Below, one piece after another: positions 1-64,000 of a stretch of 64,000 nucleotides of DNA (the first letter of the stretch is position 1; each line of letters begins with the position of its first letter). Both the position numbers and the translations under genes were made by a program. The notes under the pieces are model-generated. The model saw only the letters and a list, made by a program, of their open reading frames with translations. It had not been told where the DNA came from and searched no databases. Source of the stretch: an uncultured Saprospiraceae bacterium (GTDB lineage: Bacteria; Bacteroidota; Bacteroidia; Chitinophagales; Saprospiraceae); contig CAJQRD010000001.1 in assembly GCA_905480605.1 (NCBI GenBank), forward strand, positions 62,001 to 126,000, written 5' to 3'.

Positions 1-2
1 CA

Positions 3-494
3 GGAGATGCCGCTTCAAAAGCAGGAAGCATACTTGCTTCAGCTTTTGGAAATATTGATGCAACAGCAAAGAAATTACTGGACAATATCAAGCTCACTGT
101 TGGATCAGTTGGTGATCAAATGACAAAATTCATATCAGGTGGAATGAAAGGAGATGCCAGATTTAGATTCAACAATCTAAATTTTGCTACAGGTTCTGCT
201 GTAATAGATGCAGCGTCAAGAGTTGAAATTGACAACCTGGCTGCTATTATGAAAGCATACCCTGATTTGAAAATACAAGTTACAGGTTATACATATAACA
301 CAGGAGACGCTGCGAACAATCAGCAATTGTCTCAAGCAAGAGCGGTATCTGTAAAAGGAAGATTAATCCAACAGTCAATTGTTGGCAGCCGTATAGCTAC
401 TGAAGGCAAAGGCCCTGCTGAACCTGTTGCCTCGAATAACACTGAAAAAGGTCGTACGGAAAACCGCAGAATTGAAGTGACTATTCTTAAGTAA
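3..494 (+). CDS. OmpA-family outer membrane protein, C-terminal part (5' end outside window)
   Basis: The frame is open from the first complete codon at position 3 to the stop at 494, so this is the 3' part of a longer gene. The last ~110 residues form an OmpA-like peptidoglycan-binding domain: a NFATGSA-like opening, an LSQARA helix and the closing GRTENRRIEV motif. This domain tethers the outer membrane to the cell wall. The preceding stretch (GDAASKAGSILASAFGNI) looks like a linker. The usual diaminopimelate-contacting Asp of the TDNTGD-type loop is Tyr here (GYTYNTGD). A strong hairpin terminator follows. The family call is secure; the full-length architecture is not visible. Confidence 0.88.
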   Translation, partial: GDAASKAGSILASAFGNIDATAKKLLDNIKLTVGSVGDQMTKFISGGMKGDARFRFNNLNFATGSAVIDAASRVEIDNLAAIMKAYPDLKIQVTGYTYNTGDAANNQQLSQARAVSVKGRLIQQSIVGSRIATEGKGPAEPVASNNTEKGRTENRRIEVTILK

Positions 495-513
495 GTGATC
501 GAAAGACAATCTT

Positions 514-547
514 ATCCCGATGCATCTTTTTGCATCGGGATTTTTTT
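514..547 (+). terminator. Rho-independent terminator of the OmpA-family gene
   Basis: Perfect 11-bp inverted repeat (514-524 with 531-541, atcccgatgca / tgcatcgggat) around a short T-rich loop, continuing directly into a run of T. It lies 20 bases after the OmpA stop codon. Confidence 0.9.
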
Positions 548-657
548 GTCTCATACTTCCGATATTACCAAACTGTTCAAAAGGCAAGAAACAAATTGGC
601 AGAAGAATTTGATTATTTTACTATATTTAGATATCAGTAAAAGTCAATAGGTACAAT

Positions 658-1914
658 TTGAAAAAACTCTTACACACATTACTTTTTTTATTAACAGCCT
701 TTTATGTTTATACCCCAACTATAAATGCTCAAATATTAGGCCTTGAGTTACTTGAAGGAAAGCCTCGTGTTGATATCAAATTCAATTATGAACAAGGTTT
801 TATCCTACTAGATGTACGATTTAACAATTCCCTACCTCTTACATTTATACTTGATACAGGAGCAGAACATATAATTATATTCAACAAGACAATCACAGAC
901 ATATTTGGTTTTGAATACGAAAAAAAGATTAGCCTGGTCGGATCTGATTTAGATAAAGAAGTACTAGCCTATATTTCAAGAAACATCCCAATTCAACTTG
1001 AAGAATGCAAAACTGTATTGAGAGATATCATCATTCTTGAAGAAGATTTTCTGCATTTGGAAGAAATAACAGGAAAACCTATTCATGGAATACTTGGAAG
1101 CAGGTTTCTAAGAGGTCTGGTCTTAGATATAGATTATAGAAAACAAAAACTGTCTCTTATCAATTCTGCTCTATTTACTCCTCCATCTGAAAAAATATTC
1201 AAGAAAATAGATTTGAAATTTTCTGGTCACAAACCCTATATAGAATCATATATTATAAATTCAACAGGCGATACAATTAGTGCCAACTTATTGATCGATA
1301 CGGGTTCAGCACTTCCTTTTCTGATTTTTATTGACTCGCATCCTTCTCTACAACTACCTGAAAATTTTATAAAAGGTAATCTTGGAAAAGGAATAGGAGG
1401 TGAATTAGAAGGTTTTTTAGGTAAAGTACGATTACTCAATCTTGATGCTTATCAATTTAGCAGCTTAATAACGAGATTTCAAGCTATTCCAGACAATATT
1501 GATAAAAAAATATTTCAATATAGAAATGGATTAATTGGAAATCCAATATTATCAAGGTTTAGAGTGATGATTGACTTTGTTAAAAACGAAATGTATTTGC
1601 GTCCAAATAAAAAATATGATAAAACATTCAACTACGACAAGAGTGGATTAACAATTTATGCTATCGGGGAGAATTTAGATGAGTTCTACATTAAAGATAT
1701 TATCGAAGGATCCCCTGCGGATATAGCTGGGATCAAGAAAGGAGATATGCTCAAGAAAATAGGATTTTGGCCTTCTCATTTTTATACTTTAGGTGATATT
1801 TCAAAGAAATTTGAAAAAAAGGAAGGACGTAAGTACAAACTAACTTTGGAAAGGAAGGGTGTTCGGTACAAAACACATATGATTTTAAGGGATATGTTAA
1901 AGGTAACTCCTTGA
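658..1914 (+). CDS. Secreted retropepsin-like aspartic protease with PDZ domain
   Basis: The protein has 418 residues, with a signal peptide over residues 1-24 (...TINAQ). Two aspartic protease motifs are present, FILDTGAE (Asp66) and LLIDTGSA (Asp214), so both halves of a pepsin-like active site sit in one chain. A C-terminal PDZ-like domain (about 330-415, with EGSPADIAGIKKGD) follows. This matches the 'aspartyl protease family / PDZ' proteins common in Bacteroidota; it presumably cleaves or binds peptides in the periplasm or at the surface. The start is TTG at 658: an in-frame TAG lies at 628-630, no ATG or GTG lies between, and the signal peptide begins right at the TTG. Substrate unknown. 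Confidence 0.82.
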   Translation: MKKLLHTLLFLLTAFYVYTPTINAQILGLELLEGKPRVDIKFNYEQGFILLDVRFNNSLPLTFILDTGAEHIIIFNKTITDIFGFEYEKKISLVGSDLDKEVLAYISRNIPIQLEECKTVLRDIIILEEDFLHLEEITGKPIHGILGSRFLRGLVLDIDYRKQKLSLINSALFTPPSEKIFKKIDLKFSGHKPYIESYIINSTGDTISANLLIDTGSALPFLIFIDSHPSLQLPENFIKGNLGKGIGGELEGFLGKVRLLNLDAYQFSSLITRFQAIPDNIDKKIFQYRNGLIGNPILSRFRVMIDFVKNEMYLRPNKKYDKTFNYDKSGLTIYAIGENLDEFYIKDIIEGSPADIAGIKKGDMLKKIGFWPSHFYTLGDISKKFEKKEGRKYKLTLERKGVRYKTHMILRDMLKVTP

Positions 1915-1942
1915 TTATCTTATGAAAAATGGCGAATTTCTA

Positions 1943-1974
1943 TTTGCTTTTACTATAAAAAAAATATATCTTTG
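1943..1974 (+). promoter_or_regulatory. Bacteroidota-type promoter of rplU-rpmA
   Basis: A TTTG element at 1943-1946 and TATCTTTG at 1967-1974 are separated by 20 bases. This fits the Bacteroidota sigma consensus TTTG / TAnnTTTG. The start codon of rplU is 31 bases further on. Confidence 0.7.
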
Positions 1975-2005
1975 CAATCCTAATTTTTAAACCTAATAAT
2001 ATAGC

Positions 2006-2317
2006 ATGTTTGCGATAGTAGAAATAGCAGGAAGTCAAGTAAAAGTAGAATCTAAAAAGCATTACTTTGTAAATAAGTTACAAGGAAGTGAAGGAGATTC
2101 AGTTAGCTTTGATAATGTTTTATTAACAGAAAATGACGGCAGCACTACTGTTGGAGCTCCTTCTGTAAGTGGTGCAAAAGTAAGCGCAACTATATTAGAA
2201 CATGTAAAAGGTGATAAAGTAATCGTTTTCAAAAAGAAAAGAAGAAAAGGTTACAGAGTGAAAAACGGTCACAGACAACAATTTACGAAAATCATGATTG
2301 ATTCAATCGTAGCATAA
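2006..2317 (+). CDS. rplU: 50S ribosomal protein L21
   Basis: The 103-residue protein has the L21 hallmarks: MFAIVEIAGSQ at the start, VLLTENDG in the middle and the basic FKKKRRKGYRVKNGHRQQFT block that contacts 23S rRNA. It is first in a two-gene operon with rpmA, 25 bases apart, the usual bacterial pairing. In many Bacteroidota, as I recall, L21 carries a long C-terminal extension with a helix-hairpin-helix-like domain. This L21 stops right after the core, and a decayed version of such a domain appears instead behind rpmA. Confidence 0.97.
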   Translation: MFAIVEIAGSQVKVESKKHYFVNKLQGSEGDSVSFDNVLLTENDGSTTVGAPSVSGAKVSATILEHVKGDKVIVFKKKRRKGYRVKNGHRQQFTKIMIDSIVA

Positions 2318-2342
2318 TTCTCAACTAAGAAATACTTAAGAA

Positions 2343-2690
2343 ATGGCACATAAGAAAGGTGTAGGTAGTACGGATAATGGACGTGATAGTAATAGTAAAA
2401 GACTAGGCGTAAAATTATTTGGTGGCCAGTATGCAAAAGCTGGTAACATCATAGTTAGACAACGTGGTACAAAATTTCACCCAGGTGAAAATGTATACAT
2501 GGGTAAAGACTTTACAATCCATGCTAAAATTGAAGGTCATGTTGATTTCAAAAAGAAAAGATTAGGAAGAACATTTATTAATATACTTCCTCTTGATTCT
2601 GTTATTGCAACGAAACCAGCTCCAGTTAAAAAAGCAGAGGCGCCTAAGGCAGCAGCTGTAGCTACTGATGCTGCTCCTATTGCAGAGTAA
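2343..2690 (+). CDS. rpmA: 50S ribosomal protein L27
   Basis: The core (residues 1-~86) carries the conserved [16 protein letters not shown] start, [16 protein letters not shown] and [16 protein letters not shown]27 reaches the peptidyl-transferase centre of the 50S subunit. At 115 residues it is longer than the usual ~85-90. The extra tail (about 90-115) is a low-complexity Ala/Pro/Lys linker of the kind that usually joins domains. The frame continues beyond the TAA at 2688-2690 into recognisable domain remnants (see next entry), so the tail is probably the stump of a former fusion. Confidence 0.97.
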
Positions 2691-3001
2691 CCGAAAGCAA
2701 CACCAGCCAAAAGCAGCTTATCTATTGATGCAGGCAAAACAAATAAGCCTACTAAAATGACTGCTAAAGGTGCAAAAATAGCTGATCATCTTAATGCAAC
2801 TGGAATTATAACTTTTGCTTTATTGGCTAAAACTGAGTTATCTGTCATTTTAAGAGGTGTTAGATAATGCTAGAAAAATATTCAATTTATAACCGCAGAA
2901 ATCAGGCTATGCAAGCTGATTTGGCTGCAATCGGTAAATTGGATGAATTAAAAGATTTACATGATAGACCCGACGGATATAAATGCGTTGGTTCTGAATA
3001 A
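2691..3001 (+). pseudogene. Decayed helix-hairpin-helix-like C-terminal extension of the L21/L27 genes
   Basis: Reading on in the rpmA frame past its TAA gives a Pro/Ala/Lys linker, then KGAKIADHLNATGIITFALL up to a TAA at 2865-2867. A second frame then gives VLDNAR, and a third gives KYSIYN...AAIGKLDELKDLHDRPDG, ending at 2999-3001. Together these read like the 'GxKIxxxLNxAGIxTFAxLAK...VLDxAGxxYxIYNP...GKWDELKxLQDRLDGG' domain that I recall at the C-terminus of ribosomal protein L21 in many Bacteroidota. One nonsense codon and at least two frameshifts separate the pieces. A 44-codon ORF (2867-3001) could start at an ATG but is best seen as the last fragment. The family assignment is from memory. 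Confidence 0.6.
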
Positions 3002-3037
3002 GAATAAAGAAGATAAGAAATTAAGAAGATATTGAGT

Positions 3038-3068
3038 AAAAGCGATTCATTTTGAATCGCTTTTTTTT
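3038..3068 (+). terminator. Rho-independent terminator behind rplU-rpmA
   Basis: Inverted repeat aaaagcgattca (3038-3049) / tgaatcgctttt (3053-3064) with a three-base loop and a run of eight T from 3061. The shorter A-run on the left could also help stop minus-strand transcription from the gene ending at 3204. Confidence 0.88.
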
Positions 3069-3203
3069 ATGTCCTTTATTCAAATACACAATAAGTAGGA
3101 ATACTCAAGCATCAATTTAACATCAAGCTTACAATTGCATTTTGCAGCCAGTCACTATTTCGTTTTATTTACCTGAATTATTAACCTGAATTCAGAAAAG
3201 AAA

Positions 3204-6200
3204 TCAAATAAGAATCAATCTTCCATAACCATGTCGACCAGACTGATCTAAGATTTTATAAATATAGGTTCCTCTTGGTTGTTCTGATATATTAAAATCA
3301 AAGTTACTTCCATCAAAAGTTCTTGTGGCTATCTTTTGACCGCTTATATTATAGATTTCAATTACCATTTGACCATTTGGCCCACTTTCCAACTGCAATC
3401 TAAAAAGGCCTTTATTGGGATTTGGAATAATCTTATGATCAATTCCCAAAATCACATCCTCAGTACCCGACAAAAATGACAATTGATAAGGACCGAATCG
3501 CTTAGAACAATTAAACCTATCTCCACTATTGAAAACAACATCGTCAAAGGTATAATCAACTTCAATAAAATATTCTCCTGATTTAGTTGCCGTCGACTCA
3601 TAAGAATTGCCTACAAATTGAATCATATCATCTGAATCTATCCACCTCATGTTTTTATAATCTGGAGTGATCTTAGGATGATTGGGATGATGTAACTCAA
3701 GTCTCACTGTATCTATAATAAACTCATATAAGTTATAAGTTCCAGCCGCAACATTTTCATACAATTGCCCATTTACAATTGCAGTATCAACAGTGATTAT
3801 CACCAAGGAGTCACAAGACATATTTTGCCAATCAATGTCACTCGAAGATGAATGCCATGTGGCTTCTGTACTATCATAATCAACACTTAGAACTTGCTCA
3901 CTCCCATTTACATCAAAAACATAACCAACCAAATTATTATCACCATCTCTAAATTGACAATCAAACATTTTTACATCTAATACACCCCTTTCTAAGTTAC
4001 CCTTCGGATTAATTTGAACTATTTGATCATATTCACACCCACACATCGAATCAATCACGGTATTTACAATCAGTCCATTAGAATTTAGAATAGCATTTTC
4101 AACTTGACTCAATTCAATAGGTGATGACAACCAACCTACTCCATCGCCATTAGGATCAACTCCCAACTGAGCAAAATCCCAACTTTCTAAAAGCTCAGAA
4201 ACACAGACATCATAAGAACCAAAAATTTCTTGATCCAAGGGCTTTATTATGAATTCCAAGCAACAATCGTCACATTCTACTTCAGAACATTCTGACACAA
4301 TATCAGTAAGACAAATCTCAAATATTGTTTCGACTGTAACAACATCGAAATTTATGGTTGGTGCAATTTCACCTCCTTCACACGGATTCCATGATCCTTC
4401 TGTCAATCCATTGATTGGCGGGCTAATCGTCCAATAATAATCACAACAAATAGTTGGATTATATGGCCCTGGACCATCATAAACTCCAAAATCTGAAGGA
4501 CTATCTCCAGCATGAAGAACCCCAAACTGCAGTTCTGCTTGTGGACAAAAAATATACGCTGTGGATCCCACCACCTGACAACCGTTGATTGTAATTTCTT
4601 GTGGTGTATCAAGAACAAATTCTAACCCTTTATCAATTATAATTTCATAATCACATTCAGAACCATCACAACCATCAACATATAAATAATATTTCTTTCC
4701 AACTAGAAGGTTGTCAATGACATAGCTAAAATCAGTAGATGTAGAATCACAATTATTACTGCCTCCAATACATGTTCCCCCCTCATCTTTACAACCGTCG
4801 AATATACCAGACTCCAATCCTAAAAAAGTGCCAGATGTTGTGCAATTTGAAGTTGAAATACGCACATTTAATTCGGGCGCTCCAGCGATAAATGAAAACC
4901 AAGAAATATTTTCTGGTGCACCACCCCCACATAATACCAATGGCCAATCAACTGTATTTCCATCATAAGGTTTTGTAAAAGATTTAAACCCATCCAGCAA
5001 TTCTTGAACATTACACGAATGACAGCCTTCTGATTCTGTATTACAACTTTCAGAACATCCCACAAATTCTATCAACTCTAACAATTTCAATTTTAAAGAT
5101 AAACTTGGACTTATATTGCCACAAACATCTTCTATCCATACTTCCATTTCAACTTCCTCATTCTCGAAACAATTTTCTACTTTAGCTAAGAGGACTTCAT
5201 AATTAGGCATAGTAATAAAAGTATAATCTGCCACGTTAGAATTCCCTAAATTGATTTCTCCATAGCCAAAACTTTCATACCATTCATCAAAGACCATCAG
5301 CTTTTGGTCATCACAAGAAATCGAAATATCTTTTGGATTTTCAATAAAACCAGGAACATTACTACTTAGATCTGCAAAAGGAATACTTTGAGATAAAATA
5401 CATCCATTTGCATCCTCAACACGTAAATTGTAAACATCGATTGTTGAATCGAAGGCATCATCATCACATGGAGAATTACTCTCAATAAACTGTGCGAATG
5501 TGCTGTTGATATTATAACTCCCATCACTAAATGGCGTACCGCCTCTTACTGTGACTTTTATATAACCAGCCATCGAGTTACTTAGACAACATGGTATAGC
5601 AACAATATCTAAAGCCAATGGAGGTGTATTCAAAATAAAAGTATCTAAAACTTGACATCCTTTAGAATCCTCTACGGTAATTTGGTATTCTCCATTTGCT
5701 AATACTGACATAACAACAGCACCCTCAACATCTAAGTAATTAAATCCATTTGAAAAGTAGACATCGACATTTTCGCCATCCCCACTTTCTATACCTTCTA
5801 TGCCTATAGATCCATTAAAAGCTGTTGCACACCTTGGATCAACAATAGAAGGTTCAAAATAACTTATAGTAGGCAACTGCTCAATTTCAAATGTAACTAC
5901 TGTTTCAGCACCTGCTACATCAAATACCATAGCTGAATAATCGCCATTCTCTAAATTCTCAACTTCGACTGAACTAAAATCCTCATTTGTTATCTCAGAA
6001 TAAATAATTACTCCATCCTTTAAAACATTAAAATCATATGGTGGCATTCCTCCACAAGCAAACAATTCAGCTGAACCGTTGCCCGTCAATGAATTACATA
6101 CAGATTTTTCAAGCAGTGTCAAATTAGTACAAGTGATTGGTAAACAAGCTTTTGATCCTCTATTAAGTTTCAATAGATTTGAAGTGCAAATATTATCTTC

Positions 6201-6686
6201 TCCTTCTAGGTATATAATCTCAGAAGAAGGGCTCTGAATCACATTCTCAAGAAGTTCAATTCCAACACATTCATCTGTAAATGTCCTTAACTCAAAACAA
6301 TAAGTAATTAGGTCAGTATTATCAGCCAATGTAACTCCATCACCTGTTGCACTAAAAAAAACATTACCAATTAACCCTTTATCAATCAGGTCTTCATTTA
6401 CTATGTTTGGACCTATGAGATCACCAACTTCTTGTGAAACATATATCAATTCACTAGGGTTAAATCCCAAGGTAAATTGCAATCCAGCAATATCAGTAAA
6501 ATTTTCACTTTGAAGAGTGACACAGAATTCATCACCAACAGCAATAGAATCAGAATTAAAAACTGCATTGAAATTTAATTGTCCATAGTTGTTTATCAGG
6601 CTATCACATTCCATCTGTCCTGAAACTGAAATAACTTGGAACGTAAAAAATATAACAAAGAACGCTAAAGGATTTTTAAAAATCAT
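3204..6686 (-). CDS. Large secreted protein with cohesin-like module and T9SS type A sorting domain
   Basis: I start at the ATG at 6686 (1160 aa; signal peptide MIFKNPLAFF...ISVSGQ). The frame also has a TTG ten codons earlier, which would spoil the signal peptide. A cohesin-like module follows (about 40-165: VGDEFCVTLQSENFTDIAGL, TYCFELRTF). Then come Ig/SprB-like repeats with motifs such as CNSLTGNGSAELFACGG, and Cys-rich segments. The last ~75 residues are a type A sorting domain (IPNPNKGLFRL...GTYIYKILD...LILI), predicting T9SS export and surface attachment. No dockerin was seen. It follows the BatE-like gene on the same strand with an 81-base gap, so co-transcription is possible. Ligand unknown. 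Confidence 0.8.
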   Translation of the reverse strand: MIFKNPLAFFVIFFTFQVISVSGQMECDSLINNYGQLNFNAVFNSDSIAVGDEFCVTLQSENFTDIAGLQFTLGFNPSELIYVSQEVGDLIGPNIVNEDLIDKGLIGNVFFSATGDGVTLADNTDLITYCFELRTFTDECVGIELLENVIQSPSSEIIYLEGEDNICTSNLLKLNRGSKACLPITCTNLTLLEKSVCNSLTGNGSAELFACGGMPPYDFNVLKDGVIIYSEITNEDFSSVEVENLENGDYSAMVFDVAGAETVVTFEIEQLPTISYFEPSIVDPRCATAFNGSIGIEGIESGDGENVDVYFSNGFNYLDVEGAVVMSVLANGEYQITVEDSKGCQVLDTFILNTPPLALDIVAIPCCLSNSMAGYIKVTVRGGTPFSDGSYNINSTFAQFIESNSPCDDDAFDSTIDVYNLRVEDANGCILSQSIPFADLSSNVPGFIENPKDISISCDDQKLMVFDEWYESFGYGEINLGNSNVADYTFITMPNYEVLLAKVENCFENEEVEMEVWIEDVCGNISPSLSLKLKLLELIEFVGCSESCNTESEGCHSCNVQELLDGFKSFTKPYDGNTVDWPLVLCGGGAPENISWFSFIAGAPELNVRISTSNCTTSGTFLGLESGIFDGCKDEGGTCIGGSNNCDSTSTDFSYVIDNLLVGKKYYLYVDGCDGSECDYEIIIDKGLEFVLDTPQEITINGCQVVGSTAYIFCPQAELQFGVLHAGDSPSDFGVYDGPGPYNPTICCDYYWTISPPINGLTEGSWNPCEGGEIAPTINFDVVTVETIFEICLTDIVSECSEVECDDCCLEFIIKPLDQEIFGSYDVCVSELLESWDFAQLGVDPNGDGVGWLSSPIELSQVENAILNSNGLIVNTVIDSMCGCEYDQIVQINPKGNLERGVLDVKMFDCQFRDGDNNLVGYVFDVNGSEQVLSVDYDSTEATWHSSSSDIDWQNMSCDSLVIITVDTAIVNGQLYENVAAGTYNLYEFIIDTVRLELHHPNHPKITPDYKNMRWIDSDDMIQFVGNSYESTATKSGEYFIEVDYTFDDVVFNSGDRFNCSKRFGPYQLSFLSGTEDVILGIDHKIIPNPNKGLFRLQLESGPNGQMVIEIYNISGQKIATRTFDGSNFDFNISEQPRGTYIYKILDQSGRHGYGRLILI

Positions 6687-6767
6687 AGGAAGTCGAAAGT
6701 GTAGAAGATTAATCAATTTAGATTTGCACCTAAATCTACTGAAAAAGAAAGAGTAATTGAATCAAGT

Positions 6768-7523
6768 TTAAATTAAATCGACTTCACTTTTTTTCACCCA
6801 GCCTTCTTCTTTGTTTATCAGTTGTACTTTATACCAATCACCAATTTGGTCGTTGATTTTTAATTTAACACCTTCGGACAAGCGCGTTAATGTGTCTGAT
6901 CTATCATCTGCACCTGATTTTAGATCACCAGAATTCATCAAAATAGCAGTATCCTTTTTGTTAGCCATTTTATCCGCAGTAAAACCTGCACAAATACAAA
7001 ATATCAACAATGTCAAAGCGACTATACTCATAGAAAACCCTCTCAATTTTAAAGCACTTGTATCTTTAAGTTTCCAATTGTAAATCCCATAGATCAATAT
7101 CAATCCAAATATGACCTGAAGAATGAACCAAAGTAAAGGTGAAAATAATTTAGATACACCTCTCCAGACTCGCAACAAAACAAAATCAGGAACCTCAATA
7201 ATATCTGAATCAATTTGAGATCTTGCAATTTCTAAATTATGCTTTAAATCAGTATTTGAAGGGTCAGCCTTGTGGGCTTTTTCCAGATACAAAACGGCAT
7301 GTGAAATATTATTTGAAAACAGATATGTAGTTCCCATATTAAAATGCAAATCTGAAGATGCCAACCCCATGTCTTCAATCGACTTATACTTTGATAGCGC
7401 TTCACTTAATTTACCTTCTGCACTCAACTTATTCGCTTGCTCAAACAACTCTGCGGGATTACTATCATGAGCAAATCCAAAAGTCAAACTAAAAATGAAG
7501 CTTAGTGTTAATAGAATTCTCAT
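6768..7523 (-). CDS. BatE-like TPR protein with C-terminal SH3-like domain
   Basis: The 251-residue protein has a signal peptide (1-18), TPR helices (about 25-110, including ADPSNTDLKHNLEIAR), two membrane segments near 130-185 and a bacterial SH3-like domain at the end (VKLKINDQIGDWYKVQLINKEEGWVKKSEV). This layout matches BatE of Bacteroidota aerotolerance loci and related envelope proteins, but no BatA-D or MoxR gene is present, so the specific name is tentative. Its ATG overlaps the stop of the OstA-like gene by one base (TAATG), implying translational coupling. Confidence 0.72.
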   Translation of the reverse strand: MRILLTLSFIFSLTFGFAHDSNPAELFEQANKLSAEGKLSEALSKYKSIEDMGLASSDLHFNMGTTYLFSNNISHAVLYLEKAHKADPSNTDLKHNLEIARSQIDSDIIEVPDFVLLRVWRGVSKLFSPLLWFILQVIFGLILIYGIYNWKLKDTSALKLRGFSMSIVALTLLIFCICAGFTADKMANKKDTAILMNSGDLKSGADDRSDTLTRLSEGVKLKINDQIGDWYKVQLINKEEGWVKKSEVDLI

Positions 7524-9460
7524 TACTGCTTTTTATTTCGTTTCTTTTTTACATTCTTCTCCAAAGGCTTCTCCTTATTAAAAATAGCATCTTTTACGTC
7601 TTGCTCAAACACATCGTCATCAGTTTTTTCATTTTTCTTAGATACCTGTCTTTTAACTGGTACTCTGATGTCATATCTATTTTTGGGACGCAATTCGCCA
7701 CGCCATTTAAAACCCTTTAAATACAAATCAGAATCACCAGCTTTTTTCATTGGTGTCATTACTGAAGTTGGCTCAGTGTAATATTTAACATTATCTAATT
7801 CATCATTTACAAAATAGAACATCATGTGACTACATGCCGTATAATTTGCTCCAATATATTTATCATCCCCATCTTTAATCATGTATAAAGATTCTGCATT
7901 CCCTTTTATCAACATGCGCTGCAATACATTAGAATCCAAATAGGAATGTATGTATCGCCCTTTTATTTGGTTGTAATATTTATCAAAATCTACTGAAGAG
8001 ATAAAGGCATTATTTAAAGCAACTAAATCACTTACACTGTCATTTGTCAATTTAATAGTCATTGTATCGCCTAAAAACTGGGTTGTATCTGACCAACTTA
8101 TGGGGCTATCAAACAATCTAAATATTGAATCTACATCACTGTAATATAAAGAATCGCAAACAGCTTGCAAGTCAGATTTAAATATCTTAACCGCACTTAT
8201 CGCTTGCAAATAATTTATTGAATCCCCTATTGTAGCATTAATTAATGTATCTGCACTTAAAAACATTGTATCCTCTTCTACTTGCTGCATAAAGACAGGG
8301 CGTATGTCCTTTACTAAAGCCTTATAATAAGACGATGATTCTTTATACTCCAATATATCGGCTTCTACGCGAATATTTTCTACAGTATCCCTCCATATCA
8401 CATCACCGATTGCCCTTCCAAAATCTAAAGCTTTATCGTAGCTAATTGTGTCTCCTTCGATTGTACCTTTTTCATTCATAACAGTGCTCCTTCCTTCTAA
8501 TAAGATTGACTCTGTCTTTTCATTAAATTTTATATATGGTCCCGTTATTGTTTTTCCCTCATTTTTATAGTACCCATTTCCCTCTATAAGTACATCTCCA
8601 TTACGTTCATTTTTGGTAATAACATCTCCTTTTGCAAAGGACAAAGAATCCTGAACTTCTGCCTGCCCAGAAACAACAAACAAACTATCGACTCCGTCAT
8701 ATCTAATGTTATCACCCTTAACAGTCTGTGTACTGTTATATAAAATAGCATTCGCTGAAAAATAAGCACGCTTGGCCTTTATATCATAAAACCCATCTTC
8801 ACAATAAATTTTATTTTCTCCTTGATTAATAAATGTTGGACCTAAAAAATATGCACGATCAATACTTGTATCAAATAATAACGAATCTGTTTTCAAACTA
8901 AGCTCTCCATCTACTATTGAAACCTCATCATAAAATTTTGCACTTTTCTTTTCCACATCATAATTACCTCTCAAACTACTCAGCAGCATCGTCCCATCAA
9001 CCAATGTAGTTGTATCATAAAAAAATGCCTTCTTAACTTCTAATTCATAAATAAGATGCTCTGTAAACAATTGCTTACCTCCATTTTCTAATACTACACC
9101 ATAAAATAGTTCAGAAATTTTATTATCGCTATTATAAATAAGAGAGTCTGAAAATACATGGATAGTGTCATCCTGAATGATTAAAACTTTCCCAACAGCA
9201 ATCAGTTCGTTTTCTTGGATACGGGCAGAATCGCACATCATATAAATACTGTCATGAACAAGCCTAACGTTTTTTCTTAAGAATTGTGTGTGAACATCAT
9301 CAATGACTTCAGTAATTGAATTGTCAGCATTTTCAACTAAGACTCTTTCAGATGTAGAAGTATCCTTTTCGGTTTGAGAAAGAAGATGTGTATTGAAAAG
9401 CAATTGAATACACAAAAATGAAAATAAATATAAAAAACTAGCCCTCTCGATACCTAACAT
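7523..9460 (-). CDS. OstA-like (LptA/LptD N-terminal-like) envelope protein
   Basis: The frame is open from 9520, but the ATG at 9460 puts a clean signal peptide first (MLGIERASFLYLFSFLCIQL...LLSQ) and shortens the overlap with the upstream gene to 23 bases. The 645-residue product consists of repeating short beta-strand units (NADNSITEVIDDVHTQFLRK, DSLIYNSDNKISELFYGVVL, GDNIRYDGVDSLFVVSGQ) typical of the OstA/LptA jelly-roll fold. In Bacteroidota such OstA-like proteins are presumed to take part in lipopolysaccharide transport; that role is inferred from the family. The C-terminus is very Lys-rich. Confidence 0.78.
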   Translation of the reverse strand: MLGIERASFLYLFSFLCIQLLFNTHLLSQTEKDTSTSERVLVENADNSITEVIDDVHTQFLRKNVRLVHDSIYMMCDSARIQENELIAVGKVLIIQDDTIHVFSDSLIYNSDNKISELFYGVVLENGGKQLFTEHLIYELEVKKAFFYDTTTLVDGTMLLSSLRGNYDVEKKSAKFYDEVSIVDGELSLKTDSLLFDTSIDRAYFLGPTFINQGENKIYCEDGFYDIKAKRAYFSANAILYNSTQTVKGDNIRYDGVDSLFVVSGQAEVQDSLSFAKGDVITKNERNGDVLIEGNGYYKNEGKTITGPYIKFNEKTESILLEGRSTVMNEKGTIEGDTISYDKALDFGRAIGDVIWRDTVENIRVEADILEYKESSSYYKALVKDIRPVFMQQVEEDTMFLSADTLINATIGDSINYLQAISAVKIFKSDLQAVCDSLYYSDVDSIFRLFDSPISWSDTTQFLGDTMTIKLTNDSVSDLVALNNAFISSVDFDKYYNQIKGRYIHSYLDSNVLQRMLIKGNAESLYMIKDGDDKYIGANYTACSHMMFYFVNDELDNVKYYTEPTSVMTPMKKAGDSDLYLKGFKWRGELRPKNRYDIRVPVKRQVSKKNEKTDDDVFEQDVKDAIFNKEKPLEKNVKKKRNKKQ

Positions 9461-9968
9461 TTTTTCGCCTAGTTTTAGGAGGTAATTTTTTTCCAAAGTG
9501 CTGAACCCAATACTTCCCATAACGAGAGATTCCCATTTCTTTCATATCAGAATTCATCAACATTTTACAATGCGTTGAGCTCTTAACCCAATCCTTTAGT
9601 GCTTCGTCAAAAGTCTTTTGTCCAACGGCCAAGTTTTCCCCAGCATATTGCCATTTATAACCTGCAATTGAAAATCGATCACCAACATCTTCGCCTTTTC
9701 TAGACTTATGCGAGAAGAAATCATACTTATTCATTTCAAATGCATGACTGACTGCTGTTTTTTCCAAAACTTCATTCCATGTTAATTTTCCAACAGGTCG
9801 GTAATACTTATTACCACATTTACAACCTTTAGCCCTTATTTCATTTACGCGTTGAAGTGCATAATCCTTTGATACATTAAGAGTGGTTTTTGCTCTTTTC
9901 GATAACAAAGGAATTTGACATGAAAGTATCATTATCAAAGGCAATAATATTAAGACTAGTCTATGCAT
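9438..9968 (-). CDS. CAP-domain (SCP/PR-1 superfamily) lipoprotein
   Basis: The ATG at 9968 is preferred over the GTG at 10004 because it gives a compact lipoprotein signal peptide with lipobox ILSC (Cys17 as the acylated residue). The rest is a bacterial CAP domain: LTWNEVLEKTAVSHAFEMN, then DFFSHKSRKGEDVGDRFSIA, YAGENLAVG and a C-terminal GKYWVQHFGK. The two His and the Glu of the CAP cavity (in FSH, GEN and the late QHF) are recognisable. Bacterial CAP proteins are envelope proteins of mostly unknown activity. It is the first gene of the minus-strand run followed by the OstA-like and BatE-like genes. Confidence 0.85.
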   Translation of the reverse strand: MHRLVLILLPLIMILSCQIPLLSKRAKTTLNVSKDYALQRVNEIRAKGCKCGNKYYRPVGKLTWNEVLEKTAVSHAFEMNKYDFFSHKSRKGEDVGDRFSIAGYKWQYAGENLAVGQKTFDEALKDWVKSSTHCKMLMNSDMKEMGISRYGKYWVQHFGKKLPPKTRRKNVRYREG

Positions 9969-10118
9969 ATGTTTAAGTTCGAAAATATAACGCAATCTAT
10001 GCACTAATTGATGCGAATTTGATATTATTTAAGAGAAATATAAGACTATTCAGTTTTTTATTGGGACATAGTCAAAAACTCACACAATATATCATTCCAA
10101 TTCTATTTTATTGCGAAC

Positions 10119-10126
10119 TAAATTTG
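10119..10126 (+). promoter_or_regulatory. Candidate -7 element of the TonB-dependent receptor gene
   Basis: TAAATTTG (followed by C) matches TAnnTTTG and lies 43 bases before the start codon. I see no good TTTG element at the expected upstream distance. Confidence 0.45.
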
Positions 10127-10168
10127 CAGTTTTACGTTTTACTTCTTTAACTGCCATAAAACATAGAA

Positions 10169-12793
10169 ATGAGATATACTTTGACTTTTTTGATATTTTG
10201 GGGATTATCAAACTATGGAATTTCCCAAAGACCAAATAGTCTTCAAAACGCAGTTACTTTTACCGTTACAGGACAAATAATTGAAGAACAAACTGGAAAT
10301 GCTCTGGAATTTGCCACAGTCTCAATATTCAACAAGTCGGATGACAAAATTGTAGAGGGTACATTATCTGAGGCAGAAGGAAAATTTAAACTCACTCTCA
10401 AAAAGGGTTCATATTATTTGAAAGCGGAATTTATTTCATTTTCTCCCAAAATAATAGATCCTTTAGATTTTAATACTGGTAATGTCATAAATCTCGGTAA
10501 AATATTACTCCAGCCCAATAGTCAAATGCTTGACGATATTGAGATAACAGCTGAAAAAAGTGAAACCATCTTTGCTCTTGATAAAAAGATTTTTACGGTA
10601 GGCAAAGATCTGGCGAATCGAGGTGGCTCAGCAGAAGATATATTAGACAATGTTCCTTCTGTTTCTGTAGACATTGATGGCAACGTAAGTTTAAGAGGTA
10701 GTGAAGGCGTAAGAATTCTAATAGATGGAAGGCCTTCTGGGCTAACGGGTGTAAATGGACTAAAAAGTATTGCAGCCAACCTTATTGAAAAAGTAGAAGT
10801 TATTACAAACCCTTCTGCCAGATATGAAGCAGAAGGCATGGCAGGTATTATCAATATTATTCTAAAGAAAAATCAAGCTGGTGGTTTCAATGGATCTTTT
10901 GATTTGTCTGGAGGCTACCCATTAAGAAGCGGGCTATCTGCTAATTTAAACTATAGAAAGGGCAAAATAAATTGGTTTGCAAACTATGGACTAAACTACG
11001 ACGAAAACAAAGGCGGAGGTCAACAAATTCAAGATAGGTTGATAAATAATACTTCAACGAGTATTGTTTCAAGGCAACTGACAATTCAGAATAGTAATAG
11101 AAATCGTAAAAGTATTTCTAATAGTTTTCGTTTTGGAATGGATTATTTCTTGTCGGAAAAAGAACAACTTACTGGATCATTTTTATACCGGAAATCTGAC
11201 AACAACAATAACAACTATGTTTTCTTTGATGACTATATTGGTGAAAATAACAATTTCGGTTTATCTCCTTTGTGGGAAGTACAAGAAGACGAGAATAAAA
11301 AACTTCTAAATGTAGATGATTTTTCAAATTCATTATCATCAGACAATTTGTTCAATAAGATTAAAAGGACAGATGATGAAATTGAAGATTCAAAAAACTT
11401 AGAATATAGTCTGAATTATAGAAAAACATTTTCATCTCCAAAACATAGCCTAAACGCTTCTATACAGTTTAATGAAAAAAGCGAAGTAGAATCTTCCGAC
11501 TTAAAAAGTTTATTTCAACAAAATTTACCAGGAACAGAAGCAGACCTTATTCAGAATTCATCAAACGATGAGAGTCAAAAATCATGGTTGTTTCAAACTG
11601 ATTATGTCCACCCATTTGGGGAAGATCACAAGTTCGAAGCAGGTTTAAGAAGTTCTTTTAGAGACATCTCAAATGACTACATTGTTCAAGAAGAAATAAA
11701 CGGAGAATTCCAAGCTTTAAGCGCATTTACAAACAACTTTATTTATGATGAAAACATTCATGCCGCTTATGGAACTTATGGGAACAAAATCAACAAGTTT
11801 AGTTATCAAATAGGACTTCGAGGTGAATACTCCTTTATAAATACAACTTTAAAGCAGGAGAACATTGAAAACGAGAGAGACTATTTCAATTTATTTCCAA
11901 GTGGCTTTTTAAACTATAATTTCTCAGAACGTAGTGCAATTCAAGCCAGTTACAGCAGGCGGGTAAACAGACCGCGATTTTGGGATTTGAATCCATTTTT
12001 TACCTTTTCTGACAACAGAAATTTTTTCAGTGGAAATCCTAATATTGATCCCGAATTTACTGACTCATATGAAATTGGACAAATTCAATACTTTGAAGGT
12101 CTTTCCATTAACTCTAGCATTTTTTACCGTAAAACGAATGCCTCAATCCAAAGAATTATCATTATCAATTTAAGTGATATTACTACTTTAAGAACACCAA
12201 TTAATGTAGGAACAACTCAAGATCTTGGACTAGATTTGTCCATAAATTTTAGCAGTATAAAATGGTTGAAACTCGACGCCAATTGGAATATATTCTTGAA
12301 CAAGTTGACTCTTGATCAGACTCAAACCCAAGACGCAATTTATAGTTACTATACCATGGTCCGCAATTTTACTGGATCGCAAAGTGAATTCAACCAACAA
12401 TTCAATGCGCCATTGAATGAATATGAAAATCTTACTTGGAATGGTAGAGTAACTTCCAAGTTTAATTTTTGGGATTCTGATTTACAACTTCGAATGAACT
12501 ATAGAGCTCCGCGCCAAAGTGCACAAGGCAGTAGACAAGCAATCGCAACTTTAGATGTTGGATGGAGTAAAGATTTCTTAAAAGAAAAAAACTTAACACT
12601 TACCTTAAGCGCAAGAGATGTCTTTAATTCTCGAAGAAGAAATGGAATAACTATTCTGGATGATTATTACCAGCAAAGTGATTTTCAATGGAGAGGAAGA
12701 ACAATTACACTAACAGCAAGCTACCGAATTAATCAAAAGAAAAAAAGAGGTGGCAGACCAGAAGGCAGTTTCGATGGTGGTGGAAATTTTTAA
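10169..12793 (+). CDS. TonB-dependent outer membrane receptor (carboxypeptidase-like domain, plug, barrel)
   Basis: The 874-residue protein has a signal peptide (about 1-19). A CarboxypepD-reg-like beta-sandwich follows (about 30-115: VTGQIIEEQTGNALEFATVS). Next is a plug (about 125-235: VDIDGNVSLRGSEGVRILID, VEVITNPSARYEAEGMAGII), then an outer-membrane barrel of the OMP_b-brl_3 type with the IQASYSRRVNRPRFWDLNPF signature. The C-terminal tail is basic and Gly-rich. Such receptors import siderophores, peptides or other ligands with TonB/ExbB/ExbD energy, but the ligand cannot be read here. No SusD partner is adjacent. An ExbB/ExbD operon lies about 8 kb further on. Confidence 0.9.
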   Translation: MRYTLTFLIFWGLSNYGISQRPNSLQNAVTFTVTGQIIEEQTGNALEFATVSIFNKSDDKIVEGTLSEAEGKFKLTLKKGSYYLKAEFISFSPKIIDPLDFNTGNVINLGKILLQPNSQMLDDIEITAEKSETIFALDKKIFTVGKDLANRGGSAEDILDNVPSVSVDIDGNVSLRGSEGVRILIDGRPSGLTGVNGLKSIAANLIEKVEVITNPSARYEAEGMAGIINIILKKNQAGGFNGSFDLSGGYPLRSGLSANLNYRKGKINWFANYGLNYDENKGGGQQIQDRLINNTSTSIVSRQLTIQNSNRNRKSISNSFRFGMDYFLSEKEQLTGSFLYRKSDNNNNNYVFFDDYIGENNNFGLSPLWEVQEDENKKLLNVDDFSNSLSSDNLFNKIKRTDDEIEDSKNLEYSLNYRKTFSSPKHSLNASIQFNEKSEVESSDLKSLFQQNLPGTEADLIQNSSNDESQKSWLFQTDYVHPFGEDHKFEAGLRSSFRDISNDYIVQEEINGEFQALSAFTNNFIYDENIHAAYGTYGNKINKFSYQIGLRGEYSFINTTLKQENIENERDYFNLFPSGFLNYNFSERSAIQASYSRRVNRPRFWDLNPFFTFSDNRNFFSGNPNIDPEFTDSYEIGQIQYFEGLSINSSIFYRKTNASIQRIIIINLSDITTLRTPINVGTTQDLGLDLSINFSSIKWLKLDANWNIFLNKLTLDQTQTQDAIYSYYTMVRNFTGSQSEFNQQFNAPLNEYENLTWNGRVTSKFNFWDSDLQLRMNYRAPRQSAQGSRQAIATLDVGWSKDFLKEKNLTLTLSARDVFNSRRRNGITILDDYYQQSDFQWRGRTITLTASYRINQKKKRGGRPEGSFDGGGNF

Positions 12794-12923
12794 GTTTTAC
12801 AATTCCAACAATGATCTAAGTTGAGATAAAAAATGATTGGATTTACTTATTCTAAATTGACTTTGTGTACAACGGAATGGCTACTTCTTCCTCGCAAGCA
12901 TCAACACTCCCTAGTAGCCTATT

Positions 12924-13604
12924 CTACTCAAATAAGTATGACAACTTTCTAATATACTCATCCAAATAAAGCTCCTTGTTTTTCAATTTATATTGCATCA
13001 CCCATCTTGGATGTGGCAATGGAACAATCTCATCAAACCACTTGTACTTTTTGTTAAGGTTCTTCAATACTTTAAAGTTTTTGCCTTGTCCCAAGCTAAA
13101 AGCCTTGTCCTTTCGGCAATTAAATGTCAATTGTTTTTTTATTGCTTTGATTATTTTTTTTTCAACTGATTCATACAGCTCTTTACTGTCATAATAGTTG
13201 TAGTTTTTACCTGCCTTTGTAAATCCTAACGGACATATAGACGATATATAAATTTTAGAATAAAAACCTTTAGCACTGCCAAATTTGGAGATCATATCGT
13301 AAATAAAAACGGAGGATAGCTCCTGTCGCTTATGAATATCATTTGGTATTCCGCAAACCTCTTCAAGACGAATAGGGTCCGTAAATGGCACGCCAGTCAT
13401 GCCTGCGCCCAATCTTCCAGGATTAATTCCAAACAAAATACAACGCTCCTCTTCATCGCCATAAAACCTATTGTAGAACTGAGACATCATATCCCAAACA
13501 CCTTCATTTGAAAAAGGGTAAATAAGCTCAATACCTTGTGGCAGTTTCCACTTTGGAGACAAGTCTTTGTAATATTTTAGAACCTGATCAGAAAAATTAT
13601 CCAT
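12924..13604 (-). CDS. SMUG2-type uracil-DNA glycosylase family protein
   Basis: In 226 residues the uracil-DNA glycosylase fold is marked by the catalytic loop GINPGRLGAGMTGVPFTDP (about 59-77) and the late PLPHPRW motif (His198), as in the SMUG2 / DUF4918 family widespread in Bacteroidota. The predicted role is excision of uracil or oxidised pyrimidines in base-excision repair. It converges with the TonB receptor gene and stands alone. Family confidence is good; base specificity is not deducible. Confidence 0.83.
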   Translation of the reverse strand: MDNFSDQVLKYYKDLSPKWKLPQGIELIYPFSNEGVWDMMSQFYNRFYGDEEERCILFGINPGRLGAGMTGVPFTDPIRLEEVCGIPNDIHKRQELSSVFIYDMISKFGSAKGFYSKIYISSICPLGFTKAGKNYNYYDSKELYESVEKKIIKAIKKQLTFNCRKDKAFSLGQGKNFKVLKNLNKKYKWFDEIVPLPHPRWVMQYKLKNKELYLDEYIRKLSYLFE

Positions 13605-13664
13605 ACCTAAATTTATAAATAATTATTGAGCCTACTCAAAATTACTTTATGATGTTAATGAAAT

Positions 13665-13695
13665 AAAAAAAGGGCTACTCCATTCAGAGCAACCC
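13665..13695 (-). terminator. Rho-independent terminator of giant paralogue A
   Basis: On the minus strand a 9-bp stem (13687-13695 with 13672-13680, including G-U pairs) with a six-base loop runs into seven T. It sits about 40 bases after the stop at 13733. Confidence 0.85.
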
Positions 13696-13732
13696 TTAAG
13701 ATTGATTTCGCCTTATATTATATGCATGGTTA

Positions 13733-16700
13733 TTATTTTATAATAATCATCTTTTTCGTAGCAGACATAGATCCTGCTTCCAACTTATAATAAAGAACTC
13801 CAGTAATATTCAGGTCTTTTGATGAAAGATCGATGCTATTAAAGCCTTTGTCGTATTCGTTGGTACTTGAAAACAATATTCTTCCCGTTACATCTAATAC
13901 AGTTAAAGTTGCATCAGAAGATTCTGGAAGGACAAAGCTTATGTTAGTGGACTCATTAAATGGGTTAGGATTGTTTTGATTCAATGTAAATGTTCGTTCA
14001 GAATTATTACGGCCGAATAGTTCAATAGGGGTAGTTTCAAAATCCTTTCCTAAATATGCTTCAGATTGGGTAACCTTAGACGATAACTTTACGTTTTGAC
14101 TTAACTTCCCAGATCCTTTAGCTCTAAAACTAATCGTAAACAATTCGAATTCATTTACCATTTCAGCAGCGTTCCACGAAAATGTGATAATACCATTATT
14201 TAATGATGCAAAGTTTTCTTTTGAAACATTTAATCCTTCTTCTTTGATTGAGATAAGTTCAAGATTTGATGTTTCTAATGTAAATTGAAGGCCAGAGAGA
14301 TTTGTGATTTCGTCTAGATTGAGTGCCATTTTAACTGTTTCTCCTTTTTCAAAGTTTACATCATTATAACTTAAGACCAATGATTTCGAAGTCCGAGATT
14401 CGATATCATTATTGTCTTGAGCATTTAAGATTACATTGTTGTTAACGTCTCCAATTTTAACACCAACGAAATCCTCTTGCATCATATTATTTCCTAAGTT
14501 GTCGATCGTTCTGATCTCCGTTATTGGCCAAGGATTATTTTGGTCAAGAATATCGGATTCATCTAAAAATCTCCAACTTTTGTTATTTGGAAAATCTGTG
14601 TGTATTCCTAAGATTAATTTTCTCAATTCAAGTAAGTCAATTGCTGTTATAGTTTCGTCATTATTTATATCAGCAGCAACTAATTTGAAAGGAGAATCTA
14701 ATTCCTTTAATCCTAAGATATGTCTTTGCATCAAAACAAGATCCAAAGTACTAACCCCATTCAAGTGGTCAACATCTTTACTAGGTTCTAATGCATAATC
14801 CATTCCCATCGTATTTTGAGTAAACATGAAATGTCCACTGTTATCAGTTTGGTTCGTAAGAGGATATTCTTCCTGAGCACTTGTGAGTTGAATGTCTACC
14901 TCTTCCAACGTTTCTCCCATCTCAGTCATAATTTGACCTCCAATTTGAGCACTAGGGCTATTACCAATATCCTCGCATGAATCGTTATTATCAACCAAAG
15001 TCAAAAATACCGTACAGAAATCATAGTTATCTTTTTCATCCCAAACATATACATCCAATGTTACTGGAGCACCTCCAGCATCTATTAAATCATCACATGT
15101 AAAAATCTTTGAAGAACAGTGTGTCAATGGATTGTATGAAGGATCATCTTGTGGTCTCACACTTCCAAATGTAAATCTTATATTATCGTTGTCAGAGCAA
15201 TTGTCAAAAGCTCCTAAATCAAAATCACAAGCCCATAATTCAACTTGTCCACTTTGCATGAGTGCAGTACTCAAATTAACACAGTAAGGTGTAGGGGGAA
15301 TGTTATCTACAACCATGAAGCTACTTTGACACGAAGCATAATTGCCACATCCGTCAGAAACTCTCCACGTTACTATATGACTGGTCATACTACCAGCAAT
15401 TTCTTCAGGCAATGTAATTTGTACTTCTTGACCCGATTGGGTCGGTGAAATGTACAATCCACTGAGCTGAGGAGCAGTGCTTGATAACGTATAGTCGTTT
15501 GTATTGTCACCATTTAGGTCAACTTGTACCGTCCATGATAATTTATCACTAGAACAAAGTCCCAGATCTTCTGCTGTATTTGTTAAGGTTACAGTGCTCA
15601 TACATTGTGCACCAGCATCTATTGTTTGATCCACACATCCCGAGAATGTAGGAGCCGTATCATCTAAAATCTTAACTACCTGTACTTGTGACCATATTCC
15701 AGGACTATTTGCAAGACTTGGATTGTAAGTACACCAGTTAATAACTGTCCAATAATTCAAAACCTTAAAACATGCACCGTCAGCAAAATAGAATGTATCT
15801 CTATCTACACTGTAAGCCATCATATCACAAGGTGCAGAATTCCATGTAGGAGTCTCAATTAATACATCTTGACATGTGATTATTGTGTCTCTTGGGAATG
15901 TTACCACTACCGGTCCACCAGCAATTGTTCCACTTACCGTTATTTTTTGTATGCAACTTATGTGAGGGTAGCCTGTAGCAGTCCAAGTTCTAAATATATA
16001 ACCTTGATTACAGCTAGATAAGTGTGTTTCATCTTCATACTCTACACCTGCATATCCACAAGCAGCATCAGCTGTTGCAATTCCTGTAATTGTCAAATCC
16101 TCAGAATCACTCATACAGTCAATAACTACATCAGGTGGACACCAAATTATAGGAGTTGATTTATCTTCTACTCTTACATAAGACCAAACTTCACTATAGT
16201 TATCACCTGCAGTACCAAATTCACCATCAGCATCACCATCATCCCATACTCTCAACCAAACTTTGATTTGAGCATAGTCATTGATACCATCACCGTTTTC
16301 ATCGATACCATATTCAGCAATATCTTGACAACAGAAAGTTACAAATCTACCGTCATCGTAATCAGATGTATCATCAAAGGAGTGGAAGTCATTGTTATAG
16401 GTTACAGATGCAGAATCCCCACACATTTGTGTTTCTCTTCTAATCTCTAATTTTACAGGACCACATCCATCAAATGAACCATTGTCAACACTTTCGGCCC
16501 ACATTTTTGAATAACCTTGCTCTACTGTATTTCCAGGATTCGCTACCAATGTAAGAACGATGTCTTGTTTTGTAATAGCAACTGGAGGAGTATTATCTGC
16601 AACTGTTACCACAATACCATCTGAAGTTGTGTTGTCACAGCAATCATATGCATTGTAATAAAAAGTATGCTCTCCTACTGGAACATCATTGGCAAAATAT

Positions 16701-17983
16701 CCAATATTTGGATCATAACCAATTGCAAAGTCACTTGAAGTCCCCGAACCTGTAACTGTATACGAAACAAACTGAGCACAGTTGTCACTTATCGTAACTG
16801 GATCTGGGAAAATGATTCTTGCACTACACTTCCAAGGATCAACAGAAGCACCAAAACTTATTGCATCAATTGATGGTGCAGTTGTATCAGACGCTTTCAA
16901 AACTTGTGAAAATTTAATTGGTTCCAAATTAGGATCACACCAATCATAAATTGTCCACGTTCTGATAATTTTTGCATTTCCAGAACATCCTGGTTCAGAA
17001 CTACAAATTGGAATTACTGTATCCGAATAAGATGTAACGGTATTACAAATGTTACCATCTAATTTAACACCATTGATTGAAGGATAAGAGAACATCAATG
17101 CATATTGATGCACAGCGGCTTCATAATAAGCCACGAAGTCTTCATCATAATTTGGACTTAATGGATTACAAAGAGAACCATCAGTACCACCACAAGGGTA
17201 ATCTGCTCTGTATTCTGCTGCAAAAAATGTGTAAACACTTTCAGGAGTAGTTCCCGTACCACAATCCAAATCAACATGTTGATTTGGTGGAGTGATAGCT
17301 GACGTCAATGCCAACGGATCGATACGATACTCACTTTGACATGTAACATAATTACCATCAGTGTCAGTTAATCGCCAAGTTCTCGTTACAATTGACGTTG
17401 CACAATCAACACCATCAATGTCATCAGTAAATGTAACAGTAAAATTGTTGTTACAATTATCAATAGCTTGTGGTTGTTCAACCATTAGGCCACCAATGTC
17501 ACCTAGGTCTTCACATAAAATCGGAAGCACACAATCTGGATCAGTGTTGCCTACTTCACATGGGCATGACAAAATACTAGGAGGCAACTTGTCCTCAACT
17601 AGAATATGTCCCCAACAACTGTTAAAAGGCGGATTCATAGCAGCTGGGCCAGTACCATTCTCGACCACTGTAACTGTGTATAATCCGGTTTCTAATAATA
17701 ACATATCACTTACAGGACCGTTAGGGCCTTCTAGTAAAATGTCATAGTTAAGCGGTGAAAAGTCTGGAATCGTAGATTCTCCCTCCAGAATCATCTCTAC
17801 CGTTACTAAACCCTCGCAATTACCATTCAATGCTAAATTAATCTGGTCATCACATACAAGGGTCGCAGGAAATGCCTCTCCACTAGAATATAGGGATGGC
17901 AAAAAACTAAATGTAAGTAAAGTACAACACAGCAGCCAATTAGACAGCAGTTTGCCTTTACCCATTAAATCAGTCCACGACAT
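13733..17983 (-). CDS. Giant paralogue A: multidomain surface protein with dockerin-like and cohesin-like modules, T9SS type A sorting domain
   Basis: The 1416-residue protein has a signal peptide (about 1-38), then a module (VCDDQINLALNGNCEGLV...SCWGHILVEDKLPP) shared by all four giant proteins of this window. HYR/Ig-like repeats with many paired Cys and motifs like IIRTWTIYDWC fill the middle. A short CarboxypepD-like strand region leads into a dockerin-like module (about 1071-1138): a degenerate first loop (NGVSTLDLVLMQRHILGL) and a complete second calcium loop (DINNDETITAID). The conserved DFVGVKIGDVNN, a cohesin-like module (about 1211-1314) and a type A sorting domain (1331-1416, NQNNPNPFNESTNISF...KKMIIIK) follow. 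Predicted to be T9SS-exported. Monocistronic, with its own promoter and terminator. Binding target unknown. Confidence 0.85.
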   Translation of the reverse strand: MSWTDLMGKGKLLSNWLLCCTLLTFSFLPSLYSSGEAFPATLVCDDQINLALNGNCEGLVTVEMILEGESTIPDFSPLNYDILLEGPNGPVSDMLLLETGLYTVTVVENGTGPAAMNPPFNSCWGHILVEDKLPPSILSCPCEVGNTDPDCVLPILCEDLGDIGGLMVEQPQAIDNCNNNFTVTFTDDIDGVDCATSIVTRTWRLTDTDGNYVTCQSEYRIDPLALTSAITPPNQHVDLDCGTGTTPESVYTFFAAEYRADYPCGGTDGSLCNPLSPNYDEDFVAYYEAAVHQYALMFSYPSINGVKLDGNICNTVTSYSDTVIPICSSEPGCSGNAKIIRTWTIYDWCDPNLEPIKFSQVLKASDTTAPSIDAISFGASVDPWKCSARIIFPDPVTISDNCAQFVSYTVTGSGTSSDFAIGYDPNIGYFANDVPVGEHTFYYNAYDCCDNTTSDGIVVTVADNTPPVAITKQDIVLTLVANPGNTVEQGYSKMWAESVDNGSFDGCGPVKLEIRRETQMCGDSASVTYNNDFHSFDDTSDYDDGRFVTFCCQDIAEYGIDENGDGINDYAQIKVWLRVWDDGDADGEFGTAGDNYSEVWSYVRVEDKSTPIIWCPPDVVIDCMSDSEDLTITGIATADAACGYAGVEYEDETHLSSCNQGYIFRTWTATGYPHISCIQKITVSGTIAGGPVVVTFPRDTIITCQDVLIETPTWNSAPCDMMAYSVDRDTFYFADGACFKVLNYWTVINWCTYNPSLANSPGIWSQVQVVKILDDTAPTFSGCVDQTIDAGAQCMSTVTLTNTAEDLGLCSSDKLSWTVQVDLNGDNTNDYTLSSTAPQLSGLYISPTQSGQEVQITLPEEIAGSMTSHIVTWRVSDGCGNYASCQSSFMVVDNIPPTPYCVNLSTALMQSGQVELWACDFDLGAFDNCSDNDNIRFTFGSVRPQDDPSYNPLTHCSSKIFTCDDLIDAGGAPVTLDVYVWDEKDNYDFCTVFLTLVDNNDSCEDIGNSPSAQIGGQIMTEMGETLEEVDIQLTSAQEEYPLTNQTDNSGHFMFTQNTMGMDYALEPSKDVDHLNGVSTLDLVLMQRHILGLKELDSPFKLVAADINNDETITAIDLLELRKLILGIHTDFPNNKSWRFLDESDILDQNNPWPITEIRTIDNLGNNMMQEDFVGVKIGDVNNNVILNAQDNNDIESRTSKSLVLSYNDVNFEKGETVKMALNLDEITNLSGLQFTLETSNLELISIKEEGLNVSKENFASLNNGIITFSWNAAEMVNEFELFTISFRAKGSGKLSQNVKLSSKVTQSEAYLGKDFETTPIELFGRNNSERTFTLNQNNPNPFNESTNISFVLPESSDATLTVLDVTGRILFSSTNEYDKGFNSIDLSSKDLNITGVLYYKLEAGSMSATKKMIIIK

Positions 17984-18051
17984 TGGATAAATTTTTGGTT
18001 AAAAAAATAAATTGTAAAGCAGCGCCTCTACATGAGACGCTTGTTCAGAAA

Positions 18052-18085
18052 ATTAGATGGGAAAATCTATTAGATGGGAAAATCT
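18052..18085. repeat. Perfect 17-bp tandem duplication in the leader of giant paralogue A
   Basis: attagatgggaaaatct occurs twice head to tail (18052-18068 and 18069-18085). On the minus strand it lies just downstream of the candidate -7 element and about 70 bases before the start codon, so it would be in the 5' untranslated leader. Confidence 0.9.
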
Positions 18086-18089
18086 GACA

Positions 18090-18097
18090 CAAATGTA
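18090..18097 (-). promoter_or_regulatory. Candidate -7 element of giant paralogue A
   Basis: On the minus strand the sequence reads TACATTTG, matching TAnnTTTG. The identical octamer lies upstream of giant paralogue B. The upstream TTTG box is not at consensus distance. Confidence 0.45.
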
Positions 18098-18181
18098 AGT
18101 TGACTTTACAAAGGAAATATGATTTCGAATGGGTAATTAATAAAAAAATATTTTACTAATAATAGAAAATTGTAATATGTA

Positions 18182-19297
18182 CTAAGTGAGATTTATCATT
18201 TTCACAACTTCATTTGCAACCTTAGACCCAATGGCAACCCCCATTCCTCCTAGCCTTAGAGCAGTATATACATTTTCAGAAACACGTTCTATGTGTGGTT
18301 TTTTGGAAAGTCCAGTAGCTATTATTCCACTCCATTTTTTTTCAACTTCAAAAGTTGAGATATTAAGTTTTTCTCCAACAAAGGCCTTCAAATGATTAAT
18401 AATATGGTGATTTTCACCAAAATCTAGGGTCTGCTCTATTTTTTCATCCAAATTTCTTGCCCCGCCTATCAACAATCTATTGCCAATATTTCGAAAATAA
18501 ACATATCCCCTATCATAATGAAATGTCCCTTTAAACTTCAAATTATCAATTGGTTTGGTCACCAAGACTTGATTTCGAGCAGGTATAACATCTACTTGAG
18601 GAAGTAGAGCTTTTGAAAATGCATTTGTGCACACAATCAATTGCCTAGCCTTCATCGACATATTTCTATCTAACTTTATATTTACATATTCACCTGAATC
18701 TTCAAAGGTATCAACTTTAAAATTATTGATTATTTCCACGCCTAGACCGATCGCCTTCTTCATTAAAGTCCGCATCATCAAAACAGGATTCAATTGACCT
18801 TCATATTTGTTAAAAAGAATATGGCTATAAATTCCTGTAGAAAAATCTTGTTTTGAAGATCCAATAACATCTTCTACGCCAATGGATTCATAAATAAGCT
18901 GATTTATATCTTCTAGATTGGCTTCACAATGATCAAAGGCAATTTTATCTGCAAATACTTCAGCACCTCCAAGTGATCTGTAGTTCATTTCTTTCAGACT
19001 CACCACTTCTTTCAAGAGTTTTAACCCTTCCCATCGCATTGTAATAGTTTGCTTGACTTCTTCTCTGGTTTGGGTTTTTAAGTCGTCAAGAATTTCACCA
19101 ACTGTACCAAAGCAGGCAAATCCTGCATTCTTAGTGCTGGCCCCCGTAGGCATTATCCCAGACTCAATGACCACTACGGATTTATTAGGATATCGCTTCT
19201 TCAACTCGATAGAAGTAGAAATTCCAACAATACCAGATCCTATCACAGCAAAATCACAATCTGAAAACCAAAAATTCTTTTCCCAGTAACTAAACAT
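18182..19297 (-). CDS. FAD-dependent oxidoreductase of the D-amino-acid oxidase (DAO) family
   Basis: The 371-residue protein carries an N-terminal Rossmann FAD motif (AVIGSGIVGIS, Gly20/22/25) ending in the acidic VVVIES. A substrate domain and the C-terminal FAD contact typical of DAO enzymes follow (GLSKKPHIERVSENVYTALR, then LGGMGVAIGSKVANEVV). Related enzymes oxidise the C-N bond of glycine, sarcosine, D-amino acids or N-methyl amino acids. No signal peptide is seen, so it is probably cytoplasmic. It stands alone, divergent from the DUF4293 gene, and context does not reveal its substrate. Confidence 0.82.
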   Translation of the reverse strand: MFSYWEKNFWFSDCDFAVIGSGIVGISTSIELKKRYPNKSVVVIESGIMPTGASTKNAGFACFGTVGEILDDLKTQTREEVKQTITMRWEGLKLLKEVVSLKEMNYRSLGGAEVFADKIAFDHCEANLEDINQLIYESIGVEDVIGSSKQDFSTGIYSHILFNKYEGQLNPVLMMRTLMKKAIGLGVEIINNFKVDTFEDSGEYVNIKLDRNMSMKARQLIVCTNAFSKALLPQVDVIPARNQVLVTKPIDNLKFKGTFHYDRGYVYFRNIGNRLLIGGARNLDEKIEQTLDFGENHHIINHLKAFVGEKLNISTFEVEKKWSGIIATGLSKKPHIERVSENVYTALRLGGMGVAIGSKVANEVVKMINLT

Positions 19298-19380
19298 ATT
19301 AAAGCTTATTTTGTAAAACTAGTCTTAAAAGTGGCTATATAAAGATCACTTTTTTAATTTTATGATCAAAATTTGAAATT

Positions 19381-19818
19381 ATGATACAACGTAAACAAAG
19401 TTTATTTCTATTAGTCGCAAGTCTTGGGTTTTGGAGTTTGTTCAAATTACCGTTTGCATCTAGCAACAAAATAGCGTCTCCGTTTTTTGAAGACCAATTG
19501 TTAAACATCAATGATCATGTCATTCTACTTGTCCTATGTATTCTAGGAGGAGTGCTTACAGCAGCTACTATATTACTCTTCAATAACAGAAAATTACAGC
19601 TGAGACTGGGTATTTTGAATATTATCTTTTCATTATTTTTAATAGTTGTAGCTCTTTGGGTTGTGTTTAGTAAAGCTCCTTCAATAGACTCTACAATCGA
19701 TATATCTGACAATATCGGGCTATACATGCCTTTGTTATCATTTATCTGCGTGGTTTTGGCCAATTACTTTATTAAAAAAGATGATAACCTTGTAAGATCA
19801 GCTGATAGATTGAGGTAA
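19381..19818 (+). CDS. DUF4293 family membrane protein
   Basis: The 145-residue protein has four predicted transmembrane segments (about 8-25, 45-65, 75-95, 110-130) and the MIQRKQSLFLLVA start typical of the Bacteroidota DUF4293 family, which has no known function. A shared bidirectional terminator separates it from the convergent ExbD gene. Confidence 0.75.
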   Translation: MIQRKQSLFLLVASLGFWSLFKLPFASSNKIASPFFEDQLLNINDHVILLVLCILGGVLTAATILLFNNRKLQLRLGILNIIFSLFLIVVALWVVFSKAPSIDSTIDISDNIGLYMPLLSFICVVLANYFIKKDDNLVRSADRLR

Positions 19819-19955
19819 GCAATTTAAAGTCATCAAATTTTCTATTTCATGCTTATGTAAGAAGATTCAAAGTATATAGCTTCTCAACTTAGCTTTTGAA
19901 AAAAATGAATATGGCTATTTTATTTTACCTTCAAGCACCCTTAATTTCGGGTATT

Positions 19956-19992
19956 AAAAAAGGGCTACTTTTTAACAAAGCAGCCCTTTTTT
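19956..19992 (+). terminator. Bidirectional Rho-independent terminator
   Basis: Eleven-base inverted repeat aaaaaagggct (19956-19966) / agccctttttt (19982-19992) around a 15-base loop. The T/A tracts on both sides suit termination of both the DUF4293 gene (+) and the ExbB-ExbD operon (-). Confidence 0.88.
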
Positions 19993-20009
19993 ATACATTA
20001 GAACTATTA

Positions 20010-20477
20010 TTAATCAACTCTTTTCTTAGCTGAATAATTAACTTTTAATTGACCTGATTTTCTCAATTGAGTTTTCACGTCTGAAACAATACCCATCGTA
20101 ACATCTCCATCAACTCTCAAAGATGTACTTATACCTGGTCTTTGTACTTCTTGCACTGTACTTCTGTGCTTTTCCAAAAACAATGGAATATCACTGATAT
20201 TTGCAAATTTATCTCCTAATTGTAATCTAGGCTTAGTTCCATAAGTTGATTGATAGTTAATCATTGGTTTTCCCATATACATGAAATTAACCAAAGATTT
20301 CTTTTCCAATTTTGTCAACTCTGTAGCGGAAGGTACATTGTTACTAACCTTAAGCTCAGCGTCTCTCAAAACTGTTACAACCATAAAAAAGAACAGAAGC
20401 ATGAAAATAATATCAGGCAATGATGCAGTAGATACCTCTGGGTTTGCCTTTCCTCTCTTTTTAGTAAATTTTGCCAT
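20010..20477 (-). CDS. ExbD/TolR family biopolymer transport protein (second copy)
   Basis: The 155-residue protein has a short cytoplasmic N-terminus, one transmembrane helix (about 21-41) with the conserved proton-path Asp (STASLPDIIFML, Asp22) and a periplasmic domain. With the ExbB homologue it would form a proton-driven motor energising TonB-dependent transport or an envelope process. It is last in the operon ExbB / 3-TM protein / ExbD / ExbD, 5 bases behind the other ExbD. The two ExbDs are clearly different in sequence, so a hetero-oligomer or two partner specificities is possible. Confidence 0.9.
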   Translation of the reverse strand: MAKFTKKRGKANPEVSTASLPDIIFMLLFFFMVVTVLRDAELKVSNNVPSATELTKLEKKSLVNFMYMGKPMINYQSTYGTKPRLQLGDKFANISDIPLFLEKHRSTVQEVQRPGISTSLRVDGDVTMGIVSDVKTQLRKSGQLKVNYSAKKRVD

Positions 20478-20482
20478 TTTTA

Positions 20483-21037
20483 TTAATTTTCTTCTCCGAA
20501 ATTAGTTGGTTCAGCTTCTGAAATAACCAAAGGAATTCTAGATCTAATTTCCTTTTGGTCAACTTTATCCAAAAACTCAAACGATTTTCCATACTTTTTT
20601 TGAGCCTCTTCCTCTCTTAATTCATTGTAAGCAGCTTTCAATTCATTATAAATCGCCAAGTACGTTTTGTAATTGGTACCTCTATCATTTTTGAATGAAA
20701 TAATTGCTTTCGTTGGATCTTGAGACATATTTTCAAGCCTACGAGGATTCATAATGAATTCTTTCGTATCCTCTCTCAAATTTTTTATGTCCTTAGGTTC
20801 ACCTCTAACAAGCAATTCATTATTGGCATTCACCAGTATTGAATATACGTTTCTAGAATTTAACCTCATTTCTGGAGGTGGTTCATTTGACCAAGGTGGT
20901 AACTTTACGTAAACCCCCTTATCTACATCAATAGTAGTAGTTACAAGAAAGAAAATCAATAATAGGAAGGCAATATCAGCCATAGAACCCGCATTAACTT
21001 CGGGCTTCATTCTATCTTTTGCGCGTTTTTTCGGCAT
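20483..21037 (-). CDS. ExbD/TolR family biopolymer transport protein (first copy)
   Basis: The 184-residue protein has a basic N-terminus, one transmembrane helix (about 20-38) with Asp21 in GSMADIAFLLLIFFLV, and a periplasmic domain with a NNELLVRGE strand and a helix rich in Glu/Lys. It lies 6 bases behind the 3-TM protein gene and 5 bases ahead of the second ExbD. In Bacteroidota this duplicated ExbD arrangement usually serves TonB-dependent receptors; one such receptor is encoded at 10.2-12.8 kb. Confidence 0.92.
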   Translation of the reverse strand: MPKKRAKDRMKPEVNAGSMADIAFLLLIFFLVTTTIDVDKGVYVKLPPWSNEPPPEMRLNSRNVYSILVNANNELLVRGEPKDIKNLREDTKEFIMNPRRLENMSQDPTKAIISFKNDRGTNYKTYLAIYNELKAAYNELREEEAQKKYGKSFEFLDKVDQKEIRSRIPLVISEAEPTNFGEEN

Positions 21038-21043
21038 AATTTC

Positions 21044-21553
21044 CTATTTAAATATGTTTAAAATTCCACCTACAACAGCAGCTAGTATTGATAGTCCAAT
21101 CATTACAACAGTTGTTCTAATTCCACCTCCTATCCATCTAATCGTGTCAGCGCTTAAGTTTTGTTTACCTGCAATTTCAGCAGCTTTACCAGCTAGATCT
21201 GCATTTGACATTGACTTGAATATAAAGAATATTACAAGTACTAAAATAACTCCTGCTAAAGGTTTGATAGAACCCTTTAAATCTGAAAACACAGATTTTC
21301 CAGCAAATACAACCATAAAGAAAGCTGCAACTGCAAGCAATATTATTGGTATAGTAATAACTGGATTAAAAAAGTCAAATGTCTGCGTACTTTCTTTATC
21401 CTTAAGGATTTGAACTAAGTCCGTTCCAGCATCATAACCTGCACCACTTAAGCCATTGAAGATACTTCCTAACACAATAACAATACAAACGACTGCTAGT
21501 ATTAAGGACCCCATTTGCCCTTTACTGTTTAAAATATTATATAGTGACTTCAT
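21044..21553 (-). CDS. Three-helix membrane protein of the ExbB-ExbD operon, function unknown
   Basis: The 169-residue protein has three hydrophobic segments (about 15-33, 66-84, 97-113) and a further one near the C-terminus (about 146-168), with polar loops between. It sits between ExbB and two ExbDs in a tight operon. I recall similar small membrane proteins at this position in other Bacteroidota ExbB operons but know no assigned role. A structural or assembly role in the motor complex is an inference from position only. Confidence 0.7.
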   Translation of the reverse strand: MKSLYNILNSKGQMGSLILAVVCIVIVLGSIFNGLSGAGYDAGTDLVQILKDKESTQTFDFFNPVITIPIILLAVAAFFMVVFAGKSVFSDLKGSIKPLAGVILVLVIFFIFKSMSNADLAGKAAEIAGKQNLSADTIRWIGGGIRTTVVMIGLSILAAVVGGILNIFK

Positions 21554-21642
21554 TCGTTTTTTTTTTAATATTAAAATTCGAATTATAAGTATCTACTCCA
21601 TAAAAAAATATAAAGCCAAATACTTAAAAGACTTGGTTGTTA

Positions 21643-22371
21643 TTATTTGAAAAGGCCGTTTTTAGCCATTACATCAACAAGTCCGATTGAAGTCTCTTCC
21701 ATTTTATTTACAATACCATCAATCTTAGAAACGATGTAATTATAAAAGATCTGAAGGATAATTGCTACGATAAGACCAAATACAGTTGTCAATAGTGCCA
21801 CCTTAATACCACCGGCAACTACTGAAGGTGATAAATCACCCACTGCTTCAATTCTATCAAAAGCTTGGATCATACCAATTACTGTACCCATGAAACCTAA
21901 CATTGGTGCAATTGCTATGAATAATGAAATCCAAACTAATCCTTTTTCCAAAAGACCCATTTGAACTGAACCGTAAGAAACAATAGCCTTTTCAACTGCT
22001 TCTGGTCCATCTTTGGCATTTCTTAGGCCTTCATAAAGAACGCTAGCAGTTGGACCTGGTGTAGATCTTGCTACCTCTTTAGCACCTTCTAAATCTCCCT
22101 CTCCTAATTTCTCGTCAATGCTGTTAAGCAATTTCGATGTATTAGTTGTTGCGATATTTAAAGTAATTATTCTTTCAATACAGAATGCTAACCCCAAGAT
22201 TAAGGTAATCAATACAAAACTCATGAAGAACCAATCTCCCTCTATGAATTTTTCTTTTAACATTTGGAATACTCCACCTTCATCGGCAGCAGCATCTTGA
22301 GCAACTAGCTCAGAAAATCCTAGGAAACACATACCTAGCATAACAAAACCTACAAGAACGATTTTTCGCAT
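21643..22371 (-). CDS. MotA/TolQ/ExbB proton channel family protein
   Basis: The 242-residue protein opens with a cleavable-looking signal peptide (about 1-24, ...SELVAQ), then has three transmembrane helices in the ExbB pattern. A long cytoplasmic loop (about 75-145) is followed by the signature APMLGFMGTVIGMIQAF and a last helix with LLTTVFGLIVAIILQIF. It is the channel subunit with the two ExbDs behind it and begins the operon. An N-terminal signal sequence before the first helix is common in ExbB of Bacteroidota. Confidence 0.92.
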   Translation of the reverse strand: MRKIVLVGFVMLGMCFLGFSELVAQDAAADEGGVFQMLKEKFIEGDWFFMSFVLITLILGLAFCIERIITLNIATTNTSKLLNSIDEKLGEGDLEGAKEVARSTPGPTASVLYEGLRNAKDGPEAVEKAIVSYGSVQMGLLEKGLVWISLFIAIAPMLGFMGTVIGMIQAFDRIEAVGDLSPSVVAGGIKVALLTTVFGLIVAIILQIFYNYIVSKIDGIVNKMEETSIGLVDVMAKNGLFK

Positions 22372-22743
22372 GATAATTCTTTTTCTAAATAATCAGTATA
22401 ATATTAATATTTGGTTTAAAGCCCTAAAATATAAATATTTGCATTAGTTGTGTAATTATCGACATCATATTTTCCAACTGATACGTTTTACCAAACCTTT
22501 GTTTACATTTTTTAGATTCTTTAATACAGATGTAAATTACATTCTTAGTGGTGTGAAATCATAATATTTCTTATTGAATTACCACTTTCTTTTAAATTAT
22601 TCACTTAAAAGCGTTGTATTGCTGTCAACAACAGATTTTTTCCTTCGATTTAAAAATAATTTCAAATTTCATTTTCTTCATTATGATCTTATATATAAGG
22701 AATCATAATGTAAAAAATACCACTTAACTAAAAACTTTAAAAG
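22372..22743. other. Non-coding stretch between exbB and tRNA-Ser
   Basis: About 370 AT-rich bases that must hold the exbB operon promoter. I see a TATATTTT-like sequence on the minus strand near 22428 but no exact TAnnTTTG element, no ORF and no strong hairpin. Confidence 0.5.
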
Positions 22744-22831
22744 CGGAGAATGAGGGATTCGAACCCTCGATACCCTTTTGAGGTATACACGCTTTCCAAG
22801 CGTGCGCCTTAAGCCACTCGGCCAATTCTCC
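22744..22831 (-). tRNA. tRNA-Ser (anticodon GGA)
   Basis: The minus strand reads GGAGAATTGGCCGAG..., giving a 7-bp acceptor stem (GGAGAAT / ATTCTCC), discriminator G, a long variable arm as in class II tRNAs, and a T-arm with GGTTCGAATCC. The anticodon loop TTGGAAA lies between a CACGC / GCGTG-type stem, giving GGA for serine. CCA is not encoded. Confidence 0.97.
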
Positions 22832-22868
22832 AAAATGATTTATTCAACCATCGGGCACAAAATAGGAA

Positions 22869-23642
22869 TCAATTATCAGCTTTACTAAATATTCGATTAG
22901 CATTTGCTGTAGTGACATTCATTATCTTAGAAATTTCAACATTTCTGACCTCTGCAATCTTCTTCGCAACCAAAGGAATGTAGCAACTTTCATTTCTTTT
23001 TCCTCTAAATGGCGTAGGTGCCAAATAAGGTGCATCTGTTTCCAATAACATTGTATCCATTGGCATATACTGAATCACTTCATCCAAATTTGCTTTTTTA
23101 AATGTTGTTACACCACCTAAACCCATCATAAAGTTAGTTTCAACAATTCGTCGACATTGATCAATGGTACCATTAAAACAGTGAAATATTCCAGTGAGGT
23201 CATCTCCCTTATGTTTTTCAATTATTTCAATTGTCAAATCCAATGATTCCCTTGAATGGATGATTATTGGCAGTTTATAGTTCTTTGCCCATTCGATTTG
23301 TCTTTCAAAAGCGGCAACCTGTTCTTTTTTAAATGTAACATCCCAATACAAATCGACACCAGTCTCCCCTATTCCATAATAAACGCCTTGATCAAGGTAC
23401 TCCTTCATAATATCCAAAGTGCTCTCAAAGTCATCTTTAACAGAACACGGGTGCAGTCCCATCATTGGAAAACAATTGTCAGGATAGTTCTTGGCCAAAA
23501 CATGCATATTATTTATAGACTCTAAATCTATATTTGGCAAATAAATTTTTAAGACATTTGCATTTATAGCGCTATTAATAACAACATCTATATCTTCGTC
23601 AAATTGTTCTAAGTATAAATGTGCATGTGTGTCTATATACAT
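22869..23642 (-). CDS. TatD family metal-dependent hydrolase
   Basis: The 257-residue TIM-barrel protein carries the TatD metal ligands in order: THAHL (His6, His8), GETGVD (Glu93), IIHSRES (His129), FHCFNG (His154) and ETDAPYL (Asp203) followed by TPFRGKRNE. TatD enzymes are 3'-5' DNA/RNA exonucleases linked to DNA repair and turnover, sometimes acting on D-tyrosyl-tRNA. The gene is divergent from the RNase H gene with only 14 bases between the start codons, so each promoter must lie within the other's coding region or in that tiny gap. Confidence 0.93.
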   Translation of the reverse strand: MYIDTHAHLYLEQFDEDIDVVINSAINANVLKIYLPNIDLESINNMHVLAKNYPDNCFPMMGLHPCSVKDDFESTLDIMKEYLDQGVYYGIGETGVDLYWDVTFKKEQVAAFERQIEWAKNYKLPIIIHSRESLDLTIEIIEKHKGDDLTGIFHCFNGTIDQCRRIVETNFMMGLGGVTTFKKANLDEVIQYMPMDTMLLETDAPYLAPTPFRGKRNESCYIPLVAKKIAEVRNVEISKIMNVTTANANRIFSKADN

Positions 23643-23656
23643 CGACTAATTTTAAA

Positions 23657-24298
23657 ATGGCTAAAAACAACAAAAGTAAATATTATGTAGTTTGGGTAGG
23701 GCAAAATCCGGGAATTTATAATTCCTGGACTGATTGTCAAGTTCAAATAAAAGGATTTCCCAATGCCAAATACAAATCATTTAAAACCTTAGAAGAAGCA
23801 AAATTGGCCTTTGGAGGATCTGCTGTTCATTTTATTGAAAAGAAAAAATCACCTTCTCAACCAAAAGATATATCCGCATTCGCCGATCAAATAGTAAAAG
23901 AAAGTATTTCTGTAGATGCCGCTTGCAGTGGTAATCCTGGATTAATGGAATACCGTTGTGTTGAAACCATCAGCTACAAGCAAATATTCAGAATGGGGCC
24001 ATTTGAAGAAGGCACTAATAATGTTGGAGAGTATTTGGCTTTGGTACATGCCTTGGCAATGCTCAAGCAAGCAAAAGATACTAAAACCGCTATTTACACA
24101 GATTCAAGAACTGCTATGAGCTGGATTAGAAATAAAAAAGTAAAGACCACACTTAAGCAAACAAGTAAAAACAAAAAAGTATTTGCTTTACTAAGCAGAG
24201 CCATTCATTGGGTCAACAACAATACTTTCAGTAATAAGATAATAAAATGGGATACTAAAAACTGGGGAGAAATACCTGCAGATTTTGGCCGAAAATAA
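23657..24298 (+). CDS. Viroplasmin-domain ribonuclease H
   Basis: I use the ATG at 23657 (213 aa), not the earlier one at 23621, because the family begins with a MAKNNKSKYYVVWVGQNPG-like viroplasmin domain (about 1-55: GIYNSW, SFKTLEEAKLAF). The C-terminal RNase HI domain (about 83-213) shows the four acidic catalytic residues: Asp87 (SVDAACSGNPG), Glu125 (VGEYLAL), Asp149 (YTDSRTA) and Asp209 (PADFGRK). It degrades RNA in RNA-DNA hybrids; the N-terminal domain helps bind the hybrid. It converges with def, 8 bases apart. Confidence 0.93.
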   Translation: MAKNNKSKYYVVWVGQNPGIYNSWTDCQVQIKGFPNAKYKSFKTLEEAKLAFGGSAVHFIEKKKSPSQPKDISAFADQIVKESISVDAACSGNPGLMEYRCVETISYKQIFRMGPFEEGTNNVGEYLALVHALAMLKQAKDTKTAIYTDSRTAMSWIRNKKVKTTLKQTSKNKKVFALLSRAIHWVNNNTFSNKIIKWDTKNWGEIPADFGRK

Positions 24299-24306
24299 CC
24301 ACAGTT

Positions 24307-24861
24307 TTATTTTACAAATCGCATTCTGTAATCAGATCGAATTTTACCTTTTTTTATATTTTCCAACTTTCTCTTAATAAGCCTTTTCCTTAAAGGTGGT
24401 AGTTTTTCTGTAAAAAGCTTTCCCTCAATGTGATCATATTCATGTTGAATTACTCTTGCTGCCATTCCATCGAAAGTTTTTTTATGCTCAACAAAGTTCT
24501 CATCCATGTATTTAATTACAATTGTATTGAGTCGATCTACATCACCCCTTATATCAGGAATACTCAAACAACCCTCCTCATAGGAAGCTTCAGTACCTCT
24601 TTCTTCAATAATTTGAGCATTTATAAAGACTTGCTTTATACCTAAAATATCATTTTCTTCTTCTTGCATTTGCTGTGTATCAACCAAAAATAATCTGATT
24701 GCCTTCCCTACTTGTGGCGCTGCCAGTCCAATACCTTTTGCATTGTACATTGTCTCCCACATATTTTCAATAATCTCCTTTAGGTTTTTATAATCTGGAG
24801 TAATCTCAATTCCCTTTTTTTTCAAAACAGGTTGTCCGTATGCGTAAATTGGTAAAATCAT
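24307..24861 (-). CDS. def: Peptide deformylase
   Basis: All three metal-site motifs are present in the 184-residue protein: GIGLAAPQVG (motif 1), EGCLSIP (motif 2, Cys98) and QHEYDHIEG (motif 3, His140, Glu141, His144). It removes the formyl group from nascent proteins. The start overlaps the ruvX stop (ATGA), so the two genes are translationally coupled. Length and motifs fit the type found in Gram-negative bacteria. Confidence 0.97.
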   Translation of the reverse strand: MILPIYAYGQPVLKKKGIEITPDYKNLKEIIENMWETMYNAKGIGLAAPQVGKAIRLFLVDTQQMQEEENDILGIKQVFINAQIIEERGTEASYEEGCLSIPDIRGDVDRLNTIVIKYMDENFVEHKKTFDGMAARVIQHEYDHIEGKLFTEKLPPLRKRLIKRKLENIKKGKIRSDYRMRFVK

Positions 24862-25268
24862 ATATGTTTCAAATATCTTTGCAAAATTAACACTGCACTC
24901 AATTTATCCAAACGGGCCTTATCTTTTCTTTGTTTTTTTGACAATCCAGATTGAATCATAATATCTAAAGCTTGTACAGAAGTATAGTTCTCGTCTTGGT
25001 AATCAATAGCAATGTTTGGAAATAGCTTTTCAAATTTCTTAACAAAGATTCTTATCTCATCAACTACGTAAGTAGGGTTTCCATCTTTATGTGTTGGGAA
25101 TCCAAAAACTATTTTTTCTACTTCTTCTTCCTTCAAATACATTTTAAGAAATTCTAAAAAAGTATTAGTATTCACAGTTTTTACAGGATTTACAATGATT
25201 TGCAATTCATCTGTAGCTGCAACGCCTACGCGTTTAATACCATAATCTATTCCTAAAATTCTTGCCAT
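24858..25268 (-). CDS. ruvX: Putative pre-16S rRNA nuclease / Holliday junction resolvase-like protein (YqgF family)
   Basis: The RNase H-like fold of YqgF is marked by GIDYGIKRVGVAATDE (Asp8 catalytic), VFGFPTHKDGNP and YQDENYTSVQA in 136 residues. The ATG at 25268 is preferred over a GTG one codon earlier. The family matures the 5' end of 16S rRNA. Directly coupled to def in an ordinary housekeeping pair. Confidence 0.94.
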   Translation of the reverse strand: MARILGIDYGIKRVGVAATDELQIIVNPVKTVNTNTFLEFLKMYLKEEEVEKIVFGFPTHKDGNPTYVVDEIRIFVKKFEKLFPNIAIDYQDENYTSVQALDIMIQSGLSKKQRKDKARLDKLSAVLILQRYLKHI

Positions 25269-25303
25269 CACTTATTTAAATGCAAATGTACTCGTATTAG
25301 TTC

Positions 25304-25343
25304 AAAAAAAAGACCCCTCTTCAGTCTGTACCAAAGAAGGGCC
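25304..25343 (-). terminator. Likely Rho-independent terminator of giant paralogue B
   Basis: On the minus strand an imperfect CCCTTCTT / AAGAGGG stem with a short loop runs into eight T, about 30 bases after the stop at 25374. The downstream TGGGATGG sequence of this leader also occurs in the terminator of giant paralogue C. Confidence 0.65.
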
Positions 25344-25373
25344 CCATCCCAAAAACAGTAAATCTTATATATC

Positions 25374-28300
25374 TTATCTAATAGCTACCATTTTTACAGT
25401 AGCGATATTGTTATTTGTTTTTAATGTCAGGTAGTAAACTCCACCATGACCTAATTCTTCAGCACTAAGTGAAATGCTATTCATTCCTTTGTTGAATGTT
25501 CCAAATATTCTTTTCACTTGCCTTCCTTGAATATCAGTTACCGAAATTTCAACATAGTCCTGGTTTGCAAGTACAAAATTGACTTTTGTTTCATCTGTAA
25601 ATGGATTCGGAGTATTCTGATACAATTCAAAAGTTTGAGCCAATTGATCATTTCCAAAGTCAAGCTTTGGTGTACTTACTTGACCACCATCTTTGTATAG
25701 TTCCGATTTTACAACATCATTTGATATTGACAATACTTCACTTATTTTACCGCTTTCAATAGCAAATGCATTAATAACAAAGTTTTGAGTCTGTTCAGTT
25801 GATGAATTGTTCCAACTCATAGCTACAGCATTATCTAGCAATCTGTAATTAGATTTAGAAAATGCATTATTTGTACCCTCGATTGATTCTACAATCAATT
25901 TAGAATTATCATAATTCATCGTCAACTGGAATCCTTCAACATTTGCGTTGTTGATTATAACTGGAATTTGAACCGATTCTCCAACTTCAAATGATTTGTC
26001 TTCAATTTCTAAAGAAGTTACATCAATGCTTCTGCTCTCAACTCCATTTCCATTTAAAGAAGCCGTCGCTGTACCATTTACATCCCCTATCTTTACCGCT
26101 ATGAAATCTACTTCCATGTCTGACTCAAGATTAGAAATATAGTAGTCCTCAGTGAATTTTTCAGACAATGGATCTGTAGGATCTACAAACTTAAACTCAC
26201 TGTCAACAAATCTCCATGAATCATTGTTTGGAAAGTTATTATAAACTCCTAAGATTAATTTTCTCAATTCTAGTAAATCTATCGAAGTCAATTTATTGTC
26301 TCTATTGATATCCGAAGCAATTATCTTGTATGGACTGTCAAATCTTTGCATTCCTAAAACATGTCTCTGAATTTCTACCAAATCTAAAGTAGACACCCCG
26401 TTCAAAGGATTCTGACTACTTGCAGGATTAATTAAATAATCACCACCCATTGGCATATCTGGAAAAGCATATTCGCCATCCTGATTTGTCATTTCCGCAA
26501 GTGGGCTTCCTTCAAGTGTAATATGAACATCACCAATATTTTCTAATGTTTCAGTAAATACAGATCCACCAACATTAACTGTTTCTTCTCTCTGACCCTG
26601 ACAAGCATTATTATTATCTTGAACATTCACCAAAGATGTACAGTAAGATTGATTAAGCGTACCGTTATATCCTACAACTGATGCCCAAATTTCAACCATT
26701 GTATCTCCTCGAGAAGTACAATCAAACTGAATTAATCTGTCTGAAGGATCGTCTGAAAAAGACAAGATAACATCATCTCCACAGGGGTGTGAACTTCCAG
26801 CATTAAAATCAGAAGCCCAAAGTTCAACCATACCAAAATCAGGTGTGCCATCATTGTCAAAATCCATTGGCATTAAATCAACTGCAATTCCATTTATACA
26901 ATAAGCCGTTGGAGCTTTACAGTTGTATATTGTAAATGTTTGATTCCTGGAAGTTGCATTTCCACATCTATCATAGAATGTCCAAACAACTACGTGTGTA
27001 CCTATTGGGAAGTCACCACTAAATCCAGTTTCTCCTCCATTTCCTGAGTCTTCTGTAACAGGGTTTGTAAATGTATTTGGCCCTACACCTAACTCACCAG
27101 CATATACAGAATACTTCCATCTCATATCTTCAAGAGCAGTACATGTTGAAGATCCACTTGCCGTTAATTCTATAAAACCATCCTGACATTCAGAATCATA
27201 AGTACACATTTCAATTGAATCCCCAACTACTAATTCAGGGGCAACATCATATGTGACTTTTAGAACTTGTACACAAGATGAAATAGGTAGTGATGATTGA
27301 CACCAGTCAATTACTTCCCAATGTCTTAGCACTTTAAAACAAGCATCCCCATTTGTTCCGTTGAATGTAAATACTTCATCATCATAATTAGAGGCTATCA
27401 TTCCACATCTCGTATTGTCAAATTCAGGATAGCCCACTTCTTCAGGACTCAAATCTGCCATCAACATACAACCAATCATAATGGTATCTCTTGGACATAC
27501 AAAATTTGTACTAACATTAACCACGTCTGGGTTTTCAAATGTAATTATTTGCTTACAAGTCGAAGTTCTTCCCCCGCTATCTGTTGCTGTAAATACTCTC
27601 GTATATGTTCCTAAATTACATGACGTAATTTCATTTATACCTTCTTCAGTTACATCAGCTCCACAATCATCTAAGACTGTTGGAAATCCAAATTGAGGCG
27701 TTAAGTTACTTGCATTAAATGCAGCATCACAATCGACTACTTCATTAGGAGGACATAACAATGTAGGTGCTAGTTTATCTTGAACGTCAACACTTACCAT
27801 ACACTCATTGTAGTTACCAAATATATCAACAACTCTAAATATAACCATTTGCTCTGTTCCTACATCAGCGCAACAGAAATTCACAGCCTGACTGAATCCA
27901 CATATATCTTTGATCTCCAATATATAAGGAACCTCTGTCAAACAATCTGCATCATTCCATTCATTGTATGGAGCTGGCGTCATCATAACGCAATCTCCAG
28001 CACATTGACCACTAGATACTTCAAACGATGCATCAACATTATCATAGTGTGAATCACAATTATCTGTTGCAAAGTCCCCAATTATTACATCTGAAGCAAA
28101 AGCATTATCTTCAATAGCAACTCTAAAATAATGAGTACCACATGGTGAGTTCGCTGGCAAATTAAATCTAAACGAACTTGATTGAGTTATATCCAATAAT
28201 GGCTCAATTGTATTCGAAGTATTAGACCCTGTATACCTCTCAGAATATAGTGCCTCCCAAACAGAACCATTATAGTATAAAAGCTTAAAGTTAATTCCAT

Positions 28301-30305
28301 TTTCTGCAGTAAAATTTCCTGTACTAGGAGCAATCCAATTCCAACTAACATCAAAAGAAGAGCTAGTAGGACCTTGCTTAATAGTTAAATTGGAAGCCAT
28401 ATCACCGGAATTGTCAGCATACGCTCCATCCTGTAATAATACTACGTTACTATTAACAGAATTTGGACCTAATACTGCTGAAGTTTCATTAGGCAAAGGC
28501 CTACCATTTTTCCAGTTTTCATAAGAAAGACTTTCATGATCATCCCATAAGAATGAATTGCCAAATCTCTTCATACCTAACCAAAATCTATCTCCATAGC
28601 TTTGTCTTACTTTTGAAACCAACCAATCCTCTTCTGTTTGATTATCAAAAGTAGCCAATGTTCCGCCATAAGCTTCAGCTCGTTTCTTAGCAATTGTAGC
28701 TGATGTTGAATAATTTGAGATATAGTAATAACTACCGTTATTCTCACCAACATAATTTAAACCACAGAACTCAGGTATTTTACAAGCACAATTGTCTGGA
28801 TCAGACGTCATTCTTCTTGCCAACATACAATGTTGTTTACAGTCATCATAAGAACCATCATCAAATGAAGTTGCATTTACAATGGCAGAGCCACCAGTAG
28901 TTAAACTTACAGCAGTAAATTGATCACAAATTGCAATTGGTGGTGTATTATCTACAACCTCCACTAACACAAAACATGAAGAACTTTTATAACATTCATC
29001 ATAAACAACAAACTCAACATTATTCAGACCCATAGGAAGAATAACAGAAGCTGTGCCATTATAATCTATCTCAATTCCACCCTCATATTTTAAATCAATA
29101 CGCAAATTAGAAGAACAATTATCTGTTGCATCTGGTAAAGGCAATGATAAACTGGCCCCACATGTTACTGATCCATATACAGTATTTGTAGCACCCATAA
29201 GTGTATTAGTGCTCAACTGTAAAGATTCTGGACAAGAAACAACTGGTGGCGTATTATCCAATATTTCTAATATCTGAGGTGAAGGGCATGTATATGTTTG
29301 TTCTCCATCACAGTGCCATTCTCTTAATGTCCAAGTTCTCATGATCTTTCTTGAACATCCTACCTGAGGTAATTCAATGTCAGTAAACAAAACAGTTGAA
29401 TTACAATAAATATCTGGGAAAGGGTATAAACTAACAACAGCTGGCTCTCCATTAACTGTAGTCAATATTGTAGGCGCACCTACTTCTTCTGGGTCTGGAT
29501 AACCGTTATTGTTGTCATCCCAACGAAGGTCAACATCTAAAACACCATCACCATCTGAATCAGTATCTAATACCGAAAACAAGTCAGACTTCTCACACAA
29601 CTGATCCGAACTCCAAAGTCCATCACATGATAATGCATTACCACTATCAGCTGAATAGCTAATTGGGCAAGTAACATCGCCAAAATTAATTCGCTCTAGT
29701 CTATATATTATTTTACAAACTGGAGCCTCATTACCCTTAGAATCTACTGCAGTATACTCTCTTGTTATTACTTTTATATAAGTAGGATCACATATTGGAT
29801 CTATAGATTCCGATAATAAAATCGGTACAGCTAATCCCTCACAAGCATCCATATAAACAGGACCTTCAAGAATGCTAAAATCATTACAACTCAAATTAAC
29901 AGGAGCTGTAGGACACACCTCCAATAATGGACCTAATTTGTCTTCTAGAATAATTTCCCCCCAACACGAATTACCACTATTCATATCAGTTACCTTAGCA
30001 TATAAATCTTGTCCTATATAAGACGCATCTATTATTGGGTTTCCAATATCACCATATTGATTTGATACTGTCACTACAAAATTAACTACACCACCTGGAG
30101 GCGGAGGGCAAGAGGATGCTTGATCATTTAATATCATATCAGCTGTAATATTAGCCTGACAGTTAATATCAATAGAAACTTGTGTTGAACCATTACAAGC
30201 CAATGAGCATTGGGTGTTAGCTATGGTTCCACCAAAAAAAGCTAGTACAATTACACAAGTGCAATTTCTTAACCATCGGTTGATAGTCGAATTAAAATAC
30301 TTCAT
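25374..30305 (-). CDS. Giant paralogue B: surface protein with C-type lectin-like, dockerin-like and cohesin-like modules, T9SS type A sorting domain
   Basis: The 1643-residue protein has a signal peptide (1-~32), the shared LACNGSTQVSIDINCQANIT...SCWGEIILEDKLGP module and HYR/Ig-like repeats. A C-type lectin-like domain lies at about 513-630 (KRAEAYGGTLATFDNQTEED, RFWLGMKRFGNSFLWDDHES, YENWKNGRPLPNE), which the other three giant proteins lack. More repeats, a dockerin-like module (about 1300-1365: NGVSTLDLVEIQRHVLGM and calcium loop DINRDNKLTSID), a cohesin-like module (about 1432-1538) and a type A sorting domain (about 1555-1643) follow. The lectin-like domain suggests glycan or protein binding, but a QPD or EPN calcium-sugar motif is not evident (sequence at the site is RPLPNE). 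Transcribed alone. Confidence 0.85.
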   Translation of the reverse strand: MKYFNSTINRWLRNCTCVIVLAFFGGTIANTQCSLACNGSTQVSIDINCQANITADMILNDQASSCPPPPGGVVNFVVTVSNQYGDIGNPIIDASYIGQDLYAKVTDMNSGNSCWGEIILEDKLGPLLEVCPTAPVNLSCNDFSILEGPVYMDACEGLAVPILLSESIDPICDPTYIKVITREYTAVDSKGNEAPVCKIIYRLERINFGDVTCPISYSADSGNALSCDGLWSSDQLCEKSDLFSVLDTDSDGDGVLDVDLRWDDNNNGYPDPEEVGAPTILTTVNGEPAVVSLYPFPDIYCNSTVLFTDIELPQVGCSRKIMRTWTLREWHCDGEQTYTCPSPQILEILDNTPPVVSCPESLQLSTNTLMGATNTVYGSVTCGASLSLPLPDATDNCSSNLRIDLKYEGGIEIDYNGTASVILPMGLNNVEFVVYDECYKSSSCFVLVEVVDNTPPIAICDQFTAVSLTTGGSAIVNATSFDDGSYDDCKQHCMLARRMTSDPDNCACKIPEFCGLNYVGENNGSYYYISNYSTSATIAKKRAEAYGGTLATFDNQTEEDWLVSKVRQSYGDRFWLGMKRFGNSFLWDDHESLSYENWKNGRPLPNETSAVLGPNSVNSNVVLLQDGAYADNSGDMASNLTIKQGPTSSSFDVSWNWIAPSTGNFTAENGINFKLLYYNGSVWEALYSERYTGSNTSNTIEPLLDITQSSSFRFNLPANSPCGTHYFRVAIEDNAFASDVIIGDFATDNCDSHYDNVDASFEVSSGQCAGDCVMMTPAPYNEWNDADCLTEVPYILEIKDICGFSQAVNFCCADVGTEQMVIFRVVDIFGNYNECMVSVDVQDKLAPTLLCPPNEVVDCDAAFNASNLTPQFGFPTVLDDCGADVTEEGINEITSCNLGTYTRVFTATDSGGRTSTCKQIITFENPDVVNVSTNFVCPRDTIMIGCMLMADLSPEEVGYPEFDNTRCGMIASNYDDEVFTFNGTNGDACFKVLRHWEVIDWCQSSLPISSCVQVLKVTYDVAPELVVGDSIEMCTYDSECQDGFIELTASGSSTCTALEDMRWKYSVYAGELGVGPNTFTNPVTEDSGNGGETGFSGDFPIGTHVVVWTFYDRCGNATSRNQTFTIYNCKAPTAYCINGIAVDLMPMDFDNDGTPDFGMVELWASDFNAGSSHPCGDDVILSFSDDPSDRLIQFDCTSRGDTMVEIWASVVGYNGTLNQSYCTSLVNVQDNNNACQGQREETVNVGGSVFTETLENIGDVHITLEGSPLAEMTNQDGEYAFPDMPMGGDYLINPASSQNPLNGVSTLDLVEIQRHVLGMQRFDSPYKIIASDINRDNKLTSIDLLELRKLILGVYNNFPNNDSWRFVDSEFKFVDPTDPLSEKFTEDYYISNLESDMEVDFIAVKIGDVNGTATASLNGNGVESRSIDVTSLEIEDKSFEVGESVQIPVIINNANVEGFQLTMNYDNSKLIVESIEGTNNAFSKSNYRLLDNAVAMSWNNSSTEQTQNFVINAFAIESGKISEVLSISNDVVKSELYKDGGQVSTPKLDFGNDQLAQTFELYQNTPNPFTDETKVNFVLANQDYVEISVTDIQGRQVKRIFGTFNKGMNSISLSAEELGHGGVYYLTLKTNNNIATVKMVAIR

Positions 30306-30455
30306 GAGATCCGTTTTAAATTTTTACTGTTCGGGAGACTTCAATTCCCACTTAATAAAAAATAGTTTACTTATTTCTTTTGGATCTATTAGTACTCAAG
30401 GTTGTGGCTCTAGTACTTATCAGTCCTTCACAACTAATTCATACATAATCGAATA

Positions 30456-30463
30456 CAAATGTA
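30456..30463 (-). promoter_or_regulatory. Candidate -7 element of giant paralogue B
   Basis: The minus strand reads TACATTTG, identical to the element in front of giant paralogue A, with ATG about 150 bases downstream. No good TTTG element at consensus distance. Confidence 0.4.
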
Positions 30464-31367
30464 ATAAAATTATAATATGTTGTTGTAACCTTCAATAGGT
30501 ATATTACATATTTAAAAAATTAAATGCATGAAAAAGTATAATAAAAGGAATAACAAAGGCGAATACCCTTATAAAAATGTGAAATAACGTCAGATACAGA
30601 ATTAAAATAAAATATAAACACCCAAATCAAAACCAATGCAACAAGGTAGCTCCTCAATCAATAAACCATCTAAAAAATAGAATAACACACAATAATTTAA
30701 CAATCTACCAGAATCAACACACTCTAGAATAAGATCTTTCTAACCTTTTGTGAGGTACAAAACAGAAAGTATAAAGAATTCAAGCATTGCAATTCTTTAC
30801 AATACAATATTTTTAAAATATTACCACACAAAATTAATTGGATTGGTCCATTTAAGAACTCACGAACTTGCAATTCTTGCTATAGATATATATTCAACAC
30901 AGATTCTTAAAAAAATTAGAATGAAACTGGAATAATTTAGACAGCCATAAAAATCCCAGAGACAAATTTCAACTCTTTATGAGGCTAGTGACCTCCCTCA
31001 CTCTAGACATTTTAAACACTATTCTTTTTAGGACTTTAACTAAACTATTGAAGAATGTCTTAGATTACAGATCATAAACTAAATAGGTTTTCTTCGAATG
31101 ATATACGAAATATATAAAGCAAGTAAATCCACAATTACACAAAATCCTAAAAAATCTTCAATAGGTATAGAGGAAAAGGAAGTCAACATATCTTTAATAA
31201 TGATCTATCTAATGTTTTGCGAGTCCTTAAGTAATGAATTGAAAATATGCGAAAGGCTAACAATTTTGCTCTGGATAGATTTCAACATATGAAACTCTAA
31301 CTAAAATTCAGATAGCCATCAGAGAACGATCTATTTATAGATAAATATAATAGCAAAGATATATCAT

Positions 31368-31402
31368 AAAAAAAGCCCCCCTTCAAATTAATGAAGAGAG
31401 GC
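31368..31402 (-). terminator. Rho-independent terminator of giant paralogue C
   Basis: A 10-bp stem with some G-U pairs (31393-31402 with 31375-31384) and an eight-base loop, then T7 on the minus strand, about 30 bases after the stop at 31431. Confidence 0.85.
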
Positions 31403-31430
31403 CATCCCAAAAACCGATTTTATTCTAGTA

Positions 31431-34400
31431 CTATTCGATTATAATCATCTTCTTAGTAGCTGTGAAATCTCCACTATCTAAACGGTAGTAGTATACTCCA
31501 GCAACTCCAAAATCGGATTTACTCAATTCTATTCTATTAGAACCAGCTGCATAGTTACCAGTAATAGTCTTAACAACTTTACCAGTTACGTCAGTGATTG
31601 TTAATGTAGCATCAGCAGATTGAGGCATATCAAAACCAATTACAGTGTTAGCACTGAATGGGTTAGGCTCATTCTGATTAAGAGCAAATGTAGCATCTGC
31701 ATCTCTTGCATTGTTAAGTACGATATTAACGATGTCTAAGTTAGATCCTACATAAGCCTCAGCTGTTGTAACATCACTGTTAAGATTGATTATATCAGAT
31801 AACTTACCAGTAGTATTAGCTTTAAATGTCATAGTGAATAAATCACCTGTTGCATTTAGTGCCTCATTGCTATTCCAAGAAGTAGTCACAGAGTTTCCTA
31901 CAACTCCGAAGTTATCTTCAGTAACATTTACAGCACCAGCTTGAACACTTACTAACTCAAGACCTTGAGCGTTTAATGTGAATTGGTAACCGAATACATT
32001 ATTAAAGTTATCTCCAGATACTGTTAAATCAACAGTTTGACCAGCTTCAACTTGCATATCTTCAAAATCGATATTGATAGTAGCAGAAGATCTGTCTTCA
32101 GTTGTACCGCTAGTTAAATTAGCAACTACACTCTGATTAACATCTCCAATCTTGATACCTATGAAGTTTTCATCCATCATATCAGTTGTCAAGTTGTAAA
32201 TATCAATAGTCTCATCAAAGTTCCAAGGGTTGTTAATATCTAATGTTTGAGAAGCATCTGCGAATCTCCAGCTAGAATTATTAGAAAACTCACTGTTTAT
32301 TCCTAAGATTAATTTTCTCAACTCAATTAAATCAATTGCAGTAACTGCACCATCATTATTAACATCAGCAGCGATTAATTTGTAAGGGCTATCAAGATTA
32401 GCTAATCCTAAGATATGTCTTTGGATCAATACTAAATCTAAAGTTGAGATACCATTAAGGTAATCACCATCTTTACTAGCTGTTACAGCGTAATCTAAAT
32501 TCGTTACGTTATTGTTGAACACATACTCACCGGCATTAGCCATGTAACTAGCTTCATTCTCGTTGATCATTTCCATGTTAGAAACTTCAACATTTTCAAT
32601 TAACTCACCAAATTCTGTTGCGAAGTTACCAGCAATCATACTTCCTGATCCGATTGTGTCTTGACAACCATTAAAGTTATCAACCAATCTCAAGTTAACT
32701 TGACAGAAATCATAATTACCACACTTATCCCAAACATATACACCTATTGGTAATACAGAGTTAGAAGCAGCTGCCAAATCATCACAGTTGAAAATTCTTG
32801 CAGAAGATCTTAAAGCAGCATTGTAAGTAGGATCATTTTCAGGAGCTACATCACTAAATGTGAAACATAAGTCATCAGCCTCAGTACAGTTATCAAATGA
32901 ACCTCTATCAAAGTCAATAGCCCATAATTCAACCATTGAAGTTTCAGGACCAGCGCCATCAGGATCAGCCATAAGTGCAGTACTTAAGTTAATACAGTAA
33001 GGAGTTGGTGCTTTCTTATCTTGAACAGTGAAGTAAGATGTAGTAGAACTTACGTTACCACAACCATCATAAATCTTCCAAACAACTCTGTGAGTAGTCT
33101 CTCCACAGTCAGCAGGAATTTGATCTGGAATGTTAATAGTATATTCAAAACCTGGAGCAGTAGCGAAGTCACCCTCGTTATTATCAACTCCACCTCTGTT
33201 TCCTACTCTAACATCAGGAATCAAGTAACCATATACATTTAAGTTATCAGCAGCATTATCTTCTGACCATAATGGATCAGTTGATGTATTTCTATCTTCA
33301 GCAACAAAAGATGACCATTCTCTATCGAAAGTCCAGTCGTTGTTGATATCTACATATACATTCCACTTCAACCATTGTGAAGGACAAGCATTATCAATGA
33401 TGTTACCATCAGAGTCAACATTTGTATCATTACCAGTTGCAGACATTTGAATACCTACACCTACACAAGAACTATTATCAACTGTAGTTCCAGATCCACC
33501 TGATCCAGGTACCGCCTCAAACATACTGTCTTGAGCAACAACTACAGGAGCATAAGTATCAATTAATTTACCAATTACAGTCCAAGTCCAGATTCCTCCA
33601 GTGCTAGGATTGTTAGGCTCATATTGACACCAGTCAATTACTGTATAAGTATTAATGATTTTTCTACAAGCGTCACCTTCAAAGAAGAATGTATCACTTT
33701 CCATAGACCAACCTACTAAGCTACAGTTTGCGTCAACCCATACAGGCTCATCACATAAACCATCAATACAGCTTAATCTAACTTCTGCATAATCAGGAAT
33801 ATCGTCATCATTAGTATCAATTTGCTCTATATCAGAACCACTTACTTCCATCAATCCACAGTCATCACCATCATTGTCAGCCAATCTGATGAATTCATCC
33901 TCAGAGTAAGGCCAATCAATAGATACAGAACCGTCAAATTGTTGCACAGAAGCTGGTCTTTCAATAATAATTAATTGTCTACATGAAACCTCAGTTCCTG
34001 CAATTGACCACCATCTTGTAATTGGACCATAGTGACAAGCCTTATTAAATAAGTCTTCATCAACTTCACTCCACCAAGCAGCAGTATAATTTTCAAGTCT
34101 TCCGTTACCATCTACATCTGTACACATACCAACTTCGTTGATTAACATACCATTCGGATTAGTAACAGTGAAACTAGCTATCACACCATCTTGGTTGATA
34201 TCTAATCCACATAAGTCAGTGTAAGTAACATCAAGGTTACCACAAGTTGAAGAAGCATGAGCAGAACCACCTGTTACAGCAAGATCTTTTTCATCCATTT
34301 CACATGTAATCTTAACTAAAGGAGGACATGCTAAAGAAGGAGCCAATTTAGCCTCTACTCTTACTGTAGCCCAAGTGATACCAAATTGATCACCAGGAGT

Positions 34401-37400
34401 TCCTGGTATACCATCCATGTTAGCATCATCCCATACACCTAATTCTACCTCGATTAATACATAATCATTAATTCCATCACCGTCAGTATCACCACCAGTT
34501 CCGTCAATTAAATCTTGACAACAGAATTTAACAAATGCACCCTCATCAGTATCATCTCTATCATGCCCAGCAGGCTGAGAAGAGTTTGCCAAATCATTGA
34601 AGTTAAAGAATGATGAGTTGTTATTATGATCATCACCCAAGTTTCCACAGAAACCAATGTTATCTTCAGGATCGTCGTCAGCATCAGTTCTTCTGATTGC
34701 AACTCTTACAGGACCACAATCACCATCATGTGAACCATTATCAACACTTGTTACATATAATTTAGCAGAACCACCAGATGGATCAGTTGGAGAACTTGTT
34801 AAACTGATTACGATGTTTTGCTTAGCAATTGCTACAGGAGCAGAACCATCAACAACAGTTACAACTAACTCAACATAAGAAACATTACCACAACAGTCGC
34901 TTAACTCATAAGTATAAGTGTAAGAGTCCATAGCTTTAGGTAAACCTTCTACTATCCAAATTGGAAATCCGTTTGCATCTAATACAGGGTTATCATCGCT
35001 GTCTAACATTACTTTAGGACCAGCAACGATTTCAGTAACTGTACCTGGCTGACCGTAAATTCTATAAGTTACGTCAGAAGAACAGTTATCATATAAGTGA
35101 TCAGGCACTGGTAATCTAAAGTTAGCAGCACAACCCCAAGGATTAGCACTTACAGTCATAGGAGCTAGAGGACTAGCAGTAGGACCTTCAGTATCTTTAG
35201 CATGTATAACTTGTACACCATTAGCAGTCTCTCCAGTACACCAATCTAAAGCAGTCCATGTTCTGATAACTTTACTGTTACCATTACAATTGTCACCACA
35301 AGCAGGTAATACTTGATCATCATAAGTAAAGAATACATTACAAGCTTGACCTTCAAACTCTTGTTGCAGTCCTTTATCATTGAAACATAGTGGGTAAGCA
35401 TTTCTTACACCAGCAGCGTTTGCATTACATTCCCAGTTTGCAACGAATACTGGATCATAGTTATGACCGTCAGTAGCATCACAAGTAGGTAGAGGACAAG
35501 GATTAACTGCCTCCCATTGAGCTCTGAAATAAGCATAAATTGCATCAGGAGTAGTTTCAGCTCCACAAGTCATTGTTACAATGTTTGCAGGCCAGAACCA
35601 TTCAGTTCCCAATGCCTCAACACCAATTCTTTCTCTTGTAATAGTCTGAACTTGAGAAGAAGTGTTTCCAGCTGCATCAGTTGCAACCCACGTTCTCAAT
35701 ACTGTTCCACCATCACAATCGTTACCAATTGACTCTTCTTGAACAACTACTAAATCAACTATATTACAAGGTGAACCATTTGCAGATAAATAATCATCAG
35801 CAGTTACATTGTTACCACAAACGATTTGACCATTATTAAATATCACAGAAGCTGATATAAATTCTCCTTGATCACCACCTACAGTATCGTCCCATCTTAA
35901 CATCCATGTTCCTGAAAGCTCTTCACCATTAAGATCAGCTAACTGACCCATAGGTAATTGCAAGCTAGCACCAGTTCCTGGTACAGCGGCAGCACATGAC
36001 CATGCAGCACCTTCATCATCAAAAACAACATTCATGTCATCATTGATTCCACATTGATTATCAACTAGATCAACCGAAGCACCAGATGGAGCAATCAATT
36101 CTAATTCAATATCACCAACCCATGTATGCTCTAAGTTAATAGCAACATTTATATCTTCAACAAGACATTCAGGAGCATCAACTTCAAATGATAAGAATTG
36201 CTCAGGTTCAGCAGAAGTAATCGCTTCACCTTCAATTGGTAAGGCAATAATTCCATTTACATCAGTAGCTACCTCAATAAAATTAGGAATATCTTGCTTA
36301 CAAGTCACAGTCAAATCTTCAACAGCAAATACAGGAGGTAATTTATCTTCAATTACCATTTCACCCCAACAAGAATTATCTCTAATTACATCATTTACAG
36401 TTACAGTGTAAGTACCTGGATCAAGTGCTAATGATTGACCATTAACATCAGCTCCATTATTTACACCCTCTATATATACTTCATATCCGTTGAAGTAACA
36501 TCCATAAGGACCACCTTCCAAGAACATATCAGCAGAAATAAACGCTTCACAATCTTCATTCAACGATACATTAACTAAATCATTACAAGCTAAAGAAGTA
36601 ACAACTTGGTCAGAAGGGAATTCATTTACTGTTATACACCAATCACATGATGTGATGTTTCCAGCAAAATCAATTGCACTGAAATCAAAACAGTGAACAC
36701 CTATAGGTAAAGCTTCACCAGAAGCAAACTCATTTAAACCAGGCAACATTGGAGCTGGAGGAGCCACAACTTCACCAGTGAAAGAGAAGAATGCATCAAT
36801 AGTAAATCCAAAATCATTAAAGTATCCAGAACCACATTGTACAGAACACAGGTAAGTGTTTCCACCTGTAGAAGTAATACCATTACAAGCAGGACCATTC
36901 CAAGAAATTGCACCACCTACAGTCAATACTTCCATGTATAAACCTGGAGAAGCATCTGTTACTAAGTAAGGATCACCATTCATATCAAATACTGGAATAC
37001 AAGCTTCCTCACCTGGATTTGTAGCAAATACAGTAACGTCAACCAAACCTGAAGTAGCTACAGGAGTTGCAGTTAAAATACAAGGCATTGCAGTATGTGC
37101 TGCAGTTGCACCAGCTGGAGCTTCATAAAAGTTAACAGTTGCCATAGTTTGACCCCAAGCAGTGTTATCAAAGATGAAACATCCTTCATTTATTTGAACA
37201 TCAGCACCAGTAGGGAAACCTGAAATATCAAATTCCTGTACTTGAGATGTTTGAAAACCACCACAAGACAAAGTTGCACCTTGACCTGGACAGTTACCAA
37301 TAGAACCAAATGTTCCAGTAATTTCCTGCTCTCCTACCGGACAGTTATCAGAAACTAGAACTTCATAATCATATATTTGCTCACACTCACCACCTTGTAG

Positions 37401-38618
37401 GTTGAAAGTAAAATCACCTGGACAAGTCAATACTGGTGGCTCAACATCCTCAACTGTTACTTTAACTTCACAGTCGATAGGGAAAGAAGCACCAGAACCA
37501 GAACCAGTACCAGTAATATTAACACAAGTCGTACCTAGTGGGTAAGTGGCAGGACCATTTGCTAAACCAGTAAATGAGTTTAAGAAGTCAACACAAGCAG
37601 TAGCAACACTAACTGAACCAGTAACTGAACTAACTGCACAGAAGTTATCTACATCAGCATCAGCCAACAAAGTAAACCCTAAAACGCCATCAGCAGCCCA
37701 ACCATTATAGTCAGCTACAGGAACGCAAACTGTTATAACTATAGCACCAGCTCCATTACAGTCACCAACACCACCTGGGTTAATCACTTGACCAATAGTA
37801 TTGCCATTTTCATCAGCAATAAAAGGTTGCTCTGTGAAAAATGAGAAATCACCTCGCATGTCAAAGTCGATACATACTTCAGTCACACAGTCAGCCGAAG
37901 CTGGAACTTGAACGACACCAGCAATTTCAAAAGGTGTATCAATAAGACCTAAATTGTTAAAATTAAATGGAGTTTCAGCCCCAACAACGGTAACAAAATC
38001 TCCAGGAGAAGGAAGAATTATACAATCCATAGCACCAGAACCAGTACCAGTAGATCCATCAACAGATGGGTTAGGAATAGTAAATACAGCTTCACATACG
38101 CCTGGATCAGTACCTACAGTTTCGTCACATGGACAAACTATTGTACAATCTCCGCCGCCACCAGTAACAATACTAGCTACAACTTGTCCGCTTGGTGTTC
38201 CAGAACCACAAGCATAAGCTCCATTACCAGATGCCCCTCCATCTCCGCTGTAAAATACAACTTCAATAGGGTCTTGACCTGGACAGTTAGGAGGTAATTC
38301 CGTAGACAATGTAATCATTGCTGGAGGACACCATCCGTCTCCAAAAGTTTCAAAAGTGTGCAATTCAATGGTATTAGCATCATTTACACAAGCCGTGGTT
38401 GTTCCACCGGCTGGGTTTTGGCCACCACAAAGAACTTCTGCATCTGCAGTAGCATCCCATAGTACCCATGAGTTTTCACCATTGAAACCACCAGCTACAT
38501 AAGTAACCTCTAGTAGAGTTTCACCAGTTGCACATTGACTAGAAGCCGTTTGTACAACCACAGTCATCATAAGAAGACATGGTATTAGTTTAGTAAATAA
38601 ATTAAAAATCTTTTTCAT
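31431..38618 (-). CDS. Giant paralogue C: 2395-residue surface protein with P-domain, dockerin-like and cohesin-like modules, T9SS type A sorting domain
   Basis: The largest gene of the window. A signal peptide (1-~27) is followed by a ~650-residue region absent from A, B and D, with Gly/Ser-rich GTGSGAM and GTGSGSG linkers. Then comes the shared module (SLACNDLVNVSLNEDC...SCWGEMVIEDKLPP). A proprotein-convertase P-domain-like segment lies at about 789-934 (INLEHTWVGDIELELIAPSG, LSGTWMLRWDDTVGGDQGEF). HYR/Ig-like repeats with VIRTWTALDWC follow. The end has a dockerin-like module (about 2050-2115, with complete loop DVNNDGAVTAID), a cohesin-like module (about 2186-2286) and a type A sorting domain (about 2310-2395, NQNEPNPFSANTVIGF...KKMIIIE). 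A 159-residue secreted protein gene lies 62 bases upstream on the same strand, probably co-transcribed. Confidence 0.86.
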   Translation of the reverse strand: MKKIFNLFTKLIPCLLMMTVVVQTASSQCATGETLLEVTYVAGGFNGENSWVLWDATADAEVLCGGQNPAGGTTTACVNDANTIELHTFETFGDGWCPPAMITLSTELPPNCPGQDPIEVVFYSGDGGASGNGAYACGSGTPSGQVVASIVTGGGGDCTIVCPCDETVGTDPGVCEAVFTIPNPSVDGSTGTGSGAMDCIILPSPGDFVTVVGAETPFNFNNLGLIDTPFEIAGVVQVPASADCVTEVCIDFDMRGDFSFFTEQPFIADENGNTIGQVINPGGVGDCNGAGAIVITVCVPVADYNGWAADGVLGFTLLADADVDNFCAVSSVTGSVSVATACVDFLNSFTGLANGPATYPLGTTCVNITGTGSGSGASFPIDCEVKVTVEDVEPPVLTCPGDFTFNLQGGECEQIYDYEVLVSDNCPVGEQEITGTFGSIGNCPGQGATLSCGGFQTSQVQEFDISGFPTGADVQINEGCFIFDNTAWGQTMATVNFYEAPAGATAAHTAMPCILTATPVATSGLVDVTVFATNPGEEACIPVFDMNGDPYLVTDASPGLYMEVLTVGGAISWNGPACNGITSTGGNTYLCSVQCGSGYFNDFGFTIDAFFSFTGEVVAPPAPMLPGLNEFASGEALPIGVHCFDFSAIDFAGNITSCDWCITVNEFPSDQVVTSLACNDLVNVSLNEDCEAFISADMFLEGGPYGCYFNGYEVYIEGVNNGADVNGQSLALDPGTYTVTVNDVIRDNSCWGEMVIEDKLPPVFAVEDLTVTCKQDIPNFIEVATDVNGIIALPIEGEAITSAEPEQFLSFEVDAPECLVEDINVAINLEHTWVGDIELELIAPSGASVDLVDNQCGINDDMNVVFDDEGAAWSCAAAVPGTGASLQLPMGQLADLNGEELSGTWMLRWDDTVGGDQGEFISASVIFNNGQIVCGNNVTADDYLSANGSPCNIVDLVVVQEESIGNDCDGGTVLRTWVATDAAGNTSSQVQTITRERIGVEALGTEWFWPANIVTMTCGAETTPDAIYAYFRAQWEAVNPCPLPTCDATDGHNYDPVFVANWECNANAAGVRNAYPLCFNDKGLQQEFEGQACNVFFTYDDQVLPACGDNCNGNSKVIRTWTALDWCTGETANGVQVIHAKDTEGPTASPLAPMTVSANPWGCAANFRLPVPDHLYDNCSSDVTYRIYGQPGTVTEIVAGPKVMLDSDDNPVLDANGFPIWIVEGLPKAMDSYTYTYELSDCCGNVSYVELVVTVVDGSAPVAIAKQNIVISLTSSPTDPSGGSAKLYVTSVDNGSHDGDCGPVRVAIRRTDADDDPEDNIGFCGNLGDDHNNNSSFFNFNDLANSSQPAGHDRDDTDEGAFVKFCCQDLIDGTGGDTDGDGINDYVLIEVELGVWDDANMDGIPGTPGDQFGITWATVRVEAKLAPSLACPPLVKITCEMDEKDLAVTGGSAHASSTCGNLDVTYTDLCGLDINQDGVIASFTVTNPNGMLINEVGMCTDVDGNGRLENYTAAWWSEVDEDLFNKACHYGPITRWWSIAGTEVSCRQLIIIERPASVQQFDGSVSIDWPYSEDEFIRLADNDGDDCGLMEVSGSDIEQIDTNDDDIPDYAEVRLSCIDGLCDEPVWVDANCSLVGWSMESDTFFFEGDACRKIINTYTVIDWCQYEPNNPSTGGIWTWTVIGKLIDTYAPVVVAQDSMFEAVPGSGGSGTTVDNSSCVGVGIQMSATGNDTNVDSDGNIIDNACPSQWLKWNVYVDINNDWTFDREWSSFVAEDRNTSTDPLWSEDNAADNLNVYGYLIPDVRVGNRGGVDNNEGDFATAPGFEYTINIPDQIPADCGETTHRVVWKIYDGCGNVSSTTSYFTVQDKKAPTPYCINLSTALMADPDGAGPETSMVELWAIDFDRGSFDNCTEADDLCFTFSDVAPENDPTYNAALRSSARIFNCDDLAAASNSVLPIGVYVWDKCGNYDFCQVNLRLVDNFNGCQDTIGSGSMIAGNFATEFGELIENVEVSNMEMINENEASYMANAGEYVFNNNVTNLDYAVTASKDGDYLNGISTLDLVLIQRHILGLANLDSPYKLIAADVNNDGAVTAIDLIELRKLILGINSEFSNNSSWRFADASQTLDINNPWNFDETIDIYNLTTDMMDENFIGIKIGDVNQSVVANLTSGTTEDRSSATINIDFEDMQVEAGQTVDLTVSGDNFNNVFGYQFTLNAQGLELVSVQAGAVNVTEDNFGVVGNSVTTSWNSNEALNATGDLFTMTFKANTTGKLSDIINLNSDVTTAEAYVGSNLDIVNIVLNNARDADATFALNQNEPNPFSANTVIGFDMPQSADATLTITDVTGKVVKTITGNYAAGSNRIELSKSDFGVAGVYYYRLDSGDFTATKKMIIIE

Positions 38619-38680
38619 AATAAGATAAGATTGAGTTTGTTATAATCGAATTTTCAAAAAATAAGAAATTGAGTAATCGT

Positions 38681-39160
38681 TTATTTAAGACGTTCAACGA
38701 CATCTTTAGCGATATCGTCAGCTTTTACACGCAATTGTGTGGAATCGCTGTAACGAGAAATTTGCATTGCCATTGCAGCATGACCTCTAAATAGTGCTTC
38801 ATTGATAGTAGCATCTCTAAATGTCATTTCCATAATGGTTTTGTCTAAAAATGTTGTTCTAGCCGAGAACCTAGCTTCTTCAACTTGATCAGTCGCATCC
38901 CTTGCTCCTAATCTAGAGTTTTGTAGCTCTGCTTCTAGAATTGTCATCGCTGCTTCATCAGTCAAAGAAACATTTGCTTTTTGAGTGATAGAGTAATCTG
39001 CATCTACTGCATTACCTACGTCTGCACGAGAAGTAGCTAATTGGGCATTTACATTTGAAGACATTCCTAAGAAAAAGAGAGCAAAAATGAAAGACACTGA
39101 CAAAGCCTTGTAGCTTTTGAGAGTCATTTTTGTAGAATAAACGTTGTACGCCTTTTTCAT
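38681..39160 (-). CDS. Small secreted protein of unknown function upstream of giant paralogue C
   Basis: The 159-residue product has a signal peptide ending near SSNVNAQ. ATG at 39160 is used; the ATG at 39127 would give a shorter signal peptide and is equally plausible. The mature part (about 110 residues) is mostly helical-looking, acidic and rich in Ala, Asp and Arg, without cysteine, and I recognise no family. It precedes giant paralogue C by 62 bases with no terminator between, so both are probably on one transcript. A role as chaperone, anchor or partner of the giant protein is a guess from position. Confidence 0.65.
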   Translation of the reverse strand: MKKAYNVYSTKMTLKSYKALSVSFIFALFFLGMSSNVNAQLATSRADVGNAVDADYSITQKANVSLTDEAAMTILEAELQNSRLGARDATDQVEEARFSARTTFLDKTIMEMTFRDATINEALFRGHAAMAMQISRYSDSTQLRVKADDIAKDVVERLK

Positions 39161-39470
39161 GAGATTGAGTTTAAATAAATTTTAATAATCAAATAATACT
39201 AATATTGGCATCGACCATTGTCGAGACCACGGTTTTACCTTGTAATCTATATTATATGGAGACTTTTAAGTGATTTCGTCTTTTTCCTAAAAGGACTCCA
39301 GTAACAAATAAAAAACACTAACAATCTGCTGTAAGCAAACTATTAATCTGTACAAAGATAGTTTTTCAATTCAGGGATTTAGTACCGTCGCTTTGGTATA
39401 TTTCATATATACATATTTTCTAATATATAAAGTCCCCATAATAAACACTTTGCTCAAATTAATATTGTAT
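39161..39470. other. 310-base gap holding the promoter of the 38681-39160 gene
   Basis: AT-rich, no ORF. A candidate -7 element lies at 39353-39360. No clear terminator for the PorP/SprF gene that ends at 39471 on the same strand was seen, so some read-through into the next unit is possible. Confidence 0.5.
39353..39360 (-). promoter_or_regulatory. Candidate -7 element of the small protein / giant paralogue C unit
   Basis: The minus strand reads TATCTTTG, an exact TAnnTTTG match and the same octamer as in the rplU promoter. The TTTG box is not at standard distance. Confidence 0.45.
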
Positions 39471-40427
39471 TTATTTATTCATTATTTTATCTTCTGTTAC
39501 TTTCTGCATTCCCACACTTTTTTTATTGCCTCCAATATCAAATCGGACTGCTAATTCGTGTGTTCCGTTGTTATATGTCTGAAACTCAAGGCGACTTGCA
39601 CCATAAGAATACGTAAAGTTCATTGAATTTATGCGTGTACCAATTATAAAGCCTAATGTTTCATCGGCTCCTACAGTATATGTTACACCACCTCTTAACT
39701 TATCATCTAAGAACCTAGCTAAAAGGTTAATATCTGCATGAAAAGGTACGTTCATTAGTTTTTTAACCATTATTGATGGTTCTAAAACCATATTTGCATC
39801 TAAGTTATCTAATTTATACCCTAATGAAAGAATATACCCTATCTCACGTTCAGTTGTGCTATCGCCATCATCTATTCTTGTGCTAACAAGAGAAGGCAAA
39901 GACAAACCGTAAGTTAGTTTACTATTAAAGACACCAAAAACGCCAAAAGAAACATCAAAAAAGTTTGTTCCAACTATATTTTGGTTAATTACTTCGTCTG
40001 GATCTAATGCCGGTCCAGAAAAAACATCAGCTGATAAACCATGTTGTATGTATTCTGCTGACAATCCAAAACCTATTCTATTTGTTGGGGTATCTATAGT
40101 ATAAGAAACCGAGCCCTGAAGCTTTGTTGTTTTTAAATCCCCATTAGAATCAGTCAAAATCAATCCTCCAAACCCTAATCTATCCGCAATTGGGCCATCA
40201 TAACTTATAATTAATGATTTTGGAGTACCTTCAAAAGTAGCCCATGTATTTTTATACGATAAAAACAAGCTATGGTTTAGATCATGCCCGGTTGCACCTG
40301 GGTTTACAAGAACTTGATTCATAAAGGCCATATCAGAAATATATCTTTCATCAAAATATCTGTCATTCTGACCAAATAAACTACTTGCACCAAATACTAT
40401 AAAAAGAAGGATATAAATATTTTTCAT
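39471..40427 (-). CDS. PorP/SprF family type IX secretion-associated outer membrane protein
   Basis: Starting at the ATG at 40427 (318 aa) gives a clean signal peptide (MKNIYILLFIVFGASSLFGQ); thirteen codons upstream are open but unlikely. The mature protein shows the PorP/SprF pattern: MAFMNQVLVNPGATGHDLNH at the start, then barrel strands such as LGFGGLILTDSNGDL and GFGLSAEYIQHGLS. SprF of Flavobacterium is needed for export or surface attachment of SprB, and PorP/SprF proteins typically pair with proteins bearing type B sorting domains. The preceding gene (40473-44108) has exactly such a domain, with 45 bases between them. Confidence 0.88.
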   Translation of the reverse strand: MKNIYILLFIVFGASSLFGQNDRYFDERYISDMAFMNQVLVNPGATGHDLNHSLFLSYKNTWATFEGTPKSLIISYDGPIADRLGFGGLILTDSNGDLKTTKLQGSVSYTIDTPTNRIGFGLSAEYIQHGLSADVFSGPALDPDEVINQNIVGTNFFDVSFGVFGVFNSKLTYGLSLPSLVSTRIDDGDSTTEREIGYILSLGYKLDNLDANMVLEPSIMVKKLMNVPFHADINLLARFLDDKLRGGVTYTVGADETLGFIIGTRINSMNFTYSYGASRLEFQTYNNGTHELAVRFDIGGNKKSVGMQKVTEDKIMNK

Positions 40428-40472
40428 GGCTTGCTTTCTTAATATTAATAATGTAGAATTTATCATTACTTG

Positions 40473-43400
40473 TTAGTCTCTTAATAAAGTTACAGTTCCT
40501 TTATATGTATTTGTGCTTGTTCTCAGAACCCAATAATAAGCGCCTTGTGGCAATTCTATATTATCCATGTCAATTCCATTCCAATTATTGGCATAATTTG
40601 ATGATTCGAAAACAAGTCGACTATATCTATCAAAAATTGCAATTTGAGCATTTTCAGAACAGCCAATTGTTAAAGCTTCATTTGCTCCGTCACCGTTTGG
40701 CGTTATAACACGTCTGCCTTGGAAACACTCAGCTCCAGTACAAGTGGTGAGCAAATCAAATGTGAATTCAGCTTCACAACTATTATCATCTGTTACTGAT
40801 AAGGTATACATTCCAGGACTTAAATCTTCAACTAAGAAAGTTGGGAATGGGTCATTCAATGCATCTGGTGACCAGTTCAATGTATAATTTCCTGCCCCAC
40901 CCGAAACTGCAGCAAGTATAGATCCATTGCTCTGTCCATCATCTGGACACACCAGATCGTTAGGATCTGCTCCAATCGAAATAGCAGGAGGTGCAGTAAT
41001 AACGGTTGAATTTTCAACTGAAAATATTCCACCTGCATTATCAACAAGAGAAATATCGTAACTATCAGCACATAAACCATCTATTGTAAAATCTCCATCG
41101 TTGTTAAAAATAAATTCAGTAGAATTTGCTCCAGAATCTGTCAATGTTATTGTAAATGGTGGAGACGCAGGTGCTGGCGCTTGTATAATTCCGCTAATAA
41201 CACCCATACAATCACCTTCTGCACATGGCGTTGCAAAACCAGAAAAGGGTGTCCTAACAAGATCAACAATTAACCCCAGATCACCCGAAGTAAATATTGT
41301 AATTTCTAAATTGACTGTACATCCATTTGCATCTTGAACAATCACCGTATAAGCTCCTGCATCTTGTAACCCTGATAAATCCTGAGTAGTTGCTATTAAG
41401 TTTCCATTATAAAACCATTGATAAACATATCCACCAGCTCCTCCAGATACGTTAATATCTATAGTAGGCAATTGAGCAGAAGCTACTGTTACCACCAAAC
41501 CATTTGGTGAGGCAACAATGCTAAACGGCTGCGTATCAGAAGACCCAGTTTCAGTGTCTGTAAAAGTTATAGTATGATTACCAATAGGGAAGGTACCTGT
41601 TAATGTTCCGGTATTATTGGTTACTAAGTTACATGCCTGAGGTGCTCCACCATTTATAGAAACTTGACAAGTTGTAGAACCACATCCACCGGTAACAGTA
41701 AATGTTGCTTGTCCATCCATTCCTGAACAAGGTGAAGGATCCACTGTGATATTAGAAATATCAATATCATTTCCAGCAGAGGAAGTTATAACAGCTGTTG
41801 CCTCAACCAAACCACCTGCTGAATCCGTAAATCTAACTGTATATGTACCTGCTTCATATTTATTACTGTCATTGTGAGGCTGGACATTGTTAGAACCATT
41901 AAGCTCTACAGATATCGTAAAAGGAGGACATCCTCCAGAAATCATGGTACTAATCATACCATTTGCTTGATTACAAGTCGCAGGCATTGTACCCGTTACA
42001 CTTGCAACTAGAGGTACAGGAACTGATAATACAGTTCTTGTTTCAGATACAAAGCAAGCAGAATCGTTACTATCTGTACATGTAATAACATAAGTTCCTG
42101 CAGGAGCTGTAGCTTCACCAGAGGCGTCAAATGTCAATTGTGGATTACTCGTAATCTCATAATCACCTGATCCTCCTGTACATGTTACTATAATTCTACC
42201 GTCAGCAATACAACTTGCAGAGAAAATAGTAATGTTAGAAATTGCTATATCACATGGTGGATCACCAATAGTAAAATTTTGTATATCAGTACAACCTCTT
42301 GAATCCGTTGCTGTTACAGTATATGTACCATCTTGCGGATTGTTTGGATCGAAATTAGAATCGCTGTAAGAAATAGTTTCGCCACCATTGCCACCTGAAA
42401 CACTTGTCGTTACTGTAGTTCCAACATTAACTGTTAATATTAGCTCATCAGGTTGTGATATTGTATAAGGTCCACATTCGAATGCATTACCACTATTGTC
42501 AGTAATAAATGCAGTATAAATTCCGGAAGATTGTCCAACTAGTAATGTATTAGATATGACACCATTTTCTGTTGCGCCAGGATCCCAATCCACTGAATAA
42601 GGAGAAGAACCCCCAAATATATTTAAGTTTATAGCGCCATTGCTTTCTCCAAAGCACCTTACGTCAGTAATAGTTTCTACACATCCAGCATTACATGATA
42701 TGGTAACACTGCCATCAACTAAATTCACATCGCTATCAGCCAAAGCTGTAAATGTATTATCGGTTATTTCAATTGGTCTTGATGGTTCTGCAATAAATGC
42801 AATGTCAGAAACAATTGAATCATCTGTCGTATTATCACAATCTGCAACAATATCAAAACATACTGAATAAATAACTGTACCATCAGCTTGAGATAGACCA
42901 GTTCCGTTTGAATGTGTCCAAACATATCTCAGTTTATCATTATCTGCCGCCGCAAAAGAAGAAGCAAATTCACTATCTGTAGTCTCTACTCTATTGTAAG
43001 TCAACACATTAGGATCCCATTGCATAGTGTATTGCATACCAGCAATATCTGTAAAGTTTTGTGTAGAAAAATCAACACAAACCTCTGTATCCATTGAGCT
43101 TACAGTCACATTTTCAGCTTCAATAGAAAATAAATCTCTGGGACCAACTTCTGTACCAATAGTTATTTTACCATCAAATAAGTCTACTTCACGTACTCCA
43201 ACAGGAGAAGGAGACGAAATTTGAATTGGAACAATTCCATCAAACGGCTTTAAAATAGTCATATCCCCATCTGAACCAACTACATCAAAACATATTTCAA
43301 AAGCAGTTCCTCCATCAGCTATATTTGCTGGAGTAGAACCTGTATTGTCAAACCAAAGAAAAGAAATTGTACCATCAGTCGCCATTGAAACATTAAAAGT

Positions 43401-44108
43401 AGCTGCAGAAAGGCCCATAAGTCCGAAGTTTTGTAACCCCGAATAGGAGATTACTGCTGGGTCCCACATAAAACTACCTTGAAAGGTTTCAACATCTGTA
43501 AAGTTGGTTACTGTCAATGGTATACATATAGAAGAACCAGCTTCCACAGTAGAATCACTGAAGATAAGACCAATGTCATTTCCTGAGCTTACACAACCGG
43601 CACCAGGTAACATTACTGGGACAGTGTTTGCACTAGCGCCAATATCACTAAAATTAGAATCAATTACCTCTATAGAAAGATTTTCAGGATTTGTTAATAT
43701 AATCTCTGTCTCATCGCACTCGCTACCGACTTGATTAAACCTCATTGTAAATAAAAGATGGTCATCAGGTAATGATTGTCCTGCACTTGTGAACCATGAG
43801 AGATTTACACGCCCTTTTGTGCCAGTCATCGTTTCACTTGGAAGCGTCAAAGAGGATCTACTAAAGTCCAACAAAGATGTTGAAACATTAAAGAGGCTAT
43901 CAACTTCCAGCACTAGTGAATCCCATGCAACAGCAAATTGTACACTAAAAAGTCCATTAAAATCAGACGCTCTTACATCAATATCGTAAGGTTGCCCAGC
44001 CATTGGTTCTGAATTAGCATCGTATTGCACTTGCAATTGAGATTGAAGAGCAATCCCTTGCAAAAAGAAAAAAGCAAAAAATATGTAGAAACTGTACCTC
44101 TTTATCAT
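40473..44108 (-). CDS. Cohesin-like / SprB-repeat surface protein with type B (CHU_C-like) C-terminal sorting domain
   Basis: The 1211-residue protein has a signal peptide (1-~23) and three consecutive cohesin-like modules (about 25-165, 175-315, 325-470, each with a 'VGxPxxIDVxxxDFxxLxGxQFxxxWD' feel: FNGLFSVQFAVAWD, FTDVETFQGSFMWDP, FTDIAGMQYTMQWDP). SprB-like repeats follow (CFGESNGAINLNIFGGSSPY; CPDDGQSNGSILAAVSGGAG). The last ~85 residues form a gliding-motility-type C-terminal domain (RRVITPNGDGANEALTIG...WNGIDMDNIELPQGAYYW). With its PorP/SprF partner this resembles SprB/SprF-like adhesin export units. No dockerin was seen, so it could be a receptor for the dockerin-like modules of the giant proteins. 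Confidence 0.85.
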   Translation of the reverse strand: MIKRYSFYIFFAFFFLQGIALQSQLQVQYDANSEPMAGQPYDIDVRASDFNGLFSVQFAVAWDSLVLEVDSLFNVSTSLLDFSRSSLTLPSETMTGTKGRVNLSWFTSAGQSLPDDHLLFTMRFNQVGSECDETEIILTNPENLSIEVIDSNFSDIGASANTVPVMLPGAGCVSSGNDIGLIFSDSTVEAGSSICIPLTVTNFTDVETFQGSFMWDPAVISYSGLQNFGLMGLSAATFNVSMATDGTISFLWFDNTGSTPANIADGGTAFEICFDVVGSDGDMTILKPFDGIVPIQISSPSPVGVREVDLFDGKITIGTEVGPRDLFSIEAENVTVSSMDTEVCVDFSTQNFTDIAGMQYTMQWDPNVLTYNRVETTDSEFASSFAAADNDKLRYVWTHSNGTGLSQADGTVIYSVCFDIVADCDNTTDDSIVSDIAFIAEPSRPIEITDNTFTALADSDVNLVDGSVTISCNAGCVETITDVRCFGESNGAINLNIFGGSSPYSVDWDPGATENGVISNTLLVGQSSGIYTAFITDNSGNAFECGPYTISQPDELILTVNVGTTVTTSVSGGNGGETISYSDSNFDPNNPQDGTYTVTATDSRGCTDIQNFTIGDPPCDIAISNITIFSASCIADGRIIVTCTGGSGDYEITSNPQLTFDASGEATAPAGTYVITCTDSNDSACFVSETRTVLSVPVPLVASVTGTMPATCNQANGMISTMISGGCPPFTISVELNGSNNVQPHNDSNKYEAGTYTVRFTDSAGGLVEATAVITSSAGNDIDISNITVDPSPCSGMDGQATFTVTGGCGSTTCQVSINGGAPQACNLVTNNTGTLTGTFPIGNHTITFTDTETGSSDTQPFSIVASPNGLVVTVASAQLPTIDINVSGGAGGYVYQWFYNGNLIATTQDLSGLQDAGAYTVIVQDANGCTVNLEITIFTSGDLGLIVDLVRTPFSGFATPCAEGDCMGVISGIIQAPAPASPPFTITLTDSGANSTEFIFNNDGDFTIDGLCADSYDISLVDNAGGIFSVENSTVITAPPAISIGADPNDLVCPDDGQSNGSILAAVSGGAGNYTLNWSPDALNDPFPTFLVEDLSPGMYTLSVTDDNSCEAEFTFDLLTTCTGAECFQGRRVITPNGDGANEALTIGCSENAQIAIFDRYSRLVFESSNYANNWNGIDMDNIELPQGAYYWVLRTSTNTYKGTVTLLRD

Positions 44109-44130
44109 GTGTAGAGTTTTAAGTAATGTG

Positions 44131-44138
44131 CAAAGTTA
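44131..44138 (-). promoter_or_regulatory. Candidate -7 element of the cohesin-like/SprB gene
   Basis: The minus strand reads TAACTTTG, matching TAnnTTTG, 22 bases before the start codon. The palindrome at 44146-44160 occupies the region where the upstream box would lie. Confidence 0.5.
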
Positions 44139-44145
44139 ATAATAT

Positions 44146-44160
44146 CCCCATGTATTGGGG
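44146..44160. repeat. Short inverted repeat CCCCA-N5-TGGGG upstream of the cohesin-like/SprB gene
   Basis: CCCCA (44146-44150) and TGGGG (44156-44160) around TGTAT. It is a GC-rich island in otherwise AT-rich DNA, positioned upstream of the candidate -7 element, so it could be an operator. Confidence 0.55.
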
Positions 44161-44555
44161 TGGTAATAACTATTAAATTGACAGAGACTGCAAAAATAAG
44201 GTTTATAAACAATGAATACCTAATTTTCACTGTCAAAATATATAATTTTTTTAAATAAAAAAACGTACGTAACCAATTACTAGACAGCAACTTTAAACAT
44301 TAAAAAAAATAAATATATAATTATATGATCCTAAAGTTACTTATCAAAGAAATCTAATTACAACTAATACTTCGAAAACATCCATAAATCATACCAAATT
44401 AATCCTATTTCAATATGTAAATTGTTATTAGCATTGCATATCAACCTAAACGAAAAAAATTACTAAGCCGCTGTCTTAACTTATTAGTCAAATAAATAAT
44501 AAGAAATATGAACTAATTATTCCCCTTGAGACTTAACTTTGCTGAAGATAACTTC

Positions 44556-44563
44556 TATTTTTG
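44556..44563 (+). promoter_or_regulatory. Candidate -7 element of the VCBS lipoprotein gene
   Basis: TATTTTTG matches TAnnTTTG and lies 24 bases before the start codon. The nearest TTTG (44538-44541) is closer than usual. Confidence 0.4.
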
Positions 44564-44587
44564 TGCCATTAATATTAGACTTTTGAT

Positions 44588-47500
44588 ATGAATAAATTAA
44601 CTTTTAAGTATTTAACACTGCTTGGTATTTTATTTTTTTATGGCTGTGGAAATGAAAAGGAGAGCCACTCAGATTCTTCGATTGCTAAAACAGAATCGAA
44701 TGAAGGATTTGATATAATAGGCTCTTCAAAAACAGGTATTACATTTCAAAACAAATTAAGCGACGACCCCCTTTCGGACAAGAATGTACTTTCCTACAGG
44801 CACTACTTCAATGGTGCTGGTGTCGGTGTTGCAGACTTCAACAATGATGGTCTACAAGATGTCTTTTTTACAGGTAATGAAGCTAAAAATGAATTATACA
44901 TTAACAAAGGTGATCTGAAATTCGAAAAGCTTGGAGAAAATGCAGGTTTAAACAAAAATAAGGTATGGTCATCAGGCGTGTCAATCATCGATATTAACTC
45001 TGATGGCTTTCAAGATATATATGTATGCCAACAAGGACCATATCAAGAAAGTGAAAGAAAAAATCTATTCTATATCAACAATGGAGATTTAACATTTACT
45101 GAATCTGCAAAGGAAATGGGTTTAGACGATGGAAACTATAGTACACAAGCTGTCTTTCTTGACTTTGACAAAGACGGTGATTTAGATTGTTACATTCTTA
45201 ACGAGTCAAAATATGCAGGTGTCATTTTAAAAACCGTATATGAAGATTTAAAAGAAGAAGGCAATTTGAGAAAAGCAAGCGGCAAACTTTTCAGGAATGA
45301 CGGAAATTTAAAATTTACGGATATTACCAAAGATTCAGGAGTGCTTAACTACGGTTACGGTTTGGGAATAGCTGTTTCTGACTTCAACAATGATAATTGG
45401 CCAGATATTTATGTTGCCAATGATTATACAGTACCTGATTTTATGTACATAAACCAAAGAGATGGAACATTCAAGGAGTCAATAAAAGACTACACCAGAC
45501 AATTGTCTTATTTTGGAATGGGATGCGACGTTGCAGATATTAATAATGACGGCCTTGTGGACATTGGGGTAGTTGACATGGCTGCAGAAGACCACTTAAG
45601 AGACAAAACACTTATGGCTGGAATGGACATAGATTTATTTCACTATTACTTTAATGAAAGAAAATACCAGCTGCAATATATGTTTAATAGCTTGCAATTA
45701 AACAATGGCAATGGAACCTTCTCAAACATTGCCGCAATGGCTGGAGTACTCAAGTCAGATTGGAGTTGGGCAGCTCTATTCTCAGACTTTAATCTAGATG
45801 GATTTAAGGACTACTATGTATGTAACGGTTTCAGAAGATACTCCCGTGACAATGATTTTATGATAGCAATGGGTAAGACCAGGAAGGAAAACAATGGAGT
45901 AATTCCAATGGATAAAAGAACGGAGTTATATAACATGATGCCCGAAATAAAACTTAATAATAAGTTATATATAAATGACGGAAATTTACACTTCAATGAT
46001 AATGACGAATCATTTAGTCATCCAAAGTTGTCAACTTATTCATATGGTGTAGCGCAAGGAGATTTTGACAATGACGGAGACATGGACTTAATTGTTAGCA
46101 ATATAGATCAACCTGTATTGTTCTTAAAAAACAACGCAAGAGAGAGTACAAATAATAACTATTTAAAAATATCATTGGTCGAAACTAGCGTTCCAAAAAA
46201 ACAATATTCGAAAATTCGTATATTTTATGGAGATAAGCAGCAGATGCAAGAATATAGCTTCGTCAGAGGATATGAATCAACAATGCAAGAATGTCTAAAC
46301 TTTGGACTATCAGATGTAAGTAAAATTGACAAACTTACTATTGAGTGGCCAGATGGAAACTTACAAACATTGACTAACATTGATGTTAATCAGCATTTAA
46401 AAATTAAGTACAAAAAGGAAAAAAACATCACTGAAGAAACATTGCCAAAAAAACTATTTACCCAGAGTACGTCAAAAGAAAAAGGTATTAACTTCAAACA
46501 CATTGAAAACAATTTCGATGACTTTATAAAAGAAATTTTATTACCTCAAAGACAAACTGCATTTGGACCGGCATTGGCATCAGCTGATATAAACAACGAT
46601 GGTCTAGATGATGTATTTATTGGCGGTGCAAAAGGTCAGGCTGGCCAACTTTATTTACAAGGGAAAGACGGAAGTTTTTCTCTTTATCCAAGTCAACCTT
46701 GGACAAATGAGGCTGCGAGTGAAGATGTTTCTGCTGTGTTTTTAGATGTAAACACGGATGGCTTTAAGGATCTAATTGTTTTAAGTGGCGGATCAGGTGA
46801 TTTCGAAAATCAACCACATTTATTGCTAGATAGATTTTATGCCAATAATGGTAAAGGTGCATTTTTTAGGATAGGTAATGTTTTGCCAGAATCCAATACT
46901 GCCTCATATGACATTATTGTAGAAAACATAGATGATGATCCTCAATTGGAGATCATGATAATAGGAGCCGCCAAAGCAGGAAAATACCCACAAAAAGAAA
47001 ACACAATCATCTATGATTATGTAAAAAACACATACGTTGATATAACAGATAAAATTGTACCTGACTTAAACAAAACAAGCGGTTTGATTAGGTCTGCAAG
47101 CTGGTCAGATGTCAATGGCGACGGTAAAAAAGATTTAATAACCGTTGGTGAATGGCAAAACCCACAATTGTTTCTTTATGAAAACGGAACGTATGTAAAT
47201 AAATCTGAAGAATGGAATTTAACTGATCATAATGGATGGTGGCGATCAGTTAGTTCGGGAGATTTTGACAAAGATGGCGATATCGATTTTATCATCGGAA
47301 ACGTGGGTAAAAACTTTAAACAAAAAGCGTCAAAAGACTATCCACTATATTTATACTCTAATGATTTTGATAACAATGGAACACTTGATTGTGTTTTGGC
47401 AAAACCCTACAAAGGCAAAGTAGTTCCGGCAAGGGGGAAAGAATGTAGTACTCAGCAGATGCCATTTGTCAGTGAAAAATTTGAAACCTATGCTGCATTT

Positions 47501-47935
47501 GCCTCGGCAAGTGTTGAAGATATTTATGGTAAAGAAAAATTGGATGCAGGCATCAAGCTTAAAGCGAATACTTTTTATTCATATATCTTGCGCAACAACG
47601 GGAGCTCGTTTGAATTTGAAAAACTTCCTGCGCTTGCACAGATTTCCCCAATCAATGACATAGAGGTTATTGATATCAATAAGGACGGATATGAAGATCT
47701 ACTTATAGTCGGAAATGATTACAATACTGAATATGAAACGCCTAGATTAGATGCAGGTAATGGTTTGGTGTTAATCAATAATAAAAAAGGTCAGTTTAAA
47801 GGATTAACCATACAAGAATCTGGTGTTTTTTGTCCTAAAGATGCAAAACGCATTGCATTGCTAAATAGTAATAATAAGAAAATTATCATCGTAGCAAACA
47901 ACAATGATTTCCCGGACATTTTAGAATTAGATTAA
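44588..47935 (+). CDS. VCBS/FG-GAP repeat lipoprotein with ASPIC/UnbV domain
   Basis: The 1115-residue protein has a lipoprotein signal (lipobox FYGC, Cys20). Many FG-GAP/VCBS calcium-type repeats follow in two blocks (examples: DFNNDGLQDVFFTG, DINSDGFQDIYVCQ, DFDKDGDLDCYI, DINNDGLDDVFIGG, DVNGDGKKDLITVG), probably forming beta-propellers. An ASPIC/UnbV domain (about 537-607: IRIFYGDKQQMQEYSF, LTIEWPDGNLQTLTNI) lies between them. This is the CRTAC1-like architecture common in Bacteroidota surface lipoproteins, often near SusC/SusD, but none is adjacent here. Likely anchored in the outer membrane; ligand unknown. Confidence 0.87.
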   Translation: MNKLTFKYLTLLGILFFYGCGNEKESHSDSSIAKTESNEGFDIIGSSKTGITFQNKLSDDPLSDKNVLSYRHYFNGAGVGVADFNNDGLQDVFFTGNEAKNELYINKGDLKFEKLGENAGLNKNKVWSSGVSIIDINSDGFQDIYVCQQGPYQESERKNLFYINNGDLTFTESAKEMGLDDGNYSTQAVFLDFDKDGDLDCYILNESKYAGVILKTVYEDLKEEGNLRKASGKLFRNDGNLKFTDITKDSGVLNYGYGLGIAVSDFNNDNWPDIYVANDYTVPDFMYINQRDGTFKESIKDYTRQLSYFGMGCDVADINNDGLVDIGVVDMAAEDHLRDKTLMAGMDIDLFHYYFNERKYQLQYMFNSLQLNNGNGTFSNIAAMAGVLKSDWSWAALFSDFNLDGFKDYYVCNGFRRYSRDNDFMIAMGKTRKENNGVIPMDKRTELYNMMPEIKLNNKLYINDGNLHFNDNDESFSHPKLSTYSYGVAQGDFDNDGDMDLIVSNIDQPVLFLKNNARESTNNNYLKISLVETSVPKKQYSKIRIFYGDKQQMQEYSFVRGYESTMQECLNFGLSDVSKIDKLTIEWPDGNLQTLTNIDVNQHLKIKYKKEKNITEETLPKKLFTQSTSKEKGINFKHIENNFDDFIKEILLPQRQTAFGPALASADINNDGLDDVFIGGAKGQAGQLYLQGKDGSFSLYPSQPWTNEAASEDVSAVFLDVNTDGFKDLIVLSGGSGDFENQPHLLLDRFYANNGKGAFFRIGNVLPESNTASYDIIVENIDDDPQLEIMIIGAAKAGKYPQKENTIIYDYVKNTYVDITDKIVPDLNKTSGLIRSASWSDVNGDGKKDLITVGEWQNPQLFLYENGTYVNKSEEWNLTDHNGWWRSVSSGDFDKDGDIDFIIGNVGKNFKQKASKDYPLYLYSNDFDNNGTLDCVLAKPYKGKVVPARGKECSTQQMPFVSEKFETYAAFASASVEDIYGKEKLDAGIKLKANTFYSYILRNNGSSFEFEKLPALAQISPINDIEVIDINKDGYEDLLIVGNDYNTEYETPRLDAGNGLVLINNKKGQFKGLTIQESGVFCPKDAKRIALLNSNNKKIIIVANNNDFPDILELD

Positions 47936-47972
47936 GGATTAAGTAAACATAGAGATCAATTGACCCTAAAAG

Positions 47973-48010
47973 AAAAAAGGCTGAAGTCAAACAAATGACT
48001 CAGCCTTTTT
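47973..48010. terminator. Bidirectional Rho-independent terminator
   Basis: aaaaaggctga-gtca pairs with tgac-tcagccttttt (one bulged A) around a six-base loop, with A and T tracts on either flank. It lies between two convergent genes: the VCBS lipoprotein (+) and giant paralogue D (-). Confidence 0.85.
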
Positions 48011-48029
48011 ATATAGTTTTGATCAATTA

Positions 48030-51000
48030 TTATTTTATTAAAATCATCTTTTTCGTAGAAGAAAAATATTCAGAGTTTAATTGATAATAATAGATTCCGT
48101 TTCCATTAAGATCATTGGCATTTACCATGACTCTATTGATTCCTTTATCGTAAGTGTTTCTATATACTTTAACTACTTTTCCACTTGGGTCATAAATGGT
48201 TACGCTTGCATCAGATTTTTCAACAAACTCAAACTCTATACTTGTGGCACCATTAAATGGATTCGGTGCATTTTGATACAATTTGTTTTCAAGATTCAAA
48301 GCCTTACGATCAAGATCTATATTTAGAACATCAAGATTATCTGTATACATTTCTGAATTGAAAACTTCCTTATTTACTATAAATGCATTGTTTTGAATGT
48401 CAGAACCGGACCTAACTGTCAAGTAAAATAATACCTCACCTTCTTGTGCATTTATGGCTTGCTCACCTACCCAAGATATTTTCAATACACCATCTTCAGT
48501 TAAGTTATATATATCTGAACTGACATCCAAGATACCAGATTCCACATCAACTATTTCAATATCATTATAATACAATGACAACGCCAATTGCATACCTGCT
48601 ATCGATTGGTTATCTTCAAAGTAGAATGGTATTCTATATTCTTTGCTTTGATTTGTGTTTATAACATCATGTGCTAACGTTACATTATCAAAGCTTCTTG
48701 AATTAATATCTGCAGAACTGCTTGACAATACATATGTATTGTTCACATCACCTACTTTTACTCCAATAAAATTGTTATTTACCATATCACTTTCAAGACT
48801 ATTGATTTCGAGCTTTTCTCGGATAGGCCAAGGATTTAGAATATCTACAAAAGTTTGAGATTTATCAATATATTTCCAACTTTCATTTTGGGGAAGTTCA
48901 CTATAAATACCCAGGATAAGTTTTCTCAATTCGATCAAATCAATAGCCGTGACATCCTGACTGTTATTGGCATCGGCAGCCACCATTTGATATGCAGAAT
49001 TTAGCGGCTGTAAGCCTAGTATATGTCTTTGTATTAATACTAAATCAAGAGTTGATACTCCATTTAAATAATCGTCTTTACTTACAATATTTAGTCTGTA
49101 ACTATTAGCCTCCTCTTGGTTTCTAAATACGTAGTCTCCATTAGAATCTGTACTGGAAAATGATCTAGTTTCATCACTCATTTTCAGCAATGATACTTCC
49201 ACATTTTGTAGGATCTCATTAAACTCAGTTTTGACATTTCCTGCTATCATCATTCCTGAAGTATCAGGGCAAATATCATTATTCGCCTGGATAACCATAG
49301 TTGTAACACAGAAGTCTTGATTCCCAGAGTCATCAGTAAACCATATTCTAAATGTTTGCTCTCCTAAATCATCACAAGTAAAACGCATTGAAGTTGCAGA
49401 CAAATCAATTGGATCAAATGATATATCGAGATTTGAATCACAATTATCTTGAGTTCCTAAATCAAAATCGTTCGCCCATATTTCCAAAAATGGTTCATCT
49501 AATACATTCACCGGAGGAGTCAATGCTGTTGAAATACCAGATCGACAATAAGGAACAGGCGATTTGTTGTCCTCAATAGTAACATCGAAACTGCATGTTG
49601 ATAAATTACCACATAATCCTTCGGCTGCCCAAGTAATTGTATAGACTCCAGCTGTTAAAGTTTCATTTGTAATATTGCCATATCCTGATGAAGTAACTAA
49701 CCCATTTAAAGTAATTTCATACGCCACTTCTGACGCTTCAATTTCTTCTTGAAGACACAAATCAAATGCAGTTGGAGCTTCAAAATTGGCTATATATTCG
49801 CAATTATTTGTCACTACTCCAAAGGTTGTATCCTGTTGGCAATTTGTCAACTCAGGACCTTCTATACTTTGAACTTTTATAATTTGATTTCTTGACCAAA
49901 TTCCTTGTCCTGGATTGTTGTTAGAGTCATATAAACAGAAATCAATAACAGTCCATGTTCTGATAACTTTTATACAGTAGCCAGACACATCATCAAAAAT
50001 TCTATCCTTATATGAATAAGATAGCTGTGCACAAATTGGTGCTTCATCTACTGGCACTCCATTGTATAGCACCGCATCATTAAGATCAGTTGCATAATTC
50101 GAACACGATGCATCATCTCTATCAGCAGGCCATGTAAAACTATTGCTGGTAAGCACAGCATCACTTGTAAAGTTGAATGTTTGTTCACAAGATGTCAATT
50201 CTGAAGTTACACCAGGCAGATCAGCAAACCATCGCCTTGTAATAACACCATCACCACAAATATCATTTATACTCCCAGAATCTTCGTATCTCAATTCTAT
50301 ATTACCACATCCTCCTTCAACAATTGGTATTCCAGTAACATCTGTTGAATCAATCATTGCAGCTTCTGTACAATTAAAATTCCAAACCAACTGAGGGCAA
50401 GATTCAATAGCCAAGCCCGTTTTATCTTGAACAAGTACTACTACAGAACACGTATTTGTCAAGCCACTTTCATCCGTAACTCTAAGTGTAACACCCATCG
50501 TTAAACCACCTTCTTGGCAGCAGAAAGAAATGAAATCACTGAATTCCAAATCATTATTACTGTACTCAGGAAGATCAGCACAATACGTTGTATCTTTTTT
50601 CAAGGACAAAGTAACAGGTCCACCACATTCATCATAAGACCCATCATCTATCGCTTCTGGATAAAGTCTACCCCATCCATTATCAGCAATTGATACAGCA
50701 GTGAATTGATCACAAACTATCACAGGAGCTGCATCATCTCTCACAATAATTATGAATGTTTCTTCAGTTTCATTTCCACATTCATCTGTGAAAATATATT
50801 TTATTGTGTTGTTCCCACTTTGCAACTGATCAGCTCTGAAAACATTGTTTCCTCTATTTTCAGCATTTAGGTAATCAGGATCAAAATTTTGAGGATCTGA
50901 TTCCAAACCAGGCAAGTAAATTACATTTATAGTAAGATTACTTAAATCCGAACAATCGGAAAGGTCCTTTACACCAGTTATATGAGAAGTATCAAGTGGC

Positions 51001-52403
51001 ATAAAATCAACAACACCTTTACAATCCCTGTCCGTACTAAACACTAAGCTATCATCTGGCACCATGAACGAAGGAGCAACATTATCTTCAACTTTTATTG
51101 TTTGGTAACTTTGAGCATATTCGGCAGTACACCAATCAAGAACTGTCCAACGTCTTAATATTTTAATTGTGTTGATACCACATAAACTAAAAGTATCATC
51201 AGCAAAGGTCACATTCATTCTGCAAAGGCCTTCGTCTTCAATATATAAACCATCCAATAAAGGTTGTCCTGTATTGGCAGGGCTCAAGTCCAAAAGACCA
51301 TTGGTTAAGATACTTGGATCTGTGCATGAAAAATCCATATTGACAGGAAATTCAACTTCTGACAATTCTTTCTTTTCAAAATAAATTGAGAAGTCACAGA
51401 GGTCAGTACTTAATCCTGCATCATCCCTTGTAAAGTATTCAATATCTCTTTGTGCAGTAATCCCATCTATACATTCAATACTATTTGTTTCATCCCTGTT
51501 GATAATAACTTCAACATTTGGATCACAATTATCACTTTGTTGGAATTTGTAAAAAGAAACTGTATTAAATTCCATGCAGACACCAGCAGCAATAGCCGCT
51601 TGATTTGCGGGTGTATTCTCAATTACTAAAGTTACAGAGGCTCCAAGGTTTGTATTAAGAGCCTGGACCCCTTGAACTTCTCCAGTGTATACATCTGTAT
51701 TTACTGGATCCTCATTAAAAGAATATGTATCACCACTTGTCATTATAATACCTGAACCAGATCCTGTCATTGTTGTTAATGGAACATTAATGTCCACAAA
51801 GTCAATAACTTCCCATTGCTCACAACTTCCAGATCCTGTCAAAGGTGTCATAAGTAAACTGATGGTATTGGGATCCATATCTATATCCGTAGAACCAGAA
51901 CCAGTACAATAGGTTAATGTATTCATAGATGTTAAAATCTGTGAAAGATCCTTAGAACAATCAACTGTAAAGTCGTCAATACAAGTTACAGTTGGAGGCA
52001 ATTTATCTTCAACTGTAAACCATCCCCAACAAGATATTGTTGTTCCGTTATCATCTAGAAAAGATACACTAGCTTTATAGTCAGCGCCCACAAAAGAGCC
52101 ATCTATAACTGGATAATGTATCTCACCACTAATATCAACTGTAGATTCTAAAAGTATAACATCGCTAGCGGATGAGATAGTAACCATGTAATCACAAGCG
52201 TCTCTTTCATCTTCAAGAATCAAGTCGGGATTTAACTCCGCAAAACATTGATAATCAAGTGAAATTTGGATCCTGTCATTACATCCCAAAGATTGAGGAC
52301 ATTGAGCTGATGCATTAAACTGCATCAACAAACAAAACAAAGCCACAGAAAAAATTCTGTAAGCTCCTAAATCTTTTAACCTTGATGAATAATTATTAAC
52401 CAT
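48030..52403 (-). CDS. Giant paralogue D: surface protein with dockerin-like and cohesin-like modules, T9SS type A sorting domain
   Basis: I start at the ATG at 52403 (1457 aa); the open frame reaches a TTG nine codons earlier. A long N-terminus ends in a signal peptide (FSVALFCLLMQFNASAQ). The shared module follows (LGCNDRIQISLDYQCFAELN...SCWGWFTVEDKLPP). HYR/Ig-like Cys-rich repeats with ILRRWTVLDWC occupy the middle. A dockerin-like module (about 1108-1175: NGVSTLDLVLIQRHILGL and loop DANNSQDVTAID), DVNNTY-type linker, cohesin-like module (about 1248-1354) and type A sorting domain (about 1370-1457, NAPNPFNGATSIEF...KKMILIK) close the protein. A response-regulator gene lies 99 bases upstream on the same strand with no terminator between. 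Confidence 0.85.
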   Translation of the reverse strand: MVNNYSSRLKDLGAYRIFSVALFCLLMQFNASAQCPQSLGCNDRIQISLDYQCFAELNPDLILEDERDACDYMVTISSASDVILLESTVDISGEIHYPVIDGSFVGADYKASVSFLDDNGTTISCWGWFTVEDKLPPTVTCIDDFTVDCSKDLSQILTSMNTLTYCTGSGSTDIDMDPNTISLLMTPLTGSGSCEQWEVIDFVDINVPLTTMTGSGSGIIMTSGDTYSFNEDPVNTDVYTGEVQGVQALNTNLGASVTLVIENTPANQAAIAAGVCMEFNTVSFYKFQQSDNCDPNVEVIINRDETNSIECIDGITAQRDIEYFTRDDAGLSTDLCDFSIYFEKKELSEVEFPVNMDFSCTDPSILTNGLLDLSPANTGQPLLDGLYIEDEGLCRMNVTFADDTFSLCGINTIKILRRWTVLDWCTAEYAQSYQTIKVEDNVAPSFMVPDDSLVFSTDRDCKGVVDFMPLDTSHITGVKDLSDCSDLSNLTINVIYLPGLESDPQNFDPDYLNAENRGNNVFRADQLQSGNNTIKYIFTDECGNETEETFIIIVRDDAAPVIVCDQFTAVSIADNGWGRLYPEAIDDGSYDECGGPVTLSLKKDTTYCADLPEYSNNDLEFSDFISFCCQEGGLTMGVTLRVTDESGLTNTCSVVVLVQDKTGLAIESCPQLVWNFNCTEAAMIDSTDVTGIPIVEGGCGNIELRYEDSGSINDICGDGVITRRWFADLPGVTSELTSCEQTFNFTSDAVLTSNSFTWPADRDDASCSNYATDLNDAVLYNGVPVDEAPICAQLSYSYKDRIFDDVSGYCIKVIRTWTVIDFCLYDSNNNPGQGIWSRNQIIKVQSIEGPELTNCQQDTTFGVVTNNCEYIANFEAPTAFDLCLQEEIEASEVAYEITLNGLVTSSGYGNITNETLTAGVYTITWAAEGLCGNLSTCSFDVTIEDNKSPVPYCRSGISTALTPPVNVLDEPFLEIWANDFDLGTQDNCDSNLDISFDPIDLSATSMRFTCDDLGEQTFRIWFTDDSGNQDFCVTTMVIQANNDICPDTSGMMIAGNVKTEFNEILQNVEVSLLKMSDETRSFSSTDSNGDYVFRNQEEANSYRLNIVSKDDYLNGVSTLDLVLIQRHILGLQPLNSAYQMVAADANNSQDVTAIDLIELRKLILGIYSELPQNESWKYIDKSQTFVDILNPWPIREKLEINSLESDMVNNNFIGVKVGDVNNTYVLSSSSADINSRSFDNVTLAHDVINTNQSKEYRIPFYFEDNQSIAGMQLALSLYYNDIEIVDVESGILDVSSDIYNLTEDGVLKISWVGEQAINAQEGEVLFYLTVRSGSDIQNNAFIVNKEVFNSEMYTDNLDVLNIDLDRKALNLENKLYQNAPNPFNGATSIEFEFVEKSDASVTIYDPSGKVVKVYRNTYDKGINRVMVNANDLNGNGIYYYQLNSEYFSSTKKMILIK

Positions 52404-52502
52404 AAGTAAATCAGTTTTTGGCAGAGCCAAAGTTTTTGGATTAAACTATTTTTTTTGTTCAGATATAGAAGCGAGGGGACTGCTTCAAAACTTAAATTTT
52501 AT

Positions 52503-53171
52503 TTATACCAATTGATTTTCGAGAGCAAATTTTATGAGATTGATTGTGTTTCTTACTCCCAATTTTCTCATAATATTCTTTCTATGAACACCAACTGTTT
52601 GATCACTAATGAATAATTCTTTAGCGATTTCTTTATTGTTTTTGGCTTGGGTAATCAATTCTAAAACTTCATGTTCTCTAGTTGTGAGTTTTTGCTTGAT
52701 TACAAAGCGATCTTCGTAATTTGATTTTTTATTTCCTAGAAGTCTTTTGCCATTAGGAGGAGTTATATGAAGTCCTGGCGCCAAGTAAGTATTACCAGTT
52801 AAAACCTCTTCAATTCCTTTTAGAAGCTCTTCAGGTTCATTTGATTTTAGAATATATCCATCAGCGCCTGTTTTGAGGGCTTGACCTACAAATTTGTAAT
52901 CACCGTAGGAAGTCAAAACTAAAATTCTAATATTTTTAAATTGCTTTCTTATTTGAGGAATAAGCTCTAATCCATCCTCATCAGGCAGATTTAAGTCCAT
53001 TATTACCAAATCAGTATTCAAGTTTTTATTCAGAAACAGCATAAGGCCTTCTGCACTTCTTTCCTCACCAATAATATTAATATCCAGTGGATTACCTTCA
53101 TTGAAAAAAGCTTTTAGCCCTGCCGTGAAAATGGCTTGAATATCCACCAAAACACTATTAATTGCTGACAT
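52503..53171 (-). CDS. NarL/FixJ-type response regulator with an incomplete acidic pocket
   Basis: The 222-residue protein has a receiver domain (about 5-120) with phospho-acceptor Asp59 (VIMDLNLP), Thr87 and Lys109 in place, and a LuxR-type helix-turn-helix (about 158-222: LTTREHEVLELITQAKNNKE, then TVGVHRKNIMRKLGVRN). The N-terminal acidic pair, usually DD or DE, is DI here (VLVDIQAIF, Asp10-Ile11), so one metal-coordinating acid is missing; phosphorylation may be weakened or absent. No histidine kinase gene is adjacent. It lies immediately upstream of giant paralogue D, and the link may be transcriptional or regulatory. Confidence 0.88.
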   Translation of the reverse strand: MSAINSVLVDIQAIFTAGLKAFFNEGNPLDINIIGEERSAEGLMLFLNKNLNTDLVIMDLNLPDEDGLELIPQIRKQFKNIRILVLTSYGDYKFVGQALKTGADGYILKSNEPEELLKGIEEVLTGNTYLAPGLHITPPNGKRLLGNKKSNYEDRFVIKQKLTTREHEVLELITQAKNNKEIAKELFISDQTVGVHRKNIMRKLGVRNTINLIKFALENQLV

Positions 53172-53240
53172 TTAGATTAAATATTATAAAAAATCAAATA
53201 ATGCATATACCCTAAATGGTATAGTTCATAGGTCAGAATG

Positions 53241-53248
53241 CAAAACTA
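53241..53248 (-). promoter_or_regulatory. Candidate -7 element of the response regulator gene
   Basis: The minus strand reads TAGTTTTG, matching TAnnTTTG, about 70 bases before the start codon. No standard-distance TTTG element. Confidence 0.4.
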
Positions 53249-53392
53249 GTGCCAACTTTGTATTATATAAATATTATATATATAGATGAGGATTTTAAGC
53301 CCATGAAGAGCTCAATTAAGACGGTAGTTTGAGTGACTTTAATAAAAAATCAATTTTATTATAGAGAAAGCAATTTGAGGGTCTATTTATAA

Positions 53393-54355
53393 TTAAGTCA
53401 ATGATTTAGAGTCTATAACAGTTGTTTTCTCATTGTTTGTTACAGCATATACGAATCCTGGCTGAATGCTATAAGCGCCATGTTCGCCTGCTTTATTGAT
53501 GGCTATCAAACCGACTTGGAGATCTTTGATGTCGTATTTATTATTAATTCTGGTAACAGCTTCTTTACACGCTTGAGCGGGGGACATACCGTTGCGCATT
53601 AATTCAACCACTAAAAAGGTACTGCACGACTTTAATACAATTTCACCGAGACCAGTTGCTGTTGCTGCTCCAACTTCATTATCTACAAAAAGTCCAGAGC
53701 CAATTATAGGTGAATCGCCAACTCTTCCAGGGATTTTATAAGCCAAACCACTTGTGGAGCAGGCACCACTTATTGTCCCTTTAGCATTACGAGCAATCAT
53801 ACCAATTGTATCGTGTCTTTCAATATTAATCTCGGGATTGTAAATAGATTTTTGCAACCACTTATCATAGGCTATTTTTGAATCTTCAGTAAGTAGGTTG
53901 GTCTTTTTGAACCCTTGATCCATAGCAAAGTTATGAGCCCCTTGCCCAGTCAAAATAACATGCGGGGTCTCTTCCATCACTTTTCTAGCCACTGAAACAG
54001 CATTTACAACTTCTTTAAGGCAGGTTACAGATCCAGCATTGCCTTTTTCATCCATTATACAGGCATCAAGTGTAACTTCTCCTGAATTATCAGGCCTTCC
54101 ACCAAATCCAACTGATGTATCCTTAGGATCTTCTTCAACAGAGTTTATCCCTTTTTCAATAGCATCTAAGAGGGATCCATTCTTATTTAAGATAGATTTT
54201 GCGACTTCATTGGCATTTGTATTTGCCCAAGTGCTTATAATAACGTCTCCTTTGTAAAATGGGGTTTTTTTTGATGAATTATTTTGACAAGCGCTTAAAA
54301 AAGCTGAGCCAGCCAAAGCACTTAAAACCTTATTAAAGCTCCTTCTATTAATCAT
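53393..54355 (-). CDS. N-terminal nucleophile hydrolase, asparaginase/glycosylasparaginase family, exported lipoprotein
   Basis: The 320-residue protein starts with a twin-arginine-like NRRSFNKVL and a lipobox LSAC (Cys23), so it is probably a Tat-exported lipoprotein. The body matches the N4-(beta-N-acetylglucosaminyl)-L-asparaginase / isoaspartyl peptidase fold. The autocleavage site HDT-IGMIA puts catalytic Thr183 at the new N-terminus; GRVGDSPIIGSGLFVDNE and ATATGLGE supply substrate contacts, and GGRPDNSGEVTLDACIMD is the alpha-subunit signature. It would cleave glycosylated or isomerised asparagine. Mature enzyme should be an alpha/beta heterodimer. Confidence 0.87.
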   Translation of the reverse strand: MINRRSFNKVLSALAGSAFLSACQNNSSKKTPFYKGDVIISTWANTNANEVAKSILNKNGSLLDAIEKGINSVEEDPKDTSVGFGGRPDNSGEVTLDACIMDEKGNAGSVTCLKEVVNAVSVARKVMEETPHVILTGQGAHNFAMDQGFKKTNLLTEDSKIAYDKWLQKSIYNPEINIERHDTIGMIARNAKGTISGACSTSGLAYKIPGRVGDSPIIGSGLFVDNEVGAATATGLGEIVLKSCSTFLVVELMRNGMSPAQACKEAVTRINNKYDIKDLQVGLIAINKAGEHGAYSIQPGFVYAVTNNEKTTVIDSKSLT

Positions 54356-54464
54356 TCCATTTTGTTTTAATTATTCAAGTTGGAAATACTTCAACATGAA
54401 ACACAATTCTTAGTACTGGAGATTGATTATAAATAAGAATAGTTGAAAATGATTAAAGCTTAGT

Positions 54465-56360
54465 TTATTCTTTGATCAAACGAAGAATATTATAAGCATC
54501 TCCAGTTTCAATTAAAATATTATAGAAACCAAGCGGCCAATTTTCCTCTATGGGGATTTCAATACTATTATTACCTTCCAGTACGGAATATTCATTAGAA
54601 CTCATCAATTGACCAATGTTATTGAAAATACTAACTGTAACATCTACATCTTGATCAGCATACAACTTCATTGTAGTTGAAGACAATGCCGGATTTGGAA
54701 AAAGACTTGCAGATAAAAGTTCAGTACCAATTTGTGGACCGTCAGGAATATCGCTATGTGGCATAGCAAAGAATAAGTCTTTCTGCATTATGGACAATGA
54801 GGTATTGCGCATCAGAATATCATATAATTTAGTATGCTTAATGCCTTTTCTTTCATTTAGTGTAAATGCAGGATCATTTTCAAAATAAAATCTATCACCG
54901 TCTCTGAGGCTTTGAAATTGATTTTCCATAATACGCATAACCAATTGACCAAAAGTGGCATTGTTAAGATGCTCTTCAGCCAACATTCCAACCCATGCAT
55001 CTATATTATCTACAGAGCCATAAATTTCTCTTAATGTTTGGGCGTCTTCTGAAGTACTTACGAAATCTTCAAAATCATTTGCTGTTGGCAATCCGAAGTC
55101 TTGTCTTAGGGTATTATAGTCACTAATACCTCTATCTCTTCCTCTATAAATATTGATAGATGCAAGATCCAATCCTCCACTTCCAGGGCCACCGAATAAG
55201 AAATTTCGCAAATCACTGATGACTTTACAATCCATCTTTTGCATTACTTGTGTTCCCATACCTTTAAAGAATGGGTCAATTCCACCTGCAAGTAAAATAG
55301 CTTGTGGGTTGAAAAAAGCATCTTTTAATCTGATTGACCCACTTGAGATATCCTCTCCATCATTATCCATTCTTAGGAGATCAGAATTGATTAGAGTATG
55401 ACCTATTCGGAATGCAGCTGCTGAAAAGACATTTGAAATCCCTGGATTCATTCGATTGCTATATCCTTGATATTCTGGTAGATAAACACCTAAAGCAGGA
55501 AGAAATTCATAAAATAAAATATTCTGAATATAAGCACCAAGAATTTTCCTTGCCCTTTGGTATATTCGTTCATCGTTCCACGTAGAGTGCTCAGATAATA
55601 TTTTATCACAAAGTCTGTTGTGCTCTCGAACAAATACGGTGTGAAGTCCAGTAAGTAAAGGATTTTCATTGGCTCTAACATCACCCGCAACAAAATACTT
55701 ATTTAGTGATCTTGTATCATCTGCCATAAAAGGAGAATCTAAATCCACTTCATCATTTGGGTTACCGGTAACAGTATTCCAAGGAAGAAGGTCACCATCT
55801 GAAACTTTTAATTTCCCATTGTTGAATGATCTTAACCAGTTTGCTCTTTTTTCTGAACTTCCATAAATAGCCGAACCATCAACAAAAGAAGATATTGCAT
55901 TGATATACTGTCTTGGGTTATCTATTGATGTTCCTGTTCCTGGATCTGATAAATTTCTTGAAGTAAAAATATGCGCATCGGTTGGAAAATATTCATCATC
56001 CGCTGGAATATCCAATACAACTTGTTCCAATTCGTTGCCTTCTACAAGTGTGATATCATGATCAATGAATTGACCAAACACCCAAATGAAGTCACTTAAG
56101 TTGGTTAAATCCTTTATACTTTCATTTTGTTCGAAAAGCTTGTTGCTGATTTCTCGTGGAATAGGGAGATTAGAATCGTTGACTTTGGAGATTCCGTCTG
56201 CATAATTTACAGAAGAAATACGTAATACTTGACTATGGGCTGCCCCCCATTCTTTGTTAAGGAGGTTGTTACCATACCCAGAAATAGACCTATTTTCTTG
56301 TCCGATTAGGTTAAAACACAAAAGTAACATTACGGTACTTCCCAAAATCTTTCTTAACAT
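54465..56360 (-). CDS. Animal-type heme peroxidase with T9SS type A sorting domain
   Basis: The 631-residue protein has a signal peptide (1-20) and then a peroxidase of the animal heme peroxidase (cyclooxygenase/myeloperoxidase) superfamily. It shows the distal His101 in FGQFIDHDIT, Arg245-Glu246 in FVREHNRL and proximal His321 in AFRIGHTLI; SFVDGSAIYGSSEKRANWLR is also characteristic. The last ~75 residues (LFPNPALSSTTMKL...GFYNILIETG...LIKE) form a type A sorting domain, so it should be exported by T9SS and held at the surface or released. Chemistry presumably uses H2O2; physiological substrate unknown. Stands alone. Confidence 0.88.
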   Translation of the reverse strand: MLRKILGSTVMLLLCFNLIGQENRSISGYGNNLLNKEWGAAHSQVLRISSVNYADGISKVNDSNLPIPREISNKLFEQNESIKDLTNLSDFIWVFGQFIDHDITLVEGNELEQVVLDIPADDEYFPTDAHIFTSRNLSDPGTGTSIDNPRQYINAISSFVDGSAIYGSSEKRANWLRSFNNGKLKVSDGDLLPWNTVTGNPNDEVDLDSPFMADDTRSLNKYFVAGDVRANENPLLTGLHTVFVREHNRLCDKILSEHSTWNDERIYQRARKILGAYIQNILFYEFLPALGVYLPEYQGYSNRMNPGISNVFSAAAFRIGHTLINSDLLRMDNDGEDISSGSIRLKDAFFNPQAILLAGGIDPFFKGMGTQVMQKMDCKVISDLRNFLFGGPGSGGLDLASINIYRGRDRGISDYNTLRQDFGLPTANDFEDFVSTSEDAQTLREIYGSVDNIDAWVGMLAEEHLNNATFGQLVMRIMENQFQSLRDGDRFYFENDPAFTLNERKGIKHTKLYDILMRNTSLSIMQKDLFFAMPHSDIPDGPQIGTELLSASLFPNPALSSTTMKLYADQDVDVTVSIFNNIGQLMSSNEYSVLEGNNSIEIPIEENWPLGFYNILIETGDAYNILRLIKE

Positions 56361-56765
56361 TCTGCACGTTGTTTTTGCTCAAGGATTAAATTACATAAGT
56401 TGGTTTTTATATAATTCGACAGCAAATATATTAAAATGAGTAGAAATAACAATGGATTTCTATACAAGAAATGAGCCCAAAAGTTGAATTGTGACTGTTA
56501 TTCTTTCATTTCGACTAACTATATTTAAAATCAATGTTATAAATGCTTTATAACGATTTTCATATTAAATTAAATTAATATATGTATTATATTTATTAAC
56601 AAATCATTATTTATACAAAATGAATTAATTTGTTATTTTTTTCATATTACCACCATTTTTATCGGCTATATGTCAAACTCTGATAAATACGTTTATTTTT
56701 TTAATAAAATTTGACACTAAAAGCAAAATGGCTCATTGATTGATTTAATTTAGACAAAATAGGCA
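56361..56765. other. 405-base divergent intergenic region
   Basis: Very AT-rich. It must hold promoters for the peroxidase (-) and for the interrupted outer membrane protein gene (+). I see no exact TAnnTTTG pair with a spaced TTTG, no ORF and no strong hairpin. Confidence 0.5.
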
Positions 56766-59700
56766 TTGAATTTTTTTAAACCACATATTACTTCGTTCAA
56801 ATCAATCATATTCAGACTTGTCTGCTTGTTGACTGTTAGCTTTTCTATATGTGAGGATATAATTTCACAAGAAGCTCTAGGCAACAATTATCAAAAAACA
56901 ATCATCCTTTCAAGCGATACGACAATAATCGTTAACAAAACTATCGTTACAAAAAGTGTTCTCATCAAATCGAAAAAAGGGTTTCGTTATGCGCCCAAAA
57001 TTTCCAATAACAAGCTGAAGTTCACATTTCAAGGAGAAATTGATAGTTTAATCATTTCATTTCGAATGCTAAATATCAATTTGGGCTATAACAAACCAGC
57101 AATAGACTCCTCCGAAATAGAACTAAGAGAAAGAGCTACTCCAATTCAGAGGGATTATAGCAAAGAATCATTGAAAGATCGACTGCTTATTGATTCTAAG
57201 AAATTGGAATACACGGGAAGTTTTTCAAGAGGTGTATCATTTGGAAACACCCAAGATGTAGTTTTAAATTCAAATTTCAATCTCCAAATGAGGGGTGATT
57301 TGGGCAATGATTTATTCATTCGTGCCGCCATTTCTGATGAAAACATACCCATACAACCGGAAGGAAACACCCAAGTATTGTAAGAGTTTGACAAAGTATT
57401 TATGGAAGTAAAAAAGGGTAACACGACCATAATCGCTGGAGACTATGAGCTTTCCAGACCCAATAGTTACTTTATCAATTATTATAAAAAACTGAAAGGA
57501 TTATCAGTAAGTCAGAATCAAGTTCTTAAGAATAATTGGAAATTAACAAATAGAGGAAGCTTTGCAATTAGCCGAGGGAAATTTAGACGGCAACAGTTGG
57601 ATGTTATAGATGGAAATCAAGGACCTTATAAATTACAAGGTGGCAATGGTGAATTATTTTTACAAGTCCTTTCCGGTACCGAAAAGGTGTTTTCTGATGG
57701 CCTATTGTTAAAAAGAGGTGAGAGCGAAGATTATGTTATCGATTATAACCGTGGAGAAATCAGATTTACGGCCAACTCGATAATTACAGCCAATCGTAGA
57801 ATAATAGTTGAGTTTGAATATGCTGTACAAAGTTATTTGAGATCATTGTATGCCACAGAGTCAAGAATAGAAAATGACAAATGGTCTTTTGGACTTAATT
57901 TTTACAACGAACAAGATAGTAAATCATTGAGTAGTAATGTTCAACTTGACAGTACTGACCTTGCCAATTTGAGAGCTCAGGGAGATGAAGATATTTTTAG
58001 AAATGGAATCTTTGTTCCCAGCGAGGGCGCCAGAGAAAATCTAATTTTATACACACAGGACAATGGCATTTTAAACTATGCGGTCAAAGACACAACAGAT
58101 GTTTTTGGTGCAATTTTTTCAAACTTTGGATCCAACAATGGAAACTACGAAATCGATCCACTCGCTCGTGCCAATGGAAGAGTTTACAAATATGTAGGAG
58201 AAGGACAAGGCAGTTATCGACCTGAAATCCCTTTAACAGCGCCAGAGAAAAGGCAGATGACAAGTATCAATGCCAGATATCAAGTCAGTGACAGTACATC
58301 TATTTATTTAGAATCAGCAATGAGCAATAATGATAAGAATCGTTTTTCCAACATCAACAATGATGACAATATAGGTTATTCATTTTTTGGAGAAATAGAA
58401 GACAAAAGGATCATTCTTCAAAAATCTAATATTCTATTAAAAACAACTGCTAATTTTGAATTCAGTGAAAAGGATTTTATTTCTCTAAACCCTTACAGAA
58501 ATGCAGAATTTACAAGAGACTGGAATCTTGAAAGCAATACTTTCAAAAACAACCAACAGATATTCAATTTAGGATTTGAATTACTAAAAGATAATAATAG
58601 TGTAAAGTATAAATTATCAAAATTCAGCGATAGGTTCATTTACAAGGGGACAAGACACCTAGCTGAACTCAACACCCTTATTAACGGTTTGCGAATCACC
58701 GCTATAGGAAACTGGATGCAATCTGAAAACTTATTCAGTGAAGAAGATTTATCCTTTTTTAGACCTAAACTAAATTTGACTCAGGCTTTATTTAACAACA
58801 AATGGCTTATAGGTTACAACTTTGAAAAAGAAAAAAACACGAGACAATTTACAAGACAAGATTCTTTAAATTCTTTGAGTTTTGATTATGAATACAATCG
58901 TATTTATATAGAAAATAAAAGCAGTGAGAATCTTTCCTTTCTTGTAGGCGTAAGTCAAAGAAAAGACTTAGAAGTAACAAAAGATACCAACACGCTAATT
59001 CCTTCTACAACATCTACAAATATTGAGTTTGGAGGCACTTGGAATACAGAATTCACATCACAACTTAATTGGAAATTTGTACTTCGAAATTTCAAAATAG
59101 AAGATGCTTTTCAGTCATCAAAATCACCTAATAAAGCATTTATTGGCACCCTTAATCATAAGCTAAATTTATTCAAAAAAGGTATCACTTTAAATACGTT
59201 TTATGAGTCCAATTCAGGTCAAGAACCTAAAATTGAATTTCAATTTATAAAGGTACAAGTTGGTGAAGGGTCATACATTTGGAATGATTACAATCAGGAT
59301 AGCATTCAACAAATAAATGAGTTTGAAATATCTCCTTTTTCTGATCAAGCAGCCTATGAAAAAATTACAATTTTTAACAATGAATTTATAAGTACGAATA
59401 GAATTATTTTAAATCAGTCACTGAAAATAAATCCTAAGAAATTCACTTCTAACAAAACCCATTTTATCAACAAATGGCAAATTTTTAGCCGCTATAGAAT
59501 TGACCAAAAAAGGTTGAATGAAGATGGAGGTTCTTTGTTTCAATTTGTAAATTTCGACTTCAATGCTGAAGGGTTTGTTGCCTTCAATTCTTCGTTTGAT
59601 CACAGTATCTTTTTTAATCGTGGCAATACAACTTTTGACAGTCAATTTTCTTATAGAACAATTAACAATAAAATATTGCAAATCAGTGGAGATGATCAAA

Positions 59701-60230
59701 GGTCTAACAATACTTATTATACAAGGTCAAGGTATAGCATTGAGAAAAAGTTTGATCTGATTTTAGAAACAAACCTAGGCAGCCGAGCCAGAACAATAGA
59801 AGCCTCAGAAAATCAAAATTTCAAAGTGAATTTCTGGAACATAATTCCTCAATTAAACTTTAGACCTAACACAAAGCTGAGACTAGTTATGAAATATAAG
59901 TTTGAAAACAATAAAAATATCCTTGGCACAAACAATGAAAAATCAACAATAAATGACGGTGGCTTGGATTTAACTTGGAGGCAAGACGCAAATAGCAATT
60001 TGCAATTCAGATTTAATTATGTGTTAATCAACTTTGATGGTACTCCTAACTCCCCTATTGAATTTGAAATTCTTCAAGGCTTAAAGAATGGTCAAAATTT
60101 ATTGTGGAACCTTAATTATACAAGAAGAATTTCTTCGTCAGTTGATATGATAATTAATTACAATGGCCGAAAGTCGAAAGGTAGTAGGTTAGTAAATAAT
60201 GCAGCTGTTCAAATGAGGGCTGTGTTTTAG
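56766..60230 (+). pseudogene. Large outer membrane beta-barrel-like protein gene interrupted by one in-frame nonsense codon
   Basis: Two open segments in the same frame, 56766-57383 (205 codons, signal peptide ending near DIISQE) and from 57384 (first ATG 57402) to 60230 (942 codons from that ATG), are separated only by the TAA at 57381-57383. The text runs straight across it: GNTQVL-stop-EFDKVFMEVKKG, where a Gln codon CAA is the obvious ancestor. The first half ends in FSRGVSFGNTQDVVLN; the second shows GDYELSRPNSYFINYYKKLK, DYVIDYNRGEIRF and strand-rich barrel sequence to a C-terminal Phe. I recall such ~1100-residue proteins as widespread, uncharacterised Bacteroidota outer membrane proteins. 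The start is TTG. Without read-through, only a signal-peptide fragment would be exported. Confidence 0.78.
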
Positions 60231-60235
60231 AGGTA

Positions 60236-60312
60236 AGAGTCAGGGACCAGGGGCCAGGGGTCAGATATTTGAAATAAGAGTTAGAGTCAGGGGCCAAGGG
60301 GCAGATACTTGA
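60236..60312. repeat. Two imperfect copies of a GC-rich intergenic repeat
   Basis: agagtcagggaccagggg...tcagatatttga (60236-60272) and agagtcaggggccaagggg-cagatacttga (60283-60312) are near copies, each with internal ggaccagggg / ggccagggg sub-units. They are strikingly G-rich against an AT-rich background and lie directly behind the broken outer membrane protein gene. Confidence 0.8.
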
Positions 60313-60414
60313 GATCTAGGAATAAGAATTAAAATATACCGTATTTCATTATTGACATTGAATCATTGTTGACATCGTAAAAATTAGTAACAATAACAAC
60401 TTTCATTTTCTTAT

Positions 60415-60449
60415 AAAAAAAAAGAAAGCTTGCTGGGAAACAAGCCTTC
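60415..60449 (-). terminator. Rho-independent terminator of the AbrB-family gene
   Basis: On the minus strand GAAGGCTTG (60441-60449) pairs with CAAGCTTTC (60424-60432, one G-U), with an eight-base loop followed by nine T. Confidence 0.85.
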
Positions 60450-60478
60450 TCGGATCTACTCAAAAATCTCAATCTATC

Positions 60479-60763
60479 TCAACGTACAATGTCCTTCAAC
60501 ATCGGTCCTAGGTAAGTCTTTACCAAGTCTTCTAAAGAATTGGCTTTTATCAAAGTCAAACAATTTTCATTTTTTGAATTTGAGCATTTAAGCAGTGCTA
60601 ATTTATCCCCAGGCTGAATATCCAGTTTACTCCTGATATCCTTAGGAAGAACCAGCTGACCTCTATCGTCGCAGCTTACAATAGCCTCTATGGAAAAATT
60701 AGATTTACTCAATGTTTTAATTTCTGGAACAAATATATGTGCATTTTTCTGAATATTCAACAT
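60479..60763 (-). CDS. AbrB/MazE/SpoVT-family DNA-binding protein
   Basis: The 94-residue protein has a swapped-hairpin AbrB domain (about 28-75: VSCDDRGQLVLPKDIRSKLD, IQPGDKLALLKC) and a short C-terminal helix (SLEDLVKTYLGPMLKDIV). The C-terminal LGPMLK motif recalls the AbrB-like proteins reported next to methylation-related genes such as HgcAB, but no such genes are here. Stand-alone AbrB proteins act as transition-state-type regulators. It may regulate itself or nearby genes; target not deducible. No toxin gene is adjacent to make it an antitoxin. Confidence 0.8.
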   Translation of the reverse strand: MLNIQKNAHIFVPEIKTLSKSNFSIEAIVSCDDRGQLVLPKDIRSKLDIQPGDKLALLKCSNSKNENCLTLIKANSLEDLVKTYLGPMLKDIVR

Positions 60764-60904
60764 TTTCTTAAAATACTTACTTTTTATCTTTTTCTTATAA
60801 ATCTGAATTATCAGAATTATTTAAGTTGACTCTGTCCGCTTAAGAACATGGCAATTTGAACAGACAATCAAATAGCTGGTTATATTTGCAGAAAAACTAG
60901 ATAC

Positions 60905-63900
60905 ATGCGCATATACATTTCATTTGTAATACTCTTAATAACTAATCTTGTTATTGCTCAAACTACATGGAAGTCTGTAGATGAGATGTCAATATCAAAT
61001 AGATCTGTAAACGACAGAGAAATTATTCCTGAGCATTATTCAAGCTATGCTCTTGACTTTGGAAGAATGAAAAAATATTTAAAAAATGCTCCAGGAGAGA
61101 ACTATAGCTATGCGGCAAATGGCGTAACCCTTGATTTGCCCATGCCAAATGGTGTTTTAGAAACATTCGTATTCCATGAAAGCTCGTGTATGAGTCCAAT
61201 ATTGTCAAAAAAGTTTCCATCTATAAAGTCATATAGAGGTGTCTCCTTGACAGATAAAACGAAACAAGCTCGTGTTGACTTCGGTCCTATGGGATTTCAT
61301 GCTGTTGTTTATACAAAAGAAGGACGTGTATTTATTGATCCTTTCTTTAGTAATCCAGATGAGCACTACATCAGTTATTATACAAGAGACCATCAATTTG
61401 ATGATGGAACAGAAAATAAAAGTCTATCGTGCGGTGTGACTACAAACCATGTACAGTCAGAAGCTGAAAAAAATGGTCAACTAGAACCTGCTGAGTATTA
61501 TAAGGCTTTAAAAGCACCTGTTACAAAAAGAACCTACAGGTTAGCTGTTGCCACAACGGGTGAATGGGGTGCCATATTTGGAACTGTTGAAAACACAATG
61601 GCAAGAATAGTGACAGGTGTTAATAGATTGAATATGATATTTGAGAATGAGATTGCTATTAAATTTGAATTGATTGACGATAATGATAAACTGGTTTTCT
61701 TAGATGGACAAACCGATCCTTATACTGATCCTAGCGAAGGTCTGAAGTTATTAGGCCAGAACAGACAAGTCTTAAATAGCATCATTGGCTCACAGGCATA
61801 TGACGTAGGTCATGTTTTTACAATTAGGTGCAGTGATGTTGGTGGTGTTGCCAATCCTGGAGTAATTTGTTTGAGCGGAAAGGCAAATGGAGTAAGTTGT
61901 GTAGGTAACAGTAACATTTCGGCTTTTATGGTCGATACAGGTGCTCATGAAATCGGGCACCAATTTTCCGGAGGTCACTCTTGGAACAATTGTCCAAATA
62001 GTTTAGCACAATTATCAGCCAATACAGCATATGAACCAGGAAGTGGTTCAACTATACTTTCTTATTCTGGGGCGTGTGGTAACCAGAATATTCAAGGGAA
62101 TAATGATGATTATTTTCATGTTGGAAATGTAGAACAATTTTTAAGTTTTATAAATAATACAGCAACGTGCTCGGAAAATATTGTTTCTGGTAATAATACA
62201 CCCGAAATAACAATGGATATTCCTAAAAATCTAACTATTCCAATTGCAACACCATTTGAATTAGATGCTTCTGCAATTGATCCAGATGGAGATGCATTAA
62301 CTTATAATTGGGAGCAAATGGATACAGGGCCAATTAGTCAACTTGGAAACCCAATGGGAGGTGCTCCAAGCTTTAGGTCTTATCCCCCTTCATCTGAAAG
62401 TAAAAGATTGTTTCCTAGATTAAATTTTATTACTGGAGGGATTGGATCAAATAAAGAAGTTTTGCCTCTATATAATAGAAATTTAAATTTCAGATTCACA
62501 GTAAGAGACAATCACCCAGGTGCTGGTATTACAGTTTGGGAAGACTTAAGATTGAGAGCTGATGACAGTGCTGGACCATTTAGGGTTACTTCGCAAACTT
62601 CTATAACCTTTGCTGAGGTAGGGTCAACTCTTGACATTGAATGGGATGTCGCTAATACAGATAATGAAGTTATTGATTGCCAAGAAGTAGATATTTACTT
62701 GTCATTGGATGGCGGAAGAAATTTTGAGATTCTTTTGGCAGACAATGTTCCAAACAATGGCTTAGCAAGCGTAAAACTGCCTAACAATTTGACGAATGAC
62801 GGGAAAATAAAAGTTAAGGCAAGCAACAATGTATTTTTTCAATTAAACAGATCTACTATAATAATTAGGGAGCCTAGTGCACCGGGTTTTTTCATTGATG
62901 TAGAAAACAATGAATATGATGTATGTCTTCCTAATCAAATTGAGATTGCAGTCAATGGGACATCATTCCAAGAATTTGATACACCAATTGAATTAGATGT
63001 TATAACTGCTTTACCTGAAGGTGCTTCTTATTCATTCAGTGACAATCCAATTGCAACAGATGGAAGTACGACTTTACTAATAGATCTAACAGAAGTTGAA
63101 AACACACAAAGTTTTACATTTACATTGGAGGGAAGTGCTGAAAATGCTACCCCGATACAACAACAAGTTACATTTCATGTTACGGGTACTTCGTTTGATG
63201 ATTTAGAGCTTTTGAGTCCTAGCAATGGAATTAGTGGTTTAGACAAAACACCAACCTTTGAATGGTCAAATACAAAGAATGCTGAAAACTATACAATTGA
63301 GGTTTCAACAAGTCCAAAGTTTGGTGCCACAAACACAGTGATTGAAGAGTTTTTACCAGATACGTCATTCTTACCTGGTGTTATTTTTGAAAGTAATTCG
63401 TTCTATTACTGGAGAGTAAAAGCAAATAATAAATGTATAGAAGCAGAAAGTGAAATAAAAACTTTTGGTACAGTTTCTTTGGCATGTAACAATTATACTG
63501 CAGATAATTTACCGACAAACATAAGTGTATCTGGATTGGTTCAAGTAGATGGTATTGCACGTGTTTTTGAGACAGGTACTGTTGCTGACGTTAATGTTAC
63601 AAATATACGTGGGCAACATTCTGATGCATTTCAATTGGCTGCAACTTTGGTCAGTCCGGCTGGAACAGAAGCTGTTCTATTTGAAAACACTTGTTTTGGT
63701 GGTGCTGATTTTAACATAGGCTTTGATAGTGACTCACCACTTGAGTTTAGTTGTCCCTTGAATTCTGGTAATACAGTACAACCCAAAGATTCAGACTTGG
63801 CCATTTTTAAAGGTGAGAATATTGATGGAGAATGGATCTTGGAATTGAATGATAACAAAGGTGGAGATGGAGGACAATTTACTTCTTTTGATTTAGAAAT

Positions 63901-64000
63901 TTGTGCAAGTTTCGCAATAGAAAATCCGTTTATAGTTACAAATGAAATTTTAGATGTCCCTACTGGATTATCTGCACGTATTAACAATTCAAAGTTACTC
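60905..64000 (+). CDS. Reprolysin-like (M12B-type) zinc metallopeptidase with adhesion-type and P-domains, 3' end outside window
   Basis: The frame is open from ATG 60905 to the window end (1032 codons). A signal peptide (1-~18, ...NLVIAQ) and a ~190-residue propeptide-like region precede a metzincin domain (about 205-420). Its zinc site is HEIGHQFSGGH (His348, Glu349, His352, His358). The usual metzincin Gly at the eighth position is Ser, and the Met-turn region reads ILSYSGACG where I expect IMSYAG. After this come Ig/PKD-like (about 433-475, ASAIDPDGDALTYNWEQ), fibronectin III-like (about 780-850, TPTFEWSNTKNAENYTIEVS) and P-domain-like segments (about 880-1003, GEWILELNDNKGGDGGQFTS). A T9SS sorting domain would be expected beyond the window. 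Confidence 0.85.
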   Translation, partial: MRIYISFVILLITNLVIAQTTWKSVDEMSISNRSVNDREIIPEHYSSYALDFGRMKKYLKNAPGENYSYAANGVTLDLPMPNGVLETFVFHESSCMSPILSKKFPSIKSYRGVSLTDKTKQARVDFGPMGFHAVVYTKEGRVFIDPFFSNPDEHYISYYTRDHQFDDGTENKSLSCGVTTNHVQSEAEKNGQLEPAEYYKALKAPVTKRTYRLAVATTGEWGAIFGTVENTMARIVTGVNRLNMIFENEIAIKFELIDDNDKLVFLDGQTDPYTDPSEGLKLLGQNRQVLNSIIGSQAYDVGHVFTIRCSDVGGVANPGVICLSGKANGVSCVGNSNISAFMVDTGAHEIGHQFSGGHSWNNCPNSLAQLSANTAYEPGSGSTILSYSGACGNQNIQGNNDDYFHVGNVEQFLSFINNTATCSENIVSGNNTPEITMDIPKNLTIPIATPFELDASAIDPDGDALTYNWEQMDTGPISQLGNPMGGAPSFRSYPPSSESKRLFPRLNFITGGIGSNKEVLPLYNRNLNFRFTVRDNHPGAGITVWEDLRLRADDSAGPFRVTSQTSITFAEVGSTLDIEWDVANTDNEVIDCQEVDIYLSLDGGRNFEILLADNVPNNGLASVKLPNNLTNDGKIKVKASNNVFFQLNRSTIIIREPSAPGFFIDVENNEYDVCLPNQIEIAVNGTSFQEFDTPIELDVITALPEGASYSFSDNPIATDGSTTLLIDLTEVENTQSFTFTLEGSAENATPIQQQVTFHVTGTSFDDLELLSPSNGISGLDKTPTFEWSNTKNAENYTIEVSTSPKFGATNTVIEEFLPDTSFLPGVIFESNSFYYWRVKANNKCIEAESEIKTFGTVSLACNNYTADNLPTNISVSGLVQVDGIARVFETGTVADVNVTNIRGQHSDAFQLAATLVSPAGTEAVLFENTCFGGADFNIGFDSDSPLEFSCPLNSGNTVQPKDSDLAIFKGENIDGEWILELNDNKGGDGGQFTSFDLEICASFAIENPFIVTNEILDVPTGLSARINNSKLL

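Follow-up and report, generated by a model that had tools for sequence, protein, structure and literature searches.

Cohesin and dockerin modules in T9SS-exported proteins of an uncultured Saprospiraceae bacterium: a possible non-cellulosomal surface system

Gene content of the locus

The window, i.e. the whole stretch of 64,000 nucleotides analysed from the genome of an uncultured Saprospiraceae bacterium, harbors six large open reading frames, described in the original prediction as four giant paralogues (A, B, C and D) and two proteins with cohesin-like modules only (R1 and R2). A check of the open frames of the window found all six at the predicted positions, with TTG starts lying upstream of the previously used ATG codons in D (52430 versus 52403) and R1 (6716 versus 6686). 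These genes and two of their neighbors are:

3204..6716, minus strand: R1, 1170 aa from the ATG at 6686; carries a single cohesin and ends in a type A tail (Por_Secre_tail 37.9 bits)
13733..17983, minus strand: protein A, 1416 aa; HYR-like Cys-rich N-terminal part and C-terminal cassette
25374..30305, minus strand: protein B, 1643 aa; C-type lectin, HYR domains and cassette
31431..38618, minus strand: protein C, 2395 aa; P_proprotein domain and cassette
39471..40466, minus strand: PorP/SprF (PF11751, 154.4 bits), probable outer-membrane anchor of R2
40473..44108, minus strand: R2, 1211 aa; cohesin-only, SprB repeats, CHU_C type B tail
48030..52430, minus strand: protein D, 1466 aa from the ATG at 52403; HYR-like repeats and cassette; first gene of the conserved D-R2-PorP cluster
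52503..53171, minus strand: LuxR-type response regulator upstream of D (PF00072 and PF00196)

Proteins A-D share a C-terminal cassette consisting of an Ig-like domain, a dockerin, closing strands ending in GDVN, a cohesin and a type A T9SS tail. The SCWG..EDKL stretch was found once in each of them, close to the N-terminus except in C, where it lies around residue 750; the Cys-rich repeats proved to be of the HYR type, those of B and D exceeding a Pfam cut-off and those of A and C giving weaker matches, and the LNG(V/I)STLDLV..QRH.LG helix, the calcium loop, GDVN and the type A tail were seen in all four, as predicted. The source genome encodes 19 full-length cassettes with the same order of modules in each, far beyond chance. 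SCWG is present in 8 of these 19 cassette proteins and therefore is not common to all of them. A cohesin-only match on contig C106, cut at GDVN by the contig end, was excluded from the counts. Some match was detected in 113 of the 120 Saprospiraceae genomes sampled.

The claim of export by T9SS is supported by the tails of A-D and R1, which score above the Por_Secre_tail cut-off, and by SprA, encoded in the genome within an open frame of 2545 aa. Among the 19 cassettes genome-wide, the tail scored above the cut-off in six and just below it in five, and was not among the matches listed at E <= 1e-4 in eight; a stop codon follows the cassette after 89-98 residues in all 19 full-length copies. 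The type A signal serves for surface anchoring of T9SS cargo, as described in the available part of PMC9143113. The tails of the paralogues are located as follows:

13736..14008, minus strand: type A T9SS tail of A (Por_Secre_tail 27.8 bits)
25380..25652, minus strand: type A T9SS tail of B (Por_Secre_tail 31.3 bits)
31437..31700, minus strand: type A T9SS tail of C (Por_Secre_tail 32.8 bits)
48033..48302, minus strand: type A T9SS tail of D (Por_Secre_tail 34.5 bits)

Dockerin and cohesin modules of the cassette

14429..14950, minus strand: Ig-nested dockerin module of A, ending after GDVN; residues 1012-1185; Pfam Dockerin_1 28.7 bits, module profile 242 bits
26064..26576, minus strand: Ig-nested dockerin module of B; residues 1244-1414; Pfam 23.8 bits, profile 210 bits
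32124..32639, minus strand: Ig-nested dockerin module of C; residues 1994-2165; Pfam 29.5 bits; AlphaFold2 model
32142..32144, minus strand: codon of the invariant GDVN Asp of C (cassette residue 168, protein residue 2159)
48729..49253, minus strand: Ig-nested dockerin module of D; residues 1060-1234; Pfam 19.0 bits per protein and 25.7 bits in the genome search, profile 225 bits
14009..14389, minus strand: cohesin module of A; residues 1199-1325; profile 122 bits, no Pfam match
25653..26021, minus strand: cohesin module of B; residues 1429-1551; Pfam 22.4 bits per protein and 25.3 bits in the genome search, profile 90 bits
31710..32090, minus strand: cohesin module of C; residues 2177-2303
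48306..48689, minus strand: cohesin module of D; residues 1248-1375; profile 74 bits, no Pfam match
6309..6554, minus strand: cohesin module of R1; Pfam Cohesin 26.4 bits

The dockerin-like modules of A, B and C exceeded the curated cut-off of Pfam Dockerin_1 (PF00404; 22.9 bits) in the per-protein search, and that of D did so in the genome search. The expected contrast between a canonical calcium loop in C and D.N.D-like loops elsewhere was not borne out, the second loop being D.N.D in all paralogues but D, which has D.N.S. This second loop is complete; in the first, the acid of position 5 is missing, and in B and D this loop is degenerate. Of note, 21 of the 23 Dockerin_1 matches in the genome start at profile position 8 or beyond. 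The DF.VK.GDVN stretch, previously interpreted as a linker, is instead part of the dockerin-bearing module and closes the Ig domain, as indicated by coupled sequence positions, by the predicted strands and by free dockerins whose sequence ends at GDVN; the dockerin is therefore nested in the Ig domain. In a set of 251 sequences, obtained after removal of 66 gappy or duplicate entries from 317 matches, the GDVN Asp has a weighted frequency of 100%, an invariance equal to that of the calcium ligands. This residue would serve as a calcium ligand for the first dockerin loop, which is degenerate; the couplings bearing on this idea are weak (N64-V173, rank 63; I74-V169, rank 111). Separately, domain-specific selection was considered at positions 75 and 111, where cassette dockerins seemed more constrained than free ones, and was dropped after lineage control, as a comparison within the same two genomes gave non-significant p values of 0.13 and 0.47.

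Pfam Cohesin (PF00963) recognized R1 and R2, the latter with 50.1 bits over two stretches, in agreement with the cohesin-like character proposed for them. Module B fell just below the cut-off per protein and passed in the genome search, as did C (28.8 bits). The modules of A and D, although without a Pfam match, were clearly recovered with a profile built from cohesins of relatives, which also gave three matches in R2 (13, 18 and 24 bits) and one in R1. The single cassette folded with AlphaFold2, that of C with its 314 aa, displays a type I cohesin fold (pLDDT 96), and structure comparison of the model matched 2xdh, a cohesin of Archaeoglobus fulgidus. No Ig or dockerin fold was among the matches listed for this cassette because the cohesin took up the list, which says nothing against those folds. 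The profile search of all six proteins, proposed as a check of the original prediction, recovered both families, with the cohesins of A and D captured by the relatives' profile; judged by sequence, the modules of A-D, R1 and R2 are genuine dockerin or cohesin modules, and the cohesin of C is so also by its predicted fold.

Across the 251 sequences the cassette cohesin is strongly conserved. Conserved polar residues occupy dockerin helices 1 and 3 and those strands of the cohesin which, in known complexes, are turned towards the dockerin; we take these to be the recognition faces. The AlphaFold2 model of the C cassette has a pTM of 0.89, a value that requires a cross-body error of at most about 4 A, and a rigid cis arrangement of Ig-dockerin and cohesin is favoured by this model. 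Couplings between dockerin and cohesin were below their chance share (mean-field analysis of the 251 sequences; 16 of the top 200, in scattered pairs, against 33.9 expected), and we regard this lack of covariation as evidence neither for nor against a cis interface.

Cohesin-only proteins and the D-R2-PorP/SprF cluster

43731..44009, minus strand: cohesin-like module 1 of R2, weak (profile 13 bits)
43338..43586, minus strand: cohesin module 2 of R2; best Pfam stretch 185-280, 36.7 bits in the genome search, profile 18 bits
42888..43124, minus strand: cohesin module 3 of R2; profile 24 bits, genome search 24.9 bits
40488..40709, minus strand: CHU_C type B T9SS signal of R2 (62.4 bits)

R2 has the attributes of SprB-like type B cargo, namely CHU_C, SprB repeats (52.7 bits) and an adjoining PorP/SprF gene. 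R2 matches occur in 57 genomes, and the gene neighborhood was inspected in 20 of these, chosen in order of R2 score and leaving out G456, where the match begins at base 114 of a contig, and the previously known G424, G476 and G499. PorP/SprF was adjacent to the R2 homologue in 19 of the 20, and a dockerin protein was encoded at most two genes away in 14, with no dockerin protein within two genes at the other six loci. D, R2 and PorP/SprF constitute a recurrent gene cluster; of 24 cluster loci, 15 have a match to the LuxR-type regulator. The conserved cluster lends support to the earlier guess that cohesin-only proteins are receptors in the part that concerns R2, which may act in this way. Some of the D matches in cluster loci may reflect general HYR similarity, and in the window a plus-strand gene sits between D and R2.

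In the adjacency test, none of the three cohesin-only ORFs of the source genome passed the 4-kb rule, R2 being 5.4 kb from the dockerin of D. The null of this test was random placement, and proximity could mirror a general clustering of T9SS cargo genes. Left out were a broken cassette (G435 C1:212235), a fragment (G424 C19:28849) and a mixed ORF (G424 C26); from the source genome, two entries were omitted, a mixed ORF on C93 and the fragment on C106. R2 has two or three cohesins, and a candidate T9SS scaffoldin of the relative G454 has nine Pfam cohesin stretches in one protein. Two relatives possess free Ig-dockerins next to multi-cohesin proteins. Glycoside hydrolases were noted earlier as absent from the window; in the source genome, no GH family was among the matches listed for the 23 dockerin ORFs (19 at E <= 1e-4, some truncated by contig ends). 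Dockerin-borne carbohydrate-active enzymes of the cellulosome kind were thus not among the matches listed for this set, in line with the predicted non-cellulosomal nature of the proteins.

Interpretation and comparison with known systems

The best explanation, to which we assign about an even chance, is a non-cellulosomal, T9SS-exported cohesin-dockerin surface system, where SprF-anchored cohesin proteins hold dockerin adhesins and the cassette cohesin packs rigidly in cis. SprF would hold R2 at the outer membrane, and the N-terminal cohesins of R2 would bind D-like HYR/lectin adhesins through their dockerins, allowing a few anchors to display many adhesins. Following the C model, the cassette cohesin would pack rigidly on the Ig-dockerin of its own chain, serving as a buttress or clasp, and would swing or stay aside upon partner binding. 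More tentatively, SprF-bound, SprB-like cohesin filaments on a possibly motile anchor might bear interchangeable dockerin adhesins in Saprospiraceae. Their dockerin would then be of a structurally novel form, with the Asp of GDVN, returning behind the Ig-closing strand, completing the first calcium site (a split F-hand) and with the cis cohesin as a cap that gives way to a partner.

The order and spacing, fixed in all 19 full cassettes of the source genome, and the pTM of the C model would also suit a clasp acting in cis only, in which the cassette cohesin binds its own dockerin, the block forms a calcium-stabilised stem ahead of the T9SS tail and nothing binds in trans. Two proteins of a distant bacteroidote group (L129 and L132), in which by eye the cohesin-like part apparently precedes the dockerin, yet in the same chain, point the same way. 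We nevertheless consider such a clasp rather unlikely, given the lack of cis covariation, the recurrent D-R2-SprF cluster and the occurrence of free Ig-dockerins and multi-cohesin proteins, adjoining in two loci. The missing dockerin-cohesin coupling and the strong conservation of the cassette cohesin, expected of a structural part, agree with modules devoid of mutual recognition, i.e. stable folds, of beta or calcium type, reused to build the stalks of T9SS proteins, and cohesin domains are found as adhesion-type modules elsewhere (TMEM132, according to the available part of PMC6030884). The linkage of cohesin-only genes to neighboring dockerin protein genes, the nine-cohesin scaffoldin of G454 and the conserved polar residues on the presumed recognition faces make this purely structural role unlikely. 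Head-to-tail polymerisation, suggested originally, would join the dockerin of one copy to the cassette cohesin of the next into surface chains; both modules are present in every full copy, and the paralogues are much alike at recognition-type positions, which would permit cross-binding. We hold it to be very improbable, since the type A signal just behind the cohesin probably anchors each chain separately, and covariation is again lacking.

Saprospiraceae are abundant in wastewater plants and their role is little known, as outlined in the available part of PMC9304909. If the preferred reading of an SprF-anchored surface system is true, a family-wide plug-and-socket code on T9SS anchors would offer a testable mechanism for adhesin display in this family and would bring type IX secretion and SprF-type anchors into cohesin-dockerin biology; the Ig-stabilised dockerin would be a new tool for protein engineering. 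These bacteria seem to possess a surface assembly system unrelated to cellulose. No earlier literature on a Saprospiraceae T9SS cohesin-dockerin system was among the matches listed; earlier notice is possible.

With type I pairs of clostridial cellulosomes, A-D share the dockerin sequence family and the type I cohesin fold; they differ in T9SS export, in the dockerin nested in an Ig domain, in the degenerate first calcium loop and in the lack of GH families among the matches listed for the dockerin proteins of the source genome. The matches listed for the C model include PDB 3kcp, which we take to be the CipA C-terminus CohI9-X-DocII. Like XDoc dyads and this CipA fragment, A-D have an Ig-like module packed on the dockerin, with cohesin and dockerin in one chain, whereas in A-D the strands that close the Ig domain follow the dockerin, and the cohesin lies behind the dockerin module. 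The premise that cohesin and dockerin sit on different proteins was too strict, because scaffoldins and ANME proteins bear both modules in one chain. Archaeoglobus fulgidus also has cohesin/dockerin proteins that are non-cellulosomal, as A-D appear to be. The ANME proteins, likewise non-cellulosomal, combine a dockerin with up to five cohesins per chain; both systems are archaeal and without T9SS, and the available part of PMC9012536 makes no mention of an SprF-type cluster. The T9SS-CTD scaffoldin of Ca. Stygibacter (Cloacimonadota) resembles the present system in its multiple cohesins, its conserved C-terminal domain for surface attachment and its dockerin partners, but its dockerin cargo, unlike A-D, comprises mainly glycoside hydrolases and peptidases, and neither a DocCoh cassette nor an SprF cluster is mentioned in the available part of PMC8542988. 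In Flavobacterium johnsoniae, SprB is a type B CTD protein encoded beside a PorP-like anchor gene (SprF), as is R2, whereas R2-type proteins differ from SprB, as presented in the same part of PMC9143113, in their N-terminal cohesins and often neighboring dockerin adhesin.

Domain identity of the six proteins

All six ORFs named in the original prediction are present at the predicted places: the giant T9SS-exported proteins A, B, C and D, which share a C-terminal cassette (DocCoh: Ig-like domain, dockerin, strands closing in GDVN, cohesin and type A T9SS tail), and the cohesin-only proteins R1 and R2. The genome to which they belong (4.5 Mb, 125 contigs) has Saprospiraceae as its nearest named relatives (best 80% identity) and is therefore probably a member of that family. 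The predicted dockerins were recovered by Pfam Dockerin_1 above cut-off in A, B and C, with D falling below it in the per-protein search (19.0 versus 25.7 bits in the whole-genome search). For cohesin, R1 and R2 score above cut-off per protein, and searching the whole genome brings C and B above it as well. Pfam likewise placed the expected type A Por_Secre_tail at the C-terminus of A-D and of R1, and CHU_C at that of R2. The Pfam families listed for the genome's 23 dockerin ORFs, several of them truncated at contig ends, include no glycoside hydrolase; HYR, C-type lectin or DUF11 modules (Pfam) are present in several dockerin adhesins. Protein C (31431-38618, minus strand) additionally carries, amid its Cys-rich repeats, a P-domain of proprotein convertase (PF01483, 39.5 bits), with no protease domain among its Pfam matches.

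An Ig-nested dockerin and the DocCoh cassette

In the AlphaFold2 model of the protein C cassette, strands at residues 126-130, 146-149 and 161-165 lie C-terminal to the three dockerin helices. They are coupled to the Ig-like strands preceding the dockerin (285 sequences; I16-G163, rank 6, and N46-E159, I4-I149, A9-I162, A53-D148 and A56-I147), a trend found also in a second analysis. Among the free dockerins of two genomes, the chain ends within 5 residues of the end of the GDVN-type motif in 10 of 10, and all ten keep Trp126, Lys165 and Asp168. The stretch DF(I/V).VK(I/V)GDVN, originally read as a linker, therefore belongs to the domain that bears the dockerin, which it closes. CarboxypepD_reg (Pfam) matches A, B and D weakly, below cut-off, and the aligned part is limited to its first 47-59 positions out of 82, as if its final strands came later. 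By sequence, no solved chain spanning the whole Ig-dockerin module was found at E <= 0.05.

Four columns show 100% weighted frequency (251 sequences): Asp70 (position 12 of calcium loop 1), Asp94 and Asp105 (positions 1 and 12 of loop 2) and Asp168, the Asp of GDVN. In another set Asp168 occurs in 100% of 113 cassettes, with Asp70 down to 97%. The acid at position 5 is usually missing from loop 1, and we infer that Asp168 may complete the first calcium site, the couplings in its favour being weak.

For 314 residues, two perfect bodies misplaced by 15 A would give a pTM of at most 0.66, and the 0.89 obtained leaves room for no more than about 4 A of cross-body error, so that the position of the cohesin relative to the Ig-dockerin is defined in the predicted model. 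Because covariation revealed no dockerin-cohesin contact (16 pairs in the top 200 versus 33.9 expected), a canonical dockerin-cohesin clasp in cis can be regarded only as possible.

An alignment of the four C-termini of A-D, tail left out, found 25 matches in the window's genome, 19 of them full length, each running from the Ig-like domain through dockerin and GDVN to the cohesin, with 89-98 residues between cassette and stop. Their tails scored above the Por_Secre_tail cut-off in six cases and slightly below it (23.8-25.8 bits) in five; the remaining eight had no listed match at E <= 1e-4. The cassette was matched in 113 of 120 sampled family genomes (5 of the 113 weakly only, best E above 1e-10) and, at any level, in 34 of 395 genomes of the phylum sample, near full-length matches being mostly within the same family. 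In three more distant members (L128, L131, L133) the match begins in the Ig part and reaches the cohesin, and GDVN and a T9SS-like tail are kept by eye. In two loci of another Bacteroidota family (L129, L132), judged by eye, a cohesin-like part appears to precede the dockerin, seemingly inserted in the Ig domain, and GDVDG is the chain end; at L135, of the same group, no cohesin-like stretch was seen by eye before the dockerin. In the complete genome G454, a cassette (L336, 3-5640) is divided between two ORFs within the dockerin module, by a frameshift or a real split.

Scaffoldins combine cohesin and dockerin in one chain. As described in PMC9012536, ANME proteins do so too, like the cassette, and PMC8542988 proposes for Cloacimonadota a cohesin scaffoldin that would attach to the surface through a C-terminal domain. 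Three features seem to be new: the nesting of the dockerin in an Ig domain with an invariant GDVN, a DocCoh cassette spread through the family, and the clustering of D, R2 and SprF. Among the matches listed in literature text searches, no paper concerned the DocCoh system, and the sole one with 'dockerin' and 'Saprospiraceae' mentions dockerin once.

Cohesin-only proteins and the D - R2 - PorP/SprF cluster

R2 contains two cohesins by Pfam and three by the family profile, along with SprB repeats and, at its C-terminus, a CHU_C signal. A PorP/SprF gene adjoins it. D, R2 and PorP/SprF stand in direct succession in G424 (same genus), G476 and G499. Around these genes the window holds:

44588-47935, plus strand: FG-GAP/ASPIC-UnbV protein gene, between D and R2, on the opposite strand
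52503-56360, minus strand: LuxR-type response regulator, 320-aa protein and animal-type haem peroxidase, upstream of D
38681-39160, minus strand: 159-aa protein with a signal-like N-terminus by eye, between C and PorP/SprF

The FG-GAP/ASPIC-UnbV gene is absent from that place in the same-genus genome and therefore looks like an insertion into the cluster. The haem peroxidase has a T9SS tail slightly below cut-off, and the 320-aa protein is presumably similar to an asparaginase-type hydrolase. The 159-aa protein has no Pfam match, nor any similarity (blastp, 1e-5) to a 148-aa ORF at the same place in locus L378.

Among 20 further genomes picked by R2 homologue score alone, PorP/SprF adjoins the homologue in 19, and in the twentieth the contig ends there. 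A dockerin protein lies directly upstream in 11/20 and at most two genes away, counting both sides, in 14/20; the other 6/20 have none that near. Across 24 cluster loci, the N-terminal part of D (cassette excluded) is matched in 18, the LuxR-type regulator recurs in 15, the 320-aa protein in 7 and the haem peroxidase in 6.

Compared with random placement, five of the seven cohesin-only ORFs of G454 lie <4 kb from a dockerin (0.27 expected, p 5e-6), or four of six with two neighbours merged (p 3e-5). By the same 4-kb rule, the count is 4/7 in four other genomes (0.31 expected, p 1.3e-4), 3/6 in G447 (0.11 expected) and 0/3 in the window's own genome. In another protein of G454 (2406 aa), adjoined by PorP/SprF, nine cohesin stretches by Pfam are combined with SprB repeats and CHU_C. 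At L333 and L339 free Ig-dockerins of 190, 239 and 204 aa adjoin multi-cohesin proteins.

SprB and other type B proteins are bound by a PorP-like partner, as stated in PMC9143113; we therefore propose that R2-type proteins may be SprF-anchored cohesin scaffolds, which would hold the dockerin adhesins through a putative cohesin-dockerin binding.

Elsewhere in the window's genome (L152, 2145-3188, contig C17), a redoxin/AhpC-TSA protein has an Ig-dockerin module with GDLNGF at its C-terminus and no T9SS tail: a thiol-disulphide protein bearing a dockerin.
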